DNA of 64,000 nt from Tetradesmus obliquus (Eukaryota > Chlorophyta > Chlorophyceae > Sphaeropleales > Scenedesmaceae), in assembly GCA_030272155.1 (NCBI GenBank), contig CP126198.1, forward strand, positions 3,224,001 to 3,288,000. The letters are read 5' to 3'. The notes below the pieces were generated by a model. It was not told the DNA's origin and did no database searches. It worked only from the letters and a program-made list of their open reading frames with translations. Below, piece after piece: positions 1 to 64,000 of this stretch. How positions within the stretch are numbered: position 1 is the stretch's first letter; each line of letters starts with the position of its first letter. A program made the position numbers and the translations under genes.

Positions 1-162
1 TGCTTGTCAGGTGCGCGTCCTGGTGTTTTGAGCCAGCAACTCAGCCCTGTTGCTGCAGTGCAGTGGGATAGCTATTGGGTGTGAAAGGGGCGACAGCAGC
101 AGTGCCTGATCGTCTCCTTCATTGTGGTGCATGCACTCAGCAGCAGCAGGTGGTAACATGGC

Positions 163-860
163 ATGCGCAACGCACCAAGTTCATCCTACTTGATTGGGTG
201 TGCGGGTCACCATGCGTCCAGCCGCACTGAAGTAGTGCACTCGTACCACAATCGCCTTCGTGGCGCATGCATGAATATAAAACCCCATTATGCTGTGCTG
301 TATGATGCTTTTGCAGGCCATGCAGGTGGCGTATTCACCAGCAGCTGCAGCAGCAGCCCACGCAGCCGCAGCCCCTGCAGCTGCATGGCTGCTGTGGTCG
401 TAGGCAAAGCGCTGGTAGCTGAGCTGTACCTGCCTGGCAGCTGCAAGGCACCAGATCGGTGGGCAGGCATCAGCAGCCCTGCAGCAGCAGCAGCAGCAGC
501 AGCAGGGCGGTCTGCAGCAGGTGCAGTAGAAGTGGAGCTTTGGCTGAGTACAGCAGTGATGCTAGAGCGCCCAGCAGCAGCAGTAGAGATGGCAGCTGGC
601 AGCGGTAGCAGCCGGGGCCGGCAGCGCAGGCCAGCAGCAGCCAACAAAGGTGTGACTTGGTGTGACATACATGCGCTGCTGATGCAGTGCATTGCTGACA
701 ATGCTGCACGCAGTAGAGCAGTGCAGGGCACGTCTGTAGTGCCGCCTGGGACTGCTGCTGCTGCTGATTTGGAGGCCCGGTTGGTGCAGCTGGCAGCAGC
801 AGGGGCACCAGTGCTGGATGTGAGGAGGCTACTGCAGTACAGTTCAGAACCAATGGACCT

Positions 861-904
<44 letters not shown>

Positions 905-960
905 CACTTGTAGGATGGCAGCAATCCGCAGCAGCTGTGGGTTTGCAGCATTCATGTGGC

Positions 961-1024
<64 letters not shown>

Positions 1025-1857
1025 GACTACAAGTGACAAGGCAGCACATCACAGCAGCAGCAGGTAGCAGCAGGGGCGCTAGCAGTGCTGCAATCGCAAC
1101 TGGTGGTGGCAGCAGTGCTATTACCCTTTCAGGTGCAGGTGCTGCTGTGAGTAGGGGCAGCGCTGCTGCAGGCAGCAGTAGCACAGCAAGTGGCAGAGGC
1201 AGGCAACGCCACAAGCACTCAAGGCAGGCAGGGTGCAGTGAACCGCAGCACAATGCAGCAGGCACTGCTGCTGCTGCTGGTGGTTGTGGTATTGTGAGCC
1301 AGCAGACTCTGCAGCCTGGAGCGCTAGCAGCAAGCCAGCAGCTGGTTAACACGCAACAGCAGTGGGCAGCTGCTGCTGCCGCAGCTACAGCAGTACTGCA
1401 GCAGGCGCTGGCGCAGCAGCAGCCACAAGGCAGCAGCAGCAGCAGGAGCGATCCAGACGATGATGCAATAGCTGAGGCAGTTGCAGCGCTGGTGCAGCAG
1501 CTGCCGAAAGTTGTACCGCAGGTGCAGCTGCTTGTACTGCCTGTTGTATTGCCGGGTGGCAGGGTGGGACAGCGCCTGCCGGGTGGCAAAGGTGGAGGCG
1601 GCAGCAGGCTGTCTGCTCCTCGGCTGCTGAGCCTGAATGTGCCTTTTCTGGTGCCAATGCGGCATGCGTGGGAGCAGCTGCATAGCTTGCGGCAGGTGCT
1701 GCTGATGGTTGGGATGCCGGCTCCTCTGCCGGCAATGCAACAGCAGCAGCTGCAGCAGCAGGGCGCTGTTGTAGGTGGCAACAGCAGTAAACAGTGGCAC
1801 AGGGGTGATTCAGCTGGAGCTGGTGAAGCTAGTAACATGCAGGATTGGCCTGTGACT

Positions 1858-1897
<40 letters not shown>

Positions 1898-2172
1898 GGG
1901 TGGCTGCTGCAGGTGGCATGTTGCGAGGGGTGTTTTCCTTGCAGCAGCTGGAGCAGCAGTGGCAGCAGCAAGTGCAGCTGGGCAGCCCGACAGCTGGTCG
2001 TCAGTTAGACCAAGCCGATTGGTTTGACCAAGAGCTGCAGTCCCAGGACCAGCAGCAGCTGCCGCAGCAGCTGCAGCATGTCTCTGCACAAGCAACAACA
2101 CAGGGTGTGCAGCAAGGAGGCCTTGCAGATGCTGCTGCATCCGGCAGGGCAGCGCACAGCAAAGCGCAGCTG

Positions 2173-2203
<31 letters not shown>

Positions 2204-2289
2204 TGCCTAGCTATGCACTGGAGGCTGTGCAAGGCATGGTGCTGTCGTGTATGGACAGGCAAGCTCTGCAAACGCCGCCAGAGGCCTAG
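163..2289 (+). CDS. Low-complexity polyGln/polyAla protein (hypothetical)
   Basis: An open frame of 708 codons ends at a TAG at 2287-2289. It carries three long homopolymers: Gln at about 234-248, Ala at about 267-287 and Gln at about 567-579, plus many shorter Ala, Gln and Ser runs. Between them lie ordinary-looking stretches with charged and hydrophobic residues, such as the segment starting DDDAIAEAVAALVQQLP. I recognise no domain. The ATG at 163 is only the first in the open frame. A good acceptor (TTTTGCAG at about 311-318) suggests the true coding exon may start near 319 and that upstream exons lie outside the window. CAG arrays keep several frames open at once (the opposite strand is also open for 516 codons here), so openness alone is weak support. 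It could be a nuclear regulatory protein, but that is a guess. Confidence 0.4.
864..903 (+). repeat. (CAG)n microsatellite, polyGln coding
   Basis: About 13 uninterrupted CAG units, read as Gln in the 708-codon frame. Confidence 0.9.
961..1021 (+). repeat. (GCA)n microsatellite, polyAla coding
   Basis: About 20 uninterrupted GCA units. The triplet array is the same as its neighbour 60 bp upstream but is read one base out of step, giving Ala instead of Gln. Confidence 0.9.
1858..1896 (+). repeat. (CAG)n microsatellite, polyGln coding
   Basis: Thirteen CAG units read as Gln in the 708-codon frame. Confidence 0.9.
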
Positions 2290-3012
2290 ACAGAGGATGT
2301 ATGGCCGGTGCTGTTCGCTGACTGGGTTTATAATGGAGTTTAATAATAGTGTTGATGTGTTTGCTCAGCTGCTTGGCTGCCGTGCGTGTGCTGGATGGCG
2401 CAAGTGCTGTGCAGACAGCTGCAAGTGGTGTGATTGTGCTGCAATTGTGGCTGAAGGTGTGGTTTGTAAGCACCTGGATAGTATAACGTCGATTGGCACT
2501 TGAATCATTGTGGTTACTGCGGCTCATTATGCGGCATGGCAAGTCATGCAGTTCATTATAAAGTCTGCTGACAAGTTTTCCACTCACCTGTTCAACAGGG
2601 TCCCCCGGGTGACTCCAGGAGCAGCGCGGACACGCATGCAAACCAACACGGACAAACACTTTAGTTTCAGGACGGGGCTCCGATGGTATCGTTATGGTCA
2701 GTACAGGTCTGGGCAGGCCAAAGCGGGTGCAGGCGGATGCCCTGCATGCAGCTGCAGATGACCTTCCACCTTCCGTATCCTATTTCGTTAACCTACGTTC
2801 TGCAAAGCCTGAACACTGTTAAAATGGTCAGTCTAATTTTTTGAGTTGATTGGGTGGATCAACCGGGATTTGCGACGGTCAGCGTAGCTAGACGTAGCTA
2901 GCTAGCTCTGGAACGGTTTCCCCCTCGACATCAACCCAGCCAGCAGCACAGCAAAGCAGCAATCCAGCCCAGACGTAGACTTCAGTGTGCATAGCCGTGG
3001 TGAGCAGCAGAC
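2290..3012. other. No gene seen (723 bp)
   Basis: Short open frames on both strands without domain or splice logic. A TGTAA at about 2465 could be the polyadenylation signal of the upstream frame. An AGCTAGCTAGCT-type simple repeat lies near 2885-2906. Confidence 0.4.
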
Positions 3013-3420
3013 ATGGGCAGTCGCAGGCAGGTTTTCGGCAGCATTAGCAGCAGCAGCAATGGCAGCACTAGTACTGCTGTAGTGAAAGCATGCTGTCACG
3101 TAAAATTTGATAGCTGCAGCTCGGGAGCAACCCAACCTGTGGGTGTGAGCTTCTCCCTGGATGCCTATGCTGTGTTGCAGCAACCTGCAGCTTTCTGCGT
3201 GGTTAACATGGCACCGTGCACTGCGCACCACTTCCCGGGGAAGGGACCCAGCGCTTCTTCTATAGAAGTGACGTATAGACACTGCACCCTGCCAGCATGC
3301 AATAAAACTGCACTGACTGCCAACCAAATTGCACCTGGTGCCGCTTCAAATGCTGACAAGCTGATTCCCACCTGGTGCCTTGCGTGTGTGCAGCGCCTGC
3401 AGGCACACGGCAGTGACTAG
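3013..3420 (+). CDS. Small hypothetical ORF ahead of the membrane-protein gene
   Basis: A 135-codon open frame with ten Cys codons and no recognisable domain, ending 121 bp before the start codon of the next gene. It could be an upstream open reading frame in the 5' leader, a separate small gene, or chance. Its composition is less repetitive than the surroundings, which is the only reason to list it. Confidence 0.2.
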   Translation: MGSRRQVFGSISSSSNGSTSTAVVKACCHVKFDSCSSGATQPVGVSFSLDAYAVLQQPAAFCVVNMAPCTAHHFPGKGPSASSIEVTYRHCTLPACNKTALTANQIAPGAASNADKLIPTWCLACVQRLQAHGSD

Positions 3421-3484
3421 CAACAACAAGCCACCCAGCAGGAAGAAAGGCTGCACTAGCAGTAGCAGCAGTAACAAGAGCAGC

Positions 3485-3498
<14 letters not shown>

Positions 3499-3540
<42 letters not shown>
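3499..3540 (+). repeat. (CAG)14 abutting a start codon
   Basis: Fourteen CAG units end exactly at the ATG of the membrane-protein gene. An in-frame TAG at 3496-3498 closes the frame, so the array should be 5' leader and not coding. Confidence 0.85.
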
Positions 3541-3541
<1 letters not shown>

Positions 3542-5745
3542 TGAGCCATGGGCGCCAGCAGCGCCGCAACAGACAGCCAACCACTCCCATCAGCACGCTC
3601 AGTGCATTGGGCCAAGCCACTGCATCAGCTTTGCTCGTGTTGCTGCTGCTCTCCTTCAAGGCAGTAGCACCATGTGCAGCGCAGCCTGCCAAGCAGCCCC
3701 TCTGCTGCTGGAGTAGCAGCGATGGTGTGTGCAGCTTGGACTTTGCTGTGCATGCAGCAAGCTTGGCAAGCATTAACCTGCACCTGAGCCAGCAGCTGGC
3801 AGCATTGCAGCAGAAGACATGGCAGTGCAAGGCAGCTGGCAGTGCAGTGTGGCAGCAGGCCTGCGCTGCGGATCAAACGGAGCAATGCACAACATTGCAA
3901 GCAGCAGATGGGAACTCGGCCTTCTGTGTTGCGCGGGGAGTGGCGGAAGGATCCGCCGATGACAAGCAGGCATTGCTGACAGTGCTGGCGGAGCTTGACA
4001 GTGGCAGCAAGTGGTGCAGCAACAGAACCAGCGCTGAGGCCTGTGCAGCCGCGGATCTCCTGCCCTATCTGCCAGCAGTCAACACCACCTGCAGGCCCGA
4101 TATTCTGCACCAGCCGTTTGACGGCTGCTGCGTGGATACAGACCCAGCAGATTTCAGCAGCAAGGGCTTATCAGGTTGGCTTCCCGACCGCGTCACGCCT
4201 TCAAAAGGGTTCACAGATCTATCCAACAACCCTGCGCTGTGCGGTACGCTGCCTCTCACCAGGGCAACTGGCACCTCCATCAGCAGCATGCAGCCGGCAC
4301 CTGTGAAACTGCTCAACTCAAATGTGAAGATTGATCTGAGTGAGTTGGGCTCACTGAATGGCCCTATGATTGCAAGGTGGCTGGGTGATGGTGCGATTGC
4401 ATACAACAACTTGTACAGCAAGCTGTCTTTGGATGGATCGCACTTCATGTGTGTGTTTCTGCGCACTGGGAAGTTGAGCGTTGCTGGTAGTGATGCCTGT
4501 AAGCCTTCCGGTGGAAGCAGCTGCACCTGCAAAGGTGGGTTGGCTGTGCTGCTGCATGGCAGCAGCGAGGAGTGGGCGGCATGTCACCGGGGCGTTACTA
4601 ACATGTCATTTGACAGCAGCCTGCACCAGGCGAAGGCGCTTGCTCAGTACGATAAGTACATGCTGGGTGAGGAGCCTGCTTTCGCATGTGGTAAAGGCGG
4701 CAGGTCGTACAGGGACAAGATCGCCGCACTTGTGTGGTGTGTGACGTCTGTTGTCATCATCGTGCTGTGTGCTATTGCATACGTGTACCGCGAGCAGTTG
4801 GGCATATGGGTGCACGAAGATGCACGGCTTCCCCGCGCATCATCTGCATCCTCACAAAGGACGGCTCCAGACGACGCACACTGGCTAAGGCTGGCAATTG
4901 CCGCGGCGCTGCACCAACTGGCTGAAACGGTACGCAACCGCCGGCAGCACGTATCAGCTCCTGCACCACCGCCAGCAGCTGGCAATCGCAGCAACAGCAG
5001 CAGGCAGCCGTACAAGTGGTGGGTCAAGGCACTCTTTCTGACGAGCTACGCATTGCTGCACACAGCCGATGTGGTGTCTGACTGGTTGTACTTGTACAAT
5101 GTTGCGCGCTCCGGAAACCTGCAGGTGCTGCTGCATCTAGGGTGGCTGCTGCTGGCACCATACCTCGTCGTGCAGTTGGTGTATGCTGCATGCCTGTTGC
5201 GGTGCAGAGCACACCTTTGGCGGCCAGTGACTGCTGCAGTGCTGTTTGTGGAGGCTGTGATTGCGGTGTCGCTGCCGGCTGTAGCGACAAGCCGGCTACT
5301 GCGGTACGCCGGCAGCCGTAGCTATGTCACCCAGGCAGACTGCATCCGAATGGCGTGGATGTTCTTTGCGTGTGCTGTGTTCAGCCAGCTGGTGCTGTTT
5401 GTTGTGGGCCTGCTGTGGAAGGCGAGGAGCTACTTTGCGCGCCATGAAAGCGGTGACCAGCGGGATGCTGCGGACGCACTCGCTGTGCTGGGTGATGCGC
5501 TGTTCTTGGCGCTGGAAGATGTGCCTCAGCTGATCATGCAGACGGTGTTTTGGGTGTCAGGGATGGCCCTGCTGCCAGCTTGGGTATATGGCATATCTAC
5601 AGCGCTGTCGCTGCTGGGTCTCAGCTTTGGGGTGGGTCATGTCGCGCTGCGTGTGCGGCGTCAGGGTGGTGGGCTGAAGTGGTGTGCTGACCTGGCGGCT
5701 GCCTGGCGGCTGCAGCTGATCGTGGTGACTGGCGGCAACCAATGA
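3541..5745 (+). CDS. Multi-pass membrane protein, XK-related-like C-terminal half
   Basis: Single open frame of 734 codons. Residues about 28-47 form a hydrophobic signal peptide ending near AAQP, followed by about 340 residues of Cys-rich, presumably extracytoplasmic sequence (motifs such as PLCCW, DGCCVDTDPADF). A first membrane helix lies at about 393-415. A cluster of further helices follows at about 495-520, 528-555, 564-583 and 602-625. Then comes the motif LALEDVPQLIMQ at about 656-667 and two more hydrophobic segments. An E-x-x-PQL-x-x-Q motif between helices is typical of XK-related (XKR-type) proteins, some of which are phospholipid scramblases, and of similar protist membrane proteins; membership is inferred. 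The start is fixed by the in-frame TAG 45 nt upstream. A downstream acceptor at 5819-5820 opens into an 87-codon frame, so splicing past the TGA, for example from GTG|GTGACT near 5731, is possible. Confidence 0.75.
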
Positions 5746-5820
5746 TGGCTGGCTGGCTAGCTAGCCTAGCCGTGCAAGTTTCAAGGGGAATTCACTCCCG
5801 TGCAGGTGACTTTCTTCTAG

Positions 5821-6084
5821 GTGGTTCAACCTGGAGATGAAGTGGCGCGTAATGGGGTCGTGTGTGCGTTACTCGACTGTTACACGGTTGATCAGATGCA
5901 AGAACTCGCTGATCTTGGCTTAAACTTGGCCCAGCTCTTCAAAGATAAAGTTGGAAAGACGAACCAGCACGGCTGCCTGACGCTTGAAATACATGTTCAA
6001 GGCATTGCTGCGCGCCTTCAAGCATTGAAGGATCAATGTCGCAACGCTGCAATGCCTTCCATATCACATTTGTGCCCAGTTTGA
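5821..6084 (+). CDS. Possible extra 3' exon, unassigned
   Basis: Follows a pyrimidine-rich acceptor (TTTCTTCTAG) and stays open for 87 codons to a TGA. The product is mostly helical and not low complexity (for example DQMQELADLGLNLAQLF). It might be an alternative last exon of the upstream membrane protein or a remnant of another gene. No family is recognised. The opposite strand is also open across part of it. Confidence 0.3.
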   Translation: MVQPGDEVARNGVVCALLDCYTVDQMQELADLGLNLAQLFKDKVGKTNQHGCLTLEIHVQGIAARLQALKDQCRNAAMPSISHLCPV

Positions 6085-6267
6085 TCTGCAAGCCAGTGGC
6101 AACCAAAGCACACCACCAGCACTGCAGCCAGCACAACTGGCAGCAGCGGCAACTTCTTCTTGTAGCCACCAGTCTGGCCAGCAACGCATGTCAACAAACA
6201 ATGCCGCATCAGTCCTGGCAGCGGCAATGTCAGTGACGCCGCGAGAGAGTGGCCAACGCCTTCTCAA

Positions 6268-7377
6268 TCAAGCTTTGACAGCCTCAGTGGCAGCCAGTGC
6301 CTGCCTGTCGACCCAGCTAGGCACGTCCACCAGGAGTGCTGCCGTTGCAGGGAAGCACACCTCATAACAGTAGTCGGCTCCTGTGCAGCACACAACACAG
6401 ATACAACGCTTTGTTATCAACACGTGGCATGAGAACAAGGCCATAAAGTTGGAGCGGTGACTAACGCCAACGCTGAAGAGCCGTGGCTGGCTGCTGCACG
6501 CCAGTTGTTGCTGTGATGACATAGCAAGCAGCAGACAGCAGACTGTAACTAGGAAAATCCATGTGCCGCAGCATCAAGCATGGCATGCAGGTCCCTCTGC
6601 ATGCCATCCAAAAGAAGTGCAGCCTACCTGCCAGAACAGTGCCGTGGTACGAGAAGTGCTCGTCACGCACAGGCGTCACCCAGCAGATGTCCTGCTCCCT
6701 TGCACCCCATGCCTCTTCCACTGCATGCTTCAAGTGGCTGTTGAGGTCAAAGTACTGGTCTTCAATGTACCCTCTGCTCAGTCAACAACATCAAGCAACA
6801 TGCATTTTGTCGCACAGGTCAGAGGGAGGACACGGCTGCATCGTCATCCTGATTGTACCTACGATTGCTCAGTTGCAGGACCGGCACATACACTGATATA
6901 CTGATCAGTTGGCATCCAAACCTGCAGATTAGTAGCAAGCTCTGCACAATACTTCAAGTTGTAGCCATAAAGCTGCATTGTTGTGCCACAGTCGTAGGGC
7001 TGCCACTAGCTGCGCACAACACACAGCATGAAGCAGCATGCAAGGTGCGGTGCTGCTAGTACGGTACAGGGCGTACGGCATTTGATCCAGGCCAGCACTT
7101 CAGAGGTTGCTTACTCATTCATAGATTCTGCGCAGGTGCTGAACTCGGAGACCAGCAGTGCCCAGCGTGCGCCTGGTTCCGTTGTCAAGAGCTCCAGCTG
7201 CTGTGCAGGCTGCAAGGGGCGGCCAAAGTTGCCAGCGCCCTCATCATACAGATCCTCATACAGATCCGCCTCCTCAATCTCCTCATCACGTTCTGCTTTC
7301 AGCCCTTGGTAGTCCTCCTCGTCCTCATGATAGCCTGTATAGGCTCTGAACAGAGGCACCACCCTGCAGAGCAGCAA
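6268..7377 (-). CDS. Unrecognised spliced gene, 3' part
   Basis: Three exons fit together on the minus strand with matching phases. Exon A is about 7366-7115, with acidic sequence GYHEDEEDYQGLKAERDEE and donor GTAAGC at 7114. Exon B is 6773-6628, phase 2 joined at ..MNE|GYIEDQYFDLN, with donor GTAGGC. Exon C is 6380-6268, phase 1, starting GADYCYEVCFP and stopping after EAVKA. Each junction has a clean AG acceptor and the frame continues. Upstream exons are not found. Just past the stop, a different frame (6227-6033) encodes a hydrophobic segment LLPVVLAAVLVVCFGCHWLA; a one-base frameshift or alternative donor could join it. I do not recognise the family and cannot say whether the gene is intact. 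Confidence 0.5.
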
Positions 7378-8234
7378 TGCAGTCCCCAGGTTCAGCGCTT
7401 TGGCAGAGTGTACATTCGAACGACAAGGCCCTCATAAAATGAAACCATATTTTTGTTAACTTTCAGTTGGGACGACGCTACTCGTTGTTCTGATGACAGC
7501 ACTCTCCAGTGTGCGAAAAGCACCTGCCGATTTGATGGCAAGTTACGGCACAGAACAGGAACGGCGTGTTGGCCGCTGCCCTGCCCTGAAAACATATATG
7601 TTTGTTCTGCAGAAGTCTGTATACATCACAGTTGTATACGGCACATATGCACTGAAAACTGTGCAAGCTTCACGGCAGGATCTCGCCTTCTGCTGACGCC
7701 GGAAAGGTTTACATGTACACGATTTAGACAAAAAAAAACATGATTACTGCTTTAATAACGTTTCCAGGCTCTCAAAACCCTGTAAGCGCTATAGGCTCAA
7801 ACTAGAGGCCTGCAGTCCTGCGACAACGAGCAGCACAGTTCACCTTGTCTCTTTGCTTGGATAAGGTGAGTGCGGTCAGCAGGTTATTGAACTCAGTCAA
7901 TGCCAATTCAAGCTCAGCACATTGTGCCTTGCCGTGTTCGATCACCGGGTGCCAGGTGCTGTTTACAAGGGCACCGGCAAACACTTGCCAGCAGTCATGC
8001 TGTGGTCCTTCAGGTGTATAACCAAAAGAGCTTTGATATGTGTTTACAATATGATTGCTGTTCAATCGATCTTGTTTTATCGTACTTCAGATAATGATCA
8101 CACAGCAGCGTAGTTCTCTCGCAGCGTGCGCAGGCAGACCTTCCTGCAATATTTCGTTTACCTTCTCGTAATTTTAGGCCACTGATGTTTTTTTGGGTGC
8201 ATCGCAGGTAGTCTGTGGGTCACCACACGTCAAC
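7378..8234. other. No confident gene (857 bp)
   Basis: A minus-strand frame at 8065-7802 has helical, non-repetitive sequence (KAQCAELELALTEFNNLLTA) but no splice partners that I can fix. An acceptor-like TCGCAG near 8203-8208 precedes the RCC1/sushi gene and could end an upstream non-coding intron. Confidence 0.3.
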
Positions 8235-11200
8235 ATGAAGTGCACGATGAGAACAGGAGCTCAACTGGTCGAGCTGGCATGGACGATGATTACTATGGCA
8301 TGGGTGTTGAGCGCGGGCGCCTATGCTGCTTCCGATGTATGCAATGGTGTGAACGAGGCAGATGCTGGGTTTGGGCATACGTGTGCAGCTATGACAGATG
8401 GCACTTTGCGCTGCTGGGGCATCAACAACTACGGTCAGTTGGGTGATGGCAGCAAGACAAGCAGCAGCATGCCTGTAGTGGTGTCAGGCTTGTAGCAACG
8501 TGCTGAGCGGCAGCATCACCACTGGCTATTCCCACACATGTGCAGTCCTGAACAGCGGCACTGCAAGCTGCTGGGGTGCCAATGATTACGGCCAGCTGGG
8601 CGATGGCAGCACCACTGAGCGCACCACGCCTGTGGTGGTGTCAGGCTTGGTCACAGTGCGCATGATTGCCGCGAGCCACGGGGGGTATCACACATGTGCA
8701 GTCCTGGCTAGTGGAGGTGCACGCTGCTGGGGTGCCAATGGCAGCGGCCAGCTGGGTGATGGCAGCACTGTCAGTCAACCCGTGCCTGTAGCAGTGTCAG
8801 GCTTGACTGATGTGCTGAGCATTGCCGCCGGAAGCACCCACACATGTGCAGTTCTAACTGGTGGCACTGTCAGCTGCTGGGGTGCCAACAGTTTCGGCCA
8901 GCTGGGTGACGGCAGCACCACCAACCGTACAACGCCTGTCGCGGTGTCAGGTCTGAGCGACGTACACAGCATTGCGACCGGCGAATTGCACGCGTGTGCA
9001 CTGCTGAACAACGGCACTGCACGCTGCTGGGGCTACAACAGCTACGGCCAGCTGGGAGACCGCAGCAAGACAAACAGATTACTGCCAGTGGAGGTGTATA
9101 GCTTGGTCGGTGCCAGCAGCATCGCTGCTGGCTTCCAACACACGTGCGCAGTGCTGGCGACTGGAACTGCCAGGTGCTGGGGCTTTAATAACAACCGCCA
9201 GCTGGGTGATGGTTCTACTGTCAATCGCATCCAGCCCCAAACTCTGTCGGCCGTGAGCAACGTGCGCAGCATTGCCGCTGGGCAGAGGCACACCTGTGCT
9301 GTCCTAGGCAGCAACACAGCAAGCTGCTGGGGGAACAATTTGTATGGCCAGCTGGGTGATAGCAGCACCACTGGCAATGCCAGTGCCGCACCCATTTCGC
9401 TCGCATGCCGTGAGTGACGCCGGCCTTGACAGTTATAAAAGATATGTGGCGGCGCTGTGAGATATGCAGCTGCGTGTTGGGCTAGCCTTGCAGATATGCA
9501 GATGTGCAGATATGCAGATGTGCAGATATGCAAATGTGCAGACTTGCAGACTTGCAGACATGCAGCTGCATGCAGGAGCAGCTCTCGCCACAGCCCGAGC
9601 GCAAGCCAGCCATGATCGTGCTGTGCAGCACCTGCAAGCATCTGGCAGCTGCTTGCACGGGACCACATGCATGCGCAAGAGGGAGGGTTGCTGTGAACGA
9701 ACGATGTCACCTGCATGATGCTCTTTCTGTCGCTGGCAGCCGGTGCAGCTTTGATTTCGTTGTCAATGCATGGTTGCGCCCACGCGAGTGCTGCAGAACT
9801 GCAGCATCGATGCTGCTTACCTGACATCCTGCTTTCTGCCCGCCTTGCAGCGTGCACCGGCCAGCCCAGCACCACCAGCCCCGCCATGCCTGCCAACGCT
9901 GCCTGGAGCTGCCCCGGCACTGGCCATGGCAGCAAGTGCAGCGCAGAATGCAGCACCGGCTACACAGCTGGGGGGTCCACCAGCTGGGTCTCCACCTGCA
10001 GCACCAGTGGGGTATGGAGTGCACCGGCCAAAGATGGCACTGATGACGTGCTGATTTGCAACCCTAACCGTGAGTGATGCCTGTGCAGCAACACAGGGGC
10101 TGCTTATTACTGATCAATAGATGAACAAATGAGCAAATGCCTTCATTTGCAGCAGTTGAGAATCATTCGAGGCACATGGTCTGCAAACTGGCCGACTGCA
10201 GCAATGCTGACTGCTGACTGCACGGTTGCGCCCTACTGCCCGCCTTGCAGCGTGCACCGGCCAGCCCAGCACCACCAGCCCCGCCATGCCTGCCAACGCT
10301 GCCTGGAGCTGCCCCGGCACTGGCAGTATATCCGGCAGCAAGTGCAGCGCACAGTGCAGCAGCGGCTACACAGCTGGGGGGGCCACCAGCTGGGTCTCTA
10401 CATGCACAAATGGCGATTGGAGTGCACCAGCCAAAGATGGGACCGATGACGTGCTGGTGTGCAACCCAAACCGTGAGTACGCTCGTGCAGCCGCATGAAA
10501 TTCTTTGCTACTAGCAAGTAGTAGTACTACTCAAATGATGCGCAAATGAGCAGCCGCCTGCAAGTGCTTTGGCCGTGATCACGCTATCTGGATGCCTATT
10601 CGCTGACGTTTTGCTTGTAGTGCTGCTGCTGCTACTGCTGCTGCTGCTGCTGCTGCTGCTGTGGCCACAGCATGCACTGGCACACCACGCAGTCCAGACA
10701 TGCCAGCCAATGCTGCTTTCCAATGCAGCAGCGTTGTGAGCGGAGCCAAGTGCAAGGCCTACTGTAGCCCCACATATACAGCAGCTGCTTCCACCTCCTG
10801 GGTGTCTACCTGCGTTGCTGGCGATTGGAGTACACCTGTCCCGGACACTGGCAACAACAGGCTGAGCTGCCTTGCATGTGAGCTGAACACACAAAGTCAT
10901 GTAGATGTGTATCAGGTCATGTAGATGTTGTGTGCACTGCAAGGTATGCAGGCTGTGTGCAGTGCCACCCTTGATGCTGTTGGACCATTGAGCAACACAC
11001 CACGTAATATGCTGCAGCACTTGTGCACAAAACCACATGCAAAACAACAAAGTGGTTTTCAATGTTCTGTTGCCAGCAGCTAACGCAGCATTTGGTTTCA
11101 GCTCGTCATGCATCGTTCGTACCCACGTCTGGTGCCGCATTCCTGATTACCCAACATTGCCCGGACTGCCCGCCTTGCAGCGTGCATCGGCCAGCCCAGC

Positions 11201-13422
11201 ACCACCAGCCCCGCCATGCCTGCCAACGCTGCCTGGAGCTGCCCCGGCACTGGCAGTACATCCGGCAGCAAGTGCAGCGCACAGTGCAGCAGCGGCTACA
11301 CAGCTGGGGGGTCCACCAGCTGGGTCTCTACATGCACAAATGGCGATTGGAATGCACCAGCCAAAGATGGGACCGATGACGTGCTGGTGTGCAACCCAAA
11401 CCGTGAGTGACACACCCGCAGGCACGCAGCTTTGCCTCACACGACAAGGTACACGTCCCACGCATCATAAGCCGCTCTGTTGTGTGGCGCAAACATGAGT
11501 GAATGGTTGATGGATGGTTGATGTAGTGGCTGCCCAATGAGCCTGTCATTGGCTCGACAACTGGCTGTGTTCCCGTTGTGTAACACACAAACTGTGAATG
11601 CTCGGACAGAACTGCTGTGACATCGAACGATGCATGCATGAGCAACTGCCGACAGCTGAGCGTGTACAGCCCTCCAGTAGTGCTGCCACCACAACCAGCA
11701 ACATCTTCAGCATGCTTGAGTGTGTTTTCCTCGTCTCACGTTACCACTGAATTTTGGATGCCCGCCAGCTGAAATCTGGCTTACACCGCTGCTGTTGCTG
11801 CTGTTCATACAGCGTGCTCTGGCACCCCAAGCAGAGTGAACATGCCAGCCAATGCTGCTTTCCAATGCAGCAGCGTTGTGAGCGGAGCCAAGTGCAAGGC
11901 CTACTGTAGCCCCACATACACAGCAGCTGCTTCCACCTCCTGGGTGTCTACCTGCGTTGCTGGCGATTGGAGTACACCTGTCCCGGACAATGGCAACAAC
12001 AGGCTGAGCTGCCTTGCAAGTAAGTGCGCGCATGTGTTGTTCAACACACGGAAATGCAAATGTAGATCCCTGGTGTGCGCTGTGGCGTATGCTGCTGCAA
12101 GCAGCGTCATCCTTGCCCCTATTTTGTTATCGTGGCATGCTGGATGACTCAGCAACCCACCGATTGAGTTGTTGCGTTTTTTTGCTGCAGGCTGCAATGG
12201 CAACCAGCCCAAATCCAGCACTAGGGGCTTTCAACTGTGCTGAATCAACAATCCACGGAGGGACCTGCAGCACCAAATGCCTCTACGGCACAGTGGCAGG
12301 CACGGCACCTCCTTTTGCCACCTGCTTTGACGGAGCTTGGACCATGACACACGGAGTCTGTGCCAATGCACCAGTCACGCGCTGGGCTGACCTTGCCGTT
12401 TTGCAAAATGACAAGGCTGCTGCAGAAGGTGGAGGAGTAATTGAGGTTGCTGCTTTCCCCAAGGCTGGACAGGCAGCAGTAGCAGGGTCCTGCATTCGTT
12501 ACTTGCCCAGGGCAGGTATGCTTGGTTTTGATAGCTTCAACTACACGTATGTTGCGAGGAATGGAGCAAGGAGCAGTGCAACGGTGACTCTGAACATCAC
12601 AGCTGGCAGCTGCAGCCCCAACATGTGCGGGCTCAACAAAAGTGCAGGGGACTGTGATGCAGTGACAGGCCGCTGCAGCTGTCCCGCTGGATCAGGGTTG
12701 GAGGCGGCATTCAGGGCGAACCCATCCTTGTCATCACGCAGCATCACACCTCGGGTGAGATGGCAGTCAATCTACGTGTGTGTTGGCAATGCAATTCAGA
12801 TACCACACACTACAACATTATGCATAATATACTATTATAATTATAATTGCATGAAAATAACTAATTGAAATTATCATGCATTATGCAGATGCTGCAGCTG
12901 CCCTATAGATCCTAGAGCCACATGGTATGAGGCATGTGCTTCGTCACTTGCAATAAGCAGCTGGTGCGTGCCGTTCTTGTTGTGTGATTGCAGGTGTCGG
13001 CTTGCAGCTATGCCTTCACCCCCACAGGCACCTTCAAGCTGTCAGGCATGTCAGCAAGACCCGGCCAACTTGTGAACGTCAGTTTCCAGCTGGCAACACC
13101 CAGCAGTTCACGCGCTGCAGCAGCTGCCTGCATCACTTTGGATGCTGCTGCTCCTCTTGTGGGTGTGGGTAGGTACCCCAACTGCCTAGGGGGCAGCACA
13201 TCAACAGCAGCATCAATTATCGACACAGCAGCTGCTGCGCTGCCACAAGCCACGTACCCTATGAGGCCAGCATGCACTGACGGTCAGTACAGCGTAATGG
13301 TCAAAGTTCCAAGCAGCTTCAGGTCACAGACATGCTTCAACATCTTTGTGCAGCTTGCTGATGGCACCACAAGACGGGCCATAGTATCAATTGTTGCCGA
13401 CAAGGCAGCCACGCAGCCCTGA
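8235..13422 (+). CDS. Secreted RCC1-repeat and sushi-domain protein
   Basis: Exon model: 8235-9409, 9851-10069, 10251-10472, 10671-10877, 11181-11402, 11813-12019, about 12219-12754, 12994-13422. The first exon encodes a signal peptide (ending near AGAYA) and about seven RCC1/BLIP-II-type repeats of form HTCAVL..G...CWG.N..GQLGDGS, suggesting an extracellular beta-propeller. Five phase 1-1 exons (219, 222, 207, 222 and 207 nt) each encode one Cys-rich module resembling sushi/CCP domains (..KC.A.C..GYTA...TSWVSTC..GDWS.P..). The next exon has a further Cys-rich module and CSPNMCGLNKSAGDCDAVTG. The last exon gives a C-terminal Cys-containing domain. Two problems: a single extra T at about 8493 puts a TAG in the frame between repeats 1 and 2, and exon 7 reads correctly only from an internal acceptor at 12218 or after a one-base shift. 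It may be a recent pseudogene or contain sequencing errors. A role in surface or matrix recognition is inference. Confidence 0.75.
9490..9562 (+). repeat. Short tandem repeat in intron 1 of the RCC1/sushi gene
   Basis: Degenerate 7-8 bp and 15 bp units around GCAGATATGCAGATGT, decaying to GCAGACTTGCAGAC at the right end. It lies inside the 9410-9850 intron. Confidence 0.8.
10251..12019 (+). repeat. Tandem duplication of a two-exon cassette (sushi modules)
   Basis: Exon 10251-10472 is almost identical to 11181-11402, and exon 10671-10877 to 11813-12019 over most of their length, while the introns between them differ. The order A-B-A'-B' indicates duplication of a two-exon cassette. Exon 9851-10069 is a further A-type copy. 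Confidence 0.85.
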
Positions 13423-13449
13423 ACCCGTAACATGAGTTGGTAGCATGCG

Positions 13450-13454
13450 TGTAA
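13450..13454 (+). terminator. TGTAA polyadenylation signal
   Basis: TGTAA lies 28 nt after the stop of the RCC1/sushi gene. TGTAA is the usual near-upstream element in chlorophyte mRNAs. Assignment is by motif and position only. Confidence 0.5.
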
Positions 13455-14809
13455 GAGCTTGCTGTCCTTCTGGGGTGCCAGCTGTGGCCATGTGAAAGAG
13501 AGAGAAAGAAAAAGAGGGAGACAGCTACATGCGGGTCCTGGCATTGTCTGAAGATTGTAGTGAGCCACAACTGAACCCTTCCTGTCTCCGAAACCGTGCA
13601 GCTGAACTACTGAGTATGAGTGCCGTCAATGGCAACGTTGCCAACTGTTGCAACAACCTCAATTGAGGTGCCCCATTGCTGTATGCATCAGTTTGTGTGT
13701 ATTGGTGGAAGTTGATTGGCAATATGCCAACAGGCTTGTGACAAGTATGCTTGAGACCGCTTTCATGCAGCAACCACTTGCTGTATTGCCACGCCATGTG
13801 TCAGTGGCATCCTCCTGAGCGGAGTATTGGCTCACTGGGCTTGTACCTGAGGGAGGTATCAATCCTCAGTATATACTGATGTATCTTGGTATTGGTGTTG
13901 GCCTCCGTGCATTGTTACTGAATCAATACATTGGCGCATCATAAGTACATCGAGTCAGCACGGATAGTTGATGGCAGTGTTTTACGTTCCTTCTAGCTCT
14001 GATGGCATCATGCAATGATGGCTTGTTCTCCAGACACTCTGCCAGAACTGTGGCTGCCAGCTGTGTGCAGTGTATAGCACGCAGCTGGCAGCTGCAGTAG
14101 TGTGGCTGTACTGCAGCACCGCACGGCGGCATTGGGAGTGGCTGTTGCCTCCTTTGTGGTGTGGGCTGGTGTTACGCTATGTTTGTTTTGGCTGTCAGCG
14201 TTGCGGCAGACACCAGGCATGCATTGTATTGCCTGGCAGTTGCCAGTGCCACCATATGTGAGTCTGGCCGCAACTGACTAGCTTGCTAGTCATGACGTCA
14301 CTAGTTGACTACGTCGCACCCAGGCCTAGAGCGGGTTTGCCTAACACTGGTGCCGCACCACAGCGGCGTGCATGCACGTTGTAACCCTATATTCTGAGCT
14401 GCTGGTAGCCAGCTGTGGCTGTCAAGGGTCAGCACGAGCAGCAGCAGTAGTGTAGAGTAAGCAATAACCCTGTCAACACTACCCGTATATCCACGCGAGT
14501 AAACATTCATTGGATTTCCACCGAGTAATGCACCATTTACTCTTTACACCATTTACACTGGGTAAAGGCTAGAGTACGTGGTTACCCGCCAGGGTCAGCG
14601 GATACCCGCCCGAGTAGACAGGTTGCCGGGTTTACTCCAAGTAAAGCACCGGTTAGAGCCTCTAATCCGGGGTAAACAGCCGGCTAAAACCGATGCCAGG
14701 AGCTTTGGTAGGGCAATGTCAGTTCCACAAGAATTGTGTCGGTGCGCTGGGTGAGTACTAGTCCACAGTACGAGGTACACACCCCATGTATGCTTGCGGC
14801 GCCCCTCAC
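13455..14809. other. No gene seen (1.36 kb), with a TTTAC/GGGTAAA-rich patch
   Basis: No convincing exon on either strand. From about 14500 to 14690 the sequence is unlike its surroundings: short motifs such as TTTACTC, GAGTAAA, GGGTAAA and TACCCGCC recur in both orientations. It contains no CAG arrays. The oxygenase gene on the minus strand loses its reading just before this patch. Confidence 0.4.
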
Positions 14810-16816
14810 CTTGGCTGCAGCCCTGCCTGCTGCAGTGCTGCTGCCAGCAGCCTGTCAGGCCCCTTGAGGGCCTCAGGGAAGGACAGTGCAGCCAGGTCAG
14901 CCAGGCCAACACTGTACTTCTGCTGCAGCACAAAGCCCAGACGCTCGCCTGCACAAACAGGTGAAACAGCAGTGCGACAGTGCTCTGAGGCAAGTATGCG
15001 AATGAATGTTGTTGCTGCATCCGAACAGCAGGCAGTATGTTAAAGTGAGGCACAGCCTGTTTCATCAAAGCCTGGGGTTCGTGCAGCCGATGCCAATGAG
15101 GCAGTGACGCCTGCGGCCCAGGTGGTTACTTGCACAGCTTGCTCCAACCACTGGTTGGCAGACGCCAATCATCATCACAAGTTGTTGTTGTGTCTGAGAC
15201 AGTAACCGGCAGCCACTGCACGGCATTGCTCACAGCTGCCGTGCCAGTCCTTGTCAGCCAGCAGCCTCCTGACCTCAGCCGCCAGCTCAGCACTGGCTGA
15301 CACATCAGCAGGGGTCATCCAGCTGCCGTTGCTGCTGCTGCTGCTGACAGCTACCTTTTGGTCAGGCTGCCCCGCTTCTGCGCCTGGTCCTTTCAGGTTG
15401 TTGCTGCTTGTTTTAACGCCTGGCTCTGTAAAAGGTGCAGGCCATTGCTGCTTCTGCACAGCCCGCAGGTTGTAGGTGAGCGTCATCCTGTGGCCCTCGG
15501 TCACAGGCAGCACCTCATGCTCTGTGCAGGCAGGGCACCAGCGCAAAGTCACACATACAGCTGTACAGTCAGTGTGTTGCTGTTGGTTACACCGGTGATG
15601 GCGGCACCAGACGCAGCAACGGCATTGCAAGCGCCAGCACGCGCACCCGTACACGCAAGATACGTCAACATTGGCAACCAGCCGCCCTTCCACATCACAT
15701 ATGTGTGCGCGTGTGTGCCTTGAGAGTGCTCCCACCTGTGTCTGCGTAGAAGGCCGCCCACTGCAGCCCCTGTGGCGCCGCGTCAGCGCTGGCTGACCAG
15801 TCGTAGGTCCTGGTGCTGGGTGCGGCGCTGCTGTTGTGGTCAACATGCCGCAGCAGCAGCTGGCCGCCCTTGAAGGGGCTGGGCAGGCAGATGATCAGGG
15901 TACCAAAGTGGTCTGCGGGGTGAAGAAGTGGGCAGGCAGGCACACAAGTAGATGTGGTTTTGGCATGTTGATATTAGTCAGGGCAGCGGCCCTTGCAGGC
16001 GCAAACACTTGATCAGAACTATGTCGGCAGCAATGCACTGCAGTTGAACTGCTGCTTTGAAGTGTGTTCAGCCCAGGTGGTAACATACCTGGAGACTGCC
16101 TGAGCAGTTGAAGCAAGCTGGTCACATAGAGAGAAAGCTGTGAGGTGACTGAGCAGCTCACAGCAGCGGCCACCCACCCTGGGAGCGTGGTGTGTCGCAG
16201 TGTGGCTTGAAGAAGCCTCCAGGCCCGTAGATGTTGAGCTTGTCCAGCTCAGCAACAACACTGGTGGCGCTGGGCTGCAGCAGCGCACGCACCTCATCAA
16301 GCACCTGCAGGGGGTCCAGGCAATCGCACAGCAACAGTGGAGCACAGCAACAGCAAAGCCAGCTGGCGTCAGCTGGCTGCAGGAAACCAGTATACAGCCT
16401 GCCCAGCAATGGTTGGTGTTGGCAGCAAATTTGTTGCGTAGGGATAGCTGACAGCAGCCGCAGACTGACAGGGCTAGGCAGCAGGTTGAGTTGGTGTGGT
16501 GTCCATTGGCGTACAGCTTATGCCCCCTCACCTCTGGTGGTGGCAGCGCCTTGTTGAGTGCCAGCTGTGCTGCCTTGATCTCAGCAGCCGTCCTCACAGC
16601 AGGGTCAAACACTGTCTCACTGCCCTTGCCAAAGGGAGAGGGCACAGCAGCATCCACAAGATGCGGCACGCTGCTGCCAGCAGCTGGGGAAAGGACAGCA
16701 TGCCAGCTGCTGGGGTACTGCCAGAGCCCCGTGTGACGTAAAACACGTGCAATGGATCCTGCTGTGACAGTCCAAGGCTCCCTCCGGTGCTGAGCAGCGT
16801 GGTGTTGCGCTGCCAT
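14810..16816 (-). CDS. 2-oxoglutarate/Fe(II)-dependent oxygenase, 3' end missing
   Basis: Five exons join in phase on the minus strand: 16816-16532, 16304-16178, 15912-15736, 15521-15234, 14948-14810. Exon 1 contains PSPFGKGSETVFDP. Exon 2 carries KLNIYGPGGFFKPHCDTPR, whose HxD pair provides two iron ligands. Exon 3 has LIICLPSPFKGGQLLLRH and WAAFYADT. Exon 4 begins EHEVLPVTEGHRMTLTYNL, with the third iron ligand His and the Arg expected to bind 2-oxoglutarate. Exon 5 gives ERLGFVLQQKYSV. This order matches a fungal/algal prolyl-4-hydroxylase-like oxygenase family that hydroxylates an unknown substrate; the family assignment is established by the motifs, the substrate is not. The ATG at 16816 is the first in frame; an alternative frame upstream could add a targeting peptide. 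After the donor at 14809 I find no next exon, and the odd patch at 14500-14690 follows, so the gene may be truncated. Confidence 0.8.
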
Positions 16817-17745
16817 GCTGCTGCTAGCTGAGCGTCCTTGGCACTGCTCGAGGCGTCAGCGGAGGTGCCTCGTGACGCATGCGTCTGTGAAGAACGCTTT
16901 TGGATGGGCTGTGCGGAAGCAGTGCGGAAGATACATGCCTGTACAGATCGGCGACAACTTGCGAACATGCACCGAGGTGCACGTGCTGAAAGAGCCATAC
17001 TGGGTAGCATTGCTTCCAATATTGCTGTTTAATCTCCTAAAATGGCCATGAAGGGTTGAATGGTGGCTTCGAGGGACTTCCTGAAGCACCAGTACACGGT
17101 GGGTTCAGGGCACACGTTGTGACCAGTGCAGATTGTTCTGCAACCCGTTTAGCAACAAGACAAGCTAAGCCACTTGCTGTTTCGGCTTAACGGTGGATTC
17201 ACGAATGGAAGAAGCCTAGCAAATCGCATTCTGGCAGGTGCCACCTGCTGATTGGATACATTGGACACCTTTCAGATGATGCAGGTGGCAGCATTGCTGT
17301 TGCTGCGGGCTGCACCAGCATGGTGTCGGCTGACATCCTTAAACTTGACCAATTGTGATGCATCAAATTCCTTGGTCTCCGTTTGGTAGCTACGGGGAAA
17401 AAATGAGTGCAGCACATCCAGAGCACTGCCATTTGTCACCAGCGCCAGCTGCTGCGTATGGCTGTCCGTGACAGCCTAAGTTGTAAAGAAGGACAATCTA
17501 GCATGAAAAATGCAAAATTTGTGCACCTTCAAGCATTGCTGTTGTGTTACCACGCCGTTTCCCAGGTGCTGAGCGATCGCCTTGGTCGCAGCCAGTCAAT
17601 GGATATTTCAGATCCAGGTCAATGGCATACTAAATGGAACCAGCAGTCATCCAGTGTTACTATGCTATACATCTATTCACTTCTTCTCGCACGTCTAAAA
17701 GTGCAGCACACCACAGCTATGTCGCCTACTAGCATATATCTATGC
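16817..17745. other. No gene seen (929 bp)
   Basis: Short frames only. A plus-strand stretch near 17260-17400 reads a little like a leucine-rich segment (RLTSLNLTNC) but is broken by stops and has no clear splice sites. This is the intergenic space between two minus-strand genes. Confidence 0.35.
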
Positions 17746-18123
17746 TCAGTCAGCAAAGCGCACTGCACTCCTCACACCACCACTTGACGCAGCCCGCTGC
17801 TCAGCATCAGTAGGTGCAGCCGCAGCCGCAACCATGTCTCGCTGCTGTGCCGCCGCTGCAGCTGCGCTTGAGGGTGCAGTTGCATCTGCCGCCACACAGC
17901 TGAACTCATCCCCTGCACGCTGTTGGTAGCCTGCAGCGTCTATAGCAATCAGCACCTGCAGGCAGGAGGGTGGCAGCCGCATCATGCGATGTAAGGGGAA
18001 ACCTGCATGACAGAAGCTTGTTGCAATAAGCTGGCCAGGTGGCAGCTGCCATGTCACAGCCGTTTCAGGGGCAGTTTAATTGGGAATACCTGATAACCGC
18101 AAGTGCCATGCAAGGTATTGACA

Positions 18124-18157
<34 letters not shown>

Positions 18158-20271
18158 AACAGACATGCCAGATAGAGAATCTAGTCGCCTGCTAGATAGC
18201 AGCAGAGCCATGAGCACGCCCCGAGTGTACCGCACCTGCTGCGTGCCGCCGTGCCGCGCTGCTCCTGGCGTCACACTGCCTGTCTGCTTCTCTGCCTCCT
18301 CCCCTAGCCGCGGCGTGAATATCAGTGCTGCATCAAAGCCCTCCGGCCGGTCTGCTTTGCTGGCGAAAAAGTGATCAAACTTGCTGCCACCACTGCTGCC
18401 AAGTGCTGCCCTGTTGAGTTCTGTTGTACAAGCCAGGCAGGGGTTGATGCCCACGTGGCGCTTGTGCCCGCCTGCTGTTGAGCCGCCGCTGCCGCTGCTG
18501 CTGCTCATGTTTGGGTCATCACGAACGCGTATGCTGCGGGGACCCAGCGAGCGCACGTATCTGAACGCCTTGGTTACGTTTCTTGACAGTGCTGATGGCT
18601 CTATGCTGGTGTCCCTGCGGCAACAAAGAACAAGGGGAAGGGCAGTTTTTGATATTCTATAGGCTATAATTGAAGCTGGGGTGCCGCCATAGCCGGCGCT
18701 GGGCCTGATGCCGTGACTACTTTTGCTGCTGGAGCGGGCCAAACCATACGATGTCGTCTTGCTGCATAAGACGTGGTTTTTAACTGAACACTGGCGTCAG
18801 GACTGCGTCACCCTGAACCTGTTGATTGCCAACACCAGGGCATCAAACACACCTGCCTGCAGAGGCATTGCTAGCTAGCAATCAATTTTCTTGCACTGCC
18901 GCGGCCGCTGCCGCCGCTGCTTCTGCTGATTCCTTGCCACTGTACAGCCTGGTATGTGGCTGCACACAGCGGAATGTTTTGCTTTGATGTCATCTCACCT
19001 GTTCGCCATTATGTAGTCCCAAGTCGTCATGCCGCGGCAGGCCAGCACCAAATGCAGCAGCAACAAGTCGCCCAGCGGATACAGTGCCGCTGCGCACACG
19101 CAGCTGTACACAAGCAGCGCGGCTTCGTACTCCCGCACGCGCATGTACGCTGGGTAGGCAGCTGCCAGCCGCGCTGCTATCTGCTCCGTGTCTGTGAAGC
19201 AGCGGTATGTGAGCCAGATGCCCACAGCTGCCTGCAGTGCTAGCATGCTGCACATGCTGCTGAGCAGCACGAAGAACGGGCGGTAGTTCCTGCGCCCGAT
19301 GCAGTTGTTGACCCACTTGCAGTGGTGGTCAAACCCAAGCACACACTTGTCACACTCCCTGCAGTGCTTGCTGCCTCGCTGCACGTAGGCCTGCAAGCAG
19401 CAGACGTGCATGCAGGTGCACAGCCTGTGTGTCAGCAGGTCTTCTGTAGAAGCTGTTGTCAGATAACATGCCACCTCCATGATGAGGAAGCACAATGAAG
19501 GCAAGGCGGCACTTTCAGCAAGCTGCGCACTGCTCATTACACTGCTTCACAGCTGCACAGGCATGGTAGGCAGCTGCTGGTGCAAGCACAACTGCAGCTG
19601 TCACTTGTCATGCCAACATCAGATGAGCGATCCACGAGTTGCTGAATCAAAGTGAATGGTGGTCAAGCTGCACCTGCTGCCCATGCTGCAGCTGCTGCTA
19701 CGACCGCGCTGCAGCCAACTGCTGTGTAAGCGGTCACACCTGGCACTGCTCACAGTACAGAGGCCCATCTGCTGCTCCATTCAAGCCAGGGTCCGCTGGG
19801 TCTATTAAACTGCATGCAGATAAGCACGTGTGGATAGTTTGATAGCATAGCCGGCAGCAGGGGCAGCTGTGCAATGCTGGTGCTCTACTGTGCATGTGTG
19901 GAGCACACACAAATCGTGTTGACGTCTGCTGCTGGCTGGCATTGTGCAAGCTCGTGCAGCAAACAGGTTCAACTGCACTCACTGAGTCTACTCAAAATCA
20001 CGTGTACTTGCCTGACAATGAAGTATGTTACTGTGACAATGATTGCTGTAGCTGTGTACAGCACCGCCACTGCTGTCTGTGCTGCTGCTTCCTGAATGAT
20101 TGGGATGAAGAGGGCATAGCAGCCTGCCAGTACCGTGAACCATACCAGCAGAGACACCGTCTGCGAGCCAAGCAACAAAACTAGGGTGGGCCCCACTGTG
20201 TTGGACAGCAGTTTGACTGTGCAGTTGCTGCTGCCTGTCAGACCTGTGAGACTTTCCAAGGGCACTGACAT
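17746..20271 (-). CDS. DHHC-type protein S-acyltransferase
   Basis: Minus-strand exons: 20271-20012, 19809-19740, 19390-18999, then 18614 to about 18230, and about 17955-17746. Exon 1 encodes two membrane helices ([20 protein letters not shown] and [20 protein letters not shown]). Exon 2 has DPADPGLNG and YCEQCQ, the usual lead-in to the zinc-binding domain. Exon 3 carries [20 protein letters not shown], with the catalytic Cys of DHHC, then [13 protein letters not shown] and two more helices ending TTWDYIMAN (variant of the TTxE motif). Exon 4 begins [13 protein letters not shown] and continues into a Ser/Gly-rich cytosolic tail. The enzyme palmitoylates Cys residues of proteins at endomembranes or the plasma membrane. 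Phases agree only if intron 1 uses a GC donor (AG|GCAAGT at 20011). The exon 4 donor (perhaps CAG|GTGCGG) and the last exon are less certain. Confidence 0.85.
18124..18155 (-). repeat. (CTG)n microsatellite
   Basis: About ten CTG units on the plus strand (CAG on the sense strand of the DHHC gene), in the region of its last intron or tail exon. Confidence 0.85.
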
Positions 20272-21183
20272 CCATGCCTCCGTTTCATTTCATACTATGC
20301 TGGAAACTTGCAATGTCTTAGCTATCTGCAGTAAGTAATTAGGCAAAACTGCGAGTAACGCGTCGATAGTTTACGTCAGTTCAAAACAACCCCTTCAACA
20401 AGCAATCGTACGCTGCAGGCGCCTTCAAGACCTTATTAATGCTGGTTACAGTCGTCGAGGCATCCTGTTGTGCAAATCGTACATGCCTCATCACCAGGGC
20501 ACACTGTGGCACAACCCTAGCTGGTTCACCACCACCTCAAGGTGCCCTCCAGCCTTGAAGAGCAGAAGCCCACTGCCACCCTGCCACGTTACTTCCAAAC
20601 ATGCTGCAACGATGCAAGTGACAATGTTCTGGAGGCACCATGGCACCTGCCCCAAGTGAACACAAAGCCACAGCGGTGCCACCAGGTGCAAGTGCAAATC
20701 ACTGACTCCTGCTGCATTGCCATTGCAATTGCAATGTAGCTGCAGCTGTGTTGCAGTACCCAGCTTGACGAAGCCATGCCTCGAACGACCACCATTCAAT
20801 TTGCAAAACACCTATGTACATACCACCTGTACATCGCACGTAATGACCACAACAACCCAACTTGAGGTGCTGACAAGACACTGGTGCCACAACCTGCCAG
20901 CAAGACAATCGCGTGCCATGTTCACTGCAGTGCTCTGGACAAGACCCAGGTCGCCTGGGCGCCCATCAGAGCATCCACAGCCCACAACACATGCAACCAA
21001 TCATCCATTTGTTCACGAGTACACTTAGAAAGCGACATACCGACCAGACCCCTCCCATCCGCCACCCAGCCGCCTCCAGCTCTCCTGCACGCGTTTATCT
21101 GCTTCCTGCAAGCCTCCATCAACTTCCTGCAAGCCGCGCGCAGCCGCGCGCCGCGTTTCCTGCACGCCAAGCACACAGCTGCC
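20272..21183. other. No gene seen (912 bp)
   Basis: Probably the 5' flank of the DHHC gene and the 3' flank of the next minus-strand gene. A plus-strand frame at 20542-20739 is open for 65 codons without any feature to support it. Confidence 0.35.
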
Positions 21184-22265
21184 TCAGCTCTTGACCAGCT
21201 TTGCCTTCATGCGAGCCAGCAGCTCCTCAGTGGTCTCCAGCAGCAGCTCAGGGGGCTTGCTGCCCTGCACCTCCGCCAGCATCGTCTCCAGCTGCTGCTG
21301 GCGCTTCAGCAGCTCAAAGGCCTGCGCCCTGCAGGACACACGGCCAGCAGCAGCAGCAGTAGCAGCATGATAGTTTGAGCAGCAAATCTTGATATCGCAA
21401 GCATGCTGCCAGCGTCCCAGCTCATGAGGCACGCTGCATACTTGAGGTCACTCAACTCCAAGTACAGGATGCTCTGCAGCATACGAATGGTGTGTTGCAT
21501 GCCGCCACAGCCACAGCTGGCCTGCAGCAACCTGAAGCACTGCCACACTGCTCTACGCGCGCTCCCAACCCTGCCTGAAAACACCAACCGCAGCAGCCGG
21601 CAGCTTCCCCGTCAACAGCAGCAGACAACCTCTGCTGCCACCGCTGCTGCCACTGCTGCAAAGTAACACACAATGCATTGCAACTTCCAGCAGCTGTCTC
21701 ACCTCAGCTGGATGTTCTCAGCCTCCATGCGGGCCATCTCGACATCATCCGAGTTGCCCATGCCCTGGTTGCCACGCATCTGCTCCTCAACCTGGCAGCA
21801 GCACAGGCAGCACCAGGCACCCAGGCATGCGCAAAGTAATGTGTTTGCACCATAATGGCTTCTGCACAAACAGCAGATCTCGCAGTAGCTGCAAGCAACC
21901 CAACCATTCAGTGTACAGATTCCTTGACAGCTTGACGCAAACAGCTCCTGCCCGTCGTGCAGAGCAGCAACAGCAGCGAAACACCTGTAGCAGATCATTT
22001 CGGCTCAAAGACGCAGCAGAAACAGCAGCCGCAACACAAGCCGCCAGCAATCAAGCACTACAACCAGCAGCCCGTCTCACCATCTCATATGCCCTGAAAG
22101 CCAAGTCTTCAGTCTTGGACCTGGCCCGCACATGCGCACTCTTCACCGCAACAGCACCCAGGGGAGCGTCGTGCCCGCCAATCGGCAGCTGCCTCACCGG
22201 CCTGCCTGCCAGCCTGTCTGCAAGCGCAGTGATCTCTGCTCGGAGCCGGGCCACATCACCAGCCT

Positions 22266-22304
<39 letters not shown>

Positions 22305-23315
22305 GCAGCGGCCGTAGTGATGACAAACACGTGCACTTCGCTGCCACGGTTAAGGCCGTCTGTGCAGCCTGTGCTGCCCACAGCAACTACTAACAAAAAT
22401 CAGTTCAAAGATTCAAAGCCATAAGGGCAACATGCTATTGTACATCATCAGCAGCTGCGCTTGCACCTTGCAGACACATGCATTTACCATGACGTCATGA
22501 CTGCGTAGACGCTGTGTCTGCTCGCAACACAACTGCCACGGACTGCAGCTTATGCCGATGGAAAACACGGAGATGAGCACCAAGAAACTCACAGCCTCAT
22601 GTGCAGAAGCATGCTGGTGAGTGCGCTGTTATTTCTTGTGCTGCTGCTGCCAGCTGCTGCTGCTGCTGTAAGGCAAACGACCCAGCAGCAGCCCATCCTA
22701 GCTGTCTCAACTCTTGAATCGCTCGTGCTGTGTCAACTACCCAGTGCTGAGCTTTCATCCCCATCACTTCAATCAGCTGTACATCAGTGCAAGAAGTGGG
22801 ACATGCTGTACATGTGGCAACACCGTTGAAGCGCCACAGTGACCTCTAACATCACGCACGTGTCATTTCTGGCTGCAAGTTAAGCCCACCTTTGGCATTG
22901 GCTGGCCTGAGTTGAACATTGCAGCCAGCTGAGCCTCCTTCTGCTGCAGCTGCATCTGCAGCTGTGCCGGGGACGCTGCTTCGGCCTCCGCCTCTGCTGC
23001 TGCCCGCACGACATGTCGGCAGCGAGTGCTGCTGCTGCTGCTGCTGCTGCTGCTACCTGCTGCTGCTGCTGGGGCGCGCCGGACTGCAGGAGCTGCTGCT
23101 GCAGTAGTCACAGAACACCACACAGCATAAAACAGATTTCCTACCCTCAAACCCAGCTGTAATTCTTCTAACAAGCAGCAGGCTGCATCCGCTGATGCAC
23201 GATGTGCCGTGTCAGTTGGTGATGTGCATTGCAAGCATGCCCACCGCATTTGCTTGCCTAGTAGACAAGCTGAGGGTGCCTGGAGCTTTGGTTTCTGTGG
23301 TTTATTGCTCAGCAT
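21184..23315 (-). CDS. Probable plastid-targeted coiled-coil protein
   Basis: Four exons fit in phase: about 23315-22890, 22263-22081, 21791-21703, 21328-21184. The first carries RRAPAAAAGS, a Ser run and RCRHVVRAAAEAEAEA, which looks like an algal chloroplast transit peptide with a VVRA/A cleavage motif, followed by QLQMQLQQKEAQLAAMFNSG. Exon 2 starts AGDVARLRAEITALADRLAG, exon 3 has VEEQMRGNQGMGNSDDVEMA, exon 4 has LLKRQQQLETMLAEVQGS and ends ARMKAKLVKS. Long Leu/Glu/Gln heptad-like stretches predict coiled coil. The length would be about 280 residues. I do not recognise the family. The start is uncertain: the ATG at 23315 is the first in the open frame, and a 5' exon may exist. A 5' acceptor inside the first exon (TACTGCAG) could shorten it. 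The exon 2 acceptor directly follows a (CTG)n tract. Confidence 0.6.
22265..22302 (-). repeat. (CTG)n tract abutting a 3' splice site
   Basis: About twelve CAG units on the plus strand, i.e. (CTG)n on the sense strand, ending in CTGCAG| at the acceptor of the exon starting at 22263. Confidence 0.85.
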
Positions 23316-24370
23316 CCGCTATCATGCATGTAATGCTCGCATATGGCCTGGGTGTGAAGTGAGGCTGGCAGTGCAGGCTGTGTGCAGCCAGAGAGACAGC
23401 AGTTGTGCAGCGGTCTGAGACTAAGCGCGGCGCCATGATCAACACTGCTCACCACGTCTATGAGCAAAAGCGAGCCTGCAAGGCTGCTTCTGGGCCAAGA
23501 GCTGCATCCTGGACTGCAGGTGCTGACAGGGCTCCTTCTCGAAACAAAGCCCACTCACAGGCTTTGTTGGCAAGCACAACGCAGAAACCCAAACAAAAAT
23601 TAAATAACCGTTGACGTTTACTTGTACAATTGACGTGGCAGACGTGCACGAGTCACTTGCAGCAAGAACGAGAGACAGTCGAGGAGCAGTTCACCTACAA
23701 AGCTTCAGAAAACATTACACCAAACAAACACTACTGTTCAGATGCTGTTGAAACCACGAATGCGCGCGTGCATCATCAGGCCATAACATGTGCCACCTCA
23801 AAGCCCTTGCTGGGGATATCTGGCAGACCGACAGCTACGTTAAAGTAAGCTAGATGCGATCTGGAGATGTATAGCTGTTCAGCGCTGTGTCCTGCTGCTC
23901 TTGTTGCTGCTGCTGCTCCTGCCCGAACAGTGAAGCACGTTGGGCTGGCTGAACGGATCCAAGGCTTCGCACCATATAAGCCGTTCTATGGCATATTGTA
24001 TGATGCGAAAAGACTGCAGACATGCAGCAGTAGAGGCGCCCAGGCGGGCTCCTGCAGTAGCGCGGGTGGTTCGGTTGGCAAGCCTGTCGCTGCGCAAAGC
24101 CTCGCCATGCAGCAGTGTAAGGGCTGTGGACCCTAAGCAGGCGGCAGCTCCAACAGGTGAGCTCATGCTGCTGTTGCTGCTGCTGCCTGTGCTGCATCTG
24201 TACAGCAGCCTGATGATCAGGCTGTGAGCTGCTCTACCTGCTGGTAGCAGTCAGGACTGCAGGACAGCCTGCACCCGCACACTTGACAAGATCCTGCACA
24301 TATTAGTAACAGTGTAACGCTCCTGTGGCTTCACACTTACTGTGCCTGCTGTCCCTGCTCAACTGTGCAG
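23316..24370. other. 5' region of the signal peptide peptidase gene, unresolved
   Basis: A plus-strand frame contains an ATG at 24165 followed by a strongly hydrophobic 18-residue stretch (MLLLLLLPVLHLYSS), which would suit a signal peptide, but its phase to the next exon does not match using the obvious donor. The first coding exon of the SPP gene probably lies here. Confidence 0.35.
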
Positions 24371-25317
24371 AGACGCTCGCTGAGCCTTCCAGTTCTGTAC
24401 AGGCAACAGCAGCAGGTGCAGCAGCAGCAGCAGCAGCAGCAGCGCCGGTTGCAGCGCCTGCCCAGCCATGGGTGTGGGAAGACAGCAACGATGCAGTGCG
24501 CGCGTATGCTGTGTTCTTCCTGTGGCTGGCACTGGGCAGCTGGCCTGCACTGCAGGAAGTGGGGCTCGTAGGTGCGCTGCTAAGTTGGGTTTGCTGTGTT
24601 TGCTGGGATGGTCAACATGCGTTCCCTTTGTACGGTTGGTGTTTGTAGTCTCTTGCTACTAGTGTGTTGGTAGTGAAGCCACACCAACACCAGCTCAGAG
24701 CGTGGATGGTTTCAGCGTTGAAGGGATGCAACGGCGCCAGCAGAGCATTCAGCTAGGATGTGCTGGCAGCAGCATCTAGCACTGGTGCTTGCAGCCCCAT
24801 GCTCCTGCCAGCTGAGAGCAATTGTTAGCAGCAGCGATTGCCTGCTGAGACTTTGGCAAGCTTGTTGGCAAGTTGTTGGGGGAGTAGTTGCGCCAGGGTT
24901 CGCCGATGCAACGGCAGCTGCACTGCACTGCCTGCAATGGTAGGCCTGCACACATAGCCAGCCATGTGTGCACCACACAAGCCTGCACTTTTAAAACTCT
25001 ACTATTCACAGCAGCTGTTGTGTACCTCTACTATCTACAGCACCTGCTGTCCTGCCTGATGCCTTGAGTGGCACTTTGTGCTTTCTTTCCTGCTGCGTGT
25101 TGTGATGCAGACCTGCCGAATCTCCTGTGGCTGTTATGCCTGACGTCTTGAACTGTGTTTTTGTGCTTTCTTGCCTGCTGCGTGTTGTGCTGCAGACCTG
25201 CCGTACTTCCTGGGGCTTGGCGTGCTGACTGTGTACATCGGGGCACACAGGGGCCTCACCAGCAAGTCCAAGCAGCAGCTCAGCGTCAAGGAGGTGAGGC
25301 CTGCTGCAGCAGCAGCT

Positions 25318-25356
<39 letters not shown>

Positions 25357-27168
25357 GCGGCATGCACTCTGACTGGAGCTGCTCGCTTGCGAAATGATTG
25401 CCAGCATGGCGGGTTTCTGAAGCTGCACATACTACACCAGCTACACAATGCTGTCGCAGCTGTTCGACAGTACCAATCTGCATGCTCAGTATGTTCCACA
25501 ACACACTAGTCAGGAAGGTCACAACCCACCCGCCATGTTCGATCGTGTGCTGCTGTTGCAGGGCCTGCTTGCGCCCGTGCTGACCCTATGACGTATGACA
25601 TTCTAGATGGACAGCAACCAACCTGCCATGTTCACCAGTGTGGTGCTGTTGCAGGGCCTGTTTGCGCCCGTGCTGGCCCTGTGACATATGACAATCTGGA
25701 TGGACAGCAATCACTCGCAATGTGGAATCCTGTGCTGCTGTTGAAGGGCCTGCTTGCGCCCGTGCTGACCCTATGACGTACGCCAGTCCGGACGGACAGC
25801 AATCAATGGCAATGTTGAGTCATGTGCTGCTCTTGCAGGGCCTGCTTGCGCCCGTGCCGACCCTATGACGTAGGACATTCTGGATTGACAGCAACCAACC
25901 TGCCATGTTCCCCCGTGTGCTGCTCTTGCAGGGCCTGCTTGCGCCCGTGCTGGCCTCCTGCTCCCTGTTTGGGCTGTACCTGCTGGTGAAGTACATTCCG
26001 GACTTCAGCCTGCAGACGTTCCTGGATGCATACTTTTGGTTGCTGGGCAGCGTAGCTATATACGGAGCAGGTGAGCCGAATTCTTGATGCATGAGTTTGT
26101 ACATGCAGTGCGTAGTAGCGGTGCTGAAGTGTCAGCTGTTGCGCAATGCGTATGATCCTGCTGCCTGGTGTCTGTTTGCCGCTTAGCTATGAGTACATCA
26201 GCTGCCTTGTGCACACAGCTGGAGCTAGGCTGCCTCAACAGCCTGCATTCCGGCACAGCACTGGGGACATCCAACACAATGCCAGTATCAGCGACGTTGC
26301 TGCTCACACTGCACCACATCGCCATTGCGTGTGCCGCTATCCTCTGCTGTATCGCAGCGCGGCCGCTGCTGCGCCAGCTGGCCCCCGGCACCCTGGGCCA
26401 GAAAAGCATCGAGTGGCAACCACCAGAGGGCTTGCTGTTAGATGAGGAAGGCAACAATGTGCCACTGGTGCAGGTGGCACCTTCAGATGTGGCTGCTGCT
26501 GCATTTGCTGTGGGGCTGGCGTCTGCTGAGCTGCTGGGTCACCACACCAGCTTCACGCTGAACAACATGGTGAGATGAGATGTTTGAACTTGTGTGAAGT
26601 ATGAATTTGAAGTGTAATCAACGCTGTTGATGTGTTGGTTGCTCTGCCGAGCTGCTGGGTCACCAACACCAGCTTCACACTGAACAACATGGTGAGATGT
26701 TTGCACTGAAGGACATTGTGTGATGTTCACACTGCACAGCGATGTGTAGTTCTGTCAGGCATAATGGGTTGATTGACTGCTCTGCTGAGCTGCTGGGTCA
26801 CCACACCAGCTTCACATCGAACAACATCGTGAGACCTGAGATGTGAGGTGTGAGATGAGTGCACTGAGGAGGCAGCACCGGCTCTGGCACCAGCACTGCT
26901 GGTGTCAGTTCCTGTTGCAGAGATCAGTGACATGGCCTCTGTTGCTGCTGCTGCTGCTGCTGTTGCTGTGTCGATGCAGGTCGAATGCCTGGTGGCCACT
27001 GAGATCCTGGTGCAGGTGACATCATTTTTGTCATGCTTTGAACAGCACATAACAACAGGCCCTATGTTGCTGTTGCTGCTGCTGCTGCTGCTGCAGGTTG
27101 CGTGCCTTGTGGCCACTGAGATCCTGGCACTGGTGTTGTCATGCCCTAAACAGCATGTCAACATGCCC

Positions 27169-27209
<41 letters not shown>

Positions 27210-27283
27210 AGGTTGCATGCCTGGTGGCTACTGAGATCCTGGCGCTGGTGGGCCTGCGCTCCTTCAGGACTCCACGTAACATA

Positions 27284-27327
<44 letters not shown>

Positions 27328-27775
27328 AGGTTGCATGCCTGGTAGCCACTGAGATCCTGGCACTGGTGGGCCTGCGCTCCTTCAGGACTGCCGCGCTGCT
27401 GCTGGTGGGGCTGCTGGCGTATGATGTGTTCTGGGTGTTTGGCAGCCCTGCAGGTGAGGCACAACGCTGCCTTTGAATGCCTGCACAAGTTGCAGCTGAG
27501 GCAGGGTGTCGTGTGCGAATCCGAGTGTCTGAATACAACAGGGCATTAGAAGGGTTGCAGGCTGCTGTATGGCAGTGCAGCTGCTATGCCAGCGATGTTG
27601 CCCCTGTTGCAGAGCAGCAGGTGACATACAGTGCGGCTGACTGCTTCTGTTGTTGCTGTTGCTGCTGCCTGCAGTTGTGGGTGACAATGTGATGCTCACG
27701 GTTGCCACCTCGGACATGATTGTGGGGCCTACACGCCTGCTGTTCCCAAGGGCGCCAGGCGGCATTGGGGAGGTG

Positions 27776-27830
<55 letters not shown>

Positions 27831-29406
27831 CCACCACCAACACAGCAGCCTGTGCAGCAGCCTTTGGCTTGCACAGGTGGCTGTTGAATCAGGAAGCAGG
27901 TCCTGTCTGCTCAACCACATACGCCGCACATGTAGCTGCTGCTAGCAGTGCTGCTGGCCACAGCAGGTTGATGAACTGTGCTCCTACTGATGGCAGATGC
28001 AGGCAGACCTTCTGCCTCACAGGACCACTGTTGCTGTTTACGATGTGACGTCACATGGGTTGTAATTTGAGCTGTTGCGTGCTTGTGTGCTTGCAGGCAG
28101 CTGACTTCCCCTTCAGCCTGCTGGGCTTGGGAGACATTGCCATCCCTGGTGAGCTGCCTGCAAATGCAGAATGACGTGTGCTGCAGTCTCTCTTTTCAGA
28201 CGGGTAGAAGTGCTCCGCTATGTCTCACTGGCAGTGCTCCAGGGTACTGCCAGCTCCTGGGGCAGCTTGCAACGGTATTTGTTGCCGGACGGTCTTGCAC
28301 ATGCAGCGCCGGCAGTAATGCACCAACTCTTGCTTTGCCGTGTCTAATGAGATTCCAACTGCTTCATGACAATCAGCGGGCTCTGCCTCACTAAGCCGCT
28401 GTGCTGTTGCATGTCATTTCATGCGCTGCTGCTTGCAGGTCTGCTGGCAGGTCTAGCCCTACGCTACGACGCTTCGCGCATCGTCAACATGCAAGCGCGC
28501 GCAACAGCAGCAGCAGCGGCAATCAGCGAGGCCCTCGCAGCGCTGCAGCCAGATGCAAGTGCCAAGGAGATGGGCGATGCAGCAGCCTCGGCAGCCAGCA
28601 CAGCATATGACAAGGTGTGTAGCGGCCGCTGTTCATGTGTGAGGCAGACAGCGTCCTGATAGGCATGAGACGGTCACATGATGCCAACAGAAAGGTGCAT
28701 GCTGGTTATGGATGGCATGCGTTGGCCTAGTGGGTTCTGCTTGCATGAGTGCCTGCTCTCCAGCATGGGTCAGCGGCTAGAATGTGGGGTTAATGTTCAG
28801 CATGTGTTAGCAGCTTGAGTTTTGTGTGTATGCGCACTCAGCCAGCTGTATGGCCAGCCGCTGACTTGATGCAGTGATGAAACAGCAGGTTCGGTAGTGG
28901 CAACAGTGTTGCCTGTTTTGGCCATCTTCAATTTGGTATGCACCAACCACTGCTTGCTTTGCACATGTTTGCAGGTAGCTGACAAGGAGCTGAATCAGCA
29001 GGACAAGTCTCAAGGCATAACAAGGGCCATCAGCAGCGACAGCAGTAGCAGCAGCAGCAGCAGCAGCGACACCAGCAGCAGTAACACCATCAGCAGCAGC
29101 AGTGACACGACCACCAGCAGTAGCAGTAGCAGCAGCATCCAAGAGCAGCAGCGATCGGTGCCGGTGTCGATTGAGGTGCTGCAGCAGCGGACCTACTTCA
29201 CACGAGTAGCATGTGCACACGTGGCAGGCCTGCTGACTGCATTTGCAGCCAACAGCATCACTCACATGGGTCAGCCGGCACTGTTGTACATTGTGCCTGC
29301 CACGCTGCTGACTGTGCTGGTCACAGCAGCCAGCAGGAGTGAGGTGGGCAGGGTGTGGAAGTACACCGATGTTGCTAGCTTTGGTCTGCCTGTGAAGAAG
29401 GAGTAG
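24371..29406 (+). CDS. SPP: Signal peptide peptidase (presenilin-type aspartyl protease)
   Basis: An intramembrane aspartyl protease of the SPP/SPPL family, which cleaves single-span membrane proteins and signal-peptide remnants within the bilayer. Exons in phase: about 24371-24571, 25196-25293, 25932-26070, about 26236-26569, 27330-27453, 27675-27772, 28097-28148, 28439-28614, 28975-29406. First catalytic Asp: LLAYDVFWVFGS (YD motif, fifth exon). Second: LLGLGDIAIPG (GLGD motif, split between exons seven and eight). The conserved QPALLYIVP (PAL motif) is in the last exon, which ends GLPVKKE. Several membrane helices are visible, for example LFGLYLLVKYIPDFSLQ and AIACAAILCCIAARPLL. Low-complexity Ser and Ala insertions follow the GLGD exon. 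The start is not resolved, and the acceptor of the fourth exon is ambiguous among three in-phase AGs. Four introns contain tandem copies of splice junctions, and a decayed copy of the last exon lies 2.7 kb downstream. Confidence 0.9.
25090..25210 (+). repeat. Duplicated 3' splice junction, SPP second exon
   Basis: The block TGCTGCGTGTTGTG(A/C)TGCAG|ACCTGCCG occurs twice, with exon-start positions 25111 and 25196 (85 bp apart). Only the second continues into coding sequence. Confidence 0.85.
25538..25955 (+). repeat. Five-copy array of the SPP third-exon acceptor
   Basis: Copies of (C/G)TTGCAG|GGCCTGCTTGCGCCCG begin their exon parts at 25562, 25655, 25747, 25839 and 25932, a regular 92-93 bp period. 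Copies 1-4 diverge after about 22 exon nt into CCCTATGACGTA-type sequence. Only copy 5 continues as coding exon. Confidence 0.95.
26526..26835 (+). repeat. Three-copy array of the SPP fourth-exon donor
   Basis: The exon tail GAGCTGCTGGGTCACC..AACAACAT(G/C) followed by GTGAGA ends at 26569 (real), 26691 and 26828. The second and third copies carry an indel or substitutions in the exon part. Confidence 0.95.
26940..27360 (+). repeat. Four-copy array of the SPP fifth-exon acceptor with (CTG)n tracts
   Basis: Each unit is a (CTG)n tract, GCAG|, then G(T/C)TG..TGCCT(G/T)GTGGCCACTGAGATCC. Exon parts begin at 26980, 27097, 27212 and 27330 (115-118 bp apart). The fourth copy runs into the exon with the catalytic YD motif. 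Confidence 0.95.
27778..27829 (+). repeat. (CAG)n microsatellite just after an SPP donor
   Basis: About seventeen CAG units begin 5 nt after the GTGAAC donor at 27773. They could be translated as polySer if that donor is skipped. Confidence 0.85.
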
Positions 29407-30793
29407 GCTACCGTTGTTTTGCTGGTTGCTGGAAGCAGCGCAGAGTGCTCGCTCGGCCCGAGGTTGCATAACCATCCAGCAGATGGTGGGATCCCTGTCT
29501 GCCAGTGAAGTTTGGGAGCATCACTCTCTTCTTGATATCTCTTTCCAGCCATAACAACACCAACAGCTCAGCCCAGCAACAGGACTGTGCAGCATTTCAC
29601 AGCTGGTTGTGCAATCAGGTATGCCTGCAGCAGGCCAGCTGGCATGCAAGCAGATATGGGGAGCAGGACAGGCATCTGGGCAGCTATGCCTTGCTGTACC
29701 TGGTCAGTACCTGCCACACTGAGCACCAATCAAGGCAACAAACGCTGCGAGTACTAGTGCGGATTATGATGATGGTGCCTCTCTTGCATTGCAATGTCAA
29801 TTACTTTATGGCGCTCGTTGCTGCCGCACTTTTAGACATGTGAGTACGCATAATGTTGACTTGAGCTACGAGAATTGTGTTGACCTGCCGTTCTGTAGAC
29901 TTGACTGGCCGACTCTGCGGCGACCGTGCTGGCCCAGGCACGTACGTACGTGCACGGTATACCGTGCACGGAACACCGGTGACAACATCGAGGGTTGGCT
30001 AGGGCGTACAAGCCTCGTACTACCGGTGAAAATGGCACTGTTCTTGTTGTTTATCTTTAAAGGGGCGGACCTAATGAAGAGCTATGAGCATGCCGTGACA
30101 GCGTTAGTGCAAAGCTCTGTGACACTTCTTACCTTTCCCTGCGAAGTTGATCAAGTACTCGTCGTAATAAGCCGTGCTTCCTTCTGCAAATACTTCAAAA
30201 AGCTCCACAAAAAGGGTGGTACCGAACTGCGCGTTGCTGTTGGCATGGGCGTGACAACAGTTGAAGCACCAACGTCTCGCGCTCCCGAGTGCACACTGTT
30301 AACAGTGCACTGTTGGGTGTACGTACACCCTGGTAGGGTACACGCACGCGTCATATGGCCGGCGAAGGTCGTAACAGCAGCGACAGGTGTGTTCAAGAGT
30401 CATAAAAATATCAAGGTTGTGCAAGCTTTTGCTGCCCCACATCATTTCGGACGCTGACCCTACCAGAGCCTGCAAGAGGTGAGACCTCTAGCTCGTTGGG
30501 CGCACAACCAGCCATCACAAGTAGTTTGTTACGTGTGTACTACAACCACATGACCGCAGGGCTGCATGCTGAACGTTGTTGTCTCGAACACTCGCCAGTG
30601 CGAAACAGCCGTGCGTGCATACGATACGCAGATCGGCGGTCATGTAGCGTCTTAGAACGTTGAACTTGATCTTGCTCCTCAGCTAGTTGCCAGAACGCGG
30701 CCTAGCAATAGCATGCATCCTGCGGTCTGGGCAAGGTCTGCAGTTGAGTGTGTGCCCATCATGGGAACATGGCATGTTCTTTGACACCCCACT
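29407..30793. other. Gene-poor region with palindromes
   Basis: An open plus frame from an ATG near 30032 to 30457 encodes about 140 residues of non-repetitive sequence (KSYEHAVTALVQSS, SRASFCKYFKKLHKKGG) without a known domain. A 22-bp perfect palindrome lies at 29949-29970, and TGTACGTACA and CACTGTTAACAGTG occur near 30290-30330. CAG repeats are absent, unlike the flanks. It may be an old insertion, but I see no terminal repeats. Confidence 0.3.
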
Positions 30794-31126
30794 TTGCAGC
30801 ATGGGTGCCCGGTTTCTTGTGTAACCGGGGGCGTGTGCATCACCTCGCTTGCAACTGGTAGCAGTAACTGTGTTGTTTCTGCCCATGCATGCAGGTGGTT
30901 CAGGCCTGTCAGCAGCATGTTCAAGGCAGTCAGCAGCATGTTCAATCCTTGCAATTGGGAAGACGAGGACGCGCGCCGTGCCAAGTGTGATACGTGTAAT
31001 GATGTCAGGCCGCTTGCAGTCAAGGACTGCAAAGCATACATAGCACGAGGCTTTCAAGGAGGAATTGTGTGCGGCCGCAATGGTTGCGCTGGCATCATGT
31101 GGCTGCTCAAGGACCCCAGGAATTGA
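30794..31126 (+). CDS. Candidate exon with a Cys4 motif
   Basis: An open frame of 110 codons. The likely exon starts after an acceptor (CATGCATGCAG near 30894) and encodes FNPCNWEDEDARRAKCDTCN, then VKDCKAYIARGF and VCGRNGCAGIMW, ending WLLKDPRN. The spacing C-x2-C, C and C-x4-C could bind zinc. No family is recognised and no upstream exon is identified, so this is a weak call. Confidence 0.35.
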   Translation: MQHGCPVSCVTGGVCITSLATGSSNCVVSAHACRWFRPVSSMFKAVSSMFNPCNWEDEDARRAKCDTCNDVRPLAVKDCKAYIARGFQGGIVCGRNGCAGIMWLLKDPRN

Positions 31127-31429
31127 TGAATGCTAATCGTGTCCCACTCCACTGTGGGACACGTGCAGATGGTCACAGCAGTCAACACGTGAGCATGTGT
31201 GTGGAAGCCCAAGGCTCTCAGGACCTTGTTATTATACTGGTGGTGTCTGGTGTCGGCAGTAGTGCCTCATATGGCGCAGGGAGGCGGTGCCTGCTAAAGC
31301 TATTGTTTTTAGTGTTGCGCGGTTTATAACCTAATATAGACCGGTTCTGTGTGACGGTGGTCCAGGGCACGTGTGGCAGTGCTTGTTCCTGTGGCTCTGT
31401 TACGTTTGTGCCAGCATGGCAGGTCTGGG

Positions 31430-31680
31430 TCAACATCAGCAGCAGTGGGTGCCTGCCAGTGAGTGACATCAGCAGCAGGGGGTATGTGGCAGTGGGTGAC
31501 ATCAGCAGCAGTGGGCACGCGCCAGTGGGTGACATCAGCAGCAGTGGGCATGTGCCAGTGGGTGAAAATCAGCTGTATTGGATGTGTACAGTGGGCGAGC
31601 GTCAGCAGCAGTGGCTATGTTGCGGTGGGCGAACGTCAGCAGCAGTGGCTATGTGGCGGTGGGTGAACGTCAGCAGTGGT
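31430..31680 (+). repeat. Minisatellite of about 30 bp units
   Basis: At least seven imperfect copies of a unit like GTGGGTGACATCAGCAGCAG with variable spacers. The array keeps a frame open (repeats of SSGHVPVGDI type), which explains the 244-codon ORF here. Confidence 0.85.
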
Positions 31681-31965
31681 GACCAAGAGCACGTTTCTGC
31701 AGTCCATGTGTATAGCACACATTCCAATGTGCACATGTACAGTTATATCCGTATGCCCATACTCATTTTTGTCTCAATGAAAGTGCTAAAGCTGAACAGC
31801 TGGTGCCGTTGCGGTGTGGCCCGTACACTGCTTGCAGCACGTGTGTATTGGCATTTCTCACAACGGTGTTTGTGGAGCTTGGTGCGACTGCTCGTTGGAG
31901 TGCAGCTTGCACTGTCACACCGCCTCTGCACAGGTGTCTGGTTTGCAGCAGAAGCTACCGCATGT

Positions 31966-32140
31966 GTGTTTGCAGCCAACAGCATCACCCATGTGGGTCA
32001 GCAGGTGCTGCTGTACATTGTGCCTGCAACGCTGCTGACTGTGCTGGCCACAGCAGCCAGCAGGAGTGAGGTGGGCAGGGTGTAACGCTTCACTGATGTT
32101 GCTAGCTGTGGTCTGCCTGTGAAGAAGGAGCAGCTGGCGC
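31966..32140 (+). pseudogene. Decayed copy of the last SPP exon
   Basis: Homology to 29246-29402 begins at TTTGCAGCCAACAGCATCAC and runs to GTGAAGAAGGAG. The conserved QPALLYIVP has become QQVLLYIVP, and a TAA replaces the Trp codon after EVGRV, so the copy is truncated. Identity drops sharply at both edges. Loss of the PAL motif residues shows it cannot serve as a protease exon. Confidence 0.9.
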
Positions 32141-33655
32141 TGTGGTGCTGGTGCTGTGAACAGCAATGGCTCATAGCGTGCAGAGTGCAGAGGCACTCAG
32201 GGAGGGGGGAGAGTGGCCGCTAATGGCGTGCCTTTGTCATCGTGTTGGCTGAGACCAGCAGAAGGCAGTTTATCGATGGATGCTATAGTACATGGGCTGC
32301 AGGGCAGCAGTACAGTAACACGGCCTAGGGCTCACTGTGCAGTATGTGCAGTGATGGATGCTGTTAGGTATTTGAGAAGGTGTCACATAGTGACGGAAGC
32401 AGCACAGTTGTGGTCACAGAGTGACACTCGTAGTAAGAGTTGGTGTTGTGACTAGGGAAGAAGCAAGCGACAGCAGGTTGTCATGTGCAGCAGGGCTTGT
32501 ACAGCTGAATAGTTCAGGGAGTGATTAACGATGGGGCTACACATAAGCACCCGACTCCAGTTACAGTCCACTGTGACACGTGGCGACGCCTTGACGCAGC
32601 ATAATCACGATGTAACATACATTCCTGCTACAAGTGTACCATGGCATTGGGGGATGAGCCTTGATGGTGCCACAGCAGTGCAGCGTGCAGCTGCCGTGTA
32701 CTACGTAGGGCGGCGGCTTGTGCGCCCTGTAATGCGGCAACAGCCCATCTCTAGCCTGTAATGGCTCGGCAAGCTGGCTTGTATCCATTGTTGTATTGCC
32801 GTGCTGCAGCACCAGCTGGTGATCATCATCGTCATCATCCATACCATTTGAGCCATAGCAACGTCGCCATCGCCAGCACCAGCTTGTGATGTGTGTTTCA
32901 AACAAAGTTTGTTCTTGCTATCATGCAAGCTGCACAGTCACGTGCTGCTTGACCTCAGCAGAAGGTCTGCATCCAGCCAATCAATTCGGCATAGCGATGG
33001 TGGTTATGTAACCATTCGGCATGTGCCTATGATAACCAAGTAATTGGAGCCGGCAGCAGTTTTCCTCTGTCAGCTGTACTCGTCAGCTGCCTCAATAAGC
33101 ACGCAGGTTCGGACGAAAAACGAAATTCCTGGTACGGAATCATTGTGCAGCAATTGCCCTCACGTAGCGTCACGAGCAGCCTTGTTCCATGCTCTGTACA
33201 CCACAAGGCCTTGGCACGAGCATTTCTCATCTTGTTGGCTGAGCCCCTTACAGCGCAGGGGTCGTTGCAAGCAGGCACAGCAGCCAAATTTGGCTGTTTA
33301 AACTGCTGGGTGATGTGCTGCCACTGTTGTGTTGGGTGGCACGCCGCAAGTTATAACTAATTATCACCTATCATGACCAACCAGTGTTGGTGACACCTTG
33401 GTATGTAACAGCAAATGAGACGTGTGTAATTCAGTGCCAGATTGTTTTCACACTTTCACACTTGTAAGGCTGCAACTTCCTATGAACTTGTGTACTGCTA
33501 CGAGTATACTCTCGGCTCTTCCTGCGAACTTGCAGCAAAAGTGTGAGATGCGGTGGCCGGCGCAGTTTGAGAGACACCACACACAGCTCGCGGACTCAAC
33601 CTGATTTCCGCGATCCAACAACTTGGTCTATACGCATGTTGCCGACTGCTGATGC
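32141..33655. other. No gene seen (1.5 kb)
   Basis: Only short frames on both strands, and no splice-consistent exons or repeats of note. Confidence 0.4.
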
Positions 33656-34252
33656 TTGAAGGTGCCATCAAACTCGAGCTCGAGCACCAGGTTTGCCACA
33701 AGACTAGACGTTGAATGCTCAATTCAACAGTTGTATAATGTGTGTCTGGCTTTGTGTCGTGTGTTTGATGTGTCAAAAGCATCCAGCGCGGCGAGGATTG
33801 CAGGCCGCGTGTCGGACTTGATGAGCACAGCCAAGTCGCGCCATACTGCGTTCGCTGACGCACAAGCGCAGCATTTGCGGCTCAAAACGTTATGCACATT
33901 GCATATGCATGCAGATACAGCCTACTTCATCAATGGGCCTAGCAGCAGCAGCAGCAGCAGCAGCAGCGGCAGCGGCAGCGGCAGCGGCAGCGGCAGCGGC
34001 AGCGGCAGCGGCAGCGGCAGCGGCAGCGGCAGCAGCAGCAGCAGCAGAGGGGGTGGGGATGGTGACCCTCCGGCGACCCCACGTACAACTTTGCTCCATT
34101 GCAAATATTGGCGCAAGCTGCTGGCGCAACAAATGCTAGGAACTGTGTCAAAACAACTTTTTGATTTTTCTTTTCCGTCCGTCAATAGGCACCTTTTAAA
34201 AATCGGGTGGGTTCTAGCGGCGTGGGGGGCTGGTATGAGCGACGCGCTGTAG
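33656..34252 (+). CDS. Hypothetical protein with Ser-Gly repeat
   Basis: An open frame of 198 codons. The first 90 residues are non-repetitive and helical (SIQQLYNVCLALCRVFDVSK, LMSTAKSRHTAFADAQAQHL), followed by a Ser run and about twelve Ser-Gly pairs encoded by (AGCGGC)n, then a basic segment KYWRKLLAQQMLG. No family is recognised. The opposite strand is also open through the repeat, so the evidence is modest. Confidence 0.3.
   Translation: MKVPSNSSSSTRFATRLDVECSIQQLYNVCLALCRVFDVSKASSAARIAGRVSDLMSTAKSRHTAFADAQAQHLRLKTLCTLHMHADTAYFINGPSSSSSSSSSGSGSGSGSGSGSGSGSGSGSGSSSSSRGGGDGDPPATPRTTLLHCKYWRKLLAQQMLGTVSKQLFDFSFPSVNRHLLKIGWVLAAWGAGMSDAL
33946..34047 (+). repeat. (AGC)n-(GGCAGC)n compound repeat
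   Basis: A short CAG tract passes into about twelve hexamer units GGCAGC and back to CAG. Confidence 0.9.
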
Positions 34253-36385
34253 CCGTGGTCAGACAGCATGCATCCACCTGCCAGTGCATCTTGGATGCAT
34301 GTCCGAGTGTAGACAGCAGCCACAGGAGTGATGCTCCCTGCACTGCTGATATATAAAGGGTTCAGCAGCACTGGGGCTGCACTGCTGAGGTATAAAGGGT
34401 TGCGCAGCACCCAGGCCCTGAGAAGCCCAGAAGCCCTGAGCGACCTGAATCAGAGCTCGAATCAGAGAGACGGGGTTTATGTTACAGAACATGTGGGCCC
34501 TACTGGCCCTTGCAAGGCCTTGCACCATCTATATCATCTGGCGCATTGGGCTACAGCATGTAGCGTAGATTTATTCAGCAGAATAAGCGGCCGGGCAACC
34601 AGGCTGGAACGAACTTGCGCTCTAGTCAAACACTCAGCGGCTGACTAGGTACGGCACGATCACTAAGCAGCACGACAGTGCTGCACTCATGACACTGCAG
34701 TTCACACAGAGCCTATTTGTCACTCCGTGCCCCTAAGGCAATCACTCTGTGAACATATTCAAGCTGTCACCTGCACAGGCCTAGATCACCAGGCTGCCAC
34801 AGTTGCGGCCCGCCATCACGTGGCTGCAGCTGCTCCAGCGCTAGAGCATTCCTGTGCTGTTGCAGCTGCACAGGGTAATGACTGTAGCATGACTACCTCT
34901 GTTGTAACAAGGTGTGAGGCGAAAATGTTCAGATTATGTTCTTGATATACACCCCCAGGGGTCATACGGAGGCTGACGTCTGCACAACACCCATGATCTG
35001 CACAATTTTGCCACACAGCTGCCGCCACAGGAATTTTATTTTTCGTCTCAGCCGTCGTGCTTATTTGCTGCCTGCAAACCAGGGCAGGCGCGGACACGCA
35101 GGCATCCATGTGTGACACGTGCATGCTCTATGCAGAACAAACAGCTGCAATTGCACCTATCACACCAGTGCTGCTGATGCTGCTGCGTGCTGCAGCAGTG
35201 CTGCAGTGACTGGGTAATGATCAGCCAGCTTGCTATCTGCTGCCGTAAGCTGCAACAGCAGGTCCATATGGAAGGGTATATGCTGTGGTGCCACTTAACA
35301 CCCTGACCATGGAGTCCAAGCGTAAGGTCTTGACGCGTTACAAGTACTTGTGGCAGCAGCTCACACTCCTTGCCACGCGGCCTCCCAGAGGTTCTGTCAC
35401 TGTAGGAAGCAGGTGACGGCTTGAGACGTATACAGCGTTCTCCAAACCTGGCTGGTGGCCAAGTGAGCAGGTGTGGCGGTGCAGAACAAGCAGCCATCAT
35501 GCGGTCTGAGAAACTGATCACGTTGTGTAACCATGCAGAGCAAGGTACAGTGTCAATGCCCAGGCAGAAGTGCGGCGCCAACAATCAGCAGACATCAACA
35601 TCACACCAATTATGGCTGGAAGTGCTTTTGTTCTCTCATGGAGCTTCACGACTACGTAGCAGCCCTCATCTTATTGATCGGACAACTTACCGCCCCCGGC
35701 AGGCCAGAGCATGATGCCGTGGCTGCATAGGAAGAGTTGAAGGTTCAGATGCAGGCTGATGATGGTGCCACGGTTGAATAGCATGTCAAAAAGGGGCAGA
35801 TTTTACAGGGCAGGTATGGTTTGAGGTGCAGCATGGCAGGTGTCAAAGCGGTACGTGCCAGCTTGAGCTCTGTGTATGCAGCATTGCACTCATTGCAATG
35901 TAACGTATTCAACAATTGATGGTGCACCGAGCTGGCTGGCAAGGCAGCTGTGCCGTGGCATGTAGCACCTGAACCACCCAACATCACCACATTGCTGCGT
36001 ACCTGCAGATCAGACCCTGCCTGATGAAGATGAAGGCAGCGCGGTGTCGTTGCATTGGTCACATTGGCCCCCATCTAGATCGTACATCTGCATATCTGCA
36101 GACACGGCATGCCCAAGGAACGGGATTTATGTTGCAGAGGACGGTGGTGTTGGTGTAAGCTCTCCTGGTGCCGCCCTGATGTGCTGTACTAAGGTGTGCA
36201 GGCAATGAAATATTCTTGAACCGGTTTTGATGATGCACATGGTGCCCGTTAACTAGTCATCTGTGTGAGCATGCAGCATGCAACATATGTCACGTCCACA
36301 AACAGGGGCAATTGTTTCAGTTCGAGCGTTAAGCGGTACGATGCTGACGGTGACCCGCGCATCCAAGTTGATAGCAACGATACCA
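34253..36385. other. No confident gene (2.1 kb)
   Basis: A short direct repeat near 34345-34410 (GCAGCACTGGGGCTGCACTGCTGA..TATAAAGGGTT). Frames up to about 178 codons exist on the minus strand (35584-35048), but they lack domains and splice partners. Confidence 0.35.
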
Positions 36386-37342
36386 TTACGCACCGACAGA
36401 CGCACGGCTAGCCTCTCGCGCGTGCTGCTGCTGCTGTTGCTGCTGCTGCTGGCTGGATTCGCTGTCTGTGCGGTCCGTGTGACGACTGAATGAGGCGACT
36501 CCCAAAAGTCCCATGAATAGACCACATCCAAAGATGACCACCACAGCAATGAGGGCCTCGAAGCCATAGTACACAGCTGCTGAATAAGCGACAGATGCCA
36601 TGAAGGCTACTGTGCCTGCCAAAGTCATGAACGCCGGTAGTCCCAAGATGCCATTTACTTTAGATATTGCCCAGTTGTAGATTTTTTGGTGAGGAGTAGC
36701 CAACATGTACCCCAGCAACAGCATAGAAATTGTTAAAGCAAAGCAGTTGAAACTCAAAGTGATCAACCAGAACAGACCGAAGCGCTTGTGATCATATGCA
36801 CAGACAGCGGAGTTAGAGCAGGAACTCGGATCCGGCATCATTGATCCAATGTAGGCCGGCCCCTGCCCGCGTGCCGTCGATGCTTGAGTTGCTGCCTGAG
36901 AGAAAGGGGTCATGGACGCGCCAATCAACAGCGCATGCAGAATGCGCATTCTGCAACACGGAACCAGAGCATCAGTACAATGTGACAAAAGGTGGACTAC
37001 GTGCCGGCAGCTGGATGCATGCACAATTCTCTCAGCACTCTCTGCAATTCTGCAGATCTGCTGCTCTAGAGAACTCGTGTGGTACCTTCCCAGCACCGGT
37101 ACCGGTGCTGTAAAGGTACTGTCTGCCGGTTGGCATCCCAAGCTGCGCATGTCAATCCCGAAAAAGCTCACCACCAGGATGAATGCTGACCACAAGTCCT
37201 TCAAATACTGCTTGATATGCTTGCCCGCTTCAGCCTCATCATTGTTGGCTGCTGTCTTGTAGCCTTCTACAGCTAATCTGTAATCTTCCTTTAGTGTAAC
37301 TAGGTTTTTGAAAAACCCGATTTGTTTTCGAAACACTGCCAA
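36386..37342 (-). CDS. Membrane protein with about four helices (hypothetical)
   Basis: Open frame of 318 codons. A charged N-terminal part (FFKNLVTLKEDYRLAVEGYK, HIKQYLKDLW) leads into helix one (SAFILVVSFFGI). A central part of about 100 residues follows, then three clear helices: FGLFWLITLSFNCFALTISM, AFMTLAGTVAFMASVAYSAA and ALIAVVVIFGCGLFMGLLGV. The C-terminus is polyGln. The central part (TAPVPVLG to about SQAAT) has a different texture and could be a retained intron, since GT and AG sites flank it. No family is recognised, although the layout recalls PGG-type four-helix domains. Its CAG tract is short and its codon use looks normal for the window. Confidence 0.55.
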   Translation of the reverse strand: MAVFRKQIGFFKNLVTLKEDYRLAVEGYKTAANNDEAEAGKHIKQYLKDLWSAFILVVSFFGIDMRSLGCQPADSTFTAPVPVLGRYHTSSLEQQICRIAESAERIVHASSCRHVVHLLSHCTDALVPCCRMRILHALLIGASMTPFSQAATQASTARGQGPAYIGSMMPDPSSCSNSAVCAYDHKRFGLFWLITLSFNCFALTISMLLLGYMLATPHQKIYNWAISKVNGILGLPAFMTLAGTVAFMASVAYSAAVYYGFEALIAVVVIFGCGLFMGLLGVASFSRHTDRTDSESSQQQQQQQQQHAREASRASVGA

Positions 37343-38706
37343 ACGCTGCCATCGGGTTGAGAGAGTCGGGTCACCGAAGCAAAGTTACTTCGGAGCTCGG
37401 GTGACGGGCTGGCGATGAGGCGGTACTGCAATCGTTGTCAGCCAGACAACAGCATAGAGTGATGCAGCCAGACTCTGATAGTGAGCCAGTGTAACCAGCA
37501 CAACAGGTGCTACCACGCGTGGTAGGACTCACCTGCCCTTTCGTACACGTGTACTGGTTGTGGCAGACACCAACAGATGAAAACGGCAAAAATTTATCAC
37601 TAACAGCAACAGAATGCAGATTCTCGTGCAGGTTGTTGCGCGTTAACCCTACGCACTAACCCCACGCTAACCCCAAGCACAAGCACAGTACTGGTGACGG
37701 GATCAGTGGATCCTGAAACAGAAACACAGCTGAGAGGTGAGACGTTGTGCTTTCTGAAAGCATGACAACCTGTCGCAAGCTGTTTATTGGCCTTCTTTGG
37801 ACATAAAGAGAGGCATACAGGGCTCGCTGCTCAACGGTCGGCGAACACATGTGCACATGGCTTTGTGGTCAACGGGTGCCAAACGCCGTGTGTACATACG
37901 AAGCACACATGTGTACACATCGGCACACGTATGAAGCACGCTTATGAAGCACATAGGCAGCTTTCTTATATGTATACAGTGTAATGATCGATCAGCATTT
38001 TGCTGTCCATGGTCCTTCCATCATGATCATGATGCACATCATGATGTACAATGATCCTTATAAGGTTAATCAATACGCACCAGCACAGCAGCAGCCTGCA
38101 CTCTAGCTGGCACTGGCACTGACTTCCTGCCCCTATTCTAAACTAGAGGCGAGGACGAGGCGCAGCGAAGCATCTATCCTGAGGTGTGCGTCTGGTGTAG
38201 CAGCCTGTGCATGTGCTGCAGCGCCGTGCGTCTGATCCTTCGCCACCAAACCGTAACGCATATGTTGCCCACACGAGTATCAACAAACCGTTCGTACAGT
38301 CACCTCGCTTGCCACTGGAGCATCAGCAGCATTAAGAGAGTTTCAACGTGCATGCGGGCATACATTGCAAGCACAATGCAACATAATGCTGCCTAGGCTG
38401 CAGGCCTGCATGCAGCTTCCAAACGTGTGAAGGCTCAAACAGCAGCGAAGCGCTTCACCATGAAGCAGCTGCATGCCCACGAGCACTGCGCATGACAGCA
38501 CACTGCACTACAGCACACCACACTCCTGGCGTGCGCAGCATTGAACTGCGTAACAGCCACGCGCAAAACCAACCCTGCAGCTACACCGCACAGTGGCAAG
38601 AGGCAAGACCACAGTGCGGCGCTGGGCCGTTGGCTATGCAGCTACGGCTGAGCTGACCAAAAAACAACGATGACGATGTTGATGCAAGCTTGAGCAAACC
38701 AAGCAA
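37343..38706. other. No gene seen (1.36 kb)
   Basis: Contains clustered CACATGTGTACACA-like near-palindromes (37845-37980) and ATGATCATGATG-type repeats near 38020-38050. No supported exon. Confidence 0.35.
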
Positions 38707-39364
38707 AGCATCACACAGCGCCCGCACGCCGTGCTTTATACGGCTGCAGCTTCCCGCTCGGCTCAATCGTCAGCTCCCGCCCCTCAGGCCCCACAATCAC
38801 AGGCGCGCCCCGCGGCCCCGATACCGCCTGGCCATTCTGGCCCAGCACCACAGACAACCAACACCACAGTGCGGCGCAGGGCCGTTGAATTTGTCGTTAT
38901 GGCTGGGCGACAACAACCACAACGATGACGATGCAACATCAAGCTTGGGCTCACAAGCAAAGCATCACACAGCGCCCGCACGCCGCGCCTTGTACGGCCG
39001 CAGCTTGCCGGTCGGCTCAATCGTCAGCTCCCGCCCATCTGGCCCCACAATCACAGGCTCGCCCCGCAGCCCCGATATAGCCTGGCCATTCTGGCCCAGC
39101 ACCACAGACATGCAAGACCACAGTGCGGCGCAGGGCCGTTGACTGTGTAGCTACGGCTGAGCTGACGTCAACACAATGATGACGATGAAACATCAAGCTT
39201 GGGCTCACAAGCAAAGCATCACACAGCGCCCGCGCGCCGTGCCTTATACGGCCGCAGCTTGCCGGTCGGCTCAATCGTCAGCTCCCGCCCATCAGGCCCC
39301 ACAATCACAGGCTCGCCCCGCGGCCCCGATACAGCCTGGCCATTCTGACCAAGCACTACAGACA
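38707..39364 (-). repeat. Three copies of the 3' end of the Toc64-like gene
   Basis: The block encoding the last 40-odd codons, stop and following sequence occurs with the same point at 39215, 38961 and 38707, an exact 254 bp period. The two downstream copies retain most of the reading frame and the stop, but they lie after the first stop codon and would be 3' UTR. Confidence 0.9.
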
Positions 39365-42300
39365 TGCCTCCGCTGCGCAGCATCTCCGCAAGCTGCTCCT
39401 CCTCACTACCGGCCCCATCCATCAGCCCACCACCCAGCCCACCACCTGGCGCGCCAGGTGCAATGTAGCCGCCGGGCATCTCGCCGTATCCACCGCCACC
39501 ACCCATGCCTGATGCGGCGGCGGCAGCAGCAGCAGCAGCCTGCATCGCGCGTGGATCAAAGTCCCCCAGCTCTCCGGATGCCAGCAGCTGCGCAGCAGTC
39601 GCAGGGTCCAGATCTGCAAGCTGTGGCGGCAGGCCGGGGAGTGCGGCACCGCTGCCGGAGTTGGCTGCTGCCGCTGCTGCTGCCAGCGCGTGCTGGCGGC
39701 GCGTCTGCTCCATGTCTTGCTCCTGCTGCTGCAGGGCCTGCATGTGGGGTGTGAGGTGCGGCGCAGCAAATGTTGGGTGAGATATTGGTGTAAAACCATG
39801 CGACCACGAAGGCATAGATTGCATGCAAAACAGACTCAGTAAATAGGCCTACATACATCATCCCTTAACAGCGTATGTCAAGTGTATGTGCGCTTGAGGC
39901 TACAATACGTATATTGCTGTGATGACGTACCCAACCCACAACCCCACCTTGAGCTCCTCCCGGGCCTGCCTGTTGTTGGGCTCCGCTGATAGCACCTCGC
40001 GGAAGTCGCTGCGCACACAACCCACCCCTGCTGATGCCGAAACCCCACACCACAGCCCTTGCATTCAAATGCCACAACACCTCCCTACAAACCGCACCTC
40101 GCGCTCCTCTCTGCAAAGCCAGCCAGCACACATATCCCTGCTGAACAGCACACCCCACAGCATGCAACCCGCCACAATACAGCCACAACACCATTTACAC
40201 ACACATCAATTAGCAAGCTTGCAAATAGCTAACGCACCTTGAGCTCCTCCCGCGCCTGCCTGTTGTTGGGCTCTGCAGACAGCACCTCCCTGAAGTCGCT
40301 GCGCGCAGCGCGCAGGTCTCCCTTGTGCATGCGCGCTGTGCCGCGCCGCAGCAGCGCCTTCACACGGTCCTGCGGCGCTAGCTGCGGGGAGGCCAGCGCG
40401 CGGTTGCAGTCTGCCTCTGCTGCCTCAAAGCTGTGTAAGGCAGGGTGTTGTGGAGTGGAGATGGCAGGCAGTATGGGGCAGTGTCAGCGATATGGGACAG
40501 ACTTCATGTGCGCCGGGGGGAGCAACGGCTCGCTTGCCAATCACCACGCAGCAAACACCCACACCTGCAGCCTCCCTGCCCTGCCAGCACACACCCACAC
40601 CCTCCACGCACCCACCTAAACCCTTTTCAATATCTAAAACGCCGGAAAACACAACATGCCAGCCGGCAGGAAACTGTACTTCCCGCTAGCGTGCCGCTGG
40701 CATCCCCCTTCGCGATCCTTGCCGTCTGCCTTCTGCGCACCTACCTGAACACCTTCAGGTACGCCATCGCCCTGTTGTTTGCGTACACGGGGTGCCCTGG
40801 GTGCAGCTTCAGCGCCTCGCTGTAAGCCTTGATGGCCTCCATGAAGCGGCCCACACACGGCCCCACTGCACCATGCTAGCTTGCAGGAAACCGCAAAATG
40901 CTTGTTTGCAGGAAACCAGGGCCTGAGAGTTTGCAGGAAGCCGCAACCACTGCGAGCTTGCAGAAAACCGCACCACATCATCCATCCGCGCACCCACCTG
41001 AACACTTTCAGGTATGCCATGGCCCTGTTGTTTGCGTACACGGGGTGCCCCAGGTGCAGCTTGAGCGCCTCGCTGTAGGCCTTGATGGCCTCCATGAATC
41101 GGGCCAGACACACGCCCCCATTGAACCATGCTAGCTTGCAGGAAACCGCAAGATGGTGGCTTGCAGGAAGCCACAACATGCCAGCTTACAGGAAACCACA
41201 CCCACTGCCAGCTTGCAGAAAACCGCACCACATCATCCATCCACGCACCCACCTGAACACCTTCAGGTACGCCATCGCCCTGTTGTTTGCGTACACGGGG
41301 TGCCCTGGGTGCAGCTTCAGTGCTTCGCTGTAGACCTTGATGGCCTCCATGAAGCGGCCCACACACGCCCCCACTGCACCATGCTAGCTTGCAGGAAACC
41401 ACAAAATGCTTGTTTGCAGGAAACCAGGGCCTGATAGTTTGCAGGAAACCACACCCACTGCGAGCTTGCAAAAAACCGCACCACATCATCCATCCGCGCA
41501 CCCACCTGAACACTTTCAGGTATGCCATGGCCCTGTTGTTTGCGTACACGGGATGCCCGGGGTGCAGCTTCAGCGCCTCGCTGTAAGCCTTGATGGCTTC
41601 CATAAAGCGGCCCGCTTTGAAAGCCTCATTACCACGCGCCTTGGCTTTCTCCGCCCGCTCCGCGCGCTTGGCATCCACCTGCGGGTATGCATATGTACAA
41701 GTCTTTGTGGCGGCATCATGAGCATCCAGCGCTATCAAGGAAGTTTGAGCAGGATTGACACAGCAGGAGCTGCAGTGGTGCGGCAGCGTATCTGTTGTCC
41801 ACAAGAGTGCCCTCTCAGATCCATAGCTTCCTATGCCCTACTGCCATCTGCAATCACCTGAATGTCCTGGCTGCTGCGCCTGCCTGCAGCTGCAGCACCC
41901 TTGGCGCCTGCCTTGCCCTTGCCTGCTGCGCTGCCTGCCTTTGCTGCAGCTGCTGCTGCCGTCTCCGCAGCTGCCTGCTGCCTAATCTTTGCCAGCTCCT
42001 CCTGCAGCAGCACAGCAGGAAGCACAGCAAGGCAGCAAGGTTGCTGGAGCATTGCTTGGGCTAAGTTCGCCTGCTGCCGGACCAGGCGCAAGCATACGCC
42101 TTTGAATCTGCATACGCTGGTGGCCTGAGCTCAGCAATGCATCAGCTGCATGCACCAAACACACAGACAACCAATTGCAACACTCACCCACCACACTCTA
42201 CTTAGGCTGCAGCAGCTGACGCCACAATCAAACCCCCCAAACCCACCTGCACATGCGGCATCAGCTTGTCTGCTACAGCCAGCAGCCGCTGGTCAGTCCT

Positions 42301-43144
42301 GCTCTGCCCAAACATGCAGAGCCCCAGGGGAGCCCCATCCGGTAACTTCCCCACTGGAAGCACCACGCAGGGGCAGCCGCCCAGCGCTGTAATGGCAGCA
42401 AAGGCATGTGCACGCGCAAGCCAGGCCTGCTGCACGGCTGCGGGTGCATCTAGCCGGGGCGGGGCGGAAGGCACGCAGGGCGCGACGACCACCACATCCT
42501 TCTTGACTGCACCTTTCAGGACGTCCTGCAGCAGAGGAGAGGAACCACGTGTTGAAGGGGCAGCATGATGTAAGGATTCAGCGGAAGCAATGCTGCACTC
42601 CGCATGTAGACACGTCTGGTGCACATATGATGCACATATGAGAGCCACCACTGGGAGGAGGCGCAATGACCACTGCATACGTAGCTGCTGCTGCTGCCAT
42701 CGCTGCTGCTTTACAGCCATGCTGCGCACCTGCACCTCCTTTGCTATGTCCTGTGCCACCTTGAGCTCAGCCTGCGTTACTGCTGCGCCACTGCGCAGCG
42801 CATCAAGCACCATAGGATCCAGCTCCCCTAGCACCTGCTGCAGCTGCTGCTGCTGCTGCTCATCCCCGTCTGGCTGGTCTGCTGCTGTATTTGCCGCTGC
42901 CGCCACAGCTTCCTGCACCGCAGGCAAATAGCGTTGCGCTAGATCCGAGTGATACAGCAGCTGTGCAGCGCGAGTAATGGCACGTAGAACTGGCGGCAGC
43001 TGAGGGCCTGATTGAGGTGCCTCTGGTAGCTGCAGGCGGCGCCAGTTGTGTGTGTTGGCTTCCAGGAACTGCATCAGCTGCACGCTGCCGGCCTGCTCGT
43101 TGCCGGCCCACACCAGCACTGCACGCTTCACTGCCAAGATGCCT

Positions 43145-43197
<53 letters not shown>

Positions 43198-44747
43198 GAA
43201 AGGCCAAAATGTTAGGCCGACATATCTTTAGCTCCAAGCAAACGCTGCCACAACAATGCTGCCAGCAACCTCTGCCACACTTGCTGTGCAGTCTATGCAC
43301 AACTCCACAGTCCATGCACTTGCTGCAGCAACGGCTATCACATTTGGCTAACAGCCCACATGGCAAAGTGCTGCTGCTGCAGCAGTAGTAACACTTGTTC
43401 GCACCTGGGCTCATCTCCACCTCACACAGCTGGAACAGATCCTCCGCCACCACCACCTGCGTCACCTCATGCCGCAAGTTTGCAGCGCCAGGCACGCCAA
43501 GGCACGAGCTCACCCTGCACAGCTGCCCAACCTCAGCCGCCACAAACCCTAGCGGCTCGCCACCGCCGCCGCCGCTGCTGCTGCCGCTGCCGCTGCGGCT
43601 GCTGCGCCAGCTGCCCGCGCCGGCGGCCGCACCAATCCCGCTGCTGCTGTCGCTGCTGCGGGCGCTGCCTGGCGTCGCGTCACCTGCTGCCACAGCTCCG
43701 GCATTACCGTTACTATCGCTGATCCTCGCGGCAGCGCTCGGATCTGCAGGTCCGAGTGTCCCAGGGGTGTACACAACGCCGCAGAGCCCCATGCATGCTG
43801 CCGGGATGCGCAGCGAACCCAGAAAGTCAGTACACACTGCCACATCAGCGTCTCCAACTGCTACTGCTGCTGCAGCACCGCTGGCGCCACCTCCGGCCAC
43901 TCGGAATCGCCCCACAGGGTTGCGGATGTTAGCGCCAAGCGTTGGGTAGTTGCAGGGCTGCGTGGATCCCTGGCCTGTGATTGCTGCTCCGAGGTTGAGC
44001 AGCTTGCGGATGACAGGTGCAGGGTCTGCTGCCGGCTGCTGCTGCTGCCATAGCGAGGGCACGCCGCAGCCAACGACGCCACCCTGGAGTTTGAGAAGAT
44101 TGAATAAAAAGAGTGAGGGGCCGACGAGGTGACGTGGCGAAAGAGTGAGGTGGCGTGACAGTGACGAGGCCAGATGCACTGACCTGAGGAATGTGTGAGC
44201 GACGCCTGCAGACTTAGGGGCCAGCAGCAGACAGTGCAGCACTACGAGTAGAGCATACGCGCTGAGCTGCAGCCTGGCTTGAGCAAGGCTGGCACATCCA
44301 GACAGGATCACGATGCCTGCTGATTGCAAGCAGCTGGCTGACATACAGCTGCTTGATGGGGTTCATTGGTTTCATTCGCACTTGCTGCCTTCACAAGTCA
44401 ATCTTGACACAGTCTGCAATGCCACAGCCCTGTGCTGTCCGTACTCACCGGCACTGCCACATTCTCAGCCACCACGCAGCGCATGCCATCCAAAAAGGAA
44501 GCCCTAGGGCTGGCAGTAGCTGGCGGATCCAACACATAGTCAGATGCATACATCGCCAGTGTGGGCTCAGGTTCAACTGGCTCCGGCTGCTGCTGCTGTT
44601 GCTGCTGCTTGTCCTGCTGCTGCCGCTGCTTGCCGCCGCGCAGCCTGCGCAGCAGCCAGCGAAGGCTGACCAGCAGCAGCACTGCAGGAGCGAAGTACTT
44701 GATTGCTAGGGGCTGCGCAGTTTCCCAAAGGCTGCTGATAGCATTTG

Positions 44748-44778
<31 letters not shown>

Positions 44779-45072
44779 CCTGGAAGAGCATCTGCGCTTT
44801 GGTTGCTGCCGCTGCGTCTCTCCATCTGCTGGCAGAGCCTGCAGCTGCTGGCTGAGGCTGTCTGCTGCTGCAGCCTCTGTTCCTGCTGCTGCTACATCTG
44901 CTGCTCCTGCTGTGTCTAGTTCATCCTCTGTCTCTGCTTCATCAGGTGCTGTTGCTACCTCCTGTGAATCCTGGGGTGCCTGCAGGAGGGCACTGCTGCT
45001 GTGTGCTGCCCTTGTGCTGCCAGCAGTTGCAGCTGGGGGATGGTTGCGGCTGTGCGGGCTCATCCTGCACAA
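39219..45072 (-). CDS. TOC64: Toc64/OEP64-like plastid import receptor (amidase + TPR)
   Basis: Toc64 docks Hsp90-bound precursors at the chloroplast outer envelope. Eight exons join in phase: 45072-44449, 44083-43405, 43142-42730, 42525-42247, 42001-41858, 41678-41506, 40430-40238, 39737-39219. Exon 1 has an N-terminal anchor helix (FAPAVLLLVSLRWLLRRLRG). Exons 2-4 form an amidase-like domain: PVIRKLLNLGAAITGQ, VAGGGASGAAAAVAVGDADV, FLGSLRIPAACMGLCGV, HAFAAITALGGCPCVVLPVG. The GGSSGG loop is GGGASG, so the cis-Ser is lost, as expected for a non-catalytic receptor. Exons 6-7 encode TPRs (ARGNEAFKAGRFMEAIKAYS; LLRRGTARMHKGDLRAARSD). The last exon adds an Ala/Gly-rich tail ending KLRPYKARRAGAV that I do not know from land-plant Toc64. 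The total is about 1000 residues against about 600 usual, because of insertions and the tail. Three exon ends are tandemly copied downstream. Confidence 0.85.
39940..40305 (-). repeat. Duplicated 5' splice junction, Toc64 seventh exon
   Basis: The exon tail encoding FREVLSAEPNNRQAREELK plus its donor occurs at the real site (end 40238) and again 290 bp downstream (end 39948). Confidence 0.95.
40740..41620 (-). repeat. Four-copy array of the Toc64 TPR-exon donor
   Basis: The exon tail (from about RFMEAIKAYSEALKL to AYLKVF), donor and about 140 nt of intron repeat with exon ends at 41506 (real), 41253, 40998 and 40745, a 253-255 bp period. Intron parts share inner repeats like GCTTGCAGGAAACC. 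Confidence 0.95.
43145..43196 (-). repeat. (CTG)n tract abutting a 3' splice site
   Basis: About seventeen units, (CTG)n on the sense strand, ending CTGCAG| at the acceptor of the Toc64 exon that starts at 43142. Confidence 0.9.
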
Positions 45073-47101
45073 GGCAACAAGCCATGCATGCAGTGGGCAC
45101 GAATGCAGCAGTGATCAGACTTGCTGCGTGGTGGGTGGGCGCCCAATGAACATGATCTGTACGTGTGTTTGACGCCTGCAAATATATGTGCCATTGCTGA
45201 ATATTTCAAAACGTCATATTGCAAGTAGTTTACCTTACGTTTCACGCATGCAAGCGCCACTGCAAGCGCCAGGCTACACGTCTGCTCCTACTGTCTTCCA
45301 GAAGCAGTCAGCAAACAGCTGTGCTTCAGTGTATGAATTAGTTTTGAAACGGACCAGTATATATATCCAACCGCATTGTTCGTCAGCCAACTTTCGCTGT
45401 TCCTTTCGGCAGTTTACCAGCCACGTAACAGTGGTTCAAAAAGCAAGTCACTCTGGGCTGCAGTGCAGATTTGTACTGCAGATCAAGCAGCGAACGCTTG
45501 CAATTGCCTCACGCCACCACACACGACAACATTGACTTTCAGCAGGTAGCTCTTAGCTGAGTTACAAGAGTACGGCGTGAGCTAGACCTCCTGCTGCTGC
45601 TGCTGCTGCAAATGTTGCTCCCCTCCACCTGCCACCACCACCCGTCACCTATGCCAGCCTTGCCATCAGCCTTGTCTGGTGCGCTTGTAGTCTGGTGCAA
45701 CACGAACCTGGTAGCATCAGCATGATGGCAGCAGCCTGCTTAGCATACACATGGTCAACATCAAGCACACTTGCATAACAATCCAGGCAGCATGCAGGCC
45801 CTGCATGTGACAATTTGAAATCAAAGCCTTATGCCTTGACACAACAAAATGGGGTGAGTAGAAGCAGTCCATGCAGTTGTTAACGCTGTGCACTCTGCTG
45901 CAAGTGGTTGTCAAACATTCAGAAAGAACCCTGAACTCAGGTGCAACTCGCAATGTCACATGATCCCATCACCGCCTGCCGCATGCATACAAGTCAGCAA
46001 CGCTGCAGCCATCACTAGGTACGCCAACCCCTGAAGCCTGCCACTGCTACTAACAGAAGGAGCGATTGCCACTTGCGCCAGCGGTGTTGGCAGTCTCAGT
46101 CTCTGGCACTGCCTTGTGTCACACAAGGCCACGGTGGCACGGCCTGCACAACAACCAGCCAACTTCAATGCCATGCTATATGCACAGATCGAATGTATGT
46201 CGATCCAATGATCAACCTGCAGACAAGCACTGCATGGCACGCAGCATACGACATCCCAGCAAAACAACCAGAGCATACTGCAACACACCATAACCACTCA
46301 CAACGCTAGCGCTCACTGCAGGAAAAGGCGGCTGCACAAGGTCGGCAGCAAAGCCGCCAGCATGTTTCCTGCAAGGTGGCGGTCAACACATGCATGAATG
46401 CAACGACTCTGTCGAGTACAGCCGCCAGCTTCCTGCAAGCATACTTGAATAGCAAAAGCAACACAATGCACACACCGCACAGCTACGTAAAAAGACGTGG
46501 GAGAGCCGAGGGGTGGTGAATCTCACACGCAACCTGCAAAGGGAGCAAGGGCGCCAGTGTCGGGAGCCTGCCATAACACCTCTCGATTGGCCTGCGAACC
46601 CAGCAACAAGCAGCAGCACGTCACAACCAGGCAGCACACCAGATTGTAGCTGCACTGCCGCTGCCTATCATTCGTCCCAGATCACTGGGACACCAATAGC
46701 TGCTTGCTGCGCAACTACTGTGCTCTGCCTCTGTACCAAATGAAAGCACGTGGCACATGCCTGCCTGCAGCCAGCAAAACTGCGGCAGCAGCACTGCCTG
46801 CATTGTACCGCAGTGTACCGCAGCATTGCCAGCAACCTCTTGTGGCCAACCCGCAGCAGCAGACGCTCCTCCAGCTCAGCTCTCCGCAGCAGCACCACAT
46901 CTTTTACTGCCTGCGGCACAAGAGAGGCTCAATAGCGACGCTGCTGCTGCTGCTGCTACAGCTCTCCACAGCCAGCAACCTGCTTCTGTCTGTTACCGGC
47001 GACCAGTTTTGACGCGCCATCGCTCAGGGCCAGCACTCTTCTGCAGCGTTTTGAAGGCAACTGCTTGCTTGCTGTAGCGCCCTGCAGCTGCAGTTTCAGG
47101 C
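45073..47101. other. Unresolved region (2 kb)
   Basis: A possible minus-strand exon follows the acceptor at 46911-46912 and reads AVKDVVLLRRAELEERLLLR then VGHKRLLAMLRYTAVQC; the fragment looks like genuine protein but no partner exon is found. A minus frame at 46297-45956 is hydrophobic. Near 45590-45608 there is a short (CTG)n. Otherwise nothing is supported. Confidence 0.3.
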
Positions 47102-50100
47102 CTACAGGCGGAAGTGCTGGTCATACACCTGCACAAACTGGTACGCGGCCTGGATCATGTGCCCGTTGTAGAAGCGGCCGTGCAGCATTTTGTGTGCTGC
47201 TGCTGCGCCCTCCACTGCTGCCATCTTGAGGTACACAAAGCCCTGCAGGGCAGCACAAAACACATGTGCATAGCAGCAGCCAGGGCAGCGGGACAGCAGG
47301 GGAAACACACACAGCTGTTGGTTTGTGCGCAGGCTACCGTCAATGTTGCGACTTTGCTAGCGTGCATGTTCGCACGACAGTGTTACGGCGCAGCAGCTTG
47401 CCGCACGCTGTGCATACGCTGGTGCGTGAGTGCTGCACTGCAGCTGCCCTGCTGCTGACACAGGTACTCGGCTGAAGTCACACAGCACCACCTCATACCC
47501 CATCCCACAGAGCAACCGTGTTCATGTTGTCATGCGCCACACATGCCTCTCTATCTCACCAGCTCCCTCTTCTCCCCTTTGCTAGCCTGATAGCAACACG
47601 ATGCATACACAAACCCACACGCCCCGGGCGCAGCTCACCTTGCTGCTGCGGTCCACAAACACGTGCAGCACCTGCCCCAGCTTGCCGCACTCCTCCCGCA
47701 CATCATCCTCCACCTCCTCCGCCCAGCCCGCCTCCGCCTGCTGCGCAGCATCAAACATGTTCTTCAGCAGCAGGCACTGCGTGGGAATCGGACTCGGGGG
47801 GCCCAGCAGACCCTGATCAAGGCTCAGATCCATACCAGGGACTGCACCAGGCATGCCAGGCACTGCACCGGGCATGCCAGGCAGCGGCACAGCAGCAGTA
47901 AGGCCCGGGAGTGCGGCAGCAGCAGCAGCAGCCATGCTGCTGAGGCCTGCAGCGCTAGGGGCTAGCATGCCTGGCATCATCATGCCTGGTACTGCACCCA
48001 TTGGTGCTGCCAGCAGCGGGTTTGCTGCTGCTGCTGCTGCCAGGCCGCCGGAGGCAGGGCCCATGCCTGCGCTGTTGGCGAGGCGGTTCATCAGCGCGGC
48101 GCGCGTCTGCGGGCGCAGCGACAGCAGCAGCAGAGCAAGGTGGTGAATAAAAGCGGGGCACTCTGGTTGAAGGTTGCAGGGTGCCAGCACCCACCGCGCA
48201 CATGCAGCAAAGCCGCCGGGATACATCCCTTTGGAAGCTGCAGGTCACGTTATACCCAGCTATTATATATGTGCAGGTGCTGCGTTGTCCTCTTACAGTT
48301 CCCATTCCCACCTGCGTGTTGAGCCTGTAATCCCCATCGTCCAGGTCACCCACGCCAGCATACCCATCTATTACAGAAGCAAAACAGCACTTTTCAGGTC
48401 CCAGGCTGTGCTCCACCAGAGCGCAACCCACCTGCGTGTTGAGCCTGAAATCCCCGTCATCCAGGTCACCCACGCCACCATCACCGCCACCGCCACGGTC
48501 ACCGCCGTGACTGCGCTCGCCCTTGAGTGGTGCCACCACCACGCTGAGCTCATGCTCCAGCAGCACCTTGCCGTTCCAGTGCGCCTGCAGCAGCAGCAGT
48601 GAGGCAAGAACAGCAGCAGTGAGGCAAGAGCAGCAGCACAGCAGTCAGGCGCCACCACCACGCTGAGCTCGTGCTCCAGCAGCACCTTGCCATTCCAGTG
48701 CGCCTGAGGGCAGCAGCAGCAGTGAGGCAACAGCAGCAGCACAGCAGTCAGGCGCCACCACCACGCTGAGCTCGTGCTCCAGCAGCACCTTGCCGTTCCA
48801 GTGCGCCTGAGGGCAGCAGCAGCAGCAGCAGCAGTAGCAGCAGTGAGGAAACAGCAACAGCAACAAGGCAACAGCAGCATGCCAAGCAGCTACATGCTCC
48901 AGCAGCACCTTGCCGTTCCACTGCGCCTGCGGCAGCAGCAGCAGAAGAAGCAGAAGCAGCAGCAGTGAGGCAACAGCAGCGCAGCTGCGCAAGTGGGGAC
49001 ATATCGTGTAGTGCGCGCACATGCTAGGCAGCAGGCCGATACCCTCATGCAAGAACATCAGGCGCGAATTTGACCAGCCACCAGCGCAGCAGGGGTGGCC
49101 GACAACAACATCACCATAATCATAATCATCGTCATCATAACCGTCAGCAGCTGCAGCCCACCTGCGCGTTCTGGCCGTCCGCCTTGTTCTGGAACACCAC
49201 GTACGCGATGTTGATGGGCTGCCCCGCGCCGTCGCGCACCACGTTCACGCCCTCAAGCGGCCCGAAAGGCTCGAAGATCTGCGTGATCTCTGCCTCTGCT
49301 AGCCCCTGCTTGAAGCCCGTGACCTGCAGCCGCAGCGGGCCAGCGGGAGCTGCAAGGAGAGGGCAGGCGGCAGACAAAGCAAACACGCAACATGTCAGCA
49401 ACAGACACCTTGCTTGAAGCCCGTGACCTGCAGCCGCAGCGGGCCCGCGGGCGCTGCAGCAACAGGGCAGGCAGAGAAAGAGGAGGGGGAAAAGGTCAGT
49501 CTATGTGTCAGCAAAGAGGTAGTGGCATGCTCAAAGATCTGCGCGATCTCTGCCTCTGCTAGCCCCTGATTGAAGCCCGTAATCTGCAGCCGCAGCGGGC
49601 CGGCAGGCGCTGCAGCAAGAGGGCAGGCGACAGCAAACAGAAGGACAGCGTGTCAGCAACAGAGGCTTGCTAAAAACCGTTGACCTGCAGCCACAGAAGG
49701 CCCACGGGCTTCGCCTGTGCCGCAAGGCTAGCACTGCCCCGCTGCACCCACCCTAACAGGTGCACTCGGCAGCACCCGCACCCACACAAACTCGCGTGGT
49801 GCTGCCCCCAGCCCGCTACCTGCACTACTGCTAGCGCTGCCTCTGCTACAACCAGTTACTGGTGCGCAGCTGTAAGCACGGCCACAGATACATATGCAGG
49901 TGCGTAACCATGCAGCTACTGGATACAATCAGTCATTCTACATTCATCTATATACATGAACACCCACACAAACACACCTGGCGGCGCCCCCATTGCCCCC
50001 AGCCCCAGCCCCAGCGCCGCCAGCTCTGCGTCCGCTGCGTTGCTGTTCTTGGCCGCCTGCTGCGCCTCCCAGGCCAGGTTCTTCTCAGCCTCCGCGGGCT

Positions 50101-50135
50101 TGACCATCACGGGCTGGCCCAGCATCAGCTGGCCT

Positions 50136-50182
<47 letters not shown>

Positions 50183-51981
50183 AGAAGAACACGTGTCAGT
50201 CGAGAAGTGCGCGCACAAAAGCCGAGTATTCAGACATAATCGGCCCAGCATGAGCTGGCCTGCAGCAGCAGCAGCAGCAGCAGCGGCAGGAGCAGCAGCA
50301 GCAGAAGTGTCAGGCGAATAGCTACAACACAAAGCTGCCGCAAAGCGGCGCATGCGCGCCTACATGTTACGTGTGCAACAAGCGTGCTCTGCTGGCTTCC
50401 ACTGCCACTGCTGCGTGGTGGTGAGCAGAGCAGAGGTTTTACAGACACGTGCTGCTATCTACTGCATGTGAACATGCATCAGCACCTAGCATCATCTTCC
50501 CTGCACTGTTTACTGATGCAGCACGTGTAGCTGCAGCAAGGCATATGTACACACAGCACCGCTGCAGAACAGCGCGCGCGCCACTGCTGCTCCTTCAGGC
50601 ATCAGTTGCTGCTGCAGCCTCAAGCCACTGCTGACCTGTAAGTGCCAGCGCCACGAACACCTCCTCCTGCTTTGAGAACTCCACATAGGCCAGGCCCTTG
50701 GAGCGCTTGGTGTGCCGGTCTGTGATGAGGCGAATGTCCGTCACCTGCAGGACACATGTGCAACAGCCGCACGTAGCAGACAACATAGTATCAGATCACT
50801 GCTGCCATGGTGTGATCTACCACTGTTGTCTGGCACCCTACGCATACCTTCATGCGCATCTCAAACATACACACGCACAGGCAAACACTCCCTGTGTCAA
50901 GCACAAAATGAATCATACGCCGACCCCGCATGGCATGAGCGGGCAACAGCAGCAGCAGCAGCACCCATGCCACCTTGATGATGAAGAGCTAAGGGATGAC
51001 GCAACCCAGACATCGAACAGCAGCAGCAGCAGCAGCAGCAGCAGCCGCACCTCTCCCGCCTTGAAGAACTAACAGACGTCTCAAATTACACAACCCATCA
51101 CTGGCACAGCATGAGCTGACATGAGCTGACATGAGCTGGCAGCGAACAACAGCAGCAGCAGCCGCACCTCTCCCGCCTTGGAGAAGAACTCGAAGATGTC
51201 GCGCTCGTCCGCCTTGATGTTCAGGTTGAACGCAAACACGGTGCGCGTGGCGCGCTCCAGCTCCTTCAGCTCGCGCTCCTTCTCACGCGCCAGCCGCACC
51301 TCCGGCGGCGTCATGTCGCGCCTGCAGCAGATATTATTTAAAAAAATGCAGCGGAGAGGGTGCAGCGCAACAGGGTTTGCATGAAAGGAGTCAGTTGCTG
51401 AGCAGACTTGGAGCTCTTAAAGAGTGGTAAGCGCTCCTTCTCATGCGCCAGCCGCACCTCTGGCGGCGTCATGTCGCGCATGCAGCACATGTGACAGTGT
51501 GACAGTGTTGTAGAGTGACAGCAGGACAGCTGGACTGCTGTTATTTTTGGCGGGAGTAGTTTTGAACACAGGCAAGTGGTGACGCAGCGCACACCAGCTG
51601 TATGCAACTTGACGTAACCTCTCAGCTGCTGCTGTGGCTCTGCAACCCTGCACCACAGCCGCGGCTGCTTGTCTGGTGTGGCACATGCAACATGTGGCGC
51701 ACTCACCTCCTGGGTGGTGGTGCTCGCCGCATGTCCCGGCCGCGGTCCCTGCCATTCCTGTCCCCGCGCATGTCCCTCTCCCTGCGCTCCCTGCAGGACA
51801 GCAGCAGCCGCAGCAGGGCAGAGCAGCAGCGCTGTCAGAGGCGGCAGAAGTAGGTACAGATGATATGCATGTGCTGCAACGCCTCAACAATGTTGAGCCT
51901 GGGTGCATAAGCAAGTTCGACAGACACAACAAGGGGCGTGTTGCTGCTGGATTTGGTGCTCCATGGCACCATACAGACATT

Positions 51982-52023
<42 letters not shown>

Positions 52024-52371
52024 CAGCAACAGCTGAACCTGCCCAGCGCCAGTAAGCCCGGCCTGCAATGATCGACACATCCCAATGCAGGGATTGGCTT
52101 CTCACCTCTCTCTCCTGCCCCTGCTCCTAGATCTTGATTTGCTGCGCCTGCTGCTGACCCTGTAGTCATTGTCTCGCTCCTTGCGCCTTTCCCTGTCTCT
52201 GCTGCGGCTGCGCCTCCGCTCCTTTCGATCTTTACTGCGACTTCTGCGTCTGTCTTTATCTTTGTCTCGCCCTGACCTGTCCTTCTGCTCTTTGTCTGCT
52301 ACTGCTTCTGGCTCATCAGCCTCCTTGGCCCCATCCCCTAGGATCGCATCATACTCGTCAAGCTCCGCCAT
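47102..52371 (-). CDS. RBM39: RBM39/CAPER-type SR splicing factor
   Basis: A nuclear pre-mRNA splicing factor related to U2AF65. Nine exons join in phase: 52371-52106, 51790-51707, 51321-51168, 50744-50636, 50133-49978, 49349-49162, 48584-48432, 48106-47639, 47242-47102. After MAELDEYDAILGDGAKE comes an Arg/Ser domain (RRRSRSKDRKERRRSRSRDR). RRM1: RATRTVFAFNLNIKADERD, then DIRLITDRHTKRSKGLAYVE and LMLGQPVMVKPAEAEKN. RRM2: PLRLQVTGFKQGLAEAEITQ, INIAYVVFQNKADGQNA and HWNGKVLLEHELSVVVAP. Then a Met/Pro/Gly-rich linker, and a C-terminal UHM-type RRM3: TQCLLLKNMFDAAQQAEAG and GFVYLKMAAVEGAAAAHKML, ending AAYQFVQVYDQHFRL. The length of about 573 residues is close to animal and plant homologues. At least five exon junctions are tandemly copied into the adjacent introns. 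The ATG at 52371 is the first in frame and starts a plausible N-terminus. Confidence 0.92.
48300..48930 (-). repeat. Junction copies around RBM39 seventh exon
   Basis: Acceptor side: the exon head encoding AHWNGKVLLEH begins at 48584 (real), 48703, 48806 and 48926. Donor side: the tail encoding LDDGD(F/Y)RLNTQ ends at 48432 (real) and 48312. The exon is thus bordered by copies of its own two ends. Confidence 0.92.
49345..49720 (-). repeat. Junction copies of RBM39 sixth-exon acceptor
   Basis: The exon head encoding PAGPLRLQVTGFKQG begins at 49349 (real), 49453 and 49609, with a more decayed fragment at about 49680-49715 lacking a clear acceptor. Confidence 0.88.
50130..50290 (-). repeat. Junction copy and (CTG)n at RBM39 fifth-exon acceptor
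   Basis: CTGCAG|GCCAGCT(G/C)ATGCTGGGCC occurs with exon starts at 50133 (real) and 50259. Both are preceded on the sense strand by (CTG)n tracts. Confidence 0.9.
51040..51490 (-). repeat. Junction copies on both sides of RBM39 third exon
   Basis: Donor copy: exon tail AAGGCGGGAGAG|GTGCGG ends at 51168 (real) and 51051. Acceptor copy: exon head encoding RDMTPPEVRLA(R/H)EKER at 51321 (real) and about 51480, where the acceptor AG has been lost (TGCAT). Confidence 0.85.
51981..52021 (-). repeat. (CTG)n microsatellite in RBM39 intron 1
   Basis: About thirteen units, CTG on the sense strand, inside the 52105-51791 intron. Confidence 0.85.
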
Positions 52372-53655
52372 GGAGCTTGAGCACGTTATGTATCCGGCAA
52401 ATCGTTTGCTGCGGGCAGCGTGAGTGAAGTAGACTCGAGCTTACTGTTCTGGAGCAGCAACAGGCGAACGATGAGAGTTCGATAGCGTGCTAGCTCACAC
52501 AAGATAATGTCGGTGCTTGGATACATCACGGCGTCACGGGCATGACCTTGACAAGCCGGGACAGTCAAGTGACGCGGTTTTGGCGGGTTTGCGTGCACTG
52601 CACCTGCAGGTGCAGCACTGCAGGAACAGACAGCTCAGCAACACTGGGACCTTGATGTTCTGGTGTGCCACAAGCCGTATAAATATGCTTGTAAACCGAT
52701 TTCCTGGATTTACTACAGCGTGATACATCCTCAATGAATGGCTTGCACAAGATGTGATGATACTGGCGCACTCTCGTTTGCATCCACATGCGCCTGGCTG
52801 ATGATAAACAAAAGCAGCGCACTTGCAAATATAATGGATCTCGTCCTACTGGAGCCCTCAAGCAGAATTCACAACTGGTAGTACTGCACAACAAAGCACA
52901 AGTACGACATTGGAACCTGGAAGGGGACCAACTGTAGCACTGCATGCACGCACACAACTTCGCACAGCCCACCACCCACCCATATGCATGGGCTGCTGCA
53001 TGTTTCAAGTGTTCTTGATGCTCAGCATACGCCGGACGCATTGCTGACCGGGCAATGCCATCACCAGTTGCTGCAGCAGCTGACCACACACGCGCTGGCA
53101 GCTGTGCTTGCTCACCCAGTATCACAGCACCATCAAGTGCCCGAGGTCTGTGCAAGCTTGCAGTGAGTGGTAGCTGGTGCGCTCTGGCAGCTGCAGCATC
53201 AGTAATGGGATCGTTGTGCAGAGTGCAAGGTGCTGTGCCTCACTTCAGCCGAGTGCTGCTGGCAGCCGTCCTGCTCCCATGTCAGTGCCAGGCTGAGCTG
53301 CTAGGCCTGTTGGGTGTGTGCTTCCGCACCTGCAAGGTGACTATTGATATAATGGTGATCTCCAGCTTGCCTGTGTGCCAGCGTCACCAGCTGACTCTTG
53401 CTGATGCATCAGGGCATGCAACTGCTTGGGGTGTATGCAGGTTAGGTGCTGGGTGATGGATGCTTGCTGTGCACGCACATGTGTGAACCAAGAATGGGTC
53501 CGCACCCGGTGGTGCCGCACTGGTGTTGCAAGAGCACTTCAGGTCTTTGCTCTTGCATGCTGTTCATGCAGTTCGACAATGATTGGCGAGCATTCAGGAA
53601 TGTGAAATGCTGCAGCGACATTTGCACTGCAGTGTTTGCACTGCTGCCTTTACAG
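52372..53655. other. No confident gene (1.3 kb)
   Basis: A minus frame at 53155-52565 starts with ordinary-looking sequence (ALDGAVILGEQAQLPARVWS) but then degenerates. A plus-strand segment ending GVCFRTCK before a GTGACT donor at 53338 might be an exon of the gene whose last exon is proposed at 53656. Confidence 0.3.
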
Positions 53656-53817
53656 GTGCTGCATACCAAAGTCCGTGCTCCAAACACCAGGGCAACCGCC
53701 GGAAATCAGCATGTTACGCAAGTTACGGCTCTTACGGTAGTTCTAGGCTCGCCGGGCGGCACCTTCACAGCCGAGTTGGCAGTGACAGCTTCGGAGCTCG
53801 AGCCTGATGTTACATGA
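53656..53817 (+). CDS. Candidate last exon, unknown protein
   Basis: After the acceptor TTTACAG at 53649-53655 a frame reads VLHTKVRAPNTRATAGNQHV to a TGA at 53817, ending ELEPDVT. The sequence is non-repetitive with alternating hydrophobic residues (VTALTVVLGSPGG). No family is recognised, and the upstream exons are not fixed. Confidence 0.3.
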   Translation: MLHTKVRAPNTRATAGNQHVTQVTALTVVLGSPGGTFTAELAVTASELEPDVT

Positions 53818-54529
53818 GGATATCTGGGGCATGAGCTTGACTCACACTGTGTAGCTCAGAAAACTTTATGTTTTGTTTGCGGTTTATTTGTCGTAAGAAC
53901 ACAGGGTTGTGGGGACACGCCCGGTATGTGCAGGCGCGAACGCTGCTCCCGCCAAAACGCTGACAGTGCTGCAAGAACGCAATTCAAGCTTGTGACAAGC
54001 AAACACGAAACTTCAGCGCGAAAGCCACAGCTGCACGCTCCTAATGGGTCAAAAGAGGCCCTACTGTCAGCAACAAGCTTCCACTCGGTTTGCTCTGCAC
54101 ATGGTGAGCTGGTAGCTGCGTGCACAGCTGCATAATGCTTCCAGCAACCTTGTGTGCTTTATGCCAAAGCAGCAGGGCTGCCTGCGCGCGCCAGGAGTTT
54201 TTGCAATGCTGATGTGGCAGCTGTCAGCACCGGCAGCTAGGCGCGCCTGCTCAGCTTCCAAGCAAGTTCCAACATAAGAGTCGAACATCATATGAATCAC
54301 CACCAGTCATGCACACTCCACAACATCTACAGCCAGATTTGCCTGATTGTCTATTGAGCAATGCTGGATTACATTACTGCATCTATAATACTGTTGAGCT
54401 TTGTACCTTAGATGCAGACACAGGTGACACCAACAGGAGCCAGCCTAACCAGCAGCAGCCTCAGCAGACACCTTTAGTCGCTGCTCAAGACAGCGCAGCA
54501 GTGTGTGTTCCTTCAGAGTGTGTAGTGTT

Positions 54530-55770
54530 GCTGCCTGTGGAGGTACACTGAGGGCATTCCTTGCATCATTTGGTTGTAAGGGGCAACACCTTCAGGCACT
54601 GAAGCAGGCAATGATGCAGCAGCACAGCACAGCTGTGCAGTGTGTGGCTTGCAGGACCATGTTTGTGTGGTGTTGCTGCATGTGGAGGTATGCTGCTGGG
54701 CAGTCCTTGCATCACCATTGGGTGGTCGTGAGGGGCACTCCCCACAGGTACTGAAGCATGCAATAACGTTGCGTCAGCAGAGTGTCTTGTGCGGGCCTGG
54801 TGTGCGTGTGTTGTGTTGTTGCCTGTGGAGGTATGCTGCTGGGCGGCCCTTGCATCACCATTGGGTGGTCGTGAGGAGGAGCTCCCCACAGGTACTGAAG
54901 CAGGCAACAGCACAGCAGCTGAGCAACGGCAGTGTGCAGCAAAGTGGTCTGCATTGGCTGGTGTGTGGTGTTGCTGCCTGTGCCGGTGCGCTGAGGGCTT
55001 TCCTTGCACCGCATGGGTGTCAAGGCCATAACCTCTGCAGGCACTGAAGCAGGCAGCAGCTGGCAGACAGATAAAGGCAGTGTCCTCCTGAAACTCTGTG
55101 AGCATGTTCATGTTGTTGCCGTCTGTGGAGGTATGCTGCTGGCCATCCCTTCCGTCACTTGGTGGCAAAATTACTCCCCAGCAGGTACTCAAGAAGACAG
55201 TGATGGCAGCTCCGCAGCAGCGCAGCAACGGCTTGGTGTGAGCATGTTCATGTTGTTGCTGTCTGTGGAGGTATGCTGCTGGCCATCCCTTCCGTCACTT
55301 GGTGGTAAGGTTACTCCCCAGCAGGTACTGAAACAGGCAGCAAGCAGCAGCCGGTTGCAGCAGTGCATCTTGCATCCAGGTGTATGCTGTTGCTGCTTGT
55401 GCCGGTGCGCTGTGGGCCTTTCCTTACATCACTTGGTGTCAAGGCCATAACCTCCACAGGCACTGAAGCAGGCAGCAAGCCAGCAGCAGAGTGCAGCATT
55501 TCGTCTTGCATCGTGGTGTTTTGTGTTGCTGCCTGTGCCGGTGTGCTGTGGGCTTTCCTTGCACCGCGTTGGTGTCAAGGCCATAACCTCTGCAGGCACT
55601 GAAGCAGGCAGCAAGCAAGCAGCTGATAGCAGCAATGCAGGGCCTTGCGCCATGGTGTTTTGTGTTGCTGCCTGTGCCGGTGCTCTGTGGGCTTTCCTTG
55701 CGCCGCATTGGTGTCAAGGACATAACCTCTGCAGGCACTGAAGCAGGCAAGCAAGCAGCTGAGTGCAGCA
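54530..55770 (+). repeat. Array of about ten acceptor-like units
   Basis: Units of roughly 105-150 bp contain GTGTTGCTGCCTGTG, a (CTTGCATCA/CTTGCACCG) core, (C/T)(T)CTGCAG or CCCACAG, then (GC/GT)ACTGAAGCAGGCA. Exon-like starts recur near 54596, 54756, 54891, 55039, 55325, 55459, 55595 and 55734. The last is followed by the longest open reading, ALKQASKQLSAAAQQFAFSV. This has the same architecture as the junction arrays in the SPP and RBM39 genes, so it probably marks an intron of an unrecognised plus-strand gene. Confidence 0.75.
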
Positions 55771-55899
55771 GCGCAGCAGTTTGCATTCTCTGTACACATG
55801 TGTGTGGCGCGGCTGCTGCAGTAGCACACCACCAGCAATTCCTTGTGTCGTTGGTGACATGCCTCAATAACACAGCCAGGCAGCAGCAGCAGCAGCAGT

Positions 55900-58311
55900 A
55901 GCAGCAGCAGCACTTGGTTGGGTTGAGCTTCTAACTCTCATAATGCCAGCTGCAGGCGCCACGCCAATCCATCAAGCAATCTGCAAGTGCTACACTGCTG
56001 GCAGCAGGCAGGTCTTGTATGCACTGTGCCTGGAGCTATTGCCCTTACCAGCAACTGCAGGCCTTGACACTTCAAGTTGGTGCGCAACTACAGAGGTGAG
56101 CTATGTGAGTTAGCCACATCATTCTGACTTTTGCTGGTGCAGCTTGTGTCAGCACACCTCCACTCTTCTGCTGTATGGTGGTGGCAGCATGTGCGGTGTA
56201 GAGCAGTTGCATGCAGGATACACATGGTGCGTGACCCACAAGGTCATTGCAGCAGTAGTTGCGGTGCCCAGCCGTGCGTTGCTTGTCCTCTTAGATTGGT
56301 GCCTGCAAGCGTGCGTTGGGCCATTCATTACACGTGACTGCAGATGTCTTCTGTTGCTCCGGCATGATGCGTCACAGCATCATCTTAATTATTCTGCATT
56401 TTGCTTTATGCCCGCTTTGCTCTGTGGGCTACCTGGAGTACTTTACTCTGCATCACAGAGCTTCACCCTGCAGCTGCATTGGCTGTACCTGGTCCCTCAA
56501 GCAGCAGCAGCAGCAGCAAGGCAGCCCTTGGGCAAACTGCTGAAGCTGGGGTGTAATTCTGCAAGGACAACACTGTTGAGCCTTGCATCCCAGCCACCAC
56601 TTGTAGGCCCTGTTGCCGGACTTGCAGGTGGTGCCGGCAGTAGCTGCTGCCTCCTGAGGTGTGCCCCTCAGGTTGCAGTAGCTGCTGCTGGGTGAGCTTG
56701 CCACTTTCATCGTGACATTTGTGCACGCAAGTGCAGCTGCATGGCTGTGGACCCGCGTCAAGCTGGCCTGATGCTGTTCAGTCCTGTGTTGTGCCACACA
56801 AGGCTGCCAGCAGAGGGTTTCGAGCGCTTTGGCGCGATGGGCTCCCGCATGCAGTTCACAGTGATGAAAGGCTACACACGCTATGTCAGCACAGCAGCAG
56901 CAGCAACAGCAGCAGCAGGGAGTACTTTCAGTGTTTGAGCATGCTGCCAGCTGCAAGACCCACCAGCCTTCAAACAAGCTTCCAAGTGCGTCGCTGTTCA
57001 GGAGCAGGCACTGCGGGCTGTTGCACCAGTACGGAGGTGAGTGCAAGTGTGTCAGCCATGTCAATTGCCTGTTGTTGCTGCAGGTCTTCAACAGCCTTCC
57101 AGCCTCTTGCAGCTGCGTGCCGGCTGTCCAAGCTGCTGATTTAGTTGCAGTCAAAATAAATCATGCACGATACAAGCATGCCGTGGCAGCAGTAGCAGCA
57201 GCAGCTGCAGCAGCTGCACCTGCTGCAGTGCCGTCGTTGTCATGCAGTCCTTCGTCAAGCGGCAACAGGCCGTCATCAACACGTGGCTGCAGCAGCTGCA
57301 GCCCATCCCCTAGCTAGAGGCCCCAACCTGCATCTTCACTTGCGCCAGCGCCAGCACTGGCCAGCTGGTCCATGACCTTCAGCGCTGAATCAACCTACAG
57401 CAGCTGCTCTTCCAGCCGCCTCACACATGCCACCAGAGTCGAGGGGCTGGCGATATGGACACTATATTATGGTACAGCTGGCTGGCTTTAACAGCTAGCC
57501 AGCTGTAGCAGCGTCTTTGTGAGCTGGAGCATGGACCTTGACCCAGCACATTCCGCCTGTAGTGGGGTGCTGGGGAAGCTGCTGCTGAATTGGCAGTTCA
57601 ATCAGACTTGCAGGCAGCACCAATTTGCAGGGCTCCTGTGACAGCCGGTGGTCTCCAGCATGCCAGTGGATGTGCAGTGGCTGGTGGACGGCTGGTGTGA
57701 TGCTGCTGACTTGGCAGCAGGCACGCGCCAGGAGCAGCAGCAGTTTCTGCTACTCAGCTGTTTTCCGTGCGCAGCGTGCAACCGGAAGGATGCTCAGGTG
57801 CATGCAGCAAGGAGGTTTGTTGTGCCAGCCTGGCAGGTCTGAATGTGCCTGCCTGTAGTTCTCTTCAGCGCAGAAGCGGCGCTTGAAACGGCATTCTAAT
57901 GTGCAGGCTGACACACTATCAACAGTCCTGATTTTCATACCACAGCTTCGGCATGACTTTGACTTGCTGGGGTTTTGTCTGTGACACAGTCACCACACAT
58001 GGCCAGCAGGCTGTGTTGATATGACTTCTGCTGCTGGTGTGCTAAGTGTTCGCGTTGATTATCAACTAGTCCTTGTGCTGGACGAAGGGACGGCATAACC
58101 TCATTGTACAAAGCGCTTGCTGCCTTTGCAGGCACTTGCAACAGCCTTCTGCTCAGCAAGCACTGCAACAATACAAGCTGCAGCAGGCCTGAATCGCCGA
58201 AAAGACATTGCGAGTACCACGTTCTTTCTTTTGGCGATTCAGCGGTGAAGTGCACTGTCTTTCGCAACCTAGGCAGCTGTTCCGGCGTTGGTGTTGTCGC
58301 AGCTGACAGCT
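55900..58311. other. Unresolved; fragments of a plus-strand gene
   Basis: Protein-like fragments on the plus strand include DPRQAGLMLFSPVLCHTRLP with FERFGAMGSRMQFTVMKGYT (56750-56890), VMQSFVKRQQAVINTWLQQL (57240-57300, then a stop), MDLDPAHSACSGVLGKLLLN (57532 on) and, after an in-frame TGA, VDVQWLVDGWCDAADLAAGT (57664-57725). They may be exons of one gene whose acceptor array lies at 54.5-55.8 kb, but I could not make the phases agree, and the gene may be broken. Confidence 0.3.
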
Positions 58312-59573
58312 ATGGATCCATTTGCGCTGTTATCCGCTGGTGTTCATTACGATAAGTCTAAAATACCAAAAACGGCGATACAGAAGACGCATGCGTACTC
58401 GGTGGCACTGCCCCTGCCTGGTGAGTGGCAGCAGCACACAGCAGCAGCAGCAGGAACAGCAGCCACTGCTGCTAACTGAGTTTCCCATGCTCGTGGTGGT
58501 TGCAACAGTAAGCAATGAGCTACATGCAAGTATACCATACGTTTCTGGTGATGCTACCGGAACAGACGAGCTGTAGGCTGTTGCAGCTGCACATGCTCCG
58601 CACATGCTGACAAAATTTGTGCATGCCCTGCCTCATTCTGCACTGCCCTGTCTTTGTAGACCTGCCGCGACCAGCAGGCAGCCAGCCGAGCAAACAGAAA
58701 AGAAAAAAGGGTGCTGCAGGTGGGAAGACGCATGTTGACTTCATCAGCAGACAGCTGCCGTTGGGCGTACGCGCCTGCACTCTGCTCATACACGAGGCAG
58801 GCTGTTGCCTGATATGACCATGTAAACTGCAGCAGATGGCGCAAGCCTAGTTTGGTGTTAGTGTTGACTGTTGCGTGTGCAATTGCCAGCCGGAACCACG
58901 CCGGTTAGTGAATCATAAAGGCTGCCGCATCCATGTTTGTGTCCGCGCTGCTTGCTCCCATGCAGGCACTCAGCAACAGCAGCAGGAGCAGCAGGCAGAT
59001 GATGGGGGTATCAGCTTGTTCTCTGCTGCAGCAGCAGCACAGCAGCAGCAGCAGGTGGCAGCAGAGCCGCCGCTGCCGCAGGTGCACAGCAACGACCCTC
59101 ATGAGGAGGCCAATGTGATCCGCAAGGCGCTGCGCATTAAGGTGGGAGTGATACATGCAAAAGCAATGTTATACAGGGATTATGCTTTGTTGAATTCTAT
59201 GTTCAGAGTGCACAGCGCTGCGCATGAAGGTTGGAGGCATCAACATATTTGGGTTGTTGCCAGGAGCAACGCATCCTTGCTCGCTGCGCTTGTGTAATAG
59301 TGTTGTAGCAGCTGCTGCGTGGCTTTGCCGCATGTTTGGGCGGGCTTGTTGGTTGCAGTTGGCACACCAGCTTCTGGCAGACGCAGCATCTCTGCCTGTA
59401 TGTATAAACAGAGCGCCAAACGCAGCATCATGCATCCTTGCTTGTCTGCTTCACAGGCTGTACTTTGATCACGCGTGTTGAACGCGTCACTCGCTGCTGC
59501 TGCAGGTGAAGGGGCATGACGTGCCCCCACCCCTCAAGTACTGGTCGGACATAGCAAAGCACCCCAAGGAGGG

Positions 59574-59605
<32 letters not shown>

Positions 59606-62600
59606 ACAGCGACGACGAGCAGCAGGAGCAGCAGCAGCAGCCGTCCAAGAAGCGCAAGCAGCAAGCAGATGCAGCACCTTCGAAGAAGCACAAGCACCAC
59701 AAGCAGCAGCACGTCGTAGGCCTCAGCCGGCACTTGATGCGCCACTTGGAAGAAAACAACTGGTCCACTCCCACACCCATCCAGCGCCAAGCCATTCCGG
59801 CCCTACTATCTGGCAGGGAGCTTCTCGCAGTTGCTCCAACAGGCAGCGGCAAGACTCTGGCCTTTGTACTGCCAATGCTGGCGCTGCTAGCAGAGCAGAA
59901 GCTGCAAGGCGGAGAGGCATGGCCTGATGCTCCGAAGGCGCTGCTGCTGAGCCCTACACATGAGCTCGCTGCGCAGACAGTAAGAGTGCTGAAGCAGCTG
60001 CTGCCGGGCAGCGGGCTGCGCTGCTGCCTGCTGAGCAGCGCTCCGGCTGGCGTGGTGCAGTTTGGGAAGGTTGATGTGCTGGTGGCGAACCCGCTGCGGC
60101 TGAAGATACTGGTGGAGGAGGGCAAGGTGGACCTGAGCCACGTGAGTGGTGCAGTTGTTACACTTGTTGGTGTGCTTGCCTGCACTTTGTTTCTGCTTCC
60201 AGGCTGTGTGTTTTGGATGCCCAGCAACACTGCAAGTGGTGTGGAGCTGGCAAGCCAAACCTGCATAGATGAGTGCACTTGTTCTGGAGAAAAGGATGTC
60301 AAGTGCTGGTGAGTTGGGTGAGCTTGCAGTTCAGCAAGGTTGATGTGCTGGTGGCGAACCCGCTGCGGCTGAAGGTACTGTGGAGGAAGGGAAGGTGGAC
60401 CTCAGCCATGTGAGTGCAGGATTACTGATGTTAGTGTGCTTTTGAGAGCTTGAAGCACATGTGATCTGCGGTGTGCTATTGGTGGTGGAAGGGAAGGTGG
60501 ACCTCAGCCATGTGAGTGCAGGGTTGCTGGTGTGATTGCTACAGCTGTTTTCGTTGGGTATGACTGAACTTCTTGCTGCTCTGCTGCATGCTGTGAACCA
60601 CTCGCAAACTGCAAACCCCAGGTGACCTACTTGGTGCTGCATGAGGCGGATAAGCTGCTGGCATTACAGAGCTTGTGCCCTGTCTCACCTGCCGCATGGC
60701 TGCTTGTCGCCTTACATATCTCCCACTTCAGGTGACCAACCTGGTGCTGGACGCGTCCGACAAGCTGCTAGCCATGGGCTGCGGACAACCTGCTGGCCAT
60801 GAGTTTTACAGAACATGCCAACCTGCATTTTCCTGCTTTTTAGTAACCTTCGGCGGCCTCCTGCACAACTGTTCACAGGTGACCTACCTGGTGCTGGATG
60901 AGGCGGACAAGCTGCTGGCCATGGGCTTTACAGAACATGCCAACCTGCATCTTTTTCTTGTTGTGTATGTTCCACTCCTCAGGTGCCCTGCGCAGTGCTA
61001 CACAAGGCTGTTCCCCTTTGTTACACCGTCAAGTACGAACCCAACTCATCGCTCCTTCACAACTGTTCACAGGTGACCTACCTGGTGCTTGATGAGGCGG
61101 ACAAGCTGCTGGCCATGGGCTTCACGGAGCAGGTGGACGCGCTGCTGGCGGCAGCAAGCAGCGGCACCATCACGCGAGCCTTCTTCAGCGCCACGCTGCC
61201 GGAGAAGGTGCGGCGCATATTTTGCATGATTGCGCAATAGTAATAGAGTGAGAGAGCAGTTTGAGTGTTTGAGTGTGCATTGCAGAGGCAGATGGTGTCT
61301 CCTGTTTTGCCATGTTGATGTTTGTTGCCGGAATGTCAGCTATGCCGGCAGTGAATCTCCAACAACTCAACTTCCCGAGTCAGTCGCCCTCCCCGCCTTC
61401 AGCGCGATTGTGATATACCTGCTTGGCCGCTAGCTTGCGCCACGCTTTAAGCAGGACCCAACTTTGGACTCCACTGCTGCCGCTACCCACGCACATTGCA
61501 CTGATGTTTTCTCCACATAACGCTGTCATGTAACACTGGCATGCAACAGGTTGAGGAGCTGGCGCGCAGCGTGCTGCGTGACCCACTGCACATCGTGATC
61601 GGCGAGCGCAACACCACGCAGCACCTGGTCAAGCAGCGGCTGCTGTTTGTGGGGCGCGAGGCGGGCAAGCTGCTGGCGCTGCGGCAGCTGCTGAAAGGAG
61701 GAGGCGTCAAGCCGCCCGTGCTGGTGAGTGGTGCTGTAAGATGTGCGGATATACATATATTGTGATTGAAACACACATCACTCTCACACCCTCTGCATTC
61801 ACACACCAGTTGCTGTCTGAGCTGGCATGTCTGAAGGCTGCATGACAACCCTGCACGTGCTGTACAAGCAGTGACTGCACCCCTTACTTGATTACTGCTT
61901 CACCTGCAGGTATTTGTGTCCAAGAAGTCCCGCGCGCAGCAGCTGCACCGTGAACTTCTCTACGACGGCATGCACGTGGACTCCATCAGCGGAGACCAGC
62001 CCAACACCGCGCGCGCAGCAGCCGTCGAGAACTTCCGCGCAGGCAAGACCTGGGTGCTCATCGCGACAGACCTCATCGGCCGTGGCATGGACTTTGCTGC
62101 TGTCAACACGGTGATCAACTACGACTTCCCCAGCAGCACCACAGACTACATCCACAGAGTGGGCCGCACAGGTGCGTGAAACAACCAACAAGAATTCCAA
62201 GGATGCCAAGCAGGGCCCACGGAGCAGCAACGTTACGAAGCTGTGGGGTTGACTGGCTGTAGCACAGGTGAAGTCGCCATGGCACACTCAAAGAAGTGTT
62301 GTGAAGGGTGTATTCTGAGCTGCAAGGCACATGCATGACGTACTGCTCTGTCACTGGCGCCACCACCTCTGCTGTTGCTGCTGCTGCTGCCGCCAGGCCG
62401 CGCGGGTCATGCCGGCGAGGCCATCACGTTTTTCACTGAGGGCGATGCCGGCAAGCTGCGCAGCGTAGCACACTTGGTGAAGGAGGCGGGCAGTGAGGTG
62501 CCTGACTGGATGCTGCACATGGCAAAGCAGCCGCGCAACAGGCACAGGGACAGAGACAGGAAGGTGGGTGCGCCGGGGTTTGGTGGCCTGGAAGTTTGTG

Positions 62601-62740
62601 TTTCTCTGAGCAGCTGCTGGTGCAGGTCTGGGTTGCTGAACCGAACGATTCCGGGTGTAGTGCGCTGGCTTGCGCGCAGAAGTGTCTTGCTGTTACCGCT
62701 GCGGGGCAGGCTGCTGACAAGTTGCGTGTTGCAAACATAG
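58312..62740 (+). CDS. ROK1: DEAD-box RNA helicase, ROK1/DDX52 type
   Basis: ATP-dependent RNA helicase of the nucleolar ROK1/DDX52 group, needed for early 18S rRNA processing in yeast. Exons in phase: 58312-58420, 58660-58719, 58966-59141, 59506-60141, 61073-61207, 61550-61723, 61910-62171, 62397-62563 or on to a stop at 62740. The N-terminus MDPFALLSAGVHYDKSK resembles the ROK1/DDX52 start. Motifs: Q (STPTPIQRQAIPALLSGREL), I (APTGSGKT), Ia (SPTHELAAQ, His replacing the usual Arg), II (VLDEADKLLAMGF), III (FSATLP), IV region (VFVSKKSRAQQLHRELLYDG), V (ATDLIGRGMDF), VI (YIHRVGRTGRAG). The C-terminal ITFFTEGDAGKLRSVAHLVK and EVPDWMLHMAKQPRNRHRDR match the group. PolyGln and basic stretches lie before the Q motif. 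The end is uncertain because the last exon has its own copy 266 bp downstream. Introns 4 and 8 hold junction copies. Confidence 0.9.
60330..61100 (+). repeat. Donor and acceptor junction copies in one ROK1 intron
   Basis: Donor copies: exon tail ..GGTGGACCT(G/C)AGCCA(C/T)|GTGAGT ends at 60141 (real), 60409 and 60511. Acceptor copies: CAG|GTGACC(T/A)AC(C/T)TGGTGCTG starts at 60622, 60732, 60879 and 61073 (real). The copies encode decayed DEAD boxes: LHEADKLLAL, LDASDKLLAMG and LDEADKLLAMGFTEHAN. Donor copies cluster at the left, acceptor copies at the right. Confidence 0.95.
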
Positions 62741-62835
62741 AAGTGAAGCAGGCGGGCAGTGAGGTGCCTGACTGGATGCTGCACAAGGCCAAGCAGCCGC
62801 GCAACAGGCACAGGGATAGGGACAGGACGGTGGGC
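62695..62835 (+). repeat. Copy of ROK1 last coding exon
   Basis: A block homologous to about 62440-62563 returns 266 bp downstream, encoding VKQAGSEVPDWMLHKAKQPR and the basic RHRDRDR segment, with GTGGGC again after it. It could be a further junction copy or an alternative terminal exon. Confidence 0.9.
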
Positions 62836-64000
62836 TGGGATGTGGCGGCCTTGACGGTTGTTGGCGGGGCCCGTAGGTGCTACTTCAGCGGACGTTTCGA
62901 AACTTGGCTTGTGGCTACTGTCGTTGTTTTCGCATCGCAGGTTCAATTCGTATCGTTGATATTAACTTTCAACAAGATTAAAAATACATTAGGTCCCTGC
63001 GACATTGATACGCACCATCGTATGGCCTGAACGCATTGAATCACACTTGTGTGTTTTGTGCTGCTTGGATGAAACCAATATATATGTCACAGAACGTGGT
63101 TAATATTATGCAACATTGCGTTTCGTGCGGTCAATGTCCACTTACAACGAGCGGAAAGGGGCCAACTTCCTGTATATGCAACAGAACGCCCAATGTATAC
63201 CGAACCAAAGTTTGATTATATAACGTGTAGAACGTTTTCCACACGATGCTTAGGGGAAATGCGCGTTGACACCAAAATTCAAGACATCGTTCTGTTGGAA
63301 CTCTCGCTTTTCGGCGTGCTTACTAGGCACTGGAAATGCTGCTTTACAGCTGCAGTGACTTGAAACAGCTGTTGAACAGCAGCCACTGCTGCGTATGTGT
63401 AATATCATGAACCACCATTGCGTTCGGCACTGTATGTGCTGCCGTCGTGCTTCCTCATGAAACAAAATTTGTTAGATAAGCTATCAAAAGCTATTAAACG
63501 CGCTAAGCGGTATCTTCATTTTCAGCAGTCATAATGTCGCGGGTGACACTGCACAGCTTTGCCATACACGCGTGTCGAAAACAGTGGTGGCGCTGCCGGT
63601 TTCGATTAACAAAGAGTTGGCTATCACTTGACGTGGCTGATTCGATATCGCTGCATCGATCATGTTTCGCTGGCCGCTGACTCAGCTGGCCACGTCAGCA
63701 CAAGCTCTGTCACCTTGTGCAGCTTCTTAGGGGGGGGGGGGGGGGTAAGGTAGGGGGTGGGAGACCAGGGTCGGAAGGGAGCTGGCTTAAACCCTTAAGC
63801 TAGGCATCCTCTTCTTCTAGTGGTGGCCTTGCATTGCACTTTGCATATGCCTTTGCTTGACACCAACTGTAACAAGCATTCTTATGCTTACACCCCTAAG
63901 CTAACATAGCTTCACTATTGCTGAGGTTTAACTGCAGCACAACTTGCAGTAGGGCCCCGCCGAGTAAGCGTAGCCTATTATTTCTCTGAGCAGCTGCTGG
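62836..64000. other. No gene seen; poly-G tract
   Basis: The sequence to 63700 is AT-richer and free of CAG arrays, without supported exons. A run of 16 G at 63730-63745 followed by GGTAGGGGGTGGG lies at the right. The last bases (63979-64000) repeat TATTTCTCTGAGCAGCTGCT-type sequence seen at 62600-62621 inside the ROK1 gene, which hints that more copies continue beyond the window. Confidence 0.4.

Follow-up and report, generated by a model that had tools for sequence, protein, structure and literature searches.

Short segments straddling the edges of coding DNA have been copied repeatedly into the adjoining non-coding DNA of Tetradesmus obliquus. Our analyses confirmed that this junction copying is real and that it is not confined to the window, i.e., the 64,000-nucleotide stretch that was analyzed (C8:3224001-3288000 of the OEZ86-tagged assembly; genome of 104.66 Mb in 17 contigs). 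The reading we favor, to which we give close to an even chance, is that the copies are local duplications anchored on the coding/non-coding edge, probably fed by exchange between diverged haplotypes, and that they are not a splicing device. Edge-anchored duplication is supported because the copies are placed at edges in excess, stop-codon edges are affected as well, copies and exons diverge in codon phase, and the introns tested hold no dispersed element.

Exon models were built by spliced alignment of annotated T. obliquus proteins with a purpose-written aligner; the proteins had been gathered for genes in the window and in a 290-kb sample outside it, drawn from seven other contigs. This gave 17 usable protein models with 126 introns on the window's contig and six others, P0121 and P0132 being two models of one locus. 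The SPP protein P0001 (OEZ86_014409) is encoded exactly by the window over 566 of its 566 residues. From Pfam domains and source names, we take the other three window genes to be Toc64-like (amidase and TPR), RBM39-like (CC1-like splicing factor), and ROK1-like (DEAD helicase). P0126 (ROK1-like) was retained although its match fails after residue 573, and P0123, P0124, P0129, P0131, P0133, P0135, P0145, P0146, and P0149 were left out (other species, poor, partial, or duplicate). A second set of 39 more genes, treated as weaker evidence, came from a self-trained gene finder; its initial settings over-split genes, and the final version reached a junction sensitivity of 0.80 and a specificity of 0.76 on genes partly included in its training. 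For the copy scan, the adjoining intron was searched with probes made of 25 nt of intron and at most 110 nt of exon.

In the window, the probe scan recovered 27 junction copies (SPP 10, RBM39-like 8, ROK1-like 5, and Toc64-like 4). Three further cases, namely two Toc64-like CDS-end copies and one ROK1-like repeat (62743-62861, in a doubtful model), bring the number to the approximately 30 that the first-pass annotation had reported for these four genes. The sites are as follows:

25046..25217, + strand: SPP duplicated acceptor edge, 84 bp unit; copy junction at about 25109/25110, real acceptor at 25195/25196.
25522..25955, + strand: SPP acceptor-edge array, unit of about 93 bp; 4 copies upstream of the real acceptor 25931/25932.
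26522..26844, + strand: SPP donor-edge array; 2 copies downstream of the real donor 26569/26570.
26927..27416, + strand: SPP acceptor-edge array; 3 copies upstream of the real acceptor 27329/27330, annotated P0001 using the exon-adjacent one.
38603..39367, - strand: Toc64-like array with a 254 bp unit that spans the stop codon at the end of the CDS; copies downstream of the stop, no splice junction.
39945..40307, - strand: Toc64-like exon tail 40235-40307 with donor 40238/40237; one copy at 39945-40017, spacer not alignable.
40729..41613, - strand: Toc64-like donor-edge array with a unit of 253 bp; 3 copies of the exon tail (exon 41506-41678).
48307..48481, - strand: RBM39-like donor-edge copy (48307-48361) of exon tail 48427-48481; intron spacer not aligned.
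48529..48980, - strand: RBM39-like acceptor-edge array; exon 48432-48584 is preceded, in transcript sense, by 3 copies.
49269..49709, - strand: RBM39-like acceptor-edge array; 2 copies for exon 49162-49349.
51273..51490, - strand: RBM39-like acceptor-edge copy (51431-51490) for exon 51168-51321; AT replaces AG, spacer not alignable.
60056..60533, + strand: ROK1-like donor-edge array; 2 copies downstream of the real donor 60141/60142.
60619..61131, + strand: ROK1-like acceptor-edge array; 3 copies upstream of the real acceptor 61072/61073.
62477..62861, + strand: ROK1-like repeat pair 62477-62599 / 62743-62861, donor of exon 62397-62577; gene model doubtful, P0126 being unmatched after residue 573.

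Over all 17 protein models the scan detected 59 copies, distributed over 35 of the 250 junction sides, with donors (18 sides) and acceptors (17 sides) about equally represented; two hits, P0144 and one of those in P0151 (39066-41018), were dropped as low complexity, which leaves 57. Among the 39 predicted genes, 30 copies were found on 18 of 292 sides. The window is not special, since copies occur in 19 of 82 introns outside it and in 11 of 44 inside (protein models). Six of the seven other sampled chromosomes carry copies, C2 having a low-complexity hit only. The unit offset in the 32 mixed clusters of at least 45 bits in protein-modelled genes ranged from 84 to 290 with a median of 124, lying between 84 and 163 in 27 of them, and the exon part of the 57 copies measured 18-108 nt (median 56). 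These values match the units of about 85-290 bp with 20-100 nt of exon that had been proposed from the window alone.

Polarity was determined from the 27 hits that exon-end probes gave within introns of their own gene (score at least 56, best hit per intron). Thirteen were exon heads in the upstream adjoining intron and 12 were exon tails in the downstream one, with one each on the other side; none of the 27 hits fell in a non-adjacent intron of the same gene, and none was inverted. The expected same-orientation arrangement, acceptor copies upstream and donor copies downstream, was followed by 25 of 27. The separation of heads (13/27) from tails (12/27) also argues against truncated duplicates of whole exons. 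GT was retained in 25 of 27 donor copies and AG in 29 of 32 acceptor copies; two of the remaining cases, in which the splice site was scored as "--", are the two low-complexity hits, and with these excluded 54 of the 57 copies kept GT or AG, nearly always, as had been claimed.

Copying is not restricted to places where splicing occurs. CDS ends with a stop codon were followed by copies in 3 of 16 protein-based genes and in 4 of 37 predicted ones, and CDS starts were preceded by copies in 0 of 16 and in 2 of 37, respectively; the CDS-end rate (3/16) resembles the splice-side rate (35/250). Because stop codons, where nothing is spliced, carry copies too, the target is the edge of conserved coding DNA against non-coding DNA, which is the common factor. 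The original description as copying of exon-intron junctions was correct in that junctions are copied but too narrow, as stop-codon edges are copied with the same polarity. Such polarity must be expected of any tandem duplication with a surviving reading frame. These results bear on the idea that transcription or splicing targets duplication to splice junctions, e.g., through R-loop breaks or a paused polymerase. The balance of donors and acceptors and the narrow range of unit sizes would agree with it, but stop-codon edges, at which no splicing takes place, are affected about as often, the exon-side ends of the copies had no fixed position when read by eye, and the codon-phase signal described below would be left unexplained; we consider such targeting distinctly unlikely.

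The first-pass annotation had also suggested a splicing-control layer, in which selection would maintain rows of competing sites. Retention of GT or AG in 54 of 57 copies and the existence of annotated Toc64-like proteins with and without copies speak for it. Yet, by rough arithmetic, a difference of 7.6% per aligned intron site predicts roughly 49 of 57 sites retained, so that the observed 54 is little above decay and selection on GT/AG is not needed. The distance from copy to exon was a multiple of three in 17 of 59 cases, i.e., without frame bias, and only 5 of 59 copies were in frame and open to the exon; reading by eye revealed no regular second splice site at the inner ends of the copies. 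In SPP and RBM39-like, the sites used by the annotated proteins are those next to the exon, and copies are also present after stop codons. A splicing-control layer is not supported by these data and we regard it as very unlikely. Hidden mini-exons likewise gained no support from the random frame and the absence of a regular second splice site, with the Toc64-like gene excepted. There, two copies serve as extra exons (41249-41383 and from 40745) in the annotated proteins P0131 (OEZ86_014410) and P0133 (OEZ85_014143), while P0130, which shares its locus tag with P0133, contains neither; judging from the annotated proteins, these copies may have turned into extra exons. The same gene bears on a possible assembly artefact, with pieces of two haplotypes placed end to end. 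Copy-exon differences do look much like those between two alleles, but the Toc64-like copies are encoded in proteins of two assemblies (OEZ85 and OEZ86 tags), whose contigs differ in length. Moreover, multi-unit arrays and strict polarity are untypical of assembler haplotype joins, and an artefact is highly improbable.

Placement was examined by counting repeat clusters as events. Protein-based genes contained 40 clusters, of which 4 were purely exonic, 3 purely intronic, and 33 combined an exon part with intron. With the four purely exonic clusters dropped and random placement sparing CDS as the null, 33 of 36 clusters included an exon part vs. 21.3 expected (P = 1.3e-5). Exons were then masked to cancel the advantage of slowly changing exons, which left 20 clusters, 15 flagged as anchored by script and 3 assigned by hand to the same arrays. 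The excess was retained (18/20 vs. 7.5 expected, P = 8e-7), also without the three hand-assigned clusters (15/17 vs. 6.5, P = 1.3e-5), and outside the window 9 of 11 masked clusters were anchored (P = 0.004 vs. a fixed 0.38). Of the 13 clusters in predicted genes, 7 were flagged as anchored, and one of the other six was read as lying within a coding repeat. Non-coding-only clusters were sparse: DNA called intergenic (96.7 kb) had 8 and introns (49.0 kb) had 2, vs. 32 anchored clusters.

Ordinary tandem duplication acting uniformly could give a similar picture if edge anchoring were a by-product of survival and visibility: exon-only events would be purged, the exon half of a copy would stay recognizable, and conserved exons would keep seeding amplification. 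The excess is indeed weak among clusters of at least 90% identity (7/8 anchored vs. 4.6 expected, P = 0.075), and there is little excess among single duplications with alignable intron, which are few (about 3 anchored and 1-2 intron-only, from our reading of the alignments). A point-density test of local-repeat coverage gave no junction excess either (donors 11/126, acceptors 15/126, deep-intron points 17%). This test seems confounded because junction-anchored arrays fill introns, and counting events seems sounder; to this extent, the predicted enrichment of copies at junctions over random positions was found in event counts but not in point density. Most anchored cases with alignable intron are arrays. 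Since there are few single duplications with alignable intron, whether anchored or not, part or much of the edge excess may stem from amplification on the conserved exon rather than from birth. Uniform duplication is, on the other hand, difficult to reconcile with an excess that survives exon masking and with the sparseness of non-coding-only clusters, and it does not explain the coding-like divergence of the copies. We consider it possible but on balance unlikely.

In the protein models, differences between copy and exon at codon positions 1, 2, and 3 amounted to 63/1150, 58/1152, and 204/1142 (5.5, 5.0, and 17.9%), and in predicted genes to 31/486, 19/494, and 69/480. A comparison codon by codon left out the gapped copies, 13 of 59, each with a frameshifting exon indel. 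In the 46 ungapped copies, 149 differences were synonymous and 64 codons were changed, and reading in the frame of the exon met no stop; divergence of the exon piece into stops or other frames, as initially described, is therefore a feature of a minority. Differences between one copy and another also fell mainly at third positions (26/21/59). With P0144 alone dropped, transversions made up 14 of 64 changes at two-fold third positions but 62 of 126 at four-fold ones (p = 2.9e-4), and changes at the third position were symmetric between exon and copy (77 from G/C to A/T and 76 the opposite way). Composition or CpG mutability was rejected as the source of the third-position bias, as third positions differ more within each base class too. 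The contrast between two-fold and four-fold sites is independent of composition and CpG mutability. For a neutral copy beside a constrained exon, the ratio of third-position differences to the mean of the first and second is expected, by reasoning, to lie below about two. Ratios of 1.58 for SPP and 1.77 for P0122 fit plain neutral decay, and P0144 (1.43) and P0150 (1.67) have one copy each; the others range from 3.5 to 11.6. Plain decay is not what the copies record.

We infer an early allelic phase because this divergence is coding-like although most copies seem unreadable. The simplest account would be that copy and exon diverged first as alleles and that neutral decay followed, a step which we estimate to need roughly 10% silent divergence. 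Proteins of the two strains, the other one presumably being UTEX 393, differ at 59 of 4995 residues in eight proteins (P0149 omitted, with 355/406 identical in a poor alignment), which makes several-percent silent divergence between strains plausible. The spacers between copy and exon were also inspected. In 6 of 6 donor cases examined, the alignment comprised the exon end and 2-7 nt beyond the donor, and the spacer was seemingly unrelated in several of the six; end-to-end alignments did not line up the copies, and were uninformative, in 2 of 6 donor and 1 of 4 acceptor cases. Cases with unalignable spacers would be compatible with inserted DNA that was joined in from another haplotype, or with an event of greater age. 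One of them, with exon parts 95% identical and an unalignable intron spacer, argues against simple age, and also has more spacer divergence than the allelic estimate of ~10% easily allows. For the two spacer introns tested, a dispersed element was rejected, as these introns match only themselves and the local exon in the genome. Matches elsewhere mostly involve the CTG-rich part.

Edge-anchored duplication with haplotype exchange could proceed as follows. Exchange between diverged haplotypes would start in well-matching exons and misjoin in poorly matching intron, setting the exon end of one haplotype next to that of the other, so that copy and exon would have begun diverging as alleles; this part is less certain. 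The observed unit of about 84-290 bp, an exon end (or a CDS end with its stop) plus adjoining non-coding DNA, is repeated, often several times, the extra copies lying in the adjoining intron or downstream flank with orientation unchanged. Arrays would arise when the conserved exon and its copy later undergo unequal exchange. Polarity would be forced, a well-supported step, as the protein is encoded only by the copy that runs on into the exon body and the others become non-coding. Copies would be tolerated since the intact edge is used, and would then decay neutrally, leaving introns longer. The strongest form of this proposal, in which introns keep fossils of other alleles, combining haplotype-exchange misjoins, exon-anchored intron growth, and a silent-site record of past alleles, is a possibility that we hold to be doubtful. 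If the allelic reading is true, each copy would sample an older allele, and genomes alone would suffice to test what part haplotype divergence plays in structural mutation.

Comparison with known systems places the copies near several of these. Tandem duplication by staggered or patched double-strand-break repair produces local direct duplications anywhere without mobile elements. The T. obliquus copies are likewise local and direct; such repair alone would not be expected to favor coding edges or to give codon-phase divergence at birth. They agree with local tandem duplication in general: direct, same-orientation copies, 25 of 27 in the adjoining intron on the expected side, several two-copy spacers being unalignable. 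In tandem exon duplication and mutually exclusive exons, a whole exon with both splice sites is duplicated and used. The extra exons of annotated Toc64-like proteins resemble this and are a possible exception by annotation; elsewhere one exon edge rather than the whole exon is copied, with heads upstream and tails downstream. Introner elements are dispersed families that add intron sequence, as the T. obliquus copies do, but they place similar sequence at many sites of the genome, whereas the two spacer introns were single copy besides the local repeat.

The nearest known kind is intron gain by tandem duplication (AGGT model), described for a duplicated intron-exon structure in the potato RdRp case (PMC4974935), in Drosophila (PMC2891723), and in a review (PMC3443670). 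There, too, a local duplication carries exon sequence and splice signals and the protein is preserved by splicing. Unlike this model, the T. obliquus copies lengthen existing introns, no new intron being required, and involve many genes, arrays, stop-codon edges, and coding-like divergence. We found no new intron between copies: those of SPP, RBM39-like, and P0130 lie inside one existing intron, and the duplicated segments are not exonic but comprise exon plus adjoining non-coding DNA. The longer Toc64-like isoforms P0131 and P0133 are an exception to copies lying inside one intron. Our literature search, covering titles and the beginnings of abstracts, mostly without subscription journals, returned no description of exon-edge copying into introns.

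The suggestion of an intron-growing mutational habit is supported by copies on 6 of 7 other chromosomes and by the median length of introns with copies (550, n = 31) vs. those without (258, n = 95), a difference that is partly built in because copies add length and need room. Anchored clusters cover 8,997 of the 48,970 intron bases in protein-modelled genes. According to the genome report (PMC5966456), introns of T. obliquus average 462 bp and coding DNA makes up 15.7%, compared with 44.0% in Raphidocelis, a compact relative. This bears on the question of how introns grow and why certain lineages far exceed close relatives in intron length, as growth is here traceable to the edge of the neighboring exon. 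Copies with intact AG or GT can also mislead exon calls, which is a warning for gene finding; our self-trained gene finder was misled by the SPP copies.

Unit offsets of the mixed clusters, that is, local repeat clusters joining part of an exon to non-coding DNA, fell mostly within a narrow range. At a threshold of at least 45 bits, 27 of the 32 such clusters found in the window and in the loci sampled outside it (L001-L029) had offsets of 84-163 bp. None of the 32 showed an offset below 84 bp, with the repeat search admitting offsets from 25 bp upward. This lower limit of 84 bp could be set by interference between splice sites lying near each other.

Other repeats were observed in the window. 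At 8353-9373, direct repeats with a unit of about 150 bp lie within an open frame that, judged by eye, appears to be RCC1-like; this is a coding repeat, distinct from the duplicated exon ends. Blocks of about 240 bp recur every 0.4-1.3 kb at 9836-12024, with identity of up to 98%, and an array of 136-145 bp units occupies 54518-55776, DNA that is intergenic according to the gene models. A fragment of the last exon of the SPP gene recurs 2.7 kb downstream with 86% identity (29242-29439 and 31969-32164).

In the window and the sampled blocks, CAG/CTG triplet runs were plentiful in coding and non-coding DNA alike, and the tract preceding acceptors was often such a run. Block C3 contains, at about 12.1-17.4 kb (loci L012 and L013), consecutive predicted genes of one or two exons each, a pattern that differs from most sampled blocks.
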